This document shows positions 1 to 64,000 of a DNA stretch of 64,000 bases, piece after piece; the stretch's first letter is position 1; each line of letters starts with the position of its first letter. The translations under genes were made by a program, and so were the position numbers. Under the pieces are notes generated by a model that saw only the letters and a program-made list of their open reading frames with translations, was not told the origin of the DNA and made no database searches. Source of the DNA: Primulina eburnea (Eukaryota > Streptophyta > Magnoliopsida > Lamiales > Gesneriaceae); NCBI RefSeq assembly GCF_022965805.1, contig NC_133103.1:29006329-29070328 (forward strand), written 5' to 3'.

Positions 1-127
1 ACACTGTTGATAGAAGAATGTAAAATATTAAACATTTTTAATTTTCTTGATTGATATAAATTTTGGCTCGAATTCAAAATGAGGGATTTAAATTTCGATA
101 ATTTGTCTCACCAATTAATTTAAAAAT
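1..127. other. Unassigned AT-rich flank left of element E1
   Basis: AT-rich sequence with no coding signal that I recognise. It ends directly at the TG start of the E1 5' LTR. The five bases before the LTR (aaaat) would be the target duplication, but this cannot be tested because the right end of E1 is truncated. Confidence 0.4.
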
Positions 128-2748
128 TGTAAGGTCCAGGAAATTTAAATTTAAGTAACCTGAATGCATGCAATCTAGGATTTTATTTAAAATATGAGTT
201 TATTTATTTTTATGCATTTAATGCATGATTAATGCATGGCTAGGATTAATTTCACGATATTCTAAAAGTTCACTCATTAGGGTTTCTAGATGCATTTTGC
301 GCTCGAACGAGGAACAGAGACCGGAGATTTATCAGGAAAAATATTTTTATTACATGATTAATTTTAAATAATTAATATGGGGTGTTTTAAGGGTGTTTTT
401 CGAAAATGGTCTTTGGTGGATATTTTTACTTTTCGGGTCATATTTTTAACCGATACGCATATTTTATCGATTCGGATGACTTTTGAGGGTTCTGACAATA
501 TTTTTAAAAACATATCAAAACGAAATATTTTTCCGAAATATTTTTGGGCTTATTGGGTTTGTTTTATTGCTGAATGGGCTCAAAACCCTTTTAATTTTTT
601 TATTAGGGCCCATTAGTGTAATAACCTTTGTCTTAAATTTTACTAAACCTAACCCTACTTATGTATCTCGGCCGCCCCTTCCCCCCCACCCAACATCATA
701 GCAGCCTTCCTTTTTGTAGTAGCCTTATTTCTTCCATTAAAATCGAAGCAAGCTCCCTCCCCGCTTCTCGAGTGCCTCTCCGACGCGTACATCTTCACGT
801 TTGTAAGCATTAAAAAAACGATAAGGCATGCCTTGTAAAGACTTTTCTCATCATTCACATTGTATAGCTACTGTTATTAATGTATTTACACGAGGATGTT
901 TCGATCTAATATGAAGCATGAATCTTTTTCGGTTTTTACATGACTTCATGCATCCTTTTGATCGAAAATCACGTTTTTCATGTACATGTGCAAGGGGCTG
1001 TCGGTTATTGATTGCTAAGATATTTACATGATGGATAAGGGGCTGTCACAAGGCTGGATTTGAGGTTAGGTGTGCCAAGCTTAGGGCCGATTGGTGTTGT
1101 GTTGAGGGGTTGGCTTATTTTGGTTTTGGATCCGGAAAAGGGTGGAGTCGGCGATACGAGGGATGAACCGGGCCATGGACCAGACCCTGGTCTGAGACAC
1201 GACCTAGGGAGGCTCAACCACTGTTGGAACCAACCATGAAGCCCGTTGATCGCAAGAAGGGAGATGAGGCTCGGGTGATTGCGACTTCGGAAAATATAGA
1301 GCGTGAAAGTCATGGGGCTTGCATGGGGCTGTGGCCGTGAATGAATAGGTCCAGTAGGGTCCTATGGGCGGTTAGGAAGGCTGGTCCAAGCGTGGTCCTT
1401 GAGGGTTAAGTCTAGGATTGGTAAAAACTTGAGTTGGTGCGACCAGGGTTTGAGGATGTGTTAGGGTCGAATAATCTAGAAGCATTCTAGGGGCTGTTTG
1501 AAGGTTTAAGGGGTCTGTCTTTGATGCGTTTATGGGCTGTTTTAGGGGTTTTAGGTTTGGTAAAAGTTGGAGAAATTTTGGTTAAGTTTCGGGCCGATTT
1601 GAGTTAAAACCAAGACTCGCTCCAAGTTTTAAAACGCATCGATTAAATTTTGAAACGGGCTCGAGTTTAAATCTAGAAATAATTTTGAATATGTTTGGGG
1701 ACGTTTTAAGAAGTTTGGTAAGCTTCGGATCGAATTTAGAGGTCCAGTGCTAAAACGGTCATTTTTGGTTTCCAGGGGCAAAATAGTCATTTTGCACCCG
1801 GGTTGAGTTTATAGTCCCGACATCGCCCTGAGCACAAATTTATCATGTTTTTAAATGTTAAGTATCACGTATATGATTTTTATGAAATTATAAAAATATG
1901 TTGCATCTTGATTTTAAGAAAAATTTACGTTTATGCATGTTTTATTAAGTGATGAATATGATGACATGTTTTGGAAGGAAGGGAGTTGGTTGTGAGTAAT
2001 ACTAATACGTTAATACGATGATATGTGAGGCCAAGGCTCAGTGAACGGGTAATGCTGTCGCTGATGTCCCCGCCGCTGGTTATCGTGGTTACACGTAGAT
2101 GGATCTATCGACTCACATGATAATACGAAATTCAGAGCTAACGAACAGAGATCAAATTAAGAACAGGGACATGTATATGGTGATATGATGATATGTGCTA
2201 TGTTTATTATTATGTTGTGACAGGTTAAGATATTGCATAAGATTTCGCATGATCATGAAATGTATGTTGAATATGGTATTTTTCACGGCTGCATGATATG
2301 TATATATATTTATTATCATGGTAAAAGTGTGTTGAGTCTTTAGACTCACTAGGTGCGAATGATGCAGGTGAGCATGTCGATGAGGGGACAGGAGGTGCTG
2401 AATTCTGAGTAGGTAGGGCTGGATGTGCGCACACGACTCGGGGACCTACATTTTCCGCACATCACGTTTTTGAGTTAGGAGTGGACATGAATATTTTATA
2501 CGCTTATTTTTACATGTTGAGGTTTTTTTCAAGATTTTTACTTGTTTCTTATTTGCATCATTTTGAAACGTAAGTCTAGGTTTGTCAACTTTTCTTTCAT
2601 TTAAACTGCAGTATTTTAAGGTTAACTGACTGCTATTTTTTTAAAATACGAAATTTTCAATGGTATTGCATGCATGCATGAGTTAGTAATTATCGAATGT
2701 TGAGCTTATAAAAATTTTTTGTAGCATTTTAAATTTGTAGACGTCTCA
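128..2748 (+). repeat. E1 5' LTR
   Basis: A 2.6-kb LTR starting TGTAAGGTCC and ending just before the primer site. Its first 1.7 kb is repeated from 45397 onward in the interrupted 3' LTR, with matching blocks such as the start, the Asp/Gly-poor T-rich stretch near 560-620 and the block near 1000-1330. Open frames seen here on either strand are not supported as genes. Unlike the other gypsy LTRs in the window, it shows no dyad-motif array. Confidence 0.85.
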
Positions 2749-2750
2749 GT

Positions 2751-2762
2751 TGATATCAGAGC
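2751..2762 (+). other. E1 primer binding site (iMet-type, one mismatch)
   Basis: TGATATCAGAGC differs at one position from the usual plant site TGGTATCAGAGC, which is complementary to the 3' end of initiator tRNA-Met. It lies two bases after the LTR end. Confidence 0.75.
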
Positions 2763-3006
2763 AAGGTTCATGTATAGGATTGTGCCACCGCCAGCTACTG
2801 CAGCTCAGTCTTCACAGCTCAAGTCTGTAAACTTTTATGTTTTAAATGTTTTAAATGATTTACTTCTATCACCTACATGTTTACATGATATACGTTTTTC
2901 GATGATTTACAGTGTATGTTTAGCTAATTTCATGGTTAAATGTTTTAAAAACTATATTAAATTGCATGATGGGTTACGTTTAGAATTTGAACTGTATTCA
3001 GATATC

Positions 3007-3957
3007 ATGCATCCCAGACACGACCCCAGCATAGACAGACAAGATGATATTCTTGCAGGTGGCAGAGGCCCTCACCACCACCGCCACCGATGGATGAAGC
3101 CACTCGTGTACTGTATCATATGGCTAGGCTATTAGAGCAGGTACAGCAGGCTCCCAAACCTCATACCGATATTTTTGAGCAGTTTAGACAGCTCAACCCG
3201 AAGGAGTTCGGGGGTACCACAGACCTATTCCTGGCAGAGGGATGGATTCGATCGCTGGAGCTGCATTTTTGGTATCTGCAGATGAGGGATAGCGACCGGG
3301 TCAGGTGCGCCACATATATGTTGAGGGATGATGCATCCCTTTGGTGGGAGGGAGCCACTCATGCCGTGGACTTGGCTACTCTCAACTGGGACATGTTCAA
3401 AGAGATATTCTACGAAAATTATTTCCTAGCTGATGTCAGTGGCCGCCCGACGAGGGAGTTCATGATTCTCTGCCGGGGAGACTTGACTTGGGTCGAGTTT
3501 ATTTTGAAGTTTGACACGGGTTTCCACTTTGTGTCCCTTATTGCTAGAGATGCCACCCAGAATCTGAGACATTTCATGGATTGACTGATACCCACCCTGT
3601 GTCGGGACGTTATTCTTATGAGACCTGCGAGTTATGATGAGGCAATCGCTTGTGCTTTTCAGGCGGAGCATGCCCTATGGATTATTTATGTCGAGATGCA
3701 GCAGAAGAGGCATCAGGCCCAGACTAGTTCTCAGCCGCAGAAGAGGTAGTTCACCGGACCACCGAGGCACCAGGGGCAGTAGAAGCCCTAGGGACAGTTT
3801 CAGAGGCCTGGACAGAAGAGGCAACCTCAGGCACCCGGGGCTCCTAAGCCAGTGGAAGGACAGGTGTGCAAGCAGTGCAACAGATTGCATTACGACAAAA
3901 TGTATGGAGGGGCTCCTTCAGGTGCTTTGTTGCAAAGAGGAGGGTTACATGTGAATA
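3007..3957 (+). pseudogene. gag: E1 gag (capsid/nucleocapsid) pseudogene
   Basis: The probable start is the ATG at 3007, followed by a basic, Asp-rich leader and a Pro/His-rich run. Inside that run (about 3069-3089) the frame shifts to the one read from 3090 to 3584. That stretch has the capsid pattern of gypsy gag (FGGTTD, then AEGWIRSLE, then LWWEG). A TGA ends it at 3582-3584, although coding similarity goes on to about 3950 with more stops. A degenerate zinc knuckle with spaced C, C, H and C lies near 3860-3905. The bases from 2763 to 3006 look like untranslated leader. Confidence 0.75.
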
Positions 3958-4039
3958 ATTCAGTGAATTTATGAGGAATTTATGAGGATTTTGGGATAAT
4001 TGCCGGTAAGAAATTTCTTAAGTTTCAACATGATTAGAT

Positions 4040-4363
4040 TTGATTGTATGTTTTGTCGCAGAGAAGATATATATTTCAAGTGTAGCCACGCATGCATTGC
4101 TTGATTCAGGTGCTACATGTTCGTTTATATCCGAATCTTTCATCAAGCGACTAGAAATCATACCAGTGGCGATGGATTCAGGGTTTAGAGTATCGACTCT
4201 ATCCGGGGATCAGATGTTCACTTCCCAGATAGTGAAGGGATTAGAGCTTCATTTAGAGAAATATACGATGCAGGCATATTTGATAGTGCTACCATTGCCG
4301 AAGTTCGATTTTATTATGGATATGAACTGGCTTTCATTGAATGGAGCTTTCATAGGCTTTTGA
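4040..4363 (+). pseudogene. E1 aspartic protease domain
   Basis: The frame contains the retropepsin-like active-site pattern LLDSGATCSFIS near residues 21-32 and the later FDFIMDMNWL block, as in gypsy proteases. The active-site Asp-Ser-Gly is intact, but the frame ends in TGA at 4361-4363 and is separated from gag and RT by stops. Between 4364 and about 4545 I see only the decayed protease-RT linker. Confidence 0.75.
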
Positions 4364-4544
4364 AAGATATCATTATCCTTCCCATCGCCCAGTGGTAAGC
4401 TGTTTATTTTTGAGGCAGTCAGACATCAGTAGATGCCTCACGTCATTTACTGCATTTGTGTGAGGAAGCTTATGAAGAGAGGCTGCCAGGAATTTTTGGC
4501 CATCATTGTGTCAGTGTTAGAGCTAGTTAATTAGAGGCTAGAGG

Positions 4545-5920
4545 ACATGGATGTGGTCAGAGAGTTCTCCAGTGTTTCCCTGACGATGTTTCAGGCTTTC
4601 CACCAAATAGAGAGGTGGACTTTTCTATTGAGCTCATGTCAAGTACAATGCCGATTTCTAAGGCACCCTATCGTCTAGCACCTGCCGAGATGAAAGAACT
4701 GAAAGATCAGATATAAGATTTGATAGATAAGGAATTCATCCGCCCTAGCTTTTCTCCATGAGTCGCACCAGTACAGTTCGTTAAAAATAAGGATGGCAGG
4801 ATGTGGCTTTTTATTGACTACCGAGAGCTGAATAGGTTCACAGTCAAGAACAAGTATCCGTTGCCGAGGATCAAGGATTTGTTCGATCAGCTTCAGGGAG
4901 CATCAGTGTTCTCCAAGATAGATCTTCAATCCAGATACCATCAGCTGAAGGTGAGAGATACTGACGTGCATAAGACAGCCTCTCGGACGCGTTATGGGCC
5001 CTATGAGTTTATGGTGATGTCCTTCAGTTTGATGAACGCGCCAGCGATCTTCATGGATCTCATGATTCACGTGTTTAAACTTTATTTAGATCAGTTCTTC
5101 GTATTTTTCATGGACGATATCCTGATCTATTCGAAGAGCAGAGAGGAGCACAGCCAACATCTAAGAACCGTACTGCATAATCTACAAGACAGATGGTTGT
5201 ATGCCAATTTCAGTAAGTGAGAGTTCTAGTTCGACAGAGTGGCATTCGTGTGCCACATTGTATCTCGAGATGGTATTGAGGTCGACCCCAGTAAGGTCGA
5301 GTCAGTCAGAGATTGGCCAGTGCCAAAGAGCGTGACAAAAATACGTAGCTTCTTGGGATTGGATGGATACTACAAGAATTTCATTCAGAGATTCTCTTTC
5401 ATTGCGGTTCCTTTGATCGCATTGACGAAGAAGAATGTCCAGTTTTTTTGGGGATCCGAGTGTCAGGAGAGCTTCGACAGACTGAAGCAAGCATCGACCA
5501 CTGTGCCAGTTCTAGCTATGCCATAAGGGCAGGGAGAGTTCGTGGTTTATACAGATGCTTCGAAACTTGGTTTTGGCGCGGTTCTGATGCAGAATGACAG
5601 AGTTATAGCCTACGCGTCCAGACAGCTGAAGATCCATGAGAATAATTATCCGACTCATGAACTCGAGCTAGCAGCAGTGGTATTTGACCTGAAGATTTGG
5701 AGACACTATCTATATGGGGAGAAGTTAATGATTTTTACTGATCACAAGAACCTGAAGTACTTCTTCACATAGAAAGAGCTGAACATGAGACAGAGGAGAT
5801 GGCTGGAGCTAGTGAAAGATTACGACTGTGACATTAGCTACCATCCGGGTAAGGCTAATATGGTTGCAGATCATCTGAGCAGGAAGCATACAGTGATTGC
5901 CCATTTGTTAGTACAGAGGC
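4545..5920 (+). pseudogene. pol: E1 reverse transcriptase and RNase H pseudogene
   Basis: Ty3/gypsy RT fragments run from the linker at about 4545 through the fingers (IDYREL near 4815), the FMDD catalytic box (about 5107) and the thumb (FLGLDGYY near 5350). RNase H follows, with [10 protein letters not shown] near 5545 and FTDHKNLKY near 5735. At least six in-frame stops interrupt it, including TGA where a Trp of the SPWGAP motif is expected, TAG for the Trp after 5218, TAA at 5524 and TAG at 5770. Most are explained by single C-to-T or G-to-A changes. This is a dead copy. Confidence 0.85.
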
Positions 5921-5999
5921 CGGTACAGGTGGAGATTCAGATTTTTGAGCTTGGAGTTTATGCTAGGGGCGATGCCTCAAATCTTGCTACTATGACAGT

Positions 6000-6955
6000 A
6001 CAACTGACATTGAGTGATAAAATTCGGGCAGGGCAGACTTCTGACGAGCAGTTACAGAAGCCAGAGACTGTATACAGTTGTGGACGGCATAGTGAGATAT
6101 AGAGACCATCTATGGGTTCCTAACAGTGATTCCCTTATAGCAGATATCTTGAGCGAGGGCCCACAGCACCCGTACTCCATCCATCCAGAGAGTACGAAGA
6201 TGTATAAGGATCTGCAGACTCTTTATTGGTGTTCGGGCATGTAGCGAGATATTTTGTGATTTTTCTCAAAGTGTTTGACATGTCAGCAGATCAAGGCAGA
6301 GCATCAGAGACCCGCAGGGAAGCTGAGACCCCTCCCTATTCCCGAGTGGAAATGAGAGAACATCACCATGGACTTTGTGACAGGGCTTTCGAGGACTACT
6401 AGAGGATATAATGCAATCTGGGAGATAGTTGATCGGCTCACCAAATCAGCTCACTTTATACCGATCAATAAAACTTTCACCATGACTCAGTTTGCAGAGT
6501 TGTACATCAGAGAGATAGTCAAACTGCATGGGATTCCAGCGTCCATCGTGTCAGACAGGGATCCGAGGTTCACGTCTGCGTTATGGAAGAGTCTACATCA
6601 CGAATTTGGTACTAAGCTGATGTTCAGTACTGCCTTCCATCCTCAGACAGACGGACAGTCATAGAGGGTGATTCAGATTCTGGAAGACCTACTCCGAGCT
6701 TGAATGATCGATTTTTAGGGCACTTGGGAGCCAAAGTCACCTCTCATCGAGTTCACATCCAACAACAGTTATCAGGCATCGATCGGTATGGCTCCATACG
6801 AAACATTGTATGAGAGGAAGTGTAGGTTGCAAGTGTATTGGGATGAGATAGAAGAGAGAGCAGAGTTGAGTCCGGATATTTTCAAGCAGACCGCAGAGTT
6901 AGTGGGCAGGATTCGAGATAGGATGAATACCGCTAAGAGCCGTCAGAAAAGTTAT
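6000..6955 (+). pseudogene. pol: E1 integrase, upstream part
   Basis: The zinc-binding region (about 6160-6300) and catalytic core (6368-6955) of a Ty3/gypsy integrase are recognisable: MDFVTG holds the first Asp and SDRDPRF the second. The third catalytic residue, the Glu in the GQSER motif, is now a TAG stop at 6662-6664. More stops follow near 6703 and 6718. The frame is cut at 6955 by insertion of E2 and continues at 44888. Confidence 0.85.
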
Positions 6956-8614
6956 TGTTGGATCGAGAAAATCCTCTAACAAAAAACTTGATGAGCTGCA
7001 ATAGCTCATGTTCTAAGAATGTTTATACCGACGAATTAGATCGAGTTTGAAATAAAATCAAGCAAAAAATACTCTTATTAATCATTCGTTAAGAAAACTG
7101 ATCGGTTAAAGATTTTAATCTTGTGTAACTAATTAACTGAAAATAAGGAGGATCAGTTCTTGCATGTATCAGTTCAGTTAAGGTGAGAACTGAAATGATA
7201 GATACTCGAACTGATCAAGTCATTTTAAAGCTAAGGGTTAACAGTTAGAGTATACAAGATATTTTAATGGATGTACGGAGACTTCAACGGCTCCTACGTC
7301 ACCCTTTCTACCTCCTCGGGTAGGATACACTACAAGACTTTGATTAATTACATCAAGTGTAATAACCCACCCAGTGTAGGACTTACCAACTGCCTAACTG
7401 AACTCCTAGTCTAGACTGAAGGCATCACCTTCCAGTCAACACTTCTTTAACATTCGTCTATGTAAGAAAGACTACATACACAAGTTTATTGTCTTGGTGC
7501 ATGTAGTGACCCGTTCCAGAATCACCTACTAATCAAAAACTAAGCATGCAATCAACCTAATTAACAATAATCAGAGATAACAGCGGAAAATACCACAAAT
7601 GATAGATATACAACCCAATCGAAGTCTAGAACAACTCAAAATAAAATATCCAATACAACCATATCGAATCAAAACAATATCGATAAACTAAACCAACCAG
7701 CTACTCAACGTCCTCCTCCTGCTCCTCCTGAGCTGTCCAACCTGAGGCCTGCCCCGTGGGAATGGGGTGTCCAAGAATAAACAAAACCGAGGACGTGAGC
7801 GATAAGAACGCCCAGTACAAAAGTATGAGTATACAGACCTATATGAAATGCACATGCTATGATATGATACCAGGGTAGTCAAGAAACAGGAATCACAAAA
7901 GGATCTCAACAATGCTCAGTCTAGAGGCGCCAAGTGGATAGTGCCGCGCGGTACACCTCTGGGTCACTGCATCCACTACAAGACAGACGTGGACCTAAAA
8001 TGTCCCGGACCACCGAAGCCCTCCCGACCCGTCGGCCACTGTGTACTCTCGGTGTCCATGCGTCCACAAGACAGGGCTGAGCGGCCCCAAGATATAGCTT
8101 ATCTCGAAAGAGATACAGCTCAACAGTAAAGGCTATCTCAAAGGAGAATACGGCTCAACATGAAATGCAACGTGCAGTAATAAACGTGACATAATAGCAT
8201 GCATCATATGACATATATCAATGCACCACATAATCATGCAACACATATATGAATGTATACTCAACCAGGATATCTCGGATAGTACTTTCGTACCTCTATC
8301 ACAGCAATCCTAATCCACTGGAACCACCAGACAACAGGTCTAATCCAAGCCTATTCATCAAGTGAAAACCATCACTAAACTTATCTACCAGACTTAACTA
8401 GATAATCCTGAGATAAATACTGATAAAATTCCAAACCTTCGTCCGTCGCTAGCCCGCTGATGCCGCTAGCTCCCAACTAGAGCACAGCTCTGCTACAAGA
8501 CCAGCAGCTCCCCGCTAGTGCCCAAATCTCGGAACAAGACTAGAACCTGTCAGAAACGACTGAAATGCTATGGAATTCTCTGAATTGGCGAGTCAAAATG
8601 AGGAAATCCGACCA

Positions 8615-8623
8615 CTATTTATA
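8615..8623 (-). promoter_or_regulatory. TATA box of S1
   Basis: Reads TATAAATAG on the minus strand, a textbook plant TATA box. The dyad array begins 8 bp upstream of it in transcription sense. Confidence 0.6.
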
Positions 8624-8630
8624 GGCCATG

Positions 8631-8844
8631 TTCGGATCCTCCGAACAACACTTCGGAACGTCCGAACGCTACGTGTCCATTGGCTCTTGACAGCTCATGA
8701 TCAGATCCTCCGATCATACACTTCGGACCGTCCGAACATGCACGTGTCCAGCTGCTCTTGACACCTCATGATCGGATCCACCAAACCTACTTCGGACCTT
8801 ACGAACTCTTCGGTGCTTCCGAACCATCTTCGGTCCGTCCGATC
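8631..8844. repeat. S1 dyad-motif array (TTCGGA..TCCGAA type)
   Basis: Eight imperfect dyads of the form TTCGGATCCTCCGAAC start at about 8631, 8652, 8700, 8722, 8771, 8791, 8809 and 8829. They are mostly paired about 20-22 bp apart, and the first three pairs repeat at 69-71 bp. Some copies use ATCGGATC or ATCAGATC variants with matching changes in the other arm. Confidence 0.75.
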
Positions 8845-9277
8845 ATGACTCGGTCAAAAATTACACATTAAACCTTCTTAATCACCAATAATCCGTTAAT
8901 TACCCAATTTGGGATTCGGGCTACTACAGTGCAAGACTGTATTTGAGTGGTGGTGTGTGTGTGTGTGAGAGAACTAAACAAGGAATGCACCATGAAGGTG
9001 TTCTCACATGCTGAGGGAAGTAAGCTTCTAAACAAAGCTGATATGACATTGAAGTGTTCCCTCTAGGTTGATTTCTTCTCTTTTGTAAGCTGATATGCAA
9101 TATGTGTGCCCTTCTTCTTTTCACTTCTCAATTCTCATCTATTTCTTCACTGAGCTTCGGCTTCTATTTATATGTGTTTGGCCGAATGTAAAGTGAGACT
9201 CAATTATTGTGACTGTTGCATTTGAATTTGTTCCTCAAAATCTATTCCGGAACTTTTAACTTTAAGCTCTGATCCAA

Positions 9278-10775
9278 TGATAGACGTAGTTTTTACGTAT
9301 TTTAAAGCATTAGTTTGTGTGTTTTTGCATTGTGCATGCGTACATTTCATTTACATTTTTGTTCGTTTCAGATTAAGCATATGCATTTGATCGTTTCTTA
9401 CTTGTGCGTGACAAATTTGTAGGTAAAACGACCGGAGAACCAAAATTGGAGCGAAGGATGCAATCGAAGAAGAAAATGAGCAGAAAAGGTGGCGCCCGAG
9501 TGGTAGAAAACTACCGCCCGGGTGCGAGAGTTGAATGCCAAAGGTGATGTCAATAACATGTGGCGCTCGGGCGGTAATTTTCTACCGCACGGGCGCGGGA
9601 TTTATCTTCTGAAGAGCCAACTTACCGAAGACTCGGCGCTCGGGCGGTAATTTTCTACCGCCCGAGCCCGACTGCCGCACATCCCAAGCAAGATTACAGA
9701 AGATGTGGCGCTCGAGCGGTAATATTCTACTGCCTGAGCGCCACCTATTTTTGGAAAAATATATTTGCCGATTCCTTACCTTAGTTGGGAGGAGGAGAGG
9801 ATAAGGGGATGATTGTTGGACAAAAAAAAGGACATTCAGACATAATTTCAGAGCCGCCAGAAGCTTTGGAGAATTTTTGCGCCAAAAGTTGAAGATTTGA
9901 AGATTTTCGGGCGTCGTATTTGCGATTTTCGCCACGCCTAGTATTTCTGATCTAGTTTCTATTCTTTAAACTTTATTTTGTTTAGTTTTAATTTGAACTC
10001 GCGTAGCTAAACTTTTATTATTTGTTGGGATTTAAGGGGATCCTACCCCGAACGTTGATTTGAATTAATTTATATTTCGATTGTTGCGTTATTCTTGATT
10101 ATACCACTTTGTTATCATGTTGTTAAAGTGTATCTAACTTTAATAACGATTTTATATTGCGAGTGAGTTCGAGAGAATAACTTGTGATAAGAACGAGTAG
10201 TATAATCCGTGGATCTACAATTTACATAGACATATGAAATTGGATACGTGCCGATAGTCATAGTCCTGAGGGTCGAAAACTAGGGGATTTCATAAATCGA
10301 CATGCAATTCACTCTTGATAAATAATTAAAGACAATTAATTACTTCATTGAGTAGAATTAGTTTGGCATAGATCGAGAGGGTGTGTTAATTGAATAGGAA
10401 ATCCTGTCGGAGGCATACAATCATTATCAAACAAATTAATTAATTAACGAGGGGTAGGTGAACCGATATTCTCAACAAATTTATTTATCATTGAATTTTA
10501 ATCAATTATTTTAGATATTATATTTCATTATCGAATTTTTGACTCATTTTATTTGCATGTTTAATTAAGTATAGTAGTAATAATCAACCAATCAACTTTC
10601 GTTGCTAAAGATTTAATAACTGAAAATAATAATTGTTAAATAAAATCTTCATTGGAACGATACTCGTACTTACGTACATTATACTATTACTTGACATCGT
10701 GCACTTGCGATTAATTTTTGAGCATACAAAACCATATTTTATTAAGAATTCCACAGTGCAAGTTTTGCTCCACCA
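9278..10775 (+). repeat. E3 5' LTR
   Basis: Matches the 3' LTR at 42884-44378 along its length with scattered substitutions. It contains a four-unit dyad array and a TATA-like stretch at 9755-9766. Confidence 0.88.
9489..9744. repeat. E3 5' LTR dyad array (GGCGCTCGGGCGGTA type), four units
   Basis: Each unit is a long inverted repeat with a GGCGCTCGGGCGGTA arm, a 5-6 base spacer and a TACCGCCCGAGCGC arm. Units start at 9491, 9562, 9635 and 9707, spaced 71, 73 and 72 bp, and the arms of a unit start about 21 bp apart. A TATA-like AAATATATTT lies about 12 bp downstream. Confidence 0.85.
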
Positions 10776-10781
10776 AGTTTT

Positions 10782-10799
10782 TGGCGCCGTTGCCGGGGA
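10782..10799 (+). other. E3 primer binding site, Athila type
   Basis: TGGCGCCGTTGCCGGGGA is the characteristic sequence after the 5' LTR of Athila-group elements, usually assigned to tRNA-Asp. Confidence 0.85.
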
Positions 10800-10898
10800 C
10801 TGTTAATCTACATTTTTATTTTCAATTATTTACTTTAGCATTCTCTATTTCACTTGGGTTGAAACCTTCGATTTTTTTCGCAGATATCTCTCTTGTGC

Positions 10899-12603
10899 AT
10901 GCCAAGGTCTCTAGAGTCTGAACTAGAGACATTCGATCCCGAGATTGAAAGAACCTTACGTAGAAGACGACAACAGCAAAGACTAAGAGACATAATGAAC
11001 AGGAACGAACATGAGGAGGAGCATCACGAAGATCCAAGGATCGAAGAGCCAAGGCGCATACCCATGCTTGAGTATGCGCAACCATCGCTTGAGGGAGTAC
11101 TTCCAAGCATAGTGCGACCAACTGTTAGGGCAAACCAGTTTGAGATCAAGCTAGCAATAATTCAAATGATCCAGAACACTGTCCAATTCGGGGGAAATGC
11201 GCTAGATGATCCGAACACTCACATCGCCGACTTCTTAGAAATTTGCGATACTTTTAAATTTAATGGAGTTTCAGATGATGCTGTTAGACTACGTTTATTT
11301 CCGTTCTCTTTGCGTGATAAAGCTAAATCTTAGTTGAATTGTTTGCCTGTAGGTTCAATCACAACTTGGGAGGATATGGCCAAGGCATTCCTCTTGAAGT
11401 ACTTTCCTCCATCAAAAACCATGAAGCTGCGAGCGGACATAACCACCTTCTCTCAATTTGAGCAGGAGTCATTCTACGAGGCTTGGGAGCGCTACAAAGT
11501 CTTATTGCGAAGATGCCCACATCATGAGTTGCCTCTTGGGTTAGTGGTCCAAACTTTTTACTATGGTTTAATTTCATCTAACCAAACCATGATAGATGCT
11601 GCGGCCTGCGGAAATCTGTTGAGGAAAACGGCCGAAGAGGGATATGAGTTACTAGAGGAGATGGCTGCTAGCAGCTATCACCCTCAATCTGAAAGAAACA
11701 CTCAGCGAAGGAATGCAGGAGTACACCAGGTAACTGACTTTTCAGCTGTCACCGCACAATTAGAAGCACTCAACAGGAAAATAGACAGCATGAACTTAAA
11801 CGGGACAGCGATGCGCCTGCAAGAGATATTTTGTTAAAAATGCGGAGGAGAGCACTATGTTAGTGGTCCTTTCTATATAAATGAGGAGCACCAGTGAACC
11901 AAGTGGGAGTCCACAACCGTCCGGGGAATGATCCGTACTCAAAGACATACAATCCTGGATGGAGGCAACATCCCAACTTCTCATGGAGCGGTCAAAACAG
12001 TCAGAATCGACCGCAAGGAGGAAAATCATACGGGAAACAATCGATGTATATATTTGATCCTCCTAGAGAAGAGAAGTCCAACCTGGAGTAAATGATGTCT
12101 AAGTTTATTTCATCCACTGAAACTAGACTTAAAAACCAAGATGCATTGATAAAAGAGCTCGAGAATCAAATTGGACAGTTGACCAAGATGATAGCAAGTA
12201 GAGAGCCGGGCACCTTGCCAAGTAACACAGAGACAAATCCAAAAGAGCAAGTGAAGGCCATCGAGTTGAAGAGTGTGAAGTTTTAGAGTCAAGAGAAAAA
12301 GAGAAAACTCAAAAATTGGATGAGCATTCTGAAACATCCAAAGATAAGTCCTCTAACTCTACACCAGCACCCATTGCACAACCTAAAATTGTTATTCCTC
12401 CACCTTTTCCTGAAGCACTGAAAAAAGCAAAACTAGATGCACAATTCGGTAAGTTTCTCGAGGTATTCAAAAAATTGCATATCAATATTCCTTCTGCCGA
12501 TGCTTTGATGCAAATGCCTAGTTATGCTAAATTTTTGAATGATATATTCGCAAATAAGAGGAAGTTGGAGGATGACATGACGGTGAATCTTACTGAAAAT
12601 TGA
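10899..12603 (+). pseudogene. gag: E3 gag pseudogene (Athila type)
   Basis: The ATG at 10899 begins an Arg/Glu-rich leader, then the capsid block with FGGNALDDPNTHIADFLE and later AFLLKYFPPSKT, characteristic of Athila gag. A TAG at 11331-11333 replaces an expected Trp and a TAA follows at 11835-11837. The frame shifts near 11890, where a degraded CCHC region should lie, and again near 12290. The stretch from about 12092 to 12286 is predicted to form a coiled coil (KNQDALIKELENQIGQL). Confidence 0.82.
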
Positions 12604-12609
12604 TCTACT

Positions 12610-13196
12610 TTGGTGCAAAACAAGATCCCACCGAAACTTAAGGAACCAGGGAGTTTTTCTATTCCTTGCATTATTGGAGATGTTGTTTTTCATAAAGCGT
12701 TATGTGATCTTGGTGCAAGTATTAACCTGATGTCTCTTTCTGTGTTTAGGAAACTTGGATTGGGAGAACCTAAGCCAACGCGGATGTCTTTACAACTAGC
12801 TGACAGATCTGTCAAGTACCCCCACGGAGTGATTGAGGATGTGCTAGTGAAAGTAGATAAGTTTATTTTTCCTGCTGATTTCATGGTGCTCGACATGGAA
12901 GAGGATATGAAGAAGCCATTGATTTTGGGGAGATCATTCCTTGCGACTGGCAAGGCCCTAATTGATGTTCAAGAAGGGAAGTTGAGATTGAGAGTGGGCA
13001 AGGAAGAGATTACTTTTGATGTTTTTAATGCACTTAAGCACACACTGCATTCTGATAGTTAATATAGAATTGATGTTGTTGATGCTCTCGTGTCTAACTA
13101 TGTGCAGGATGCTCTTGGGGACCCTTTAGAAGCCACCCTCACAATTGAATTGGAGGATGACGACTTGGACGAAGAAAAAGCTGAAATAGTGGCATA
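12610..13196 (+). pseudogene. E3 aspartic protease region (Athila type)
   Basis: The frame from 12610 to 13062 carries the Athila protease pattern: ALCDLGASINLMS near residues 31-43, with Asp-Leu-Gly in place of the usual Asp-Ser/Thr-Gly, and later ILGRSFLATGKALIDV. A TAA stop ends it at 13060-13062, but related coding sequence runs on to 13196. There E4 inserted, and the polyprotein continues after 34153. Confidence 0.82.
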
Positions 13197-13358
13197 CTTT
13201 ATGTAATGCCCGCGAATTTAGTTTGATACTTTAGAGTTGTTATGTACTATGAATAAGGGAATGAAAGAACAGACATGAAGAAGCGACGTTGCCATTGAGT
13301 TTAGTTGCAAAGTGTATTCTTGGAGAAGAAAGGACAGTGAACCCACACCAGAAAAGCC

Positions 13359-13630
13359 ACCGCACCTGCGGTAAATGAACAGAGACCAGACCGCACCCGC
13401 AGTAGAAAAGATAGCGCACCCGCGGTCGTTTTTTCTGAATTTGGGGAAGAGTTACAGCAGGCTCAGCGCACCAGCGGTGTGAAACAGAGCGCACCCGCGG
13501 TGCTGCTATAGTAGGGTCAGCGCACCCGCGGTATTTGACTGAGCACACCTGCGGTCGTTGATTATAGAATTTTGGATGGGAGGCCGTGAGCTTAGCGCAC
13601 CCGCGGTCTAGGAATGAGCGCACCCGCGGT
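13359..13630. repeat. E4 5' LTR dyad array (ACCGCACCCGCGGT type), nine motifs
   Basis: A 14-bp motif with ACCGC and GCGGT arms starts at 13359, 13390, 13413, 13465, 13488, 13519, 13542, 13594 and 13617. Spacings run 31, 23, 52, 23, 31, 23, 52, 23, so motifs come in 23-bp pairs with 75-bp and 129-bp higher-order periods. Several copies have AGCGC in the first arm. Confidence 0.88.
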
Positions 13631-14520
13631 GCGACGCACAGAATGGAAAATGAACCATGTGTCTTGGCCATGCAATATTAGTGCTGAATCTTCATTTCTA
13701 GCCTTGGATTACCGAGAGACAAGAGAGAAAAGCTTCATGAATCCTCAAATTTCTTCAAGTTTGGATTGGTTATTATGAAGAATCCAACCAACCGAATTTT
13801 AATCCGAGTATAGAGTATTGCTCCTTTCATCACAAGCTTGAAAAGGATGTAAGTATCTTTACATTTCAGTATGTTTTGAAGTTGAAAGGTTGGGGGAAAT
13901 TTTGATATGATTGAGATTATGTGTTCTTATGATTATTAGGAAGCTAGATTCGAAAATGAATTGAAGAAATATTACCGTACATGATTGTTATGATTTTCCA
14001 GCATGTATTAAGTTGAGATGATGCAGATTTCAGCATAGTACATGGTAGTCTTGAGGATTATGATTTGTTGAGATTTGATTATTGTCGTTTGAGTTAACCG
14101 GTATCGAGAAATTACGTCGTTATGCCGTCAAAATACACCGAGACAGAACATTGTTATGAACATGTATTGGTTTGAGTTGTGGATTGATATTGTGCATCTC
14201 AACATTGCCATTTCAGATTTGGATTGACAGATTTGATACCCCGACTTCGAGATTTCGACTTATTCCAACGAAAAGAAGGTATAATTCATGTTGATTCGGG
14301 AAGATACAACTCGAATTAGATTTGATTCAAGTTTCCCAAAATCACATAATAGATCTCTATACTTTGCTATGTTTGTACTTGATATTGATTTATATACAAG
14401 CATTGAGATAGGAGAGTCATTGGAAGATATGCCAAGTTCTAGACGTTCGGTGGTATCGAGGCATAGGAGAAGATCGAATCTGATTGTAGATATTCGATAC
14501 AGACAGGGCCGAAGTCTAGG

Positions 14521-14579
14521 AATAAGACGTACCGCCACCACGATTGGGAGGGTAGGTGGGAGACTTGTTACGTTTTATT
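14521..14579. other. Conserved LTR hairpin, E4 5' LTR copy
   Basis: The outer arms AATAAGACGT and ACGTTTTATT pair with one wobble, and the inner arms CCACC (14535-14539) and GGTGG (14555-14559) pair. The same architecture with other inner bases occurs in E5 and E7. Confidence 0.6.
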
Positions 14580-15106
14580 CACACCGGGATCCCTAGATTT
14601 AGATACGAGTCGAGTTAAAGAGTAAGAGTCGAATTGTTTTATCTGTATTCACTAATATTTCATAATTACTGAAACATGTGTTATGATTTATTATGAAATT
14701 GCATGACATGCATGTCTACATGTTTTATACTAGGATTTGTTCTCACCGGAGTTTCCGGCTGTTTTTGTGTCTGTATGTGTGCATAACAATAGGGGGAACG
14801 GGATCAGGGTCCAAATGAACTTGACGAAGATGAGAGATCGAGATAGCGTGGTGATCACGGGCGTAGAAGATTACTAGTGATTGTATATGTGACATGTAGT
14901 TGTACTAAAAACACTAGTTGGTATGATAACGTTGGAACAAGACATATATGTGTTTTTAATGAAATAAATTTGAGATAGATCTTGTGTATGATTTATATAC
15001 ATTTGTTTATCTTATTAAAATAAATTTTTTTATGACCCACATTTTTGAGCAAAGATCCAATTAATGCCAAAGAGAATTGAGTTAGAGCCCGGGTCCCCAC
15101 AACAGG

Positions 15107-15118
15107 TGGTATCAGAGC
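15107..15118 (+). other. E4 primer binding site (iMet)
   Basis: A perfect TGGTATCAGAGC five bases after the LTR end. Sequence from 15119 to 15361 is untranslated leader. Confidence 0.9.
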
Positions 15119-15361
15119 GATAGATCCTTTAGACTATGATAGAATAGAATTAGCAGGGGTAGATTGAATTCTGTTCCTTGCTTTTCTTGTGCTAGCATGA
15201 TTTATTGCTTTCATTATTACATGTTGTTTTGTTATCTGAGTTGATTTCAGCATGTATTTGGAAAGACTGATTCAGAACCGATTCTGGATCAGAGGTATAT
15301 GATCAGAGGAGGGCTGAGACAGATTGTATAGATTGTGTACTAATCCGTTTGATAATCAGAT

Positions 15362-17660
15362 ATGCCTCCTCGACGAGTACCACAACCAGTAGCAGGTCGA
15401 GCACCAGAATAGGGCAGTACTTCCAATTATCTGATGGATGTGACCGCTACTACGATGGAGACTTTGCTGAAAATGTTTCAGTCGTTTCGACCACCGACAC
15501 TGAAGGGCATCGAAAGTGCAGTTGAGTGTGAAAGCTGGCTCGATGACATCGAAATGCTATTTGATTACCTCGAGTACACTGATGAACGACGAGTTAAATT
15601 GGTTGGACATCAACTGCAAGAAGTGGCAAAGAACTGGTGGCTGACCACGAAGAGAGCATTGGAGCATCGTGGCACGGAGATCACTTGGAAAGTTTGTAAA
15701 GCAGAGTTCTATCAGCAATTCTTTCCCGTATCCTACCGAAAATACAAAGGTGCTGAATTTGCCAATTTGAGAGAGGGACAGCTGAACATCGAGGAATATG
15801 TGGCAAAGTTTCCGACATTGCTCCGATTTACTCCTCACGTCGCAGAGAGTGACGAGGCCGTTGCGGATCAGTTTATTAATAGCCTAAATCCGGAAATTTT
15901 TACCTTGGTGAATACCAGTAGACCAAACAACTTTTCAGATGTCTTGAACCGTGCCAAGGGGGCAGAAGCTGGATTGCTTAGGCAACGAAGCACTTCGTAT
16001 GTTGCTCCGACTCCGAGACCGCCACAACCATAAGTGGGGTGTATTCAATTCAGAGTTTTGATAACTTTTAATGACTTTTTTAAATGATAGACTTTTATGG
16101 ATTTGATAAATTTTTATTGACTTTTATGAAATCTCACAGATTTATAAACAGATTTATGTGGATTTATGTAGACTTTTTTGCAAGATTTTTATAGACTTTT
16201 GTAGATTTTTTTTTATAGAATTTTATAAATTTTGTACTTAACTATAACATGTGATTTTTTATTAATTTCTTTGAACCAATAATTAATTGACATATAAAAC
16301 ATATTCAATTTGAAATTATTTTTAATATTTATATTAATAAATAAATTTACTTATTTAAAAGTTAAATCGTTTAATCCTTACATGTATATATGTGGGTTTA
16401 TATGCATGTTTGTAAATTTTTTAAAATACATCAATTGATTAACATGTAATCTTATTTTTAAATTGATAATATAAATGTAAAAATAATATTATTTATTATT
16501 GTGTGAATATAATTTTGTATAAAAATATCATAGCTCACATATTAAATAAAAATACGAAAATGAATTTAAAAAATCATTGTTGTTACGAAACTATTCAATT
16601 ATTAAGAATTAAACAACATTTTTTTGATCATCTTTTATTATTATTGAATATTACATTAATTTGTATAAATCATAAATTAAAAATCACAAAATCAATTCTA
16701 TAATTCAAAATTTCCCCGTGTTATTAAAATAAAAAATTATTAAATAAACAATCAGTCAAAAAATGAAAAATTTAAAAAAGAAAGATGAAAATATATATAG
16801 AGATACACTTCGAAAATTTGAGAGAGTAATAGAAATAGATGAGAGAAGAGAAGATATGAAGATATGTGATGTGAAGCGACAAAGAGAGAGTTAGAAGTTT
16901 TTAAAATCCATTCAAATCTTTGGGGTGAACCAAATACAATTTTTTACAATTTGTAGTTGTACCTTAGGCTTTAATATTTGTATGTCAATGAATTCCATGG
17001 AGTTATTAAAAGTCCATGGAAAATTTGAATACCTGTAGACTTTTATAGAGTTTATAAAAGTCAATGTTAAATACCACTTGACTTTTTAAAACTCCATGAA
17101 AGTCTATTTTGAATACCACAAGACTTCTATAGAGTATGCAAAAGTCTTGATTGAATACCTCTAGATTTTTAAAATCTACAAAAGTCATTAAAAGTCAATA
17201 AATTTCCCACGTTGAACACACCCCCCTAAGTTCAACCACCTCCCATATTCAAGAGTGGTGGTAGTAGCAGCGGGAAGAAAGACCAGTTGAAAGCAAAGGG
17301 CAAACAGTTCAAGAGATCATAGAACAGTTCGTTGAGCTCCAGTGGATCACGACAGAGAGGTCCGGGCCAGAGTACATAGTATATAGGTGTGTATTGTAGT
17401 TCTTGTGGAGGCAGACATGCCACCGAGCAGTGTCAGGGTGTGATGGGTAGTTGTAACATCTCCAGACAGCAGGGATATTTCGCCAGAGTATGTCCATAGA
17501 AAGGGGTACCGCAAGCTCAGAGTGTAGGAGCATCTAGTTCAGTAGCTCAGCCTGAAAGACAAGATTCATCTGTTCATTCTTTTCAGCCCACTCCTACACA
17601 GACCCTGCCCAAAGCCAGAGGTAGCCAGACAGTGAGCCAACCTCCCAGACAGCAGGCTCG
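15362..17660 (+). pseudogene. gag: E4 gag pseudogene, split by a Harbinger-like insertion
   Basis: The start is ATG 15362 (MPPRRVPQP). A TAG at 15410-15412 stands where E5 has a Gln codon. The capsid block (15434-16030) has SAVECESWLDDIEMLF and later FFPVSYRKYKGAEF, closely matching E5 gag. Reading continues after the insertion at 17230 with a basic Ser/Lys-rich stretch and two zinc knuckles: the first ([14 protein letters not shown], near 17394-17435) is intact, while the second has Ser and Gln replacing expected residues. TAG stops occur after the insertion, for example at the CPQ position near 17498. Confidence 0.85.
16034..17226. mobile_element. Non-autonomous PIF/Harbinger-like DNA transposon
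   Basis: A 1193-bp AT-rich unit flanked by TAA at 16031-16033 and 17227-17229. Terminal inverted repeats are GTGGGGTGTATTCAA at the left and, on the other strand, GGGGGGTGTGTTCAA at the right, matching at 13 of 15 bases. Subterminal similarity continues through GACTTTTAATGACTTTT. A 3-bp TAA duplication with G-rich termini fits PIF/Harbinger. There is no transposase. Many short subterminal repeats built on GACTTTTATAGA are present. Confidence 0.75.
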
Positions 17661-19361
17661 ATTATTTGCACTGACAGAAGAACAGGCCCAAGATTCACAG
17701 GATGATGTGATTGTAGGTAACTGTTTTCTTTGCGGTTATTCTGATTATGTATTGATAGGTACGGGTGCATCTCATACATTCATTTCTGAGCGCTTTGCAT
17801 TGTTGGATTCATTGTCTGTCGAGTCATTATATATTGTAGTGTCTATTTCTTCTCCGTTGGGAAGTGGTCTTATATCTGTGACTTCAGTTAGACATTGTAT
17901 ACTACAGTTTGAGGGCCACGAGATTGATTTAGATTGTATTGTACTTGGGTTAGCTGATTTTGTCTGTATTGTCGGTATCCATATGTTAACCAAGTACAGA
18001 GCCACTGTAGATTGTTTCCAGAAGATTGTCAGGTTCAGACCAGAGATAGCTGACGAGTGGAAATTCTACGGTACGGGTTCCAGAGCTCAGATTCCCTTTA
18101 TATCTATGTTGTTTATTAGTCGATTGTTGCAGAAAGGAGCAGAGGGGTTCCTTATATATTCAGTAGATCTACTGATACCGAGTCCGTCATTGGTAGATCT
18201 GCCAGTGATACGTGAGTTTGCTGATGTATTCCCAGACGCGACTCCAGGGTTACCTCCAGCCCGAGAGGTTGATTCCAGCATTGATCTCATACCAGGTACA
18301 GTTCCGATATCTCGAGCTCCCTATAGAATGGCACCTATTGAATTGAAAGAATTGAAAGAACAGCTCGAAGATATGTTGGCCAAGGGTTACATCAGACCGA
18401 GTGTATCTCCTTGGGGCGCTCCAGTGTTATTTGTACGAAAGAAAGACGGTTCGATGAGATTGTGTATTGATTACCGGCAACTGAACAAGGCAACGATAAA
18501 GAACAAATATCAATTGCCTCGTATCGACGATTTATTTGATCAGTTGCAGGGTTCGTCTGTCTATTCAAAGATTGATCTGAGATCCAGATATCACCAGCTG
18601 AGAGTCAGAGATGTTGAATTAGAAGACAGCATTCCGAACCAGGTATGGACATCATGAATTTATTGTCATGTCTTTTGGTTTAACGAATGCTCCAGCGATG
18701 TTTATGGGGTTAATGAACCGTGTCTTTCAGAAATATCTGGATGAGTTTGTTATTGTTTTTATTGATGATATTCTGGTATATTCCAAGAGTATGATTGAAC
18801 ATGCCGAACATTTAAGAACTGTGTTACAGACACTGAGAAATGAGAAATTATATGTTAAACTGTCAAAGTGTGAGTTTTGGCTAAGACATGTTGTCTTTTT
18901 GGGGCATATAATATCTGGAGACGGTATTTCTGTTGATCCAAGCAAAGTCAAGGCAGTAATCAGTTGGACTAGACCGACTTCAGTGCCAGAGATACGCAGT
19001 TTCATGGGTTTGGCAGGGTACTATCGACGATTTATTAAAGATTTCTCCAGTATAGCGAAGCCAATGACCTAAATAACATAGAAGAATGCGCCATTTGTGT
19101 GGTCTGAAGCCTGTGAGTCTAGCTTCTTGGAGTTAAAGAGATGACTGACCAGTGCTCCTGTATTGACTATCCCTTCAGGTACTGGTGATTTCGTTGTATA
19201 TTGTGATGCATCTCACAAAGGGCTAGGATGTGTTCTTATGCAGCGAGGACATGTGATTGCATATGCCTCGAGACAGTTGAAGTCACACGAAACTCGTTAC
19301 CCAATTCATGATCTTGAATTGGCAGCCATTGTATTTACACTGAAGATATGGCGACACTATC
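17661..19361 (+). pseudogene. pol: E4 protease, RT and start of RNase H
   Basis: The protease motif is altered from the DTGASHTF seen in E5 to [10 protein letters not shown] (about 17758), so the catalytic Asp is lost. RT covers 18230-19070 with [11 protein letters not shown], a frameshift near 18625-18668, and [10 protein letters not shown] at about 18758. TAA and TAG near 19070-19082 replace Gln codons, and TGA at 19141-19143 replaces an Arg codon. RNase H begins with [13 protein letters not shown] near 19192. The frame is cut at 19361 by the copia element, inside the RHYL motif, and resumes at 30448. Confidence 0.87.
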
Positions 19362-20283
19362 TGATAGGATCGGATAATCGAGTAAAGAGTGTTTAGAAGG
19401 GGGGGTTGAATAAACACTCCTCGAATTTAAAATATTCTTCGATAATATAAATTCAATTCTGTTACAAACTGAAACTGAATATCCCTTCGGTCAATAACAA
19501 TCAGTTAAACTGAATAAAATAGTTGCGGAAAACTAACTGACTGAAAGATAGAGTATATAACTGAAAATGATAAATGAAGTAATGACACCACAATTTGTTT
19601 CTAGATGTTCGGAGAATTGAATAACTCCTACGTCACCCCTTCTATCACGAATATAGGATATCCACTAAAAGACTTTGATCAAATACACGACACTGTACTG
19701 ACCCACTTCAGTTTGGACTTATCAATTTGCCAAAACTGAAACTCTTAGCATACAACACTTTTATAGATCGTAACTGATCTTTAGCACAACTTAGAAAATC
19801 TATCAACAATTTCAAAATGCTATTTAAGCTCGAGAATGTAGTCTTGAATACTACTGATAAGACTAATAAGCGTGAGCTTTTATATCTGATTGTGAGTAGA
19901 TATTTTTGCAATGTAACAGCAAGTAGAATGAGATAACTGAAATTCGGTGATTCTTCAGTTGCTGCCTTCGACTATTTATAGGCTTTCCTCTCAACAGTAA
20001 CATCAAAGAATGTTTGAAAATTCTAACCGTTGATTGCCACGTCGATATATTCTGACAATCGTACACTGTTCATTCTGCAATGCGGCGTTCCACTACTAGT
20101 TGCAGGTATATGTACTATTTTGTCTGTTTTCGCTTTCAACTGATGACGTGTACAACTGAGAGGTTAGCTGGTAACGAATCAGTTGCCGAGAATGAACTTC
20201 AGTTGAGCAGATGATGTGTTTAGTTGATGATCAGTTCAGTTGGTAAGTCTTTTTGTCAAAACACCGGAATTAAGTTTCCAACA
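19362..20283 (-). repeat. Copia 3' LTR (left copy)
   Basis: Reads TGTTGGAAACTT to CCTATCA on the minus strand. It carries a TATAAATAG box near 19970-19980 (minus) and many CAGTT/AACTG words, densest at 20100-20260. It differs from the right copy by scattered changes and a 15-bp indel near 20240. Confidence 0.9.
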
Positions 20284-20297
20284 ATTTCCCCCTTTAT
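20284..20297 (-). other. Copia polypurine tract
   Basis: On the minus strand this reads AAAGGGGGAAATT directly before the 3' LTR. It primes plus-strand DNA synthesis. Confidence 0.75.
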
Positions 20298-20426
20298 GTT
20301 GTTTGACAAAACTCAGAATAAAGTATAACTGAATGACTGAACTCTTGTAGATAAAATAAGATGTAGATTCAACTGAACTCATATTCTTCATAGATACAAG
20401 AATTAAGATTACTTTTGCTAAGATTA

Positions 20427-23041
20427 CTAACTAAAACTAAAATCAGTTTCCTTCCCCTTTTTGTCAAACAGCTCCAACTTAGAAGATAATTTTCTAACAT
20501 CAATAGATAGGAGATGGACAGAGTCGGAAATATTGCTGATGGCAGTAGTCATGGCAACTTGAAGCAATTCGATTTTTCTTGAAACAAGAGATTCTACACT
20601 ATCGACTCGTTTGTGGATAGAGTCTTGAGTGGCAGTGAGACTGTAAAATATCCCTCTGTTTTCCTGTACATTGTCAACTGCAAAAGTCAGAGAGGTAACG
20701 GCTGCTTGTATGGCGTTCAGTTTTTCTAAGTTGAACTGATGGGAAGAATCCAACTTCAGAGTATGTGACACTGAGTGTTCTGAATTTTCAATATGGCAGT
20801 GATAATTTGTTGCATACTTTCTTGCATATGCTGAACTTCTTCAAAAATAAGATCAATATCTGATGAAGATGGAGGAGGAGACTGATGAGATGTTCCTGGT
20901 TCTTTTGTCGTCTGTTCAGAAATGACTAAAGCTTGTTCAGTTGAAACTGTATCAGCAACATTCTGAACTGGAACATCAGTTACAATAATTTCTCCTTGAA
21001 CTGGAGGCGGTGAGGGTGGATTCTGATCGGCAGAAGAACTGGCTAGATGAATGGCAGATGGTAATAAGATCAAAACTGGTGCCTCTAAAGAATGAACGTG
21101 AGAATCAATTGGCACATCAGTCGAAATATCTTGGTCTGCAACTGGATCTGGCTGAACTGGTTCTTCTGATGAAATGGTGACCTCTGGATGGATTTGATCA
21201 GTAGAGTGATCAACTGGATTAGACATACATTCACTCAATTTAGTATCATGTACCACTGCTTGGATAATTTCTTCAATGTTTGCAAAGGAAAGCTCGGCTT
21301 CAGTGTACAGTTGCTGTTCAGCAGGAGATGGTTGAGGCATATCCTGAACTGACCTTTCAGTTGGAACCAAAGCATGTCCTGAGGATGTTTGTTCAACTGT
21401 ATCCTCTTCATCAGTATCTGAATTTCCTTGATGAAGAACCAACCCCTGATCCATTTCCCAAAATCTGATTTGAGATTGTAACCCAAGCAAATCGGTATCA
21501 AGCTGAGTAATTACTGCTTGATCAGCAAATGCAGTAGGATTTGTTGGAACATAGTTGTCTTTCAATTTGCTAACAATTTGAGCCAACTTCTTAGCTCTCA
21601 CTTGATCAAACAAATAAGATTTTCTTTCCATCGCCTGAGCAATTGTTGCAGCTTTCACCGTTCTTAGAACCTAAGCTTCCAACTTTATGAAGGTGTTCAG
21701 CTGAGATTTCTTCTTTAGTTGCTTGGCAAATATTTGTTTGCGAAAGGCTGTCCAAGCATCGTAGGACTGAATTTTTGAAGCTGCATAGCTATTAACCTTT
21801 GCCCAAACAAGGTCAATATGTGTCTGAATGGCATTAGAAGGTCTGGGCTCTTCAATCAGCTTACCCTTGCCATTATCAGTGCTCAGAATGTGAGGGATTT
21901 CCAATCCAGTTCGAGTTGATTCCACCACTTCTATAAATTTTATCCCTTTGGGTCGAGCAGGTGCCACAGTGGCAGGGCGAGTGATTTGAATCAGAGGCGC
22001 TTTGGTCCTAACTGATTCCTTTTCGGCACCAACTGAAGCTTCTGCTGGAATGATTTTCAAAGGAACTGCTTCTATTGGTTGCTGACCATCTGAAGAAATA
22101 ATTGTATCAGAAGGAATGGATACCTCGGCAGTTGTGGATTTAACCCTTTGGGTTCTCGGTTTCTTGGCAATCTGAGGAGATGGAGTTTTCTCTGAGTCCG
22201 AATTACTCAAAATTAATTTCCTCTTAGCCATTTTCAGTTGAGCCAAAGTTTTGGCATTCTTCACTGATTTTGGGGCTGCTTTCTCAGTCCCAATCTCTTG
22301 TTTGATCTTGACAAACTGAGCAGGAAAAATGTCCAGTTTGGTTCTCAGTGGCATAGTGTTCTTTGCATTAAAAACTTTAAACCTTGATGATCTTTCTGAG
22401 TCATCAGCCACTAATCCTTTCAATTTCAGCAGATAACTAAGTTGTACATCAAATCCCTTGGATTGTTTAGAAGACAGAAACATATTCTTCAGAACATTAA
22501 ATATAAGGTGCTTACAGTTGAATTGACGATCAGCCATAATAACAGAAATGGTTTGAAATTTCTCCAAAGTAAGGGCAACAAATGATCCAGCTTTTGCCAA
22601 AAGCCCTTTGGCCACAACATCAGCAAGTAACTGAACTTCATACTTCAGTTCTTTCTTTGGATCGGAGACTTTGATCTTCCGTCCATCAGCAGAGAGTACG
22701 GTTTGCATCTCTTCAATGTCAGACGCCTTAACATCCGAGAGTTGTGCCAATCCAGCAGAAGGTAGAGAGAAAATTTCTCCAAAGGAGTCTTCAGAAATGG
22801 TCAGAGATTGATCATTGACCATAGAAATTATGTTGCCATCAGAGTCGACCTTACCGGTGGAATAGAAATCTTGAAGTTCTTTTGGGTAGATTTCTTGAGA
22901 TGATGTACCCAAAAACGTCCGTAATCCAGCAGTCTCAAGTTTTTGGAAAACTTTCTTGACATCATCATCACCGAAAGATAGTATTGACCCAAAATTGATA
23001 GCCATAGCATTGAGCATATAAGCGGGAACTGGAGTTGCCAT
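20427..23041 (-). pseudogene. Copia third ORF (unknown function), broken by one stop and one frameshift
   Basis: The preferred start is the ATG at 23041 (MATPVPAYMLN). A TAG at 21671-21673 breaks an otherwise continuous frame to 20756, and a shift near 20760-20790 leads into the last part (to 20427). The whole would be about 870 residues. The first 250 look globular (FYSTGKVDSDGN, then LTISEDSFGEIFSLP). The middle is Pro/Ser/Glu/Thr-rich with basic KKPR and KRK patches, likely disordered. The last 115 resemble a coiled coil. Its place after RNase H matches the so-called env-like ORF of Sireviruses, but I see no signal peptide or membrane segment. Function unknown. Confidence 0.65.
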
Positions 23042-23644
23042 TTCGAACTGATTGAATGCCTGAAAGAAAAGTTGAAGGATGAAACTTGTTCTTGCTCTCA
23101 AAAATCTGTGGATAATCGCAAAGTAAAACTGAAATGAAGCGGGGAATGGTACATATGTACGTGACTATTCAAATTCTGGACACGTGTCAGTCCATAGAAA
23201 TTCTGAATTACAACGTGTGTACGTGTGCCAAATGCGTGTGTATATGAACGATTTTAAATGTGTCCACGTTGACACTAATCATTTACTGAAAAACAGCATT
23301 TAATGCTTGAAAGACAGTCACTTCGCTTGATTTTGAATATAATAGGTTTAATTAGTTAACGTATATGAGAAGATTAGTGAGACGCTCAACTGAACGATCA
23401 GTTGTCAGACTATGTCCTTTCAGTGGAGAGCTGACTAATCAGTTGTCTTCTCAGTTAACCTCTTAAAAACCAATATTCCCCTTAATAAATGTAATAAAGA
23501 AAATGATGATAATATAAGCAAGATTAAGTAAGGAAATTCTGATGCTTGGTAGAGTAATCGTCATTAAAAATGTCCTTTCATCTTCCTCGACCTGGTCTAT
23601 AAATAAGAGTTAAAGAGTTAGTCACAAGTATATCAGCAAAAAAA
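23042..23644. promoter_or_regulatory. Divergent intergenic region of the copia element
   Basis: AT-rich, non-coding DNA between the third ORF (minus) and the antisense gene (plus). CTATAAATA at 23599-23607 lies about 40 bp before the ATG of the antisense gene. Several CAGTT/AACTG words and ACGTG-type boxes occur (near 23160-23270). A minus-strand TATA-like word lies near 23335-23360. A bidirectional promoter is an inference. Confidence 0.45.
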
Positions 23645-24043
23645 ATGGAAGGTGCAAGTAGCTCAAACGTTTCTCCATTCTCTCTGCAGGCCAGAAAATC
23701 TGCCATTGAAGATGAGGTCTTCTCTGCTAGTCTTCCCTACTGGGAAGAGTTACTGGAGCTTGAGCTCCTGTACAACTCTGGAAGGGCTACCACCTTCAAA
23801 CGGATGGCACAGCTGAGAGAAGTGCGGGAGCACTTAAACATTTCTGCGGGGGTGGACGTCTTCAAAGATGGTCATCTCTACCAGCTGATGCTTCGAAAGG
23901 AGCTGGAGACTCTCAATCGCATAGCTTCTTCGCACAGCTTCTGCAAGACATCTTCCTCAGCTCTAGCTGTTTGGTTGAGGATTTGGATAGCTGATGTAGA
24001 AGAAATATATGAAAATGTAGTCCTGGCCAATATTTATGGTTAA
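23645..24043 (+). CDS. Antisense 132-residue ORF inside the copia element, function unknown
   Basis: An intact ATG-to-TAA frame, opposite to the element's own genes, between RNase H and the third ORF. The start (MEGASSSNVSPF) follows an A-rich leader and a TATA box at 23599-23607. The protein is mixed alpha-helical, rich in Glu and Leu (PYWEELLELELLYNSG, then LREVREHLNIS), with no signal peptide, membrane segment or motif I recognise. It does not overlap a sense gene, so it is not a shadow frame. Additional sense or antisense ORFs are known in several plant LTR elements; whether this is a captured host fragment is open. Confidence 0.55.
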   Translation: MEGASSSNVSPFSLQARKSAIEDEVFSASLPYWEELLELELLYNSGRATTFKRMAQLREVREHLNISAGVDVFKDGHLYQLMLRKELETLNRIASSHSFCKTSSSALAVWLRIWIADVEEIYENVVLANIYG

Positions 24044-24262
24044 AGAAAATGTTTATTTTGTTTTATCGTCGTTTTTCTTTTTCCTGCACGTAATGAGCTT
24101 TGTGAGATACTATACAAACATATGAGCTGATGAAACGCTAACTGATAGAAGATTAACTGACATCAGTTGAGAGTCATAAAATTAATTAACTGAAGAGTCA
24201 GTAATTGACAGCAAAACTGAAAAATGAATTAAGCACCAAGACAAACATAACAACTGATTAGG

Positions 24263-25733
24263 ATAAATCAATTAATCCAAGTATATTGCGAAAATGAGAA
24301 AACTTAGTCTCAGCCAATGGTTTGGTGAAGATATCAGCTGCTTGCTACTCAGTTGATACGTATTCCAGTCTGATGTTCTTCTTCAGGGCATGATCTCTGA
24401 TGAAGTGATGTCTGACATCTATGTGCTTAGTCCTGGAGTGAAGAACTGGACTATAGGTAATAGCAATTGTGCTTGTGTTGTCACAGAATATAGGAGATTC
24501 CTTTGCATCAACATCATAATCTTTCAGTTGCTACTGAATCCAGAGCAGTTGAGCACAGCAGCTTCCAGCAGCAAGATATTCTGCTTCAGTTGTGGAAGTT
24601 GCTATGGATGTTTTCTTCTTACTGAACCAAGAGATCAGCCTGTCTCCAAGAAACTGACATGATCCACTTGTACTTTTTCGATCAAGCTTGCATCCTGCAT
24701 AATCTGCATCTGAATATCCAACTAAATTGAAAGATGAATCTTTAGAATACCATAATCCCACATTTTGTGTGCCCTTAAGATATTTCAAAATACGCTTGGC
24801 AGCAGTAAAATGTGATTGCATAGGATTTGCTTGAAATCTGGCACACATGCATACAGGAAATACAATATCAGGACGACTAGCAGTTAGGTACAATAATGAA
24901 CCTATTAAACCTCTGTAAAGTGTCGTCTCAACTGATATTCCCCCTTGATCAGTGTCTAATTTAACTGATGAGCTCATGGAAGTGCTTGCAGCTGAACATG
25001 ATTCCATACCAAATTTCTTCAGCAATTCCTTAGTGTATTTAGTTTGACTGATAAAAGTTCCTGAATCCAGTTGCTTCACTTGTAAACCAAGAAAGAATGT
25101 CAGTTCACCCATCATGCTCATTTCGAATTTATCCCGCATTAACTTAGCAAACTTCTCGAATAATTTGGGGTTAGTTGACCCAAAAATAATGTCATCAACA
25201 TAAATTTGAACGAGTAAAATATGTTCATTCTTGGAAAATTTGAACAAGATCTTATCAACTGATCCAACAGAAAAATCGTGATAAGTTAGAAATTTGGAAA
25301 GAGTTTCGTACCAAGCTCTTGGAGCTTGATTAAGACCATATAAGGCTTTGTTCAAATGATATACATGATCAGGAAAGTGATGATTGATAAAACCTGGAGG
25401 TTGTTCAACGTATACTTCTTCCTGCAACTGGCCATTCAGAAATGCACTCTTCACATCCATTTGATAGACTTTGAAGTTTTTGAATGAAGCATAGGCGAGG
25501 AATATCCTGATTGCCTCCAGTCTTGCAACTGGTGCATATGTGTCATCATAATCAATTCCTTCTTCCTGCCTATAGCCTTGTGCTACTAGCCTTGCTTTGT
25601 TACGCACAACTGAAAAATCTTCGTTCAGTTTGTTCCTGTACACCCATTTTGTACCTATAACAGTTTTCGAAATTGGTCTTGGAACTAAGTTCCAGACATT
25701 GTTATGGATAAACTGATTTAACTCTTCTTGCAT
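24263..25733 (-). pseudogene. pol: Copia reverse transcriptase and RNase H
   Basis: A complete Ty1/copia RT block: [44 protein letters not shown], and the YVDD catalytic box encoded at 25191-25202. RNase H follows with [10 protein letters not shown] and [13 protein letters not shown] at about 24531 interrupts RNase H where a Gln codon is expected, and a second TAG lies near 24318. Downstream, the typical C-terminal SRTKHIDVRHHF and DIFTKPL motifs are still readable. Both stops fit C-to-T changes in CAG codons. It sits in frame with no overlap after the integrase frame. Confidence 0.9.
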
Positions 25734-25767
25734 TCCATTTATCCAGTTTGGATCAGCAAGAGCTTCA

Positions 25768-27123
25768 TCAGGTCTTCTTGGGTTCTAGTTGTGATACGAA
25801 AGCTGAATGAATAAATAGATTGAGCATCTGATTTCTTGTTCTTACTGGATCAGATGGTTTACCTATTACCAACTCTGGAGGATGTGATTTCTTCCATCTG
25901 AGTTCAGCATTTATTGCTTCTGAATCAGCAACTGCTTCTGTGGGTAACTGAACATTTTCAGTTTCAGTTGGTAACTGAATGTCATTCGGTGGCTCTATCA
26001 ACTGATCATTTGGAATAGCTTCTGGTTCTTCTGGTTGATCCAATATCTCCGGTTCAGGTGTTTGGAGATTGCTTTGAGTGATATGGATATCTACTTCATC
26101 ATCATCGTCCAAGCTTATATCTGTAAATCTATCAGCTAGCTCAACTTGATCAGTTGGCTTATCAGTTAGTATAGTTTCATAAAAAACAACATGAATAGAT
26201 TCCTCAACATTTAAGGTATTTTTGTTGAAGACTCTATACGCTTTACTCACTGAAGAATAACCAAGAAATATTCCTTCTGCAGATTTAGCATCAAAGGCTT
26301 TTAAATGAGTTTTACCATTGACAAGTATAAAACATCTGCAGTCGAATATTTTGAAGTAGGAAACCACACTTTTTCTTCCATGCCAGATCTCATAAGGTGT
26401 TTTCATATGATTCTTATTAATCATTGATCTGTTTTGAGTGTAACACGTAGTGTTCACTGCTTCTGCCCAAAACCTTTGAGAGATACCAGAATCAGCAAGC
26501 ATTGTTCTAGCAGCCTCTTTAAGGGTCCGATTTCTCCTTTCAGCTACACCATTTTGCTGAGGAGTTCTAGCTGCTGAGAGCTCATGCTTCATCCCGGCAT
26601 TCTCTAAATAATTTGAAAGAATTTGATTGATAAACTCAGTTCCTCGATCAGATCTGATTCTATCAATTCCAACTGATTTTTCATTTAATAATCTTTTGAA
26701 AAGCTTAATCAGTTGAGCAGCAGTTTGGTCTTTGGACTTGAGAAATATAACCCAAGTGAATCTTGAAAAATCATCTACAACCACCAAGGTGTATTTCATT
26801 CCCCCTAAGCTCATGACTGGTATTGGACCAAATAGATCCATATGTAACAGCTCTAAGCATCGGGAAGAAGATTTACGACCCTTGTTCTTAAAAGAAGATT
26901 TGATTTGTTTACCCAACTGACATGCTGAGCAAATTTTGTCTTTGATAAAATCCATTTTGGGCAGCCCAGTAACAAGATCGTGGTTACTCAAATATGCAAT
27001 AGACTTGAAATTCAGGTGGTTTAATCTCTTATGTCCACAACCAGTTTTTAGAAGATTTTTAAGCAATAAAACATACTGGTGCATAAGGTTGATCATTCCA
27101 ACTGATTTTGTAAGTGTTTCCAC
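25768..27123 (-). CDS. pol: Copia GAG-pre-integrase and integrase domains
   Basis: The frame begins in the pre-integrase zinc-binding region ([12 protein letters not shown], then CSACQLGKQ). The core follows, with catalytic Asp in HMDLFGP, Asp in RSDRGTEF and Glu in NGVAERRNR all present. The C-terminal half is Pro/Glu-rich and links to RT. It is open for 451 codons but out of frame with the protease (shift near 27060-27120) and ended by a stop at 25768, so as part of the polyprotein it is broken. Confidence 0.85.
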
Positions 27124-27457
27124 ACATTTTGCTAGTTAGGATGATCTCTTCAGTTGAGTTTTTGACTGAACAAGAATGTTTGTCAAACTGAACTGAGAAT
27201 CCATTATCGCATAATTGACTGATACTGATCAAATTGTACTTAAGATTCTCAACTAATAATACATCATTAATGGTGAAGTTACCATGGATAAACTTACCCT
27301 TACCCACAGTTTTACCTTTAGAATTATCTCCAAAAATGATGTTTGGTCCAGTGTATTTGACCAGTTGAGACAATAAATTTGAATCTCCTGTCATGTGGCG
27401 TGAACATCCACTATCCAAGTGCCATATAGATTCAAAGCTTGTACCTGTTACCTGCAA
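27059..27457 (-). pseudogene. Copia aspartic protease domain
   Basis: WHLDSGCSRHMTG near residues 12-24 is the copia protease active site, and the Asp is intact. The frame ends in a stop just as it meets the integrase frame, a single frameshift apart. Confidence 0.85.
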
Positions 27458-27490
27458 TCACACAAAAGATAAGATTCTGGTACCCTTTTT

Positions 27491-28290
27491 CTATTTGGGT
27501 CCAAAGTTGATTAGTCCTTTAGGAATCCAGACTTGGATCAATCTAACTGACCGTCCAGTTGATGTATTCCAGATGGTCTTTCTCTGTTTGTGTGTGCTTG
27601 ATGTACGGTGTGCAGGAGATACAACATGTGATTCGCCCTTTTTCAACTGATTGTTCAGCCAGTATCTTTTCTGAACTGGCTTACTGTTGTAGTAATTTGA
27701 ATACCCATTTAAGTAATTTTTGCTGAAAATTTTTGGTTGCTGACTTCGAGTGTCAGTCACAACTTTTGGGCTATAACCAATTCCACATCTTTTCCCTTTG
27801 TTCATACTTTGAGTTGGCTGTTCAATCAGTTTACTCGGCTCGGCTTGTTCTTGTACCATAACTGATTTTACAAAGTAAATGTATTTCCCTTTGTTTATAT
27901 TCAGTTTTGGCTGAGTACCTTTGGAAGACGAATCATCTTTACTACAGAATCCTAAACCAGTTTTATCAGTAACTGATTTCTGAGAATTATGTATGTCAGT
28001 TAAAGCATCACACGATTTGTTCCAAGCATGAATAAGCTCAGTGTGCTTTGAATTTTCAAGCAACAACTTTTGAATCATTAATTGATCTCTGCTTCTTTCA
28101 TTTCTGAGCTCAGAAATTTCCCTTTTAGACTCAACATATCAACTGATTCATCAGTTTTTGTTTTATCGTCTTTGGGATCATTTTGCTTCGCTCTGGCTTT
28201 TTGAAACGATAAAGCAAGCTTTTGATACTCATTAACCATGTCATGCAATGTCGAAATAAGTTCTTCTCTGGTAAAATCAGTTGAACTAAA
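27491..28290 (-). pseudogene. Copia gag-protease linker
   Basis: A Lys/Ser/Gln-rich frame at 27491-28078, preceded by a Lys-rich coding stretch to 28290 in another frame. It has the low-complexity composition usual between gag and protease in Sirevirus-like elements. I see no domain. Confidence 0.6.
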
Positions 28291-28299
28291 ATCAAATAC

Positions 28300-29454
28300 C
28301 TATTGACTGCTGGACTCTAGTTCTGTATCAGCAGCCATCAGACATTTTACTTCTTCATCGTCACTAGAGCTGCATGAAGTTTCTGGTTCTGATTCCTCGC
28401 TGTCAGTGTCTGCCCATTTGGCTTTGCTATCTTCAGCAAGGAGTACTTCATGTTTCTTTCTGTAAGGCTTCTTGTCATCCTTAGATCTCCTCTTGTGCTC
28501 ATATACTTTCTTCTTTATTTCAGTTGAAACTTGACTGTCCTTCTTAGGTTTGGGACAGTCAGCAATATAATGACCTGGTTTTCCACAGTTGTAGCATGCA
28601 TTTGATTCATCTCTGGAGTTGTTTCTTTGATATTGCTTCTGAAAATTCCCTTGATTCTTCCTCATGAATCTTCCAAACTTCTTAATGAACAATGACATGG
28701 CATCATTGCTTAGTTGATCAGCAGCTTTCTCAACTGAACCAGTTGGTTCTGTTCTTACAGCAGTTAAGGCAGTAGTAGCTGCTGGGGTAGATGGTTCTCC
28801 CTCTCGAGTTTGCAGTTCAAACTCATATGCTTTCAAGTCAGCGAATAGGTCATGGAGTTCAACTTTGTTCAGATATTTAGACTCCCTCATTGCCATGGTT
28901 TTCACATCCCATTCCTTGGGAAGACCTCTGATTATTTTCAATGCAGCTTCTTTGTCTGAATACACCTTTCCAAGTGCATTTAGTTCGTTGATGATGCAGC
29001 TGGTTCTTTCATCATATTCATGCATCGTTTCTCCAACTTTCATTCTAATGTTGTCGAACTTCTGCACGGCAACAGAAAGTTTGTTTTCTTTGGTTTGTTC
29101 GTTGCCTTCGCAAAGCTGAATTAACTTCTCCCAAATCTCTTTGGCTGTCTTGCACATCTTGATTTTACTGAACGTTACTTTGTCCAGTGTTTTGTACAAT
29201 ATGTCCTTTGCTACATTATCTACATTTGCTTTCCTCTTGTCCTCAGTAGTCCACTCATCTCTAGGCTTTTCAATTCTGTGCGGTGCCCCATCTGTGATTG
29301 CAACTGCTGTATTTGCTTTCAAAATCTTCATGGGTCCGTCAGTTATAACGTACCACATTTCATCATCCTGTGCAGCAAGATGAGCCTGCATCCTGATCTT
29401 CCAATCGTCAAAGTCTTCTCTTGAGAACATAGGAATCTTTTTGAACGAAGACAT
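28300..29454 (-). CDS. gag: Copia gag
   Basis: I choose the ATG at 29454 (MSSFKKIPMFSREDFDDW) because copia gag proteins start with this FDDWKIRM-type motif, and the open 38 codons upstream cover the leader next to the primer site. Capsid-like helices cover about residues 10-230, and a zinc knuckle with spacing CX2CX4HX4C (CYNCGKPGHYIADC) sits near residue 305. The tail is Lys-rich, then acidic (ADTDSEESEPETS). It is open to a stop at 28300 and is the best-preserved gag in the window. Confidence 0.88.
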   Translation of the reverse strand: MSSFKKIPMFSREDFDDWKIRMQAHLAAQDDEMWYVITDGPMKILKANTAVAITDGAPHRIEKPRDEWTTEDKRKANVDNVAKDILYKTLDKVTFSKIKMCKTAKEIWEKLIQLCEGNEQTKENKLSVAVQKFDNIRMKVGETMHEYDERTSCIINELNALGKVYSDKEAALKIIRGLPKEWDVKTMAMRESKYLNKVELHDLFADLKAYEFELQTREGEPSTPAATTALTAVRTEPTGSVEKAADQLSNDAMSLFIKKFGRFMRKNQGNFQKQYQRNNSRDESNACYNCGKPGHYIADCPKPKKDSQVSTEIKKKVYEHKRRSKDDKKPYRKKHEVLLAEDSKAKWADTDSEESEPETSCSSSDDEEVKCLMAADTELESSSQ

Positions 29455-29498
29455 AGTGAGCAATTTAAGTGTAGATAATCTTTGATAGGATATTACTC

Positions 29499-29510
29499 GC
29501 TCTGATACCA
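29499..29510 (-). other. Copia primer binding site (iMet)
   Basis: Reads TGGTATCAGAGC on the minus strand, next to the right LTR. It fixes the orientation of the element. Confidence 0.9.
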
Positions 29511-30447
29511 CTCTATAGAATCGGATAATCGAGTAAAGAGTGTTTAGAATGGGGGGTTGAATAAACACTCCTCGAATTTAAAATATTCTTCGACAATATA
29601 AATTCAGTTCTGTTACAAACTGAAACTGAATATCCCTTCGGTCAATAACAATCAGTTAAACTGAATAAAATAGTTGTGGAAAACTAACTGACTGAAAGAT
29701 AGACTATCTAACTGAAAATGATAACTGAAGTAATGACACCACAATTTGTTTCTGGATGTTCGGAGAATTGAATAACTCCTACGTCACCCCTTCTATCACG
29801 AAGATAGGATATCCACTAAAAGACTTTGATCAAATACACGACACTGTACTGACCCACTTCAGTTTGGACTTATCACTTTGCCAAAACTGAAACTCTTAGC
29901 ATACAATACTTTTATAGATCGTAACAGATCTTTAGCACAACTTAGAAAATCTATCAACAATTTCAAAGTGTTATTTAAGCTCGAGAATATAGTCTTGAAT
30001 ACTACTGATAAGACTAATAAGCGTGAGCTTTTATACCTGATTGTGAGTAGATATTTTTGCAGCGTAATAGCAATTAGAATGAGATAACTGAAAGTCGGTG
30101 ATTCTTCAGTTGCTGCCTTCGACTATTTATAGGCTTTCCTCTCAACGGTAACATCAAAGAATATTTGAATATTTTAACCGTTGATTGCCACGTCGATATA
30201 TTCTGACAATCGTATACTGTTCATTCTGGAATGCGGCGTTCCACTACTAGTTGCAGGTATATGTACTATTTTGTCTGTTGTCGCTTTCAACTTATGACGT
30301 GTACAACTGAGAGGTCAGCTGGTAATGAATCAGTTGCCGAGAATGAACTTCAGTTGAGCAGATGACGTGTTCAGTTGATGATCAGTTCAGTTTCTGAGTT
30401 CAGGTGGTAAGTCTTTTTGTCAAAACACCGGAATTAAGTTTCCAACA
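29511..30447 (-). repeat. Copia 5' LTR (right copy)
   Basis: Nearly identical to 19362-20283, with TGTTGG at its outer end. Its inner end reads TCTATAGAG instead of CCTATCA, so the terminal CA appears mutated or the boundary lies a base or two away. Confidence 0.88.
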
Positions 30448-32144
30448 CTATCTCTACGGCGAGAAGTTTGGAATTTATTATGATCATAAAAGCCTGAAAT
30501 ATCTGTTTTCTCTGTCAGAGTTGAACATGAGACATCGTAGATGGATCGATTTATTGAAGGATTTCTATTGAGAGATCAAGTACTATCTAGTAAAGTCTAA
30601 TGCAGTAGCGGACGCCTTGAGTCGAAAGGTATGTTCCCTATCCTTATCGACGATAGGTGTTTCGAATATGATTGAAGATTGCTGTTTGTCTGGATTAGCA
30701 TTTGATACAGATAGTAGACCACTACGACTTGCTACGATTCAAGTTGAGCCAGATTTGATTTCGAGAATTAAAGAAGCACAAAGAACTGCTTAGAATATTC
30801 AGAAGTCAGTTGAGATGGTCAGATCAGGGCATAATTCAGAGTATCATGTACATGATCATGTTTTGTATGTGAATAACCGTCTTGTAGTGCCAGATGTTTC
30901 AGATTTGAAACAACAGATATTGTCAGAAGCGCACTATAGTCGGTTCAGTATTCATCATGGTGGCAGGAAGATGTACAACGATCTGAAGATATAATTCTGG
31001 TGGAAACAGATGAATTCAGATATTGCAGCATTTGTGTCTAAGTGCTTGAATCGCCAACAGGTGAAGGCCGAAAGAAAGAAACCCGGAGGTTTACTTCAGA
31101 GTTTATCTATTCCTGAATGGAAATGGGATCACATTTCCATGGATTTCGTTACGAAGTTACCACGATCATCCCGGGGTTGTGATGCGATTTGGGTTGTTAT
31201 TGGCAGATTGACCAAATCCGCATGTTTTATTCCGTACGGAATGACGTACCGACATGATCAGATGGCAGAGATATCTGTTAGAGAGGTGGTCAGATTGCAT
31301 GGTGTGCTGAATTCGATCGTATCAGATCATGATCCACGATTCACTTCACACTTTTGGCACAATTTGTAGCAGGATTTAGGTACGACATTACACCTAAGTA
31401 CTGCATATCATCCTTAGACTGACGGACAGTCAGAGCGGACTATCCAGACCTTAGAGGATATGCTGAGAGCTGTAGTGTTAGACTTTGGTACTAGTTGGCA
31501 AGATTCACTACCTCTGTGTGAATTCTCGTACAACAACAGCTATTAGACGAGTATCGAGATGGCACCGTTTGAAGCATTATATGGCAAGAAGTGCATATCT
31601 CCGTTGTATTGGGATGATTCGTGAAATGACTGAGAAGTTGAAGATAATTCAGAAGAGAATGAAGACGGCATAGGATAGACAAGCCAAGAATGCGAACATC
31701 AGACGTAGACCGTTAGTATTTGAACAGGGAGACAGAGTATTTTTGAAGATTTCTCTTTTCAGAGGCGTTGTCAAATTTGGCAAATGCGGGAAGTTGTCTC
31801 CTAGATACATCGGTCCGTACGAGATTCTTGAGAAGATTGGTGATCGTGCATATCGACTTGCACTTCCTCCTTCTCTATCTTGGATACGTGATGTCTTTCA
31901 TGTATCGATGCTGCGTAGATATATGCCTGATGTTTCTCATGTCATTCAGCCTGATGAAGCCGAGCTTGACGACACTCTGAGTTATATTGAACATTCAATC
32001 CAGATTCTTGATTTGAAAGAAAAACAGCTCAGAACGAAAATCATTCCACTAGTGAAAGTCCAATAGAGTCGTCATGGCACTGAAGAAGCAACTTGGGAGA
32101 CAGAATCAGAGATGAGACAAAGATATCCAGAGTTATTTCCATGA
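30448..32144 (+). pseudogene. pol: E4 RNase H end, integrase and chromodomain-like tail
   Basis: Continuation of E4 pol after the copia insertion. RNase H ends with [10 protein letters not shown] and DALSRK. The integrase zinc region lies near 30930-31060 and the core near 31130-31460, with MDFVTK, SDHDPRF and an intact Glu in GQSER. A frameshift lies near 31545-31620. The tail has FHVSMLRRYMPD and EEATWETE, the chromodomain-like end of Tekay elements, ending at TGA 32142-32144. Compared with E5, in-frame stops TAA (near 30991) and TAG (near 31367, 31415, 31542 and 31671) stand at Gln codons, and TAG near 32064 at a Trp codon. Confidence 0.87.
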
Positions 32145-32231
32145 TGTGAGTATTTATTCAACTTTTGATTATATTGTTTCTTTTACTTGTTTTAATTGAC
32201 TGCTTGCGAGTTCGAGGACGAACTCATATCT

Positions 32232-32245
32232 AAGAGGGGGAGAAA
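32232..32245 (+). other. E4 polypurine tract
   Basis: AAGAGGGGGAGAAA directly precedes the 3' LTR. Confidence 0.85.
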
Positions 32246-32401
32246 TGTAATGCCCAAGAATTTAGTTTGATATTTTGAGTTATTATGTACTGTGAATAAT
32301 GGAATGAAAGAACAGACATGGAGAAGCGACGTTGCCATTGAGTTTAGTTGCAAAGTGTATTCTTGGAGAAGAAAGGACAGAGAACCCACACCAGAAGAGC
32401 C

Positions 32402-32673
32402 ACCGCACCTGCGGTAAATGAACAGAGACCAGACCGCACCCGCAGTAGAAAAGATAGCGCACCCGCGGTCGTTTCTTCTGAATTTTTGGAAGAGTTACAG
32501 TAGGCTCAGCGCACCCGCGGTGTGAAACAGAACGCACCCGTGGTGCTGCTACAGTAGGATCAGTGCACCCGCGGTACATGACTGAGCGCACCTGCGGTCG
32601 TCGATTATAGAATTTTGGATGGGAGGCCGTGAGCTTAGCGCACCCGCGGTCTAGGAATGAGCGCACCCGCGGT
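32402..32673. repeat. E4 3' LTR dyad array, nine motifs
   Basis: Motif starts at 32402, 32433, 32456, 32508, 32531, 32562, 32585, 32637 and 32660. The spacing series 31, 23, 52, 23, 31, 23, 52, 23 is identical to the 5' LTR. Some copies show C-to-T or G-to-A changes at CpG (for example CCCGTGGT). Confidence 0.88.
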
Positions 32674-33563
32674 GTGACGTGCAGAATGGAAAATGAAACA
32701 TGTGTCCTGGCCATGCAATGTAAGTGCTGAGTCTTCATTTCTAGCCTTGGATTACCGAGAGACAAGAGAGAAAAGCTTCAGGAATCCTCAAATTTCTTCA
32801 AGTTTGGATTGTTGATTATGAAGAATCCAACCAACCGAATTTTAATCCGAGTATAGATTATTGCTCCTTTCATCACAATCTTGAAAAGGATGTAAGTATC
32901 TTTACATTTCAGTATGTTTTGAAGTTGAAAGGTTGGGGGAAATTTTGATATGATTGAGATTATGTGTTCTTATGATTATTAGGAAGCTAGATTCGAAAAT
33001 GAATTGAAGAAATATTACCGTACGTGATTGTTATGATTTTCCAGCATGTATTAAGTTGAGATGATGCAGATTTCAGCATAGTACATGGTAGTCTTGAGGA
33101 TTATGATTTGTTGAGATTTGATTATTGTCGTTTGAGTTGACCGGTATCGAGAAATTACGTCGTTATGCCGTCAAAATACACCGAGACAGAACATTGTAAT
33201 GAACATGTATTGGTTTGAGTTGTGGATTGATATTGTGCATCTCAACATTGCCATTTCAGATTTGGATTGACAGATTTGATATCCCGACTTCGAGATTTCG
33301 ACTTATTCCAACGAAAAGAAGGTATAATTCATGTTTATTCGGGAAGATACAACTCGAATTAGATTTGATTCGAGTTTCCCAAAATCACTTACTAGATCTC
33401 TATACTTTGCTATGTTTGTACTTGACATTGATTTATATACAAGCATTGAGATAGGAGAGTCATTGGCAGATATGCCAAGTTCTAGACGTTCGGTGGTATC
33501 GAGGCATAGGAGAAGATTGACTCCGATTGTAGATATTCGATACAGACAGGGCCGAAGTCTAGG

Positions 33564-33622
33564 AATAAGACGTACCGCCGCCACGATTGGGAGGGTAGGT
33601 GGGAGACTTGTTACGTCTTATT
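33564..33622. other. Conserved LTR hairpin, E4 3' LTR copy
   Basis: The outer arms AATAAGACGT and ACGTCTTATT are perfectly complementary. The inner arms CCGCC and GGTGG pair with one G-T wobble. Confidence 0.6.
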
Positions 33623-34153
33623 CACACCGGGATCCCTAGATTTAGATACGAGTCGAGTTAAAGAGTAAGAGTCGAATTGTTTTATCTGTATTCACTAATG
33701 TGTCATAATTACTGAAACATGTGTTATGATTTATTATGAAATTGCATGAAATGCATGTATACATGTTTTATACTAAGATTTATTCTCACCGGAGTTTCTG
33801 GCTGTTGTTGTGTCTGTATGTATGCAGAACAACAGGGAGAACAGGACCAGGGTCTAGAAGAACTTGACGAAGATGAGAGATCGATATAGCGTGGTGATCA
33901 CGGGCGTAGAAGATTACTAGTGATTGTATATGTGACATGTAGTTGTACTAAAAACACTAGTTGGTATGATAACGTTGGAACAAGACATGTATGTGTTCTT
34001 AATGAAATAAATTTGAGATAGATCTTGCGTATGATTTATATACATTTGTTTATGTTATTAAAAGAAATTTTTTTTTTTATGACCCACATTTTCGAGCAAA
34101 GATCCAATTAATCCCAAAGAGAATTGAGTTAGAGCCCGGGTCCTCACACTTTA

Positions 34154-35830
34154 AATCCAACCATCCATGAAGAAGGCCAATGAGGCTGAGACTAGAAGAT
34201 CTAGGAGAGTGCAGAGATTTGATCCCTCCAAAGTCAAGCATCGAGGAACCACCGACGCCTGAACTCAAACCCTTACCTCCGCACTTAAAGTACGTATAAG
34301 TAGGTTCAAATAACACTTTGTCTGTCATTATTTCTGCTGCTTTGACAGATGCTATGGAGGAATAATTGTTGGAAGTTCTCAAAGAGCACAAAATGGCATT
34401 CGCCTGGAAGGTGGCAGACATCAAGGGAATCAGTCCATCGATATGCAAGCATAAAATCTTGATGGAAGAAAAGTACTCACCTCTCGTGCAACCTCAAAGA
34501 CGACTAAACAAAAGATGCAAGAAGTAGTGAAGGCTGAAACTATTAAGCTTCTCGATTCAGGTGTTATCTATCCTATTTCAGATAGTGCTTGGGCAAGTCC
34601 TGTTCAATGCGTGCCAAAGAAAGGTGGTATTACGGTGATCACTAATGAAAAGAATGAACTTATTACCACAAGAACTGTTACGGGGCGGAGAGTGTGTATT
34701 GACTATAGGAAGTTGAATGATGCCACCCGTAAGGACCATTTTCCCCTTCTCTTTATTGATCAAATGTTGGAGAGATTAGCGGCGCATGAATTTTATTGTT
34801 TTCTAGATGGGTATTCGGGGTATAATCAAATCACTGTTGAACCAGAGGACCAAGAGAAAACTACTTTCACTTGTCTTTATGGAACTTTGCCTTTCGCCAT
34901 ATGCCTTTTGGTCTTTGTAATGCACCTGCTACAATTCAGCGCTGCATGACTGCTATATTCCATGACATGATTGAAACCTTTCTTGAAATATATATGGATG
35001 ACTTTTCTATCTTTGGTGCAACGTTTGATGAGTGTTTGCAGAATTTGAGATCCGTGTTGAGAAGGTGCGAGGAGACGAACCTGGTGCTTAATTGGGAAAA
35101 GTGTCATTTCATGGTACAAGAGGGAATTGTTTTAGGTCACAAGGTTTCGGAACAAGGAATTGAGGTGGACAAAGCTAAAATTGAAGTCATAAAGAACCTA
35201 CCGCCACCAGCCTCAGTGAAGGGATTTAGAAGTTTTCTAGGCCACGCCGGTTTTTATAGGCGGTTTATCAAAGACTTTTCAAAAATTGCCAAACCTCTAT
35301 CTTCCTTACTCATGAAAGATGTGCCTTTTGATTTCAATGCTGACTGTTTACAGGCGTACGAGGATTTGAAGTGGCGCTTGGTAATGGCTCCTGTCTTGGT
35401 GTCACCGGATTGGGATCTGCCCTTCGAGATCATGTGCGATGCCAGTGTTACGGCGGTGGGGGCTGTGCTTGGCCAGCGTCAAAACAAGGTATTTCATACA
35501 ATTTACTACGCAAATAAGACCATTGACGAGGCTCAATTGAATTATGCAACAACTGAAAAGGAATTACTTACAATAGTATTTGCGCTTGAAAAATTTCATT
35601 CATACCTTGTTTTGTCCAAAGTAATTATTTACACAGATCGCTCGGCATTGAAATATTTACTTGCTAAAAAAGATACAAAGCCACGCTTACTTCGGTGGAT
35701 TTTATTATTGCAAGAATTTGATTTAGAAATAAAAGATAAGAAAGGTGTCTAGAATGTGGTAGCGGATCACTTGTCTAGGTTAGAGCTGATTAATGATGAT
35801 TGTGTAGATCAAACTATAAATGATTGGTTT
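34154..35830 (+). pseudogene. pol: E3 reverse transcriptase and RNase H (Athila type)
   Basis: The pre-RT linker (34154-34514) is decayed but keeps an LPPHLKY-like motif. RT fingers start at 34515 (LLDSGVIYPISDS, then VCIDYRKLNDATRKDHFPL). A frameshift lies near 34890-34910, then [16 protein letters not shown] and the YMDD box at 34991-35002. RNase H has [16 protein letters not shown] near 35430 and [12 protein letters not shown] near 35630. A TAG at 35750-35752 interrupts just before VVADHLSRLE. Sequence style is clearly Athila. Confidence 0.88.
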
Positions 35831-37151
35831 CCTGATGAGCAGCTATTTGAGGTGAGACACTGCCCTTGGTATGCAAATTTCGCTAATTTTCTTGTCACAG
35901 GCACACCACCACCAAATCTATCGTTTCACCAACGAAAGAAATTCTTCTCTGACGTGAAATACTATTTTTGGGAGGAACCATTTTTGTTTAAAATTTGTTC
36001 AGATTCCATGATAAGAAGGTGTGTTGCAGAGGAGGAGTTTGGGCAAATCCTCAACCATTGCCATGACCGTGAGGTAGGTGGTCATTTTGGACCAACAAGG
36101 ACGACATCTAAGGTACTTGAATGTGGCTTTTATTGGCCAACCCTCTTTAAATATGCTCTTGCTTATGTCTTAACCTGTGATAAATGCCAGCGGTTAGGTA
36201 ACATCTCTAACCGTCATGAAATGCCATTAAACAATATTCTTGAGTGTGAGGTTTTTGATGTATGGGGGATAGATTTCATGGGACCGTTTCCCAGTTCATT
36301 CACGAAAAATATATCTTGGTTGCGGTTGATTATGTGTCTAAGTGGGTAGAGGCAGAAGCGTATGCCACTAATGATGCTCAAGTTGTCCTGAAATTTTTAA
36401 AGAAAAATATTTTTAACAGGTTTGGACACCAAGAGCAATCATTAGTGATGGTGGCACCTATTTTTGCAATAAACTATTTGAAAAAATATTGAGCAAATAC
36501 GGTGTCACACACAAGATCTCTACCCCATATCACCCCCAAACGAGTGGTCAATTGGAAGTGTGAACCGAGAGATAGAGCGGATTTCGGAGAATGTTGTAGG
36601 TGTCAGTCGGAAAGACTGGTCAGTGAGATTAGATGATGCGCTTTGGGTATATAGGACTGCTTTTAAAAACACCTATAGGCACTACACCTTATAGGTTTTT
36701 GTTTGGTAAAGCATGTCATTTACCTGCAGAGTTGGAGCATCGAGCATACTGGGCCACAAAAGCATTGAACTTTAATTTTACCGATGCAGGTGAACGACGT
36801 CTGCTGCAACTGGATCAGTTAGAGGAATTCCGGAACCTGGCATATGATCTTGCACTGTCATACAAGGAGAAGACGAAGAAGGCCCATGACAAGCGGATCA
36901 TCGAGAGGGAATTCAAGGAAGGTGACAATGTTCTACTCTACAACTCCCGGTTGCGACTGTTTCCTGGAAAATTGAAGTCACGATGGTCTGGGACATTCGT
37001 GATTTCTAAAGTATACCTGTCTGGAGCCGTGGAACTGCACGATGGGAAGGATGGGACATTCACGGTCAATGCCCAGCGACTGAAGCAATACATGGGTGGC
37101 ATAATTGAGCCGCAACTTAGAATCACCCGGTTCCAAGACAATTCAAACTGA
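35831..37151 (+). pseudogene. pol: E3 integrase (Athila type, no chromodomain)
   Basis: The zinc-binding HHCC region is readable at about 36055-36195 (HCHDREVGGHF, then CDKCQR). The core starts with [10 protein letters not shown] near 36266, shifts frame near 36300 and again near 36425, so the second Asp (ISDGGTYF) and the [11 protein letters not shown] block lie in other frames. The C-terminal domain is open at 36633-37151 and ends with SRWSGTFVI and LRITRFQD. There is no chromodomain, as expected for Athila. Confidence 0.85.
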
Positions 37152-37310
37152 GACCGGCCGACAGTTTAGCTCTCGACTGTAAATTGAGAACTACTTTTCT
37201 TTCCCTTATCTTGTATTTAATTTAATTTTCTTTCTTGTCAGTATGTTTTATTTTCTTTTACTGTTGTTTTGTTTTTATTTAAAGAAAAAACGAAAATTTC
37301 CAGAGAGCTC

Positions 37311-37416
37311 GGCGCTCGGGCGGTAATTATTTACCGCTCAAGCGCCACAACTTAATTCAAACAAAAATTTCCAGAGAGCTCGGCGCTTGGGCGGTAATTA
37401 TTTACCTCTCGAGCCC
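37311..37416. repeat. E3 internal dyad units, downstream of integrase
   Basis: Two units start at 37311 and 37382, and a third, split one at 37455 (spacing 71 and 73 bp). They have the GGCGCTCGGGCGGTA and TACCGCTC arms of the E3 LTR array, although they lie in the internal region between pol and the third ORF. Confidence 0.75.
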
Positions 37417-37465
37417 AAACGCTTGCCCCAAAAAAAAAATTTTCCCGAGAACTCGGCGCTCGAGC

Positions 37466-40309
37466 TGTAGCGTACCGTACTTTTATCGTTCAAAATTTGC
37501 GAAAAAATTTAAAATTTTCTTAAACATAACATAACCTTCAAAGTTTGCCATAAAATATCTCAACCAAGTCCCCCATAAGACATGGTTGCTCAAAATAACT
37601 TCAATAAAATTTGCTCACAAAAGGTTTGCTCAAAGTGTTTCCCTCAAAACATGAAATCAGAGTAAATTAACATTTGCATAAAAACATAAACATTGCGGTC
37701 CTCGGGTTAGCCTCCCGCTCAGTCCAAGCCTGTCCCTTGGTCGCCACCTCCTGTCTCCTCATCAACGTACTCACCTGCATCGATCAAGTCTAGTGAGTCA
37801 AAAGACCCAACACGTATAAACTGGAAAATAGCGAGTACTACATAATAAAACCGCATGCAACTTTAAAAATAGAACATACATACTTGAACTTGAATTTAAC
37901 ATGCTTGAAACTTGAACATCGTGAGCTTAACTTAGACGTGCCATCAACATGACCTTTTCTTAAACATTCTCGTAACATAAACTTGAGCGTATAAAGCATA
38001 ATTTTGCGTAGAGGCATGTTTCAAAGTAAGTGACCCATAACATAATAAGGCCTGATCAGACACACCACAGTACTGGGCTGACAGGGACGTATCCACTGCC
38101 GCATATATAAGATCACCGTTCATAAGTTTAACGGGTGGATTGGTCCCTGTACATAAGTTTAACGCTTTACAATCCCGATCTGAACCCGTTCATAAGTTTA
38201 ACAGGGCGGAGAGGTCCTCGGCCACGTTCACCGACTTCCAAACCCATTCATACATTTGGTCACAAAGCAATTAGCATACCTCAAAACTTTAAAATGTTTT
38301 CTTTTGCACGTCATAATACTTAATTGGCGTTGAGGAATTCGTTGGATCTCGTTTGGGGCCGTTGCTGCAACATGCTAACATGAGCTCAAAAGTTTAAATT
38401 GCGTGACTTAGACGCAATCATCATGCCTATGCCTAAGCTCAATCGCTTACTTAGGACATGCTAAAATTCCCATGACTCGACCATGTAAATCAGTGCACTA
38501 AACCAAGACATCAAACCTCAAAGCATACATCAATATTTTTACCAAAATAAGTAGTACACGGACCCCGTGCCTTGGTCCGTGTACGGGTCCGGGTAGGTTC
38601 GGTAATGTGTGCGAAGGAAAAAGGGAAGGCACGGACCCCATGCCTGGATCCGTGTACAGGTCCGTATACATACTGTAAAATGTGTCGTGAAGAAAAGGAA
38701 GGGCACGGACCCCGGGTCCAGGTCCGTGTCAAGGTCCGTGTACTCTCGGTTTCTTGGCACTAAGGAGGAAACAAAGGCACGGACCCCGTGTCAGGGTCCG
38801 TGTAGGGGTCCGGTTTGCCACTGTATGACGAAACCTGCGTGAAAAACTTAACATGACCTTTCTTTCTTCCAACCAACCCAAATGGACTAAGAATCAACAC
38901 CCCAGGACACCTCCTAGGACACTATAGCACTGAATCAAACCTTTAAAAATACTCCAATACGACTACGCATCCCAAACGATGCAACAAACCGTGAACACGA
39001 CAATTGACGAACAAACCCATCATAGAACTTTTAATGCATAGAAGTACCTACCAACACGAAACGACAACCCAAAAATCATTCCAACGCCACACTAAACATA
39101 CTTAGACGCAGCAACGATCACCCATCGATCCCCAACGAAGCCTGCAACAAATAAACTTCAAGAACGCATCAATATCATAATTTACTGAAAACGCAGTTTG
39201 AGCAGTCCCACAAAAAACACTATAACTCACTCAATTTTTATCCAAATAACTCGAATTTTATATCAAATAGAAGGTGTCAAAAAGTTCTCCATTTTTCGTG
39301 TTGAAAGTTTTCAAAAAATCTCGACCGAAAATTCGCAGTTTTAACAAGAACATTAAAAACGGGATTTAGATCTAAAAATTTTCCTACAAAGTCGATCCAA
39401 TCAATTAACCGCTCAAACTACGAACATCATACATGAATTTTTACGCATAAAAACAACGTAACGCATAATATGACATGATCGACGCAGCAAAGGAGAGATT
39501 ATACATGCCTTTTGAATCTTAAACGTTACCGAACCGGCGATACCGAAGCGGAGATGGAAGCAATGTTGATCCGGGACGACCGTGGCACTAAAATCCTTGA
39601 AGAATTCACACGAAAATTGCTGGAATAATATCAGAGGAGGGGCGGCTGCACTAGAGTAGGAAGAACCCTAGGTTTTTGCTTCTAAAAAAATAAAAGCTAG
39701 AATGAATTGTTTGTGTGTGTGTGTGGCCGATAATTAATGTGTGAAAAAGGTGTGTGTGCGTAAGTTTAGTACTTAAGGAAATAGATTTTTGCTTAATCAA
39801 TCAATTTAGGATTAAAGAGTGGTTTAATTAAATTATTAGGTATAAAAATAATACTAATCCCCTTACTTTAACTCCAAATAATTTTCAATAAAATAATCAT
39901 TTTCGAAACTTAAAACTCCTCATAAAATAAACTCCTCAATTAAAGTAACACACCCAAAATGCTAATTTTAAAAGTTTTAAACTCTTAAAATTACTAACTA
40001 AATGATTTAGGCTTAAAATGCTGAAACTTAATAAATTAATTTAAAACGCCCCAAACTCAACTTAAAAATAAAATACCACATTTTAAATTGTCAAAATCGT
40101 CGCCGATCTTTTCCTCAATCCCGCCTCGAATGATCGCCTGAAACATGAAACTCGAAAGACATTTTAACGTGCATCACAATAGACATGACTAATTTAAAAT
40201 AATACATTTAAATAAATTATGCATGGATAAGAAAATCATTTTAAATTATATAACCGATTTAACAAATAAAGAATGCATGGGTTTTACGTGTACGAATTTG
40301 GGCTCTACA
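37466..40309 (-). mobile_element. S2: large gypsy-type solo LTR
   Basis: A 2844-bp unit with ends TGTAGCG and GCTCTACA, flanked by cgagc at 37461-37465 and 40310-40314. It has no internal domain. On the minus strand it shares blocks with the E1 LTR (around GATGCAGGTGAG and the following GATGAGG..ACAGGAGGTG), which gives orientation and suggests a related chromovirus family. Most of it is AT-rich non-coding DNA. A GTTCATAAGTTTAAC-like word occurs three times at about 38118, 38149 and 38188. Confidence 0.82.
38558..38812. repeat. S2 dyad-motif array (ACGGACC..GGTCCGT type), four units
   Basis: Units start at 38558, 38631, 38705 and 38779 (spacing 73, 74, 74). Each has CACGGACCCC followed by GGTCCGTGT about 18 bases on and a second GGTCCG after a further ten or so. 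Short frames read through this array are artefacts of the repeat. Confidence 0.82.
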
Positions 40310-40423
40310 CGAGCGGTATTTTTCTACCGCTCGAGCGCGTCTGCAGATAAAGACGCGAAATCTCTTTCCCCTTTTTATTCTGCGAAAATTTCTCCCAAAT
40401 CCCTAACTCTAACCCCCCCCCCC

Positions 40424-40442
40424 CTTTCGATTTTCTTGTGCA
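40424..40442 (+). promoter_or_regulatory. Possible 3' splice acceptor before the E3 third ORF
   Basis: A C/T-rich run (C run from about 40410, then CTTTCGATTTTCTTGTG) leads into CAG at 40440-40442, about 100 bases before the ORF start. The context resembles a plant 3' splice site. Some env-like ORFs of plant gypsy elements are known to be expressed from spliced transcripts. Confidence 0.4.
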
Positions 40443-40542
40443 GGCACTAAATCTCAACTCCATTTCCCAGCAACAAGGCAAAACCCTCCTTAGGAAGCAA
40501 GAACAACCCTCTCCGTCACCCACCATCTCCGTCACCACTACC

Positions 40543-41637
40543 ATGGCTCCCAAGAAACAAAGAGGTAATCCCAGTTCCTCCTCTTCATTTTCATCCTTTG
40601 ATAGACATCGGTTTGTGAGTGAGGCGGCTCGGGCTAGATACGATCATGCTAAGATTCATAGAAACCCTATAGCCGAGAGGGGATTTCGTAGACAATTTGA
40701 GGACAGATATCTGGGGCCTCTTGTGGATTTGGACCGGCGTGGATGGGAACAATTTGGGACTCAACCCAAGGCGGCGGTAGTTTCAGTTGTTAGAGAATTC
40801 TATGCGAATGCGACAGAAGGGAAAGATGGTAGGGTCTTTGTTAGGGGTCGACTAGTTCCGTGTGACTCTGTTACGATCAACGCACTATTAGAAACGACGA
40901 AAGTGGATGACTCTCAATTAGAGGCATTGGGCGCCGACCCTGATTATGATACAATCCTCGCAGAGCTATGCCACCCGGGCGCAACGTGGAAACCATTGGG
41001 CAGACCGCCGAGCTGCTTCGACGAGAAGTATTTGAAAGCAGAAATTGCCCTTTGGTATCTATTTGTGGCCCGACGGATGATGCTGGTTTCGCATAAGAGC
41101 GAGGTGCAAAAAGAGTGGGCGGTGCTCCTGTATGCTTTGACTGCTAGATAAAACATAAATGTAGGCAAGCTGATAAATTCTTAGATCATGTTGAGTGCCC
41201 ACAATAGTCATGTTGGTCTATTTTTCCCCACCATCATCTCTGAATTGTGTACGAGGGCAGGAGTTGTCTTCCGTGAGGATGAGGAGTGGTCGCAGCCGAT
41301 GAAGGCTATTTGTGTAGATGATCTAAAGCGGAAGATGGCAAACGACACGTCGACTTCCCCACTCAGGAGGAGGACGCAGGTGGATCAAGTGCCGCCGTCC
41401 CCCGTCGCCCACAGCGACGAGAGCCTTGCCTTCATGGCTCATCAGGAGCAGGTCAATGCCAATGTCGCGACCCATCTTGCCCACCTCGAATCCATGATGC
41501 GCACTATGCTCCTCCACGGGGGCGTAGATCCAGGGGTCATACCACCACTTTCGCCATTTATTCCTCCCTACCAGCTTCAGTATGACTACCTTCCCGCAAG
41601 GGGATTCCACCGGAGTGCCACCACCGGAACACGATGA
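40543..41637 (+). pseudogene. E3 third ORF (Athila ORF3; putative plant transposon protein domain)
   Basis: The ATG at 40543 sits in a strong plant context (ACCATGGCT). The product would be about 364 residues: a basic, Ser-rich N-terminus, then FRRQFEDRYLGPLVDLD, VVREFYANATEGKDGR and EIALWYLFVARRMM blocks typical of the third ORF of Athila elements, often called env-like. Two in-frame stops (TAA 41149-41151, TAG 41182-41184) split it; both fit CAA or CAG codons changed by C-to-T. The C-terminal part has a predicted short coiled coil and Pro-rich tail. No membrane segment lies in this frame. Role unknown. Confidence 0.75.
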
Positions 41638-42872
41638 GGATGACCTTTGATCAGGGGAGTTTACTGTTTCCCCTTTCCTTTGTTTTCTTTTGTCTGCTGC
41701 ATTATTTTTGTTTTCGGATTATTGTTCGTTCGGTCATTTATTTTGCATTTGTTGTTGTGTTTGCATTCATGTTTGAATTTGTGCTCTTCGTTTTTTGTGC
41801 AATGGGGACATTGCACACCTTCAGTATGAGGGGGTCGTTTTTCGTATTTGTTATCTTTCGTATTTGTCTTGCATGAGTGTCAGTTGATTGTGAAATTAGT
41901 TAATTGATAGCCAATGATGATTTTGGGCTAAATGAACTGCATGTTGCTTAGTCTTATCACTCGTTATGAATCCCCCGATGTATCGAATTTTGTTTATGCA
42001 CACATAGTGGATTTTAATAGTGGTGTCGATGATAGTTAAGGTCAAAATAATCTGTGAGGGGAACTGGAGAAACATTAGATGCGAGTGGAACTTGAATGAA
42101 TACCTGTTAAAATGAGTGACTAACCAATAGCATAAACTCAAGTAGAAAATCAAACGTATTCCTCAAATATCCTTCATCCAATCGTGCATAGGACCTAAAA
42201 ATCCATCCTTAGGCCAGATAAATAAAATACCCTATATCCAAAGCCTAGGGAGTACGCATGAGAAAACTATGCACCAAAAAAAAAATTGAAATAATAAAGG
42301 GTATGTAAGGTGAGAGGGAGCCAAAAAGGGATGAAATCCTATCCCAAGGCTAAAAAGATGGAGATGTAAGGCATTGAGGAATGTCAGAGAAAATTTCTGA
42401 CAAGTGCATAGTGAAAATGATCTACGTACTCCCCATTTTCTAAACCACTTGAGCACGTTGGCTATTGACTCCCTACATTTTGTTGTTCAACTATGAAACT
42501 CTACCTATGAGTTTACTGGTTGGTCCCAAATAGAAACAGGACTCAAAAAAGAGAAACTTGCGTTGACTGGTTGATTCTACAACCCGCATGATTTGCGAAT
42601 AAAACTGTCTGAAACACAAGCTAGAAAGATCCACAGCACACACAAACACACCTTTTGGAAAAATACAATTGTGTTACGATGTTCTGAAAAGGGGTAGTAA
42701 TGTATGTTGTGATTTGACTAAGTGGATGTGGTTCAAAAACCCTCTGAGGTAGGAGATGCCAGTTCGCTACTTCACCATCAGTTTAGTTATTTTAATACTC
42801 TTCACTTTGTGTTTGTTGCATATTGAGTTGTTGTCTGCAACCTATTTTACTTGAGGGCAAGCAAAAGGTTAG
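41638..42872 (+). other. E3 3' non-coding region
   Basis: T-rich sequence follows the third ORF. An overlapping frame (41634-41876) would encode a very hydrophobic 80-residue peptide, probably an effect of the T-rich composition. The GGGGACATTGCA and TATGAGGGGG words near 41804-41835 resemble the pyrimidine/purine landmarks found after Athila ORFs. I see no other gene in the remaining kilobase. Confidence 0.55.
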
Positions 42873-42883
42873 TTTGAGGGGGT
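42873..42883 (+). other. E3 polypurine tract
   Basis: TTTGAGGGGGT lies directly before the TGATAG start of the 3' LTR. Confidence 0.75.
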
Positions 42884-44378
42884 TGATAGACGTAGTTTTT
42901 ACGTGTTCTAATACATTAGTTTGCGTGTGTTTGCATTGTGCATGCGTCCATTTCATTTACATTTTTGTTCGTTTTAGAGTAAGCATATGCATTTGATCGT
43001 TTCTTACTTGTGCGTGACAAATTTCTCGGTAAAACGACCGGAGAACCGAAATTGGAGCGAAGGATGCAATCGGAGAAGAAAACGAGCAGAAAAGGTGGCG
43101 CCCGAGCGGTAGAAAACTACCGTCCGGGCGCGAGAGTTGAATGCCAAAGGTGATGTCCAGAACATGTGGCGGTCGGGTGGTAATTTTCTACCGCCCGGGC
43201 GCAGGATTTATCTTCCGAAGAGCCAACTTACCGAAGACTCGACGCTCGGGCGGTAATTTTCTACCGCCCGAGCGCGACTGCCGCACATCCCAAGTAAGAT
43301 TACAGAAGATGTGGCGCTCGAGCGGTAATATTCTACCGCCCGAGCGCCACCTATTTTTGGAAAAATATATTTGCCGATTCCTTACCTTAGTTGGGAGGAG
43401 GAGAGGATATGGGGATGATTTTTGATCGAAAAAAAGTACATTCAGACATAATTTCAGAGCCGCCACAAGCTTTGGAGAATTTTTGCACCAGAAGTTGAAG
43501 ATTTTCGGGCGTCGTCTTTGCGATTTTCGTCATGCCTAGTATTTCTGATCTAGTTTCTATTCTTTAAACTTTGTTTTGTTTAGTTTTAATATGAACTCGA
43601 GTAGCTAAACTTTTATTATTTGTGGGATTTAAGGGGATCCTACCCCGAACGTTGATTTGAATTAATTTATATTTCGATTGTTGCGTTATTCTTGATTATA
43701 CCACTGTGTTATCGTGTTGTTAAAGTGTAGCTAACTTTAATAACGATTTTATATTGCGAGTGAGTTCGAGAGAATAACTTGTGATAAGAACGAGTAGTAT
43801 AATCCGTGGATCTATAATTTACATAGACATATGAAATTGGATACGCGCCGATAGTCATAATCCTGAGGGTCGAAAACTAGGGGATTTCATAAATCGACAT
43901 GCAATTCACTCTTGATAAATAATTAAAGACAATTAATTACTTCATTGAGTAGAATTAGTTTGGCATAGCTCGAGAGAGTGTGTTCAATTGAATAGGAATC
44001 CTGTCGGAGGCATACAATTATTATCGAACAAATTAATTAATTAACAAGGGGTAGGTGAACCGATATTTCCAACAAATTTATTTTTCATTGAATTTTAATC
44101 AATTATTTTAGATATTATATTTCATTATCTAATTTTTAACTCATTTTATTTTCATATTTAATTAAGTATAGTAGTAATAATCAACCAATCAACTTTCGTT
44201 ACTAAAGATTTAATAACTGAAAATAATAATTGTTAAATACAGTCTTCAGTGGAACGATACTCGTACTTACGTACATTATACTATTAATTGACATCGTGCA
44301 CTTGCGATTAATTTTTGAGCATACAAAACCATATTTTATTAAGGATTCCACAGTGCAAGTGCAAGTTTTGCTCGATCA
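42884..44378 (+). repeat. E3 3' LTR
   Basis: 1495 bp, matching 9278-10775 with dispersed differences and a small GTGCAA duplication near its end. Its end is placed at GATCA by alignment with the 5' LTR. Confidence 0.85.
43095..43350. repeat. E3 3' LTR dyad array, four units
   Basis: Units start at 43097, 43168, 43241 and 43313, giving 71, 73 and 72 bp as in the 5' LTR. Individual bases differ from the 5' copy, including a lost CpG in unit three. Confidence 0.85.
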
Positions 44379-44887
44379 TGCAACGTCTCTTATTGTACCT
44401 TGATCATACAATAGCTTTTGTACCTTTGTGCGTAGCTGGAATCCACTAGAATACGAAGCATGTCTTGACCTGCAACTGATTGGTTCTGACTAATGCTCTG
44501 AATTGGTAATCTGAACTGATCTTCAGTTGGGCTGGTGAAATCAGTTGACTTGTCAGTTGAACTGATTTCACTCTTTCAGTTAAACCGGTCAGCTGGGCTC
44601 TTCATCAGTTGAACACTTCATCAGCTGGTCGGGCTTTTGACGGTATTCTACTTAACCACTTATCAACTGGACAATTATTTGAACTGCTATTGATACTTCA
44701 GTTGAACTGGTTCAGTTCGATCAATCAGTTGGCACTTCAGTTTGCGTCTCCAGTTTAAGCTTGGTAACTGATCAGTTCGAAGCCTGATCAGCTTCTATTT
44801 CTGCGCGCTTAGGTAAACTCATTAGAAACAAATAAACAAGTTTTGTTAGCATCAAAATCAAGATTGTGAACATGAAATGTTCCAACA

Positions 44888-45351
44888 GTTATGCAGATCA
44901 AAGACGCAGAGATCTCGAGTTTGCAGTAGGGGATCACGTTTTTGTGAAAGTCGCACTGATGAAAGGTGTGATGAGATTATGGAAGAAGGGCAAGCTTAGC
45001 CCTAGATTCATCGTACCATTCGAGATCCTAGAGAAAGTTAGGACAATCGCATACAGAGTTTCATTGCCGCCGAATTTGGCAGGAGTTCATAATGTGTTCC
45101 ACGTCTCTATGCTGCAGAAGTACTTGTCGAATTCTTCGCATGTACTGAACTATGAGCCACTTCAGCTAGCACCTCACCTGTCTTTTGAGGAGAGGCCTAC
45201 ACAGATACTGGACAAACAGGAGAGGAGACTCCCGAACAAGGTGATCCACGTGGTCGAATTCAAGTGGCTGAATCATTTCGATGAGGAGGATACTTGGGAG
45301 ACTGGGGCTGAGATGAAGAGTCTATACCCAGAGTTACTCGGTATGTTTTAA
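44888..45351 (+). pseudogene. pol: E1 integrase C-terminus and chromodomain-like tail
   Basis: Continues the integrase frame of E1 broken at 6955: the residues before and after join across the single gttat target sequence. VGDHVFVKV, LSPRFIVPFEILE and FHVSMLQKYL are the usual C-terminal blocks. HVVEFKWLNHFDEEDTWET is the chromodomain-like tail of Tekay elements, ending at TAA 45349-45351. This stretch has no internal stop. Confidence 0.87.
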
Positions 45352-45375
45352 ATTTCGAGAACGAAATTTTATTTT

Positions 45376-45392
45376 AAGAAGGGGGCTGGGGG
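45376..45392 (+). other. E1 polypurine tract
   Basis: AAGAAGGGGGCTGGGGG precedes the 3' LTR by a few bases. Confidence 0.75.
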
Positions 45393-45396
45393 TAGT

Positions 45397-45917
45397 TGTA
45401 AGGTCCATGAAATTTAAATGTATGTAACCTGAATGCATGCAATCTAGGGTTTCATTTAAATTATGAGTTTATTTATTTTTATGCCTTTAATGCATAATTA
45501 TTGCATGGCTAGGATTAATTTCACGATATTTTAAAAGTTCACGCATTAGGGTTTCTAGATACATTTCGCGCTCGAATGAGGAATGGAGACTGGGGATTTA
45601 TCAGGAAAAATATTTTTATTACATGATTAATTTTAATTAATTAATTAATATGGGGTGCTTTAAGGGTGTTTTTCGAAAATAGGCTTTGGTGGGTATTTTT
45701 ACTCGCCGGGTCGTATTTTTAATCGGTACGCATATTTTATCAATTCGGAGGACTTTTTGAGGGCTCGGGCAATATTGTCAAAAACGAAATATTTTTTGGG
45801 AATGTTTTTGGGCTTATTGGGTTGGTTTTATTGCTGAATGGTCTCAAAACCCTTTTAAATTTTTTATTAGGGCCCATTAGTGTAATAACCTTTGTCTTAA
45901 ATTTTACTAAAGCTAAC
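45397..45917 (+). repeat. E1 3' LTR, first segment
   Basis: Matches the 5' LTR from 128 onward, starting TGTAAGGTCC. It is interrupted at 45917 by E5. Confidence 0.88.
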
Positions 45918-46447
45918 TGTGGGGACCCGGGCTCTAACTCAATTCTTTTGGGATTTATTGGATCTTTGCTCGAAAATGTGGGTCAAAATTTTGCTTTTAA
46001 TATTAATTCAAATGTATGATTAAAACATAATCTGTCTCTATCATAATTAAACGACATAGTGTACATACAAATCTGTTTAGTACAAACATACACTAATATT
46101 CAAATACCAACTACAAACGTAAGTAGTACAAGTCTAGTACGAAAACACTAGAAATCTTCAACGCCCGAGATCTCCACGCTATCATCAATCTCTCATCTAG
46201 CTCGAGACCTAGATCCTGCCCCACCTGTTGCCATGCACACATACAGACACGACAACAGCCGGATAACTCCGATGAGAACAAATCCCAGTATAAAACATGG
46301 ATTCATGCAATGTAACTAAATCAAGTATGAAAGCATAGCACATATCAATTATCATGAATTAAAATCTAAACATGTAAATGAATACAAATCTGTATTCAAC
46401 ATTTAGTTCTTGACTCGATTCATTTCTAATCTAGGGATCCCGGTGTG

Positions 46448-46500
46448 AATAAGACGGTCTGTCACCTACCCAACCACTCGGGGTGACGGTACGTCTTATT
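46448..46500. other. Conserved LTR hairpin, E5 3' LTR copy
   Basis: Outer arms AATAAGACG and CGTCTTATT. Inner arms GTCACC and GGTGAC pair perfectly. The loop is related to that of E7. Confidence 0.65.
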
Positions 46501-47389
46501 CCTAGACTTCGGTCAACTCTGTATCGAGGGTCTACACATAGAGAAAATCTACTACTATGCGTCGATACACCGAAACGTCTAGTTTTGGCCGATCTTCCAA
46601 TATCTCCTATCTCAGGACTTGAATATAAATCAATAAACAAGAAATTACATAATTAAATGTAATAACAATCTAGTATGTGATTTAGGAAAACTCGTATCAA
46701 ATCTGAATCGAGTTGTGCAATCCCGTGACCACATGAATTATACCTTTCTTGTCGAATAGTCGGTATCGTAGTCGAAATCTCGAACTCAAATGGCCAATAC
46801 AAATCTGAAATGACAATGTATAAATGTGCTATATCAAAACACAACTCAAACAGATCCTGTACAATTCAAAAATCAGTCTCGGTATAAACCGACGGCATAA
46901 TGACGTACTTCTTCAATACCGATAACTCAACAACACTAAGCTCAATATCAACAATTCATAATCTCATAAAAACACAGTATCATACTGAAATTATCCCATC
47001 TCAACTCAATAAATATGTTGGAAAATCGAAACAGCATCATACGGTGTCTGAAAATCGATCCGGTAGCAATTCTATTCTCACCATGAGCATAAGAACACAT
47101 AATCATAATCATATCAGCATTTCCCCAACATGTATATTTCGAAACATGCTGAAACTGCAAGAAACTTACTTCCTTTTGTAGCCAATAATGCAAGGATCAA
47201 TAATCTCTACTCGGATTCAAAATCGGATGCACAAATCTTTCAAAACCAATGTTCTAATCTACCTTGAAACTTAAGGATTCTTTGGAGGAGGAGCTCGGTT
47301 CTTGTATCTGAATGAAAGGGGAGAGGAAGACAACACATCAATATGCATGACCAAAAACAAGTGTTATCATTTTTCTCTTGACACGCACG

Positions 47390-47554
47390 ACCGCGGGTGC
47401 GCTATACTTTCGGCAGCCCTTTCATTTTCTGAGATTCATCGACCGCGGGTGCGGTCTCTGCAAGACCGCGGGTGCGGTGATGTTACGAATAAAATCTGCC
47501 AACTTACTGTCCATACACCGCGGGTGCGGTGTTTCCTATCACCGCAGGGGCGGT
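47390..47554. repeat. E5 3' LTR dyad array, five motifs
   Basis: ACCGCGGGTGCGGT (the reverse complement of the E4 motif) starts at 47390, 47442, 47465, 47517 and 47541, with spacings 52, 23, 52 and 24. One motif fewer than the 5' LTR. Confidence 0.87.
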
Positions 47555-47682
47555 GTGGCTTCGGCCATGCTTCAATTAAAATTCCATAATTCATGAACTA
47601 TTTGATACTTTCATCTTATGACATGCATTCTCATATTCTCCAAGTCGTACTTCAATAAAGATTAATAATCTTGAGCCTTACA

Positions 47683-47697
47683 TTTCTCCCCATCTTA
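47683..47697 (-). other. E5 polypurine tract
   Basis: Reads TAAGATGGGGAGAAA on the minus strand, next to the 3' LTR. It resembles the E4 tract. Confidence 0.85.
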
Positions 47698-47785
47698 GAC
47701 AGGAGTTCGTCCTCGAACTCGTAAACAATTAATCATGCAAGTATATACAAAAGCAGTATAACTAAAACTGAAATAGGGACTCACA

Positions 47786-48995
47786 TCATATAAATAGCTC
47801 GGGATGTCTTTGTCTCATCTCAAACTCTGTTTCCCAAGTTGCTTCCTCGATGCCATGACGACTCCACTGAACCTTCACAAGCGGAATGGTCTTGGTTCTG
47901 AGCTGTTTCTCCTTCCGATCCAGAATCTGTATCGGCTGTTCAACATAGCTTAAAGTCTGATCTAACTCTGCTTCGTCAGGCTGAATGACATGAGAACTAT
48001 CTGGCATATATCTTCGTAACATCGATACATGAAAAACATCATGAATACCAGATAATGAAGGAGGAAGAGCAAGCCTGTAAGCTCGATCGCCAATCTTCTC
48101 AAGGATCTCATACGGACCGACGTATCTAGGAGACAACTTTCCACGCTTGCCAAATCTGACAACGCCTCTGAAAGGTGAAATCTTCAGAAATACTCTGTCT
48201 CCCTGTTCAAATACCAACGGTCTGCGTCTGACATTGGCGTATTTCGCTTGCCTATCCTGTGCCGTCTTCATTCGCTTCTGAATGATCTTCACTTTCTCGG
48301 TCATCTCACGAATCATATCAGGCCCCAACTCTGGTACCTCAGAGATATTATCCCAGTATAACGGAGATCTGCACTTCTTTCCGTATAAAGCTTCGAACGG
48401 TGCCATCTCTATGCTAGTCTGATAGCTGTTGTTGTATGGAAACTCACACAACGGCAATGAATTCTTGCCAACTAGTACCAAAATCTAGTACTACAGCTCT
48501 CAACATGTTCTCTAAAGTCTGGATAGTCCGCTCTGACTGTCCGTCCGTCTGAGGATGATAAGCAGTGCTCAGGTGTAAAGTCGTACCCAAAGCCTGCTGT
48601 AAACTGTGCCAAAAGTGAGAAGTAAATCGTGGATCACGATCTGATACGATCGACTTTGGCACACCGTGCAATCTGACGACCTCTCTGACATATAACTCTG
48701 CCATCTGATCATGTCGATATGTCATTCTGTACGGGATGAAACAGGAAGATTTGGTCAGTCTGTCAATGATGACCCAAATCGAGTCACAGCCCCGCGAAGA
48801 TCGAGGCAACTTCGTCACAAAATCCATGGAAATGTGATCCCATTTCCATTCAGGAATAGACAAACTCTGAAGTAAACCTCTGGGCTTCTTTCTTTCTGCC
48901 TTCACCTGCTGGCAATTCAGGCACTTAGACACAAATTTTGCAATGTCTGTTTTCATCTGCTTCCACAAGAATTGTGTCTTCAGATCATTGTACAT
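47786..48995 (-). pseudogene. pol: E5 integrase and chromodomain-like tail
   Basis: Two overlapping frames cover the integrase: 48444-48995 holds the zinc region end and the core with MDFVTK, SDRDPRF and GQSER, all three catalytic residues present. 47786-48481 holds the C-terminal part (LSPRYVGPYEILEKIG, FHVSMLRRYMPD) and the EEATWETEFEM tail. A one-base insertion near 48460 separates them, and a one-base deletion near 49005 separates the core from the upstream zinc region. The end (HPELFI) is the natural stop. Confidence 0.88.
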
Positions 48996-49162
48996 CTTCC
49001 TGCCACCAGATGAATGCTGAACCGACTACCGTGTGCCTCTGACATGATCTGTCGTCTCAGATCTGAAACATCTGGCAATACTAGACGGTTATTCACATAC
49101 AGAACAGAATCTCTAACCTGATACTCTGATATATGACCAGTTCTGACCATATTAATCGATCT

Positions 49163-51865
49163 CTAAACACTCGGATCAGTTCTCTGCGCCTCTTTGACCC
49201 TCAAAATCAGATCTGGCTCAATCTGAATCGCAGCAAGTCGCAACGGTCTACTCTCTGTATCAAATGTCAACCCAGACAAGCAACAATCCTCTACTAAATT
49301 CGATACACCTACTGTCGACAAGGAAAGAGCACATACCTTTTGACTCAAGGCGTCTGCCGCTGCATTCGACTTCCCTGGATAGTACTTGATCTCGCAATCA
49401 AAATCTTTCAGCAGATCAATCCATCGTCGCTGTCTCATGTTCAACTCTGACTGAGAAAAGAGGTACTTCAGGCTCTTATGATCGGAATAGATCTCAAATT
49501 TCTCGCCATACAGATAATGGCGCCAGATCTTGAGTGCAAAGACAATCGCCGCCAATTCAAGATCATGAATCGGATAACGGGTCTCGTGCGGCTTCAGCTG
49601 TCTAGAGGCGTACGCTATCACGTGCTCTCGCTGCATATGAACACACCCTAGCCCTCTGTGAGATGCATCACAGTATACAACGAACTCACCTGTACCTGAA
49701 GGAATCGTCAAGACAGGCGCACTAGTCAGCCTCTTCTTCAACTCTACAAAACTGGCTTCACAATCTTCGGACCACACAAATGGCATGTTCTTCTGTGTCA
49801 ACTGGGTGATAGGCTTCGCTATACTGGAGAAATCTCGGATAAAACGACGATAATACTCGGCTAGACCCATAAAACTGCGTATTTCTGGCACAGAAGTCGG
49901 TCTCGGCCAACTGATCACAGCCTCAACTTTACTTGGATCTACCGCAATACCATCTCTAGATATAATGTGCCCCAAAAAGACAACCTGTTTCAGCCAGAAT
50001 TCGCACTTGGACAATTTGGCGTATAACTGATCTTTTCTCAAAGTCTGCAATACAATCCTCAGATGATCTGCATGCTCAGTCAGACTCTTCGAATATACCA
50101 AAATATCATCAATGAACACAATCACAAAATCATCTAAATATCTCTGAAAGATGCTGTTCATCAAACTCATAAATACCGCTGGTGCATTCGTTAAACCAAA
50201 AGGCATAACAATAAACTCGTAGTGTCCATACCTGTTTTGGAATTCAGTCTTCGGTATATCAATGTCTCTAACTCTGAGCTGATGATACCCTGATCTCAAA
50301 TCAATCTTCGAGTAAACCGAAAATCCTTGAAGCTGATCAAATAAATCATCGATGCGCGGCAAAGGATACTTGTTCTTCACTGTTGCCTTGTTCAACTGTC
50401 TGTAATCAATACACAGTCGCATCGAACCATCTTTCTTTCTAACAAAGAGCACTGGAGCACCCCAAGGTGATACACTCGGTCTAATGTATCCCTTGGACAG
50501 AAGGTCTTCTAACTGTGCTTTCAATTCTTTCAGTTCGATAGGCGCCATCCTATACGGAGCTCTCGAAATAGGAACACTGCCTGGCACAAGCTCTATGCTA
50601 AAATCCACCTCTCGAACTGGAGGCAACTCCGGAATCTCATCAGGGAAAACATCTGCAAACTCGCAAACTACTGACAGATCTGTCAATGTTGGGCTCGACT
50701 TCAGTAGATCTACTGAATATACGAGAAATCCCTCTGCTCCTCTCTGAAGCAATCTACTCATAGTCAGAGCAGATACTAAGGGAATCCGAGATCTGGAACC
50801 CTTTCCGTAGAATTTCCACTCATCTGTCATTTCGGGTCTGAATCTGACAATCTTGTGGAAACAATCTACAGTGGCCCTGTACTTGGTCAACATGTCTATA
50901 CCAACTATACAATCAAAATCAGCTAAACCATATATTATACAATCTAGATCAATCTCATGCCCCTGAAACTGAAGCATACAATGTCTAACTGTAGTCACAG
51001 ATATCAAACCACTTCCCAACGGAGATGTGATAGACACTACAGTAGACATCGACTTGACAGGCAAAGAATGCAATAATGCAAAACGTTCAGAGATGAATGT
51101 ATGGGATGCACCTGTGTCTATCAACACATATGCAGGATAACCGCAAAGGAAACAGTTACCTGCAATGACATCATCGGGTGCCTCCTGCGCCTGCTCCTCT
51201 GTCAGCGCAAACACACTAGCCTGCTGTCTGGGAGGTTGACTCACTGTCTGACTACCTCCTGGTCTCTGCTGGGTCTGTGCAGATGGTGGCTGGAAAGAGT
51301 GTACAGAGGATGCATGTCTCTCCATCTGTGGCACTGGTGCTGATGACCCTGTACTCTGGAATCGTTGTGCACCTCTCTGGGGACAAACTCTGGCAAAATG
51401 TCCCGGTTGCCTACAGATGTTGCAGCGTCCCATAACTCCTTGACACTGCTCTGTAGCATGTCGCCCTCCGCACGAACTACAATACGCGCCACTATAATCT
51501 GAACCATGACCACTCTGTCGAGATCCACTTGAGCTCGATGAACTACTCCCGGATTTCTTAAACTGCTTGCCCTTAGCCTTCAGAAATTCCTTCTTGCCAC
51601 TACTACCAGATCCACTATCAAATCGAGGAGGAGGTGGTGGAAACTGTACGGTAAGCTGTGGCTGTCTCTGCCCCTGAACACTGTAGGAAGCCCCTCGCTG
51701 CCTGATCAAGCCAGCCTCTGCTCCCTTCGCTCGGTTCAGTGCCTCTGAAAAAGTATTGGGTCTCCCGTTGTTCACCAAAGTAAAGACATCTGGATTCAAC
51801 CCATTGTTGAACTGATCGGCTACTGCCTCGTCATTCCCTGCCACATGTGGTGCAAATCGAAGCAA
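49163..51865 (-). CDS. pol: E5 polyprotein: late gag, protease, RT and RNase H
   Basis: An open frame of 900 codons. In order: end of capsid, two zinc knuckles ([14 protein letters not shown] and [14 protein letters not shown], about residues 130-165), protease with [14 protein letters not shown] (about 246), RT with [11 protein letters not shown] (about 480) and [10 protein letters not shown], then RNase H with [13 protein letters not shown] and [10 protein letters not shown]. All catalytic motifs look intact. A stop just upstream (51866-51898) splits it from the gag start, and a TAG at about 49163 ends it early, before integrase. It is the reference copy for judging damage in E4. Confidence 0.9.
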
Positions 51866-51898
51866 TGCAGAAAATTTAGCAACATACTCCTCGATTTT

Positions 51899-52249
51899 TC
51901 ACTGTCCCTGTTTCAGATTCGCAAACTCAGCCCCTTTGTCTTTTCGGTAGGAGACGGGGAAGAAGCGCTGATAGAACTCATCCTTGAAGACTTTCCACGT
52001 AATGTCAATGCCTCGGTGCTCCAAGGCTCTCTTCGCAGTCAACCACCAGCTCTTTGCAATCTCTTGCAGCTGATGCCCTATCAATTTCACACGTCGCTCA
52101 TCAGTATATGCCAAAGACTCAAACAACATCTCGATATCATCAAGCCAGCTCTCGTACTCTACTGCACTCTCTGTGCCCTTCAGCGTAGGAGGATGGAAAG
52201 ACTGAAACCTCTTCAATAAGGTCTCCATCGGCGTAGCGGTGACATCCAT
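51899..52249 (-). pseudogene. gag: E5 gag N-terminal part
   Basis: The first in-frame ATG is at 52249 (MDVTATPMETLLKRF). The element start equivalent to ATG 15362 of E4 has been lost. The frame gives the capsid block to KGAEFANLKQGQ and then meets TGA, where E4 has a Leu codon; local indels explain this. The upstream bases 52250-52496 are leader. Confidence 0.82.
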
Positions 52250-52496
52250 CTGTGCACCTGATGTGCTACCCTGCTCTGGCTGTGGTATATTATCTATCTC
52301 AGCCCTCCTCTTATCATATACCTCTGATCGAGAATCGGTTCTGATTCAGGCTTGACAAGTATATGCTGCAAATCAACTCTGATACAATACAACATATAAT
52401 AGGGAAAGCAATAAATCATGCTAGCATCCCAAAATCAAGGAAGAAGACTCGATATACCCCGCTCATTCTAGTCTATTTCGGTCTACAGAACCTACA

Positions 52497-52508
52497 GCTC
52501 TGATACCA
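52497..52508 (-). other. E5 primer binding site (iMet)
   Basis: Reads TGGTATCAGAGC on the minus strand, five bases from the LTR. Confidence 0.9.
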
Positions 52509-53043
52509 CCTGTTGTGGGGACCCGGGCTCTAACTCAATTCTTTTGGGATTTATTGGATCTTTGCTCGAAAATGTGGGTCAAAATTTTTCTTTTAACTTT
52601 AATTCAAATGTATGATTAAAACATAATCTGTCTCTATCATAATTAAACGACATAGTGTACATACAAATCTGTTTAGTACAAACATACACTAATATTCAAA
52701 TATCAACTACAAACGTAAGTAGTACAAGTCTAGTAGGAAAACACTAGAAATCTTCAATGCCCGAGATCTCCACGCTATCATCAATCTCTCATCTAGCTCG
52801 AGACCCAGATCCTGCCCCACCTGTTGCCATGCACACATACAGACACGAAAACAGCCGAATAACTCCGGTGAGAACAAATCCCAGTATAAAACATGGATGC
52901 ATGCAATGTAACTAAATCAAGTATGAAAGCATAGCACATATCAATTATCATGAATTAAAATCTAAACATGTAAAGGAATACAAATCTGTATTCAACATTT
53001 AGTTCTTGACTCGATTCATTTCTAATCTAGAGATCCCGGTGTG

Positions 53044-53096
53044 AATAAGACGGTCTGTCACCTACCCAACCACTCGGGGTGACGGTACGTCTTATT
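53044..53096. other. Conserved LTR hairpin, E5 5' LTR copy
   Basis: Same sequence as the left-LTR copy: AATAAGACG and CGTCTTATT outer arms, GTCACC and GGTGAC inner arms. Confidence 0.65.
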
Positions 53097-53985
53097 CCTA
53101 GACTTCGGTCAACTCTGTATCGAGGGTCTACACATAGAGAAAATCTACTACTATGCGTCGATACACCGAAATGTCTAGTTTTGGCCGATCTGCCAATATC
53201 TCCTATCTCAGGACTTGAATATAAATCAATAAACAAGACATTACATAATCAAATGTAATAACAATCTAGTATGTGATTTAGGGAAACTCGTATCAAATCT
53301 GAATCGAGTTGTGCAATCCCGTGACCACATGAATTATACCTTTCTTGTCGAATAGTCGGTATCGTAGTCGAAATCTCGAACTCAAATGGCCAATACAAAT
53401 CTGAAATGACAATGTATAAATGTGCTATATCAAAACACAACTCAAACAGATCCTGTACAATTCAAAAATCAGTCTCGGTATAAACCGACGGCATAATGAC
53501 GTACTTCTTCAATACCGATAACTCAACAACACTAAGCTCAATATCAACAATTCATAATCTCATCAAAACACAGTATCATACTGAAATTATCCCATCTCAA
53601 CTCAATAAATATGATGGAAAATCGAAACAGCATCATACGGTGTCTGAAAATCGATCCGGTAGCAATTCTATTCTCACCATGAGCATAAGAACACATAATC
53701 ATAATCATATCAGCATTTCCCCAACATGTATATTTCGAAACATGCTTAAGCTGCAAGAAACTTACTTCCTTTTGTAGCCAATAATGCAAGGATCAATAAT
53801 CTCTACTTGGATTCAAAATCGGATGCACAAATCTTTCAAAACCAATGTTCTAATCTACCTTGAAACTTAAGGATTCTTTGGAGGAGGAGCTCGGTTCTTG
53901 TATCTGAATGAAAGGGGAGAGGAAGACAACACATCAATATGCATGACAAAAAACAAGTGTTATCATTTTTCTCTTGACACGCACG

Positions 53986-54172
53986 ACCGCGGGTGCGGTA
54001 ACTCGGGACCGCGGGTGCGCTATACTTTCGGCAGCCCTTTCATTTTCTGAGATTCATCGACCGCGGGTGCGGTCTCTGCAAGACCGCGGGTGCGGTGATG
54101 TTACGAATAAAATCTGCCAACTTACTGTCCATACACCGCGGGTGCGGTGTTTCCTATCACCGCAGGGGCGGT
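53986..54172. repeat. E5 5' LTR dyad array, six motifs
   Basis: ACCGCGGGTGCGGT-type motifs start at 53986, 54008, 54060, 54083, 54135 and 54159. Spacings of 22, 52, 23, 52 and 24 give three pairs on a 74-76 bp period. Confidence 0.88.
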
Positions 54173-54300
54173 GTGGCTTCGGCCATGCTTCAATTAAAAT
54201 TCCATAATTCATGAACTATTTGATACTTTCATCTTATGACATGCAATCTCATATTCTCCAAGTCGTACTTCAATAAAGATTAATAATCTCGAGCCTTACA

Positions 54301-54322
54301 CTAACCCTAACCCTAACCCTAC
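54301..54322. repeat. Short telomere-like CCCTAA run at the E5 insertion site
   Basis: About three CCCTAA units directly follow E5, where the E1 5' LTR has a single related unit near 647-657. The first five bases are the target duplication. Confidence 0.6.
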
Positions 54323-55135
54323 TTAGTGTCTCGGCCACCCCCCACGCCCCCCTCCCCCATAGCAGCCTCTCCTTCGGTTTTACAACAAGAAAAATAGCAG
54401 CCACCTTGTTTTCTCAATTAAAATTGAAGCAAGCTCCCTCCCCGCTCCTCCGATGCCTCTCTGACGCGTACATCTTCACGTTTGTAAGCATTAAAAAAAC
54501 GATAAGGCATTCCTTGTAAACCATTTTCTCATCATTCATATTGTATAGATGCTGTTATTAATGTATTTACCCGGGGATGTTTCGATATAATATGAAGCAC
54601 GAATCTTTTTCGGTTTTTACACGACCTCATGCATCCTTTTGATCGCAACTCACGTTTTTCATGTACTTGTGCAAGGGGATGTTGGTTATTGGTTGCTAGG
54701 GGCTGTACATGATGGATAAGGGGTTTTCACAAGGCTGGAGTCGAGGTTAAGTGTGCCAAGCTTAGGGCCAAGAGGTGTTGTGTTGAGGGGTTGGCTTGTT
54801 TTGGTTGTGGATCAGGCAAAGGGTGGAGTGTTTGGTACAAAGGCAGAACCGAGCCATGAAACATACCCTGGTGGGTCTGAGACACAGCCCAGGGAGGCTC
54901 AACCACCGCTGGAATCACCCATGAAGCCGAGTGATCGCACAAAGGGAGATGAGGCTCGGGTGATTGCGACTTCGGAAAATAGAGAGCGTGTGCATTGTGG
55001 GGCTTTCATGGGACTCTGGCCATGAATTTGTAGGTCCTGTAGGGTCCTATGGGCGGTTAGGAAGGGTGGCCCTTGAAGGTTAAGTCTAGGATTGGTAAGA
55101 TATTGAGTTGGTGCGACTAGGGTTTGAAGATGTGT
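54301..55135 (+). repeat. E1 3' LTR, second segment
   Basis: Continues the E1 LTR after E5, matching about 645-1463 of the 5' LTR. It ends at the Cassandra insertion. Open frames here have no support. Confidence 0.85.
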
Positions 55136-55305
55136 TGTGAGGCCCACGGCCGAAGAGGGCGAAGTTAAGCGTGCTTAACTTGGGGCAATTTTGGGATGGG
55201 TGACCTCCTGGAAGTTTCCCAGGGTGCGTGTGAGTGAGGACATAAGCACGCTGGAAAGACTCGTCTTGATACAGTGAGGACAGTCGTCGAATCTGGGGCG
55301 TGTCA
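55136..55305 (+). repeat. Cassandra 5' LTR, internally deleted
   Basis: 170 bp. It begins TGTGAGGCCC, then jumps from GAAGAGGGCG directly to the 5S-like part, lacking about 226 bp present in the other LTR. Confidence 0.88.
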
Positions 55306-55375
55306 AGTGGTATCAGAGCCGACCTCTCTTAGTACGGTGTGGTTCGGGGACGAACCAAGCGGAAGCTGGTGGGCA

Positions 55376-55771
55376 TGTGAGGCCGGGGCCGAAGAGGGCG
55401 GGGGGTAATCGCCGGTGCCATCAGTTGCACGGACAATGAGCGGCTCCTAGCAGGCTTCTATGTAGAGGGAACATGAATGAACCGACCCACACGGGAATGA
55501 GAGGGATTCCGAGACTGTTCAATGTAATGGACTGCACAGTTGAAGAGGGCTTAAATGATTTGATTTGTACTCCTCATATCACGAAGGTGCATCTTATTTT
55601 CGGTAGCTCATCACATAAGAACTCTAAAGATAAGCGTGCTTAACTTGGGGCAATTTTGGGATGGGTGACCTCCTGGAAAGTTTCCCAGGGTGCGTGTGAG
55701 TGAGGACATAAGCACACTGGAAAGACTCGTCTTGATACAGTGAGGATAGTCGTCGAATCTGGGGCGTGTCA
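55376..55771 (+). repeat. Cassandra 3' LTR, full length
   Basis: 396 bp from TGTGAGGCC to GGGGCGTGTCA, including the central block absent from the 5' LTR and the 5S-like domain. Confidence 0.88.
55622..55700 (+). ncRNA. 5S rRNA-like domain in the Cassandra LTR
   Basis: TAAGCGTGCTT and GGGATGGGTGACCTCCTGG correspond to the A-box and C-box parts of the internal 5S promoter. A second copy lies at about 55163-55235 in the 5' LTR. The 5' half of a 5S gene is missing, so this is not a 5S rRNA gene. Pol III transcription from such domains is known for the family. Confidence 0.8.
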
Positions 55772-56151
55772 TGTGTTAGGGCCAAAAAATCCAGCAGCAT
55801 TCCAGGGGTTGTTCGAAGGTTTAAAGGGTCTGGATTTGATGGGTTAGGGGCTGTTAGAGGGGTTTCAGGTTTGGTAAAATTTTGGGAAATTTTGGTTAAG
55901 TTTCGAGTCGATACGAGTTAAAACCGGGACCTCGGTCCAAGTTTTAAAACGAATAGATTAATTTTTTAACGAGCTCGAGTTTACATCTAAAAAATACTTT
56001 TGAATATGTTTTGGGACGTTTTAAAGAGTTTGGTAAGCTTCGGTCGAATTTAGAGGTCCAGGGGTAAAAAGGTCATTTTGGGTTTTCAGGGGCAAAATGG
56101 TCATTTTGCCCCCGGGGTGAGTTTATAGTCCTGGCAGCGTCCTGAGCACAA
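55772..56151 (+). repeat. E1 3' LTR, third segment, truncated
   Basis: Matches about 1464-1838 of the 5' LTR and stops after GAGCACAAA. The last 900 bp are absent. Confidence 0.8.
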
Positions 56152-56470
56152 ACGGAACACTATTATTCATCTCGTCATCCATGGTTAAATTGTTCTTCAT
56201 ATATTAGTACTCTAAGGGATGAGGCCAAAACACAGTTTTATACCCAATGATGGGAGCCATACAGAACACAGTTTTATACCCACTGATAGGGGCCAGACAA
56301 AATTTACAATCGTCGTTCCATATCCAATTCGAATCATAACAGTGAACCACATAATCATACTTATCAAACGATACTTATCAGAATTGTGAAAGGACTCAGC
56401 AGAATCAAAGAACATCGAACGTAGAAGAAACATATCGTACATCGATTGAGTAGCGGGGGACAACCTCGAG
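56152..56470. other. Unassigned sequence between the E1 break and E6 integrase
   Basis: No gene recognised. A 29-bp direct repeat (CACAGTTTTATACCCA and following) lies at 56231-56259 and 56267-56295. It may be the decayed 3' end of E6. Confidence 0.4.
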
Positions 56471-58998
56471 AATATGACTCAAGTCGGGAATATATCTTCT
56501 TAGTTGCGAAACGTGGTTTACGTTATGGATTTTTGACATGTCAGGCGGCAAGGCTAGCCGATAAGCTCGGGAATATATCTTCTTAATTGCGAAACATGGA
56601 AGACGTTATGGATTCTTGACATGTCAGGCGGCAAAGCTAGCCGATAAGCTAGGGTTCCGATTCTTTCCAGAATTTCGATAGGTATGACGTATCTTGGGTT
56701 CAAATTTCTCGATTTGCTGAAACAGACCACTCCCTTCATAGGTGAAACCTTGACATAGGTCTTCTCTCCGACTTCAAATTCCAACGGCCTTCTCTTCAAG
56801 TCAGCCCAGCTATTTTGCCGGTCCTGAGCCGCTTTGAGTTTCTCTCTAATGATATCTACCTTCTCCATCGTGATATGCACTAGTTGCCCGGTGACGGCTT
56901 TCTCCACTATTTCGTCCCAATACAGTAGAGATCTATATTTTCTTCCATAGAGCGCTTCCTAAGGGGCCATCTCTATGCTATTGTGGTAGCTGTTATTGTA
57001 TGTGAACTCTATTAGAGGTATATGTTCACTCCAATTTCCTTTGAAATCAAGAGCACACACCCTCAACATGTCCTCTAAGGTTTGAATTGTTCTTTTGGTT
57101 TGGCCATCTGTTTGCGGGTGATAGGCCGTGCTGAGGGTGACTTTGGTTCCCATGGCTTCTTGGAAACTTTTCCAGAATCGGGAGACAAACCTTGGATCCC
57201 TATTAGATAGTATACTTGTTGGAACTCCGTGTAATCTTACTAAGTTGTCCATGTACAAGGTGGCTAATTTATCTAGGTTTTAGTTCATTCGAACTGGTAA
57301 AACGTGTGCCTATTTGGTTATTCGGTCGATGATAACCCAGATCCCATCATGGTTTTTTCTTGACTTTGGTAATCCTACCACAAAGTTCATGGAAATGTGC
57401 TCCCACTTCCATGTTGGGATTTCTTGCGGTTGTAGGAGTCCTCCGGGTCGTTGATGTTCGGCTTTGACCTGTCGACAAATTTGGCATTTAGCGACAAATT
57501 CAGCTATGTCCTTCTTCATTCCATTCCACCAGTAATTCTATTTCAAGTCTCGATACATTTTGGTGCTCCCGTGGTGAATTGAGAACTTTGACTTGTGCGC
57601 CTCAGACATTACTTCGTCTTATCTCATCGAGGTCAGGACGCATTTCTCATCAGTTTGGAATTCTCGAGCTTTTCCTCTTGAAATTGCTCCTTAATTTTTG
57701 CTATGGAATAATCATGATTTTGTTTCAACTTGATGGTTTCTTGAAAGCATGGTTGAGCTAAAAGAGCTGATAAATTTTCTCTTCCTATGTCTCTTCGGCT
57801 CAAGGCATCTGCTATCTTGTTGGCTTTACCCGGATGGTAGTTGATTGTTAAGTCATAATACTTCAAGAGTTCAATCCACCGTCTCTGTCTCATGTTTAAT
57901 TCTTAATTCTTTTTGAGTGAATAGGTATTTGAGGCTTTGGTGATCGGTGAATATCTCGCATTTAGCATCATATAGCTAGTGTCTCCATATTTTTAGTGCA
58001 AATACGACGGTTGTTAACTCAAGATCATGAGTTGGGTAATTTTGTTCATAAGGTTTTAATTGCCTTGATGCGTAGGAAATTACCTAGCCTTACTTCATTA
58101 ATACGCACCCTAATCCTCCATTTGATGCATCACTATATAAGGTGAAGTTCTTGCCATCTTCGGGAAGTACTAGCACAGGTGTAGATGCAAGTTTTCTTTT
58201 TAAGAATCTGAAAACTCTTCTCGCATTCTTCGCTCCAAATGAATCTAGAGTTTTTTATGTGAGTTTGGTGAGGGATATGGCTATTGAAGAAAATCCTTCA
58301 ACGAATTTCCTATAATATCCAGCTAAAATCCAAAAAGCTTCGAATCTCATTTACTGATTTTGGTTGAGGCCAGTCCACAATTGCCTCTACTTTCATGGGG
58401 TCCACTGAGACACCTATTTCAGAGATATGTGTCCCAAGAAGGCGACACTTGTTAGTCAAAATTCATGTTTCTTAAATTTTGCATACAGTTCTTTTCTCCG
58501 AGTATCTGTAGGGTGAGACGAAGATGTTTATCATGATCCTCCTTACTTGGTGAGTACACCAGGATGTCGTCTATGAATATGACCACGAACCTATCGAGTT
58601 ATGGTTTGAAGACTATATTCATGAGGTCCATGAATGCTGCCGGAGCATTGGTCAGTCCAAACGGTATTATTGTAAACTCGTAATGGTCGTATTTCGTCCT
58701 GGAGGCTTTTTTAGGAATATCTTCTGCTTTGACCTTCAGCTGATGGTATCCTGACCTCAGATCGAGTTTTGAAAAGACCTTGGCTCCTTTCAATTGGTCG
58801 AAAAGTTCATCTATCCTCGGCAGAAGGTATTTATTCGTATTTGTAATCTTGTTCAACTCTCTGTAGTCGATGCATAATCTCATACTCCCGTCCTTCTTTT
58901 TCATAAATAGTACAGGGGCTCCCCACGGAGATGCACTGGGTCGGATCTGCTTTTTATCCAACAACTCTTGGAGTTAATCCTTTAGCTCCTTTAACTAT
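56471..58998 (-). pseudogene. pol: E6: Ty3/gypsy pol remnant (RT, RNase H, integrase)
   Basis: On the minus strand: RT at 58599-58964 ([11 protein letters not shown], then [11 protein letters not shown]) continuing in other frames with FIDDILVYS near 58570. RNase H end at 57633-57893 ([21 protein letters not shown]). Integrase at 57310-57519 (zinc region), 56959-57258 (core) and 56554-56907 (C-terminal, FHVSQLRRYIPEL). Two catalytic integrase residues are changed: the second Asp is Asn (SNRDPRF) and the Glu is Lys (GQTKR). Multiple frameshifts. Gag and the rest of the element lie beyond E7, outside the window. Confidence 0.83.
56484..56649. repeat. 83-bp tandem duplication in E6
   Basis: Copies at 56484-56566 and 56567-56649 encode the same integrase C-terminal segment (LALPPDMS to LRRYIP). 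They differ at a few bases. The length is not a multiple of three, so the duplication breaks the frame. Confidence 0.8.
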
Positions 58999-59124
58999 TG
59001 TAATGCCCGAGAATTAATTCCGCTAATCAGACGTTGATTATTGACATGATTGAGGTTATAAGAACTCAAATGACGAGGCCGGGCGTCGTGGCATGATTAG
59101 CCAAGAATTTTGGACAGAACCTTC

Positions 59125-59304
59125 GGCGTTCGAGCGGTAGAAAAGGACCGCCCGAGCGCCAATGCATCGCAAATTGATCTTTGGACATAACGTGTGGCGC
59201 CCGAGCGGTAGAAATTGACCGCTCGAGCGCCAGGGAATTGTAAGTTAAGTAACCGGGCAGAAGGTTCGGCGCCCGGGCGGTAATTCTTGACCGCCCGAGC
59301 GCCA
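59125..59304. repeat. E7 dyad array (same motif as E3), three units
   Basis: Units start at 59125, 59196 and 59268 (spacing 71 and 72). Arms are GGCGCCCGAGCGGTA and GACCGCCCGAGCGCC, the same as in the Athila-like E3 apart from GACCGC for TACCGC. Confidence 0.85.
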
Positions 59305-59351
59305 CCTGGAAATCATGAAATGTGTCACGTTTTGTAAACCTGCACAGAATG

Positions 59352-59355
<4 letters not shown>

Positions 59356-59415
<60 letters not shown>
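59356..59415. repeat. (TA)30 microsatellite at the TATA-box position
   Basis: Sixty bases of pure TA repeat, 51 bp after the dyad array. Minus-strand Ile-Tyr frames here are artefacts. Confidence 0.95.
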
Positions 59416-59423
<8 letters not shown>

Positions 59424-60393
59424 AAGCTCGATTCTCCCTCAGCCAAAATCAGAAAGTTTAGGGAAAGGCTTCGTTCTTAATTTTCAAATTCAATTTGCGA
59501 AGAATCTGGTTGTTTGAATTGAAATCCGACTTCGGTACTGTGTTACTATCAACGCAGGCTACAACTGAACGTAAGTTTTGTTACGTTTAGACATGTTTTG
59601 AATTTATGATGTTGTCAGAACTGAATATGATTCAAATATGGTGTTTCTGCTACCGTAGACATCGTATAATTGAAGTCAGTTTGAAGAACAGATTGTTTAT
59701 GTAATTGTTATGATTTTTGATAGATATTGACTGAGATTCTATATCAAAATTGTGTTAATATTCAGAGTATGAATTATGTTGACACAGATTATGAGTTCCA
59801 GTATTATAATTGTGATGTTTAGATTGACGGGGTTAGTCAGATTGTATTATTATGCCGTCGAAACATCAGTTGATTTAGATTGATCAGATTCAGATATGAT
59901 TCGATTATATTGTGATATCGATGACATGAATTGAATTGTATCTTGTTCAGATATTGATCAGATTGTATACTGAATTGAGTATTGATCAGAACACATTGTA
60001 TATTGAGTTATTCACTGATACAGCGTATTCGATATTGTCATTTCAGATTTGATATGGAGAGAGTTGGATACAGGTCATCGCCTTCGTCAGACAGGGACGA
60101 CAAAGGTATAATTCATGTGATATTCGGGAAGACACAACTCAAATAAGATCCTATTTGAGTTTTCCAGCAAAAAATCACATACTAGCTTTATTGTTTATAT
60201 TATGCTTTGTTTACAGATTGTTATACATTGCATTTTAAGATATTTATGCTTTGTTTACAGATTGTTATACATTGCATTTGAGATAGGAAAGTTTGACAGA
60301 TAGTCAGACTTCTAGGCGTTCGGTGTATCGTTACATAGGAGCAGACACCCTCCTATTGTAGATTATTCGATACATATTTGACCGAAGTCTAGG

Positions 60394-60450
60394 AATAAGA
60401 CGTACGTCACCCCGATTGGGAGGGTAGGTGACAGACAGTGACGTCTTATT
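60394..60450. other. Conserved LTR hairpin, E7 copy
   Basis: Outer arms AATAAGACGT and ACGTCTTATT, inner arms GTCACC and GGTGAC, loop CCGATTGGGAGGGTA. Both stems are perfect. Confidence 0.65.
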
Positions 60451-61115
60451 CACCCCGGGATCCCTGGAGTTATAGTTGAGTCGAGTCTAGATATGATTTG
60501 ACTAGAACTGCATGTGTTTATAGATATGGTTTCATAGACTATGAAACCCATGTTTATTGTTTTCAATTATGACAGCATGTTTATATGATTTGATTTAAAT
60601 TGCATGTTTATCTGAATTGAGTTGCATGCTTATTTTGATTTGATTTCATAGATTATGAAATCTATTACTTTTGAATATGATCACGATAGCATGTTTTATG
60701 ATTTAGATTGTTTCCATACATGCTTATCATGTTTTATACTGGGATTTATTCTCACCGGAGTTATCCGGCTGTTGTCTTGTTTTGTATGTGTGCATGACAA
60801 CAGGTGGGACATGATCGGGTCGAGAAGATAACGAGAGAAGACGAGTTTAGCGTGGTGATTCCGGACTTACTGTAGATTTGGTTTAGTACTTGAACTTAGT
60901 AACTGAACCCTAGATTAGTTGAAAGACTGTTGTACAGTATTGTACTTTTATACTGAAATGTATTTTATACTGAGATGTATATTAGTTAGATTCCATTACC
61001 TTCCGTAGATACATTTTAAAAAAAGAAAAATTTTTAGACCCTGTTTATCTTAATTGATAATTAAATCCCAAAGATGATTAAGAAGAAAGATCAGCGTCCG
61101 GGTCCCCACAACAGG

Positions 61116-61127
61116 TGGTATCAGAGC
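61116..61127 (+). other. E7 primer binding site (iMet)
   Basis: A perfect TGGTATCAGAGC. The leader runs to 61442; a stretch near 61128-61260 partly repeats the region after the primer site. Confidence 0.88.
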
Positions 61128-61442
61128 GATAGATCCTTTAGGCTGAGATAGTCAGAGCTGATAGATCCTTTAGACTGAGATAGAAGAGAATGAGCGGGGT
61201 AGATTGAATTTTCTTTCCTTGCATGTGATTGCTAGCATGAGAATTATTTCAATGTTGACTTACATTGTGTGTGCTAGCATGATTTATTGTTTTCCCTATT
61301 ACATGTTGTTTGTTATCTGAGTTGATTACAGCATGTAATTACCAAGACTGAATCAGAACTGAGTCTGAATCAGAGGTATATGATCAGAGGAGGGCTGAGA
61401 CAGATTATATAGATTGGGTATTGATTTGATTGATATTCAGAT

Positions 61443-62342
61443 ATACCGCCTCGGAGAATTCCAGAAAGGGGTAGTACTTCGACTGAACAGACAGATGCAT
61501 CAGAAACTCAGATAGAAGCTAAGATGAGAGAATTTCAGTTATTACAGCCGCCGATTCTGAGTGGTACCGAGACATCTGAAGATTATCAGAACTGGTTTGA
61601 TGATATAGAAATTTTGTTTGATTTACTCGATTGTACAGATGAACATAGAGTTAAATTGGTATTTCACCAGTTACGAGAGGCTGCCAGAAGTTGGTGGATT
61701 ACAATCAAAGGAGTATTAGCACAACGTGGTACAGTGATTTCGTGGGAAATATTCAGAACTGAATTTTATCGACGATTTTTCTCAGTCTCGTACCGGGAGG
61801 ACAAGAAAGCAGAGTTTGAGAATTTGAGCCAAGGTCGGTTGAATATTGATGAATATACCGCCAAATTCTCTACTCTACTGCATTTTGCTCCTCAGATAGC
61901 TGGAAATGATGAAGCTATAGTAAATCAATTCATCAGAGGGTTGAATTCAGAGGTAGTTGCATTTATGAATCTGCAGCGACCTTACCATTTTGCTGACATC
62001 CTGAGTAGAGCGAAGAGAGCTGAGGCGAGTCTGATTAGACAGATAGGGAGGTTGTGTGTGAAACAACCCCAGACACATCAATCCCCTCTCCGATTTGATC
62101 GAGGCAGTACGAGTGGAAAGCAAGATTTGCTGAAAGCTCGGAAGAAACCATTCAAGAAAATAGGAAGCGATTCATCTAGCTCCAGCGTTTCTGGTCCAAG
62201 CTATACTAGAGTGTATTGCAGGAGTTACGGAGGGAGACATCCCACCGAGCAATGCCAGGGAGTTACTGGTAGATGTAATATTTGTGGACAGCCGGGACAC
62301 TTTGCTAAAGTCTGTCCCCAGAAGCGTTCCCGAAGATTGTAG
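61443..62342 (+). pseudogene. gag: E7 gag, open but with its start codon changed
   Basis: The expected start, equivalent to ATG 15362 of E4, is ATA at 61443-61445; the frame stays open from there to TAG at 62340-62342. The next ATG is 61524. The product has the capsid block (TSEDYQNWFDDIEILF, FFSVSYREDKKAEF), a Ser/Lys-rich basic linker and a good zinc knuckle CNICGQPGHFAKVC near the end. In the preceding knuckle one Cys is replaced by Tyr (YCRSYGGRHPTEQC). It is the only Tekay-type gag in the window without an internal stop. Confidence 0.8.
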
Positions 62343-62344
62343 GG

Positions 62345-64000
62345 AACAGAGTTCAATTGAAAACACAAATCCATAATTCACAACAGTTATTGATTCTTTA
62401 TGATTCTATTGCATATGTATTGATATATACTAATGCATTTGTTAAGAATATCTTTGACTAAGTTGCTTGGAGATATGTTATATCTGTTGGGTTGGTTGTA
62501 CTGTAGTATTGATGTCCTTGCTTGTTGAGAAAATGTTGATATCAGAGATTTCTGTATATAGTGTATACTACAGTAAGATGAGGATAAAATAGAGATAGAT
62601 TATGATGCACTTGTGTTTTCTGATTTGAACGCATTATTGATATGTATATGCTGAACAAGTACAGACATATTGTAGAATTTTTCCATAAATGGTAAGAGTC
62701 AGACTAGAGATGACTGATCAGTGGAGATACCACGATAAGGATTCTAGATTTAGAATTCCTTTGATATCTGTATTGTATATGACTCGATTAGTACAGAAAG
62801 GAGCAGATTGCATCCTTATGTATTCAGTAGATCTACTGAAATCGAGTATAGCATTGGCAGATTTGCCAATGATGTATGAGTTGGCTGATGTTTGCCTAGA
62901 TACGATTTCAGAATGGTGTTATATCAGAAAGATAAAGTTCAGAATTGAATTGAGATCAGGTATTGTTTGTATAGTAGATTTAGTACAGAATGGTATTGAC
63001 TATACAGAATGATACAAAATGAATTGAAAGAATATTTGAAAGATCATATTAAATATTCTGAGAATTATGATTCTTGTATACAGAAATTGTTCAGATATGT
63101 ATTTTGTTTGAAACAAATTGTATTCAGAATAGATGATATCTGATGTTAGTATACTGATTAATTTTGAGACAGTTGATATTGTGATCAGTGACTGATCAGA
63201 TACCGATATCAGAAAGATCAGAAAGTCAGAAATGTCAGAATTGTCAGAGATTGATATTATATGAGTCGACAGATTATCTGATATGATTGTGTTTTGAACT
63301 GCTTGAGAATTATTGCTTCTAGATCAGTATTTTATACAGATTGTATTGTTTGGGGAGCATATTATATTTGCAGATGATATATAGCAGTTGATCAGAATGG
63401 CATGAAGATCTGATTGATTTGTCAGAATCGATAGTATTGTTAGAACTTATGATCCTATATATTTACTAGATTAGTATAGATTATGATTATTCTGAATCAG
63501 TATTGATACAGATTTGATGAACCGTTGAGAGTATATACAGTTCAGCTTGTATCAGAAATGAATTCGAGAATTTCAGCAGTTCAGAAACGTGATCAGAGTG
63601 GTCAGAACAGTATTTCAATAATCAGATCAGAGTATCGGTCAGAGAAACAGATATGTGATTTTGTGTTTTGTATTAGACTGATTGTGTTATAATATCATAA
63701 TGTTTCAGAGTTGTATAACAGCATTGATATTTATAATCAGAGCCGAATACCAGGTAGGTATTTTTATTTAAATTTTATTATTAACTGATTTGTTTATACC
63801 GAATAGTTTGAATCTGAAATTACAGATAGTGTCAGAAATGCATTGTAGTGGATTCAGTGTTCATTTTGCTGACTGAAAATGTATGAGATTCGAACAGACA
63901 GGTATGATATAGACAGATTAGATCGGTCGTGACAGAATTTGTTCAGAAATGTGGGCAGAAATTATACTGATATGTCTGAATCGCTAACAGAGAAGACAGA
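62345..64000 (+). pseudogene. pol: E7 collapsed pol remnant
   Basis: Weak but ordered similarity to E5 pol: a protease relic near 62395-62440 (AYVLIYT where E5 has AYVLIDT), the protease-RT linker in an open frame at 62689-63012 ([11 protein letters not shown]), an RT relic near 63350 (around GGGGAGCATATTAT), and an integrase zinc-region relic near 63820-63900. RT to integrase fits in about 1 kb rather than 2 kb, so large parts are deleted. The stretch is dense in TCAGA words. Confidence 0.6.

Follow-up and report, generated by a model that had tools for sequence, protein, structure and literature searches.

Putative promoter-proximal binding-site arrays with ordered spacing in Ty3/gypsy LTRs of Primulina eburnea

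Why should the LTRs of different retrotransposons carry arrays of short motifs set at the same distances? The question arises in a 64,000-nucleotide stretch of the Primulina eburnea genome (NC_133103.1, positions 29,006,329 to 29,070,328; hereafter the window), where a first-pass annotation had described dyad-motif arrays in several LTRs. The arrays and their spacings stood up to analysis, but the count of six families, the exclusively LTR location, the phasing on the DNA helix and the wholly different motifs did not.

Results

Sequence inspection found all ten motif arrays reported in the window. A detector blind to spacing (10-mers with at most one mismatch on either strand, at least four in 350 bp) made ten calls, comprising nine of the ten reported arrays and one weak call at 30106–30397 that is unrelated to them. 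It missed the three-unit array at 37311 and made no call on two shuffled windows (200-bp block shuffles). TRF names three of the ten arrays, S1, S2 and the internal array. Steps within the window's arrays alternate between ~20–24 bp (18–23 bp in S1) and 47–52 bp, which gives a period of 70–76 bp and agrees with the annotated pairs of ~20–24 bp repeated every 69–76 bp.

The Athila-like element E3 carries three arrays, all on the plus strand. Its 5′ LTR array (9489–9745) holds four inverted pairs spaced 71/73/72, with dyad arms GGCGCYCGRGCGGTA / TACCGCYCGRGCGC flanking 6 nt, and the four dyads recur at 71/73/72 in the 3′ LTR (43095–43351). The third, internal array (37311–37470; three dyads, 71/73) lies between pol and a downstream ORF with the Pfam domain PF20167 Transposase_32 (40438–41151, plus strand), and an insertion of S2 interrupts it at ~37470. 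We call this ORF env-like only for its position after pol. The annotated LTR location therefore holds for nine arrays and fails for this one. The E7 LTR array (59125–59305, plus strand) has three inverted dyads of the E3 motif class at 71/72, with (TA)33 nearby at 59352–59417.

Direct repeats characterize E4 and E5. Nine CGCACCCGCGGT sites spaced 31/23/52/23/31/23/52/23 occupy one E4 LTR (E4 a, 13359–13632, plus strand), and the other LTR has nine likewise (E4 b, 32402–32675, plus strand). The two E5 arrays, on the minus strand, have five sites at 24/52/23/52 (47389–47556) and six at 24/52/23/52/22 (53984–54174). S1 (8630–8850, minus strand) consists of paired TTCGGA-N3-TCCGAA palindromes, some decayed, with 47–49 bp between pairs and a period of ~70 bp. 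S2 (38557–38816, minus strand) combines CACGGACC half-sites 12 bp apart with CACGGNNNCCGTG palindromes, at a period of 73–74 bp (steps 74/74/73). Copies per LTR number nine in E4, up to eight in S1, five or six in E5, four dyads (eight arms) in E3 and three dyads (six arms) in E7.

The carriers are less diverse than annotated. S1, S2, E4, E5 and E7 form one Ty3/gypsy lineage (pol 52–82% identical to E5; E7 gag 54%), whereas E3 is Athila-like and 36–39% identical to E5; the claimed six families or more are thus five families of a single gypsy lineage plus E3. The Athila and Tekay/chromovirus labels are our own presumption from a PBS-like sequence at 10783, the post-pol ORF and, by eye, a tail resembling a chromodomain. 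Pfam, run on ten window ORFs, returned gag/pol domains, PF20167 in two (one below the cut-off) and no match for one ORF. An element with pol at 4576–5901 (62% identical to E5), presumably E1 of the first-pass annotation, showed no array in the window, its LTR borders not being set. The reported absence from copia LTRs was borne out: two 300-bp copia LTR segments hold no CGG/CCG dyad, and the window's copia element shows no array.

Motif sequence, said to differ throughout, does differ between classes, but CGC-N4-GCGGT is common to E3/E7 and E4/E5. E3 and E7, which belong to separate lineages, have both motif and period in common. Common ancestry across the S1, S2, E3/E7/internal and E4/E5 classes was rejected, with no similarity clearly above 60 shuffles; the internal–E4 score was 13, where the shuffles reached at most 12.

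Beyond the window, copies fetched among the matches listed numbered 28 for E3, 30 for the internal array (30 loci), 30 for E7, 10 for S1, 18 for S2, 20 for E5 and 9 for E4; they are mutually related, so that copy counts are not independent. The ten S1 copies among the matches listed are highly alike. A preferred spacing holds across the 28 E3 LTR copies among the matches listed, with an inner spacing of 6 in 105/106 dyads and 73/78 intervals at 70–74 bp. E4/E5-class intervals fall at 22–24, 31, 50–52 or 75 in 122 of 123 cases (20 E5 relatives among the matches listed and five other loci), and those of E4 relatives at 22–23, 31 or 50–54 in 47/47 (nine loci among the matches listed).

The motifs are abundant in the genome. 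The E4/E5 13-mer CCGCACCCGCGGT occurs 54,818 times, against once for its reversed control; among the matches listed, 48/64 neighbour distances are 22–24, 50–54 or 73–76 bp, and close neighbours share a strand in 64/64. GCGGTA-N6-TACCGC occurs at 8,791 places, against 8 for its reversed control, and the first 50 of these gave 21 distances below 300 bp (12 at 70–72, eight at 133–143, one at 105). The first 50 places of GAGCGGTA-N6-TACCGCTC gave 72 bp twice, 105 bp twice and 113 bp three times, the last being a single arrangement that recurs three times at intervals of 4,867 bp. The 105- and 113-bp distances indicate that the period is absent from some copies. Run on loci L001–L092 (267.8 kb) outside anchors and L043–L062, the detector made 17 calls: two on S1 and S2 of the window itself, ten of E3 class (seven in L039–L042, loci fetched for that element), one of E4/E5 class (L023, 23/18/23/52/23), one of S2 class (L080, 73-bp steps) and three irregular ones (one in L071, two in L092).

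Where do the arrays sit relative to the promoter? Under a permissive pattern, a TATA-like stretch lies 6–50 bp downstream of eight of the nine LTR arrays, with no match after E4 b; a clean TATA box follows S1 and E7 only. TATAAAT stands 6 bp past the S1 array and AATATT 19 bp past that of S2. Past the window's internal array the scan met the inserted S2, and in the uninterrupted copy L039 no TATA-like stretch was evident by eye after this array. The arrays probably adjoin the transcription start. Their GC content is 0.49–0.59 and their CpG o/e 0.95–1.45, against 0.39 and 0.72 in the rest of the window, and of 21 CpG-island-like stretches nine cover the nine LTR arrays and none the internal array. 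CGG/CCG dyads number 28 in 2,243 bp of arrays against 11 in the other 61,757 bp; every array has at least one (10/10), and E4 a, E4 b and the internal array have just one.

High CpG o/e would also suit islands that the host recognizes for silencing or methylation and that the element itself does not use, and VANDAL non-coding tandem repeats are, in the available part of PMC10398659, targeted by VANC proteins and RdDM. We regard such a role as highly improbable: a harmful target should be lost, yet tens of thousands of copies keep the motif, and the E4 and E5 motifs are conserved.

That conservation is measurable. Among the matches listed, substitutions per site in the motif against the rest of the aligned segment were 0.028 vs 0.129 in E5 (15/20 loci), 0.052 vs 0.191 in E4 (11 sequences) and 0.053 vs 0.080 in E3 (28 copies), a rate 3.7–4.6 times lower in the motifs of E4 and E5; in S2 (15/18 loci) the motif was not lower (0.049/0.047) and at CpG was higher (0.059/0.029). 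Dropped loci (5/20 in E5, 3/18 in S2) were partial or had an odd unit number. C>T at CpG, motif/rest, was 0.026/0.076 in E5, 0.066/0.126 in E4 and 0.068/0.095 in E3. The internal array motif was not lower overall (0.095/0.077) and lower at CpG (0.030/0.038). Column identity in E7 was 0.980 in dyads vs 0.987 in spacers; E3 dyads (0.947) exceed the array spacers (0.895) and resemble the LTR 5′ of the array (0.941). Of the six arrays tested, three thus show slower motif evolution: E4, E5 and, more weakly, E3.

Could the arrays be neutral tandem repeats? On that account, slippage or template switching would duplicate and remove LTR segments of 70–76 bp, the period would be inherited, and the E3, E7 and internal arrays would descend from one array moved by recombination. 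The two LTRs of one E5 element do differ by one site, S2 copies have three or four units, 54- and 75-bp blocks are reshuffled among E4 relatives, and S2, E7 and the internal array lack overall motif constraint. The slowly evolving E4 and E5 motifs speak against neutrality, as does the recurrence of location and CGG-CCG core in unrelated Sireviruses, described in the available part of PMC2829016.

Spacing cuts both ways. The indel-to-substitution ratio was uninformative as a test of spacing selection, given gaps at the ends of cut segments and excess gapping of the spacers, and net distances were used in its place. Distances outside the array in E4 relatives are as constant as those inside, as neutral repeats would have it. 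Phase coherence R over nine chosen class spacings was 0.41 at 10.5 bp/turn, 0.63 at 10.0 and 0.15 at 11.0; by Rayleigh arithmetic, nothing but the value at 10.0 stands out nominally. Phasing is therefore not established, and with it goes the claim that copies face one side of the DNA. With weak phases and equally constant non-array distances, the annotated selection for spacing is not upheld in its helical form.

Within E3, the first spacer matches the other two no better than shuffled sequence does (p 0.5), and E7 spacers are mutually not alike (p 0.2), from one or two comparisons each, yet the periods persist (71–73 in E3). E4/E5 long spacers, 61/64 of them 39–40 nt, fall by eye from the identity matrix into two groups, related at 0.45–0.59 within groups, as duplication would predict, but at 0.28–0.41 between groups of the same length. 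Weak likeness joins E3 and E7 spacers (p 0.05 forward, 0.002 reverse), E3 and internal (p 0.01) and E7 and internal (p 0.008; 500 shuffles each), so transfer by recombination may have occurred. A ~22/50 bp alternation kept with different motifs, and with spacers sharing little or no sequence, favours a spacing rule. We judge the neutral account unlikely.

Inverted pairs might instead fold in the element's RNA, whose 3′ end includes transcribed U3, as hairpins that serve packaging, stability or small-RNA production. E3 arms can be read, from sequence and without folding, as ~15 bp stems with a 6-nt loop. At CpG in E3, C>T changes, after which G-U pairing persists, outnumber G>A (51/752 vs 24/781; outside, 71/751 vs 61/710), and the available part of PMC5311732 reports maize copia LTR palindromes as sRNA hotspots. 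Arm pairing, in copies that are not independent, scored 1257 in E3 against a shuffle mean of 1242.8 (SD 5.7, maximum 1262 of 500; ~2.5 SD) and 506 in the internal array against 503.4 (SD 1.4, maximum 510; 1.9 SD). RNA covariation was rejected, its signal in these two arrays being weak. A hairpin role is quite improbable: C>T and G>A show no asymmetry in the internal array (12/401 vs 17/452), S2 (12/203 vs 12/202), E4 (10/151 vs 8/151) or E5 (6/234 vs 4/234), E4/E5 pairs are direct rather than inverted, and the S1 palindromes have a centre of 3 nt.

Discussion

From the observed position, motif, spacing and abundance of the arrays, we think it likely that they are promoter-proximal cis-regulatory modules of the Sirevirus RM kind, here in Ty3/gypsy elements, built of putative dimeric binding sites. 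The annotated protein-binding promoter platform thus remains the best reading, given the TATA-like stretches after 8/9 arrays and the slow E4/E5 motifs, but without its helical spacing selection. Palindromic CGG/CCG-core sites, putatively dimer-bound, would cluster in the LTR U3 just upstream of the core promoter, ordered as pairs ~20–24 bp apart every 70–76 bp. A protein would bind them, the pairs perhaps cooperatively, and would activate the element or counter its silencing. In the Athila-like element, the second cluster before the post-pol ORF could drive or regulate that ORF. The common CGC-N4-GCGGT suggests the same or paralogous binders for E3/E7 and E4/E5; trihelix GT-2, with its GCGGTAA box, is a speculative candidate.

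These results suggest that very different elements may share one kind of on-switch. A bolder extension, which we put forward tentatively and with some doubt, is a deeply conserved code: one host family of dimeric proteins, or paralogues, would read CGG-CCG palindromes in pairs ~23 bp apart with a ~72 bp repeat. Athila, the chromoviruses and the copia Sireviruses would all have taken up this code to run their LTR promoter, along with any second promoter located after pol, the motif drifting while the geometry is kept. If the modules are real, a single regulatory device has been reached by convergence, or passed around, among unrelated plant retrotransposons, and whatever factor reads the arrays would give shared access to many of the genome's transposon promoters. 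The Sirevirus question of 2010, what binds the CGG-CCG box and whether the pre-ENV box is an internal promoter, becomes addressable with defined probes across several families together.

Enhancer units repeated ahead of the TATA box are familiar from the 72–75 bp repeats of MLV and SV40 and from the Tnt1 boxes. Among retroviral and plant LTR enhancer repeats we know of no motif family common to several lineages. Work by Bousios and colleagues in 2016 reportedly connects maize Sirevirus LTR palindromes with small RNAs. The maize Sirevirus LTR, as far as the available sources describe it, likewise has a palindrome-rich, fast-evolving cis-region, but in Ty1/copia.

The closest precedent is the Sirevirus RM. 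In the available part of Bousios et al. 2010 (PMC2829016), RM boxes of these Ty1/copia elements are CpG-rich CGG-CCG palindromes in many copies, at least eight per element, with an LTR cluster shortly upstream of TATA and, in elements that have ENV, further boxes ahead of that gene. Our arrays share the CGG-CCG palindromes (dyads in 10/10), the LTR cluster upstream of TATA (TATA-like after 8/9, clean in S1 and E7 only) and the CpG-island-like character (the nine LTR arrays, not the internal one); the boxes before ENV may have a counterpart in the internal array before the PF20167 ORF, env-like by position alone. Among RMs given in that part of PMC2829016, Inga AGCGGTASTACCGCT has the arms of E3/E7 with a shorter centre, and Osr9 TTTTCGGACWTRTCCGAAAA and HOPIE CGGACCGTCCG resemble S1/S2. 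The carriers differ, with gypsy-type pol here (a chromovirus-like lineage and the Athila-like element), and the same part calls the RM Sirevirus-specific. Our sites also stand in fixed-step pairs, direct in E4/E5, whereas the available part of PMC2829016 yielded no spacing rule. A search of the open-licence literature turned up no prior description of Ty3/gypsy arrays like these; on our best reading, the new element is ordered-spacing arrays of the RM kind in Ty3/gypsy, the kind itself dating from 2010.

VANC, offered by the first-pass annotation as a loose precedent, is indeed loose, and the RM is much closer. According to the available part of PMC10398659, VANDAL elements share short-motif tandem arrays in non-coding regions that expand and contract, but they are DNA transposons encoding their own binder. 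A motif of the VANC type would be specific to one element family, whereas here E3 and E7, of separate lineages, share theirs.

Results

Every array reported by the first-pass annotation was found in the window, which occupies C3:29006329–29070328 of a large genome (812 Mb) with plant-type retroelements. The arrays, regularly spaced clusters of short CGG/CCG-core dyad motifs, lie in LTRs of families S1, S2, E3, E4, E5 and E7, apart from one internal to E3. Of the ten calls that a spacing-blind detector returned for the window, nine coincided with reported arrays and the tenth was weak and unrelated. Two block-shuffled windows yielded no call, and the short internal array went undetected. CGG/CCG dyads numbered 28 in 2,243 bp of arrays versus 11 in the other 61,757 bp (~70-fold enrichment), and CpG observed/expected was 0.95–1.45 in arrays versus 0.72 in the rest. 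With a permissive pattern, a TATA-like stretch lay 6–50 bp downstream of 8/9 LTR arrays, and was clean in S1 (TATAAAT) and E7 ((TA)33); the (TA)33 run, at 59352–59417, occupies the expected place of the E7 TATA box. Elsewhere in the genome, locus L080 (2538–2820) holds an S2-class array with steps of exactly 73 bp, adjoining a by-eye gag-like coding stretch; downstream, its minus strand reads CTATATATAAG.

The carriers had been described as at least six different families. Six families there are, but five of them form one gypsy lineage, with E3 set apart. Relative to E5, pol identity was 76–82% for E4 and 36–39% for E3, and gag identity was 54% for E7. Pol pieces presumed to belong to S1 (63–71%) and S2 (52–67%), because they are located between two LTR copies of each, also match E5. 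We take this lineage to be chromovirus-like, judging by the C-terminal tail, and E3 to be Athila-like. A related element with pol at 4576–5901 (62%) showed no array within the window. On contig C16 (15402437–15406355), three S1 LTR matches stand in a row at 1,785 bp steps, which suggests a tandem or short non-autonomous arrangement. The two E5 LTRs of one element (47389–47556 and 53984–54174) carry arrays unequal by one site, so array length varies between LTRs of one element; a short telomere-like CCCTAA run (54301–54321) adjoins the E5 LTR end.

Motif sequence differs among families less than first proposed. There are four motif classes. The frame CGC-N4-GCGGT, read from the sequence, is common to the inverted site pairs of E3/E7 (CGC-YCGR-GCGGTA) and the direct site pairs of E4/E5 (CGC-ACCC-GCGGT). 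Dyads are spaced 71/73/72 bp in E3 and 71/72 bp in E7; sites are spaced 31/23/52/23/31/23/52/23 bp in E4 and 24/52/23/52/22 bp in E5; S2 spacing is 74/74/73 bp; and S1 has paired palindromes 18–23 bp apart, with 47–49 bp from pair to pair. Counted by site rather than by dyad, all four classes alternate similarly, with steps of 20–24 and 47–52 bp (E3/E7), 23 and 52 bp, also 31 (E4/E5), 18–23 and 47–49 bp (S1), and 12+12 and 50 bp (S2).

These spacings recurred in further copies. In 28 E3 copies, 73/78 intervals fell at 70–74 bp; intervals of 22–24, 31, 50–54 or 75 bp made up 122/123 in the E4/E5 class (20 fetched E5 relatives and five other loci) and 47/47 in E4 relatives (nine loci). Genome-wide, GCGGTA-N6-TACCGC has 8,791 occurrences against 8 when reversed, and CCGCACCCGCGGT has 54,818 against 1. 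The places examined for spacing were the first listed, all from a single contig, and do not sample the genome at random: the first 50 of the former gave 21 neighbor distances below 300 bp (12 at 70–72, 8 at 133–143, about two units, and 1 at 105), and the first 100 of the latter gave 64 below 200 bp, on one strand throughout (28 at 23–24, 13 at 51–54, 7 at 74–75, and 16 others at 17, 19, 42–47 and four longer). The proposed 69–76 bp period is not universal: for the stricter GAGCGGTA-N6-TACCGCTC (1,453 places versus 0), the first 50 places gave neighbor distances of 72 (two cases), 105 (two) and 113 (three).

Motifs evolve more slowly than their surroundings in E4 and E5, and weakly so in E3. 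Per-site substitution, given as motif/remainder of the segment, was 0.028/0.129 in E5, 0.052/0.191 in E4, 0.053/0.080 in E3, 0.049/0.047 in S2 and 0.095/0.077 in the Athila-like internal array; C>T at CpG was 0.026/0.076, 0.066/0.126, 0.068/0.095, 0.059/0.029 and 0.030/0.038, respectively. Column identity in E7 was 0.980 for dyads versus 0.987 for spacers, and conservation of E3 dyads (0.947) exceeded that of array spacers (0.895) but was close to that of the LTR stretch preceding the array on its 5′ side (0.941). Gene conversion among array units may play a part.

The shared geometry is real, and selection for it, as originally proposed, is plausible but unproven. In its favor, the first E3 spacer resembles the other two no more than shuffled sequence does (p 0.5), the same holds among E7 spacers (p 0.2), and E4/E5 long spacers include two groups that share 0.28–0.41 identity with each other yet have the same length (39–40 nt in 61/64). 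Against it, array units are gained and lost as blocks, and in E4 relatives landmark distances outside the array are as constant as those within: LTR start to AATAAGG, 41–43; AATAAGG to GCGACG, 30–32; last site to a CATG element, 38 in all those where it was found (9 of 11). Weak similarity also links the E3, E7 and internal-array spacers to one another (p 0.002–0.05), compatible with descent from one array. The claim that copies face the same side of the DNA is dropped, as helical phase is weak.

The array at 37311..37470 (+), previously counted among LTR arrays, is internal instead. In two copies on contig C6 it lies between pol and an ORF with PF20167 (Transposase_32; 40438..41151 (+) in the window), ~2.7 and ~2.9 kb ahead of the matched 3′ LTR segment. 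The window copy is broken by an S2 insertion (37470–40310), one of two insertions seen inside arrays; in the other, at locus L148, E5-LTR-end-like sequence (TGTGGGGACCCGGGCTCTAACTC) disrupts the last E4-type site.

Discussion

Motif, position, abundance and shared geometry of the arrays are established. We infer that a putative dimeric protein would bind the sites, paired sites cooperatively, and would activate or anti-silence the LTR promoter. The internal array would likewise serve the ORF that follows pol, either as its promoter or as a regulator. Alternatively, expression of this ORF could depend on splicing and not on an internal promoter: in locus L039 (1380–1560), a pyrimidine tract ending in AG, a possible splice acceptor, lies between the internal array and the ATG, which stands in CACCATGG context.

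The VANC anti-silencing protein, offered earlier as a precedent, is a looser analogue than the repeated-motif boxes of Sireviruses, which the arrays resemble in appearance and placement. In Bousios et al. 2010 (PMC2829016), the Inga motif AGCGGTASTACCGCT has the same arms as E3/E7 with a shorter center, Osr9 TTTTCGGACWTRTCCGAAAA and HOPIE CGGACCGTCCG are like S1 and S2, and the boxes are termed Sirevirus-specific. The arrays are not Sirevirus boxes, because their carriers are gypsy elements; they are a known type of module in new carriers, with ordered spacing added.
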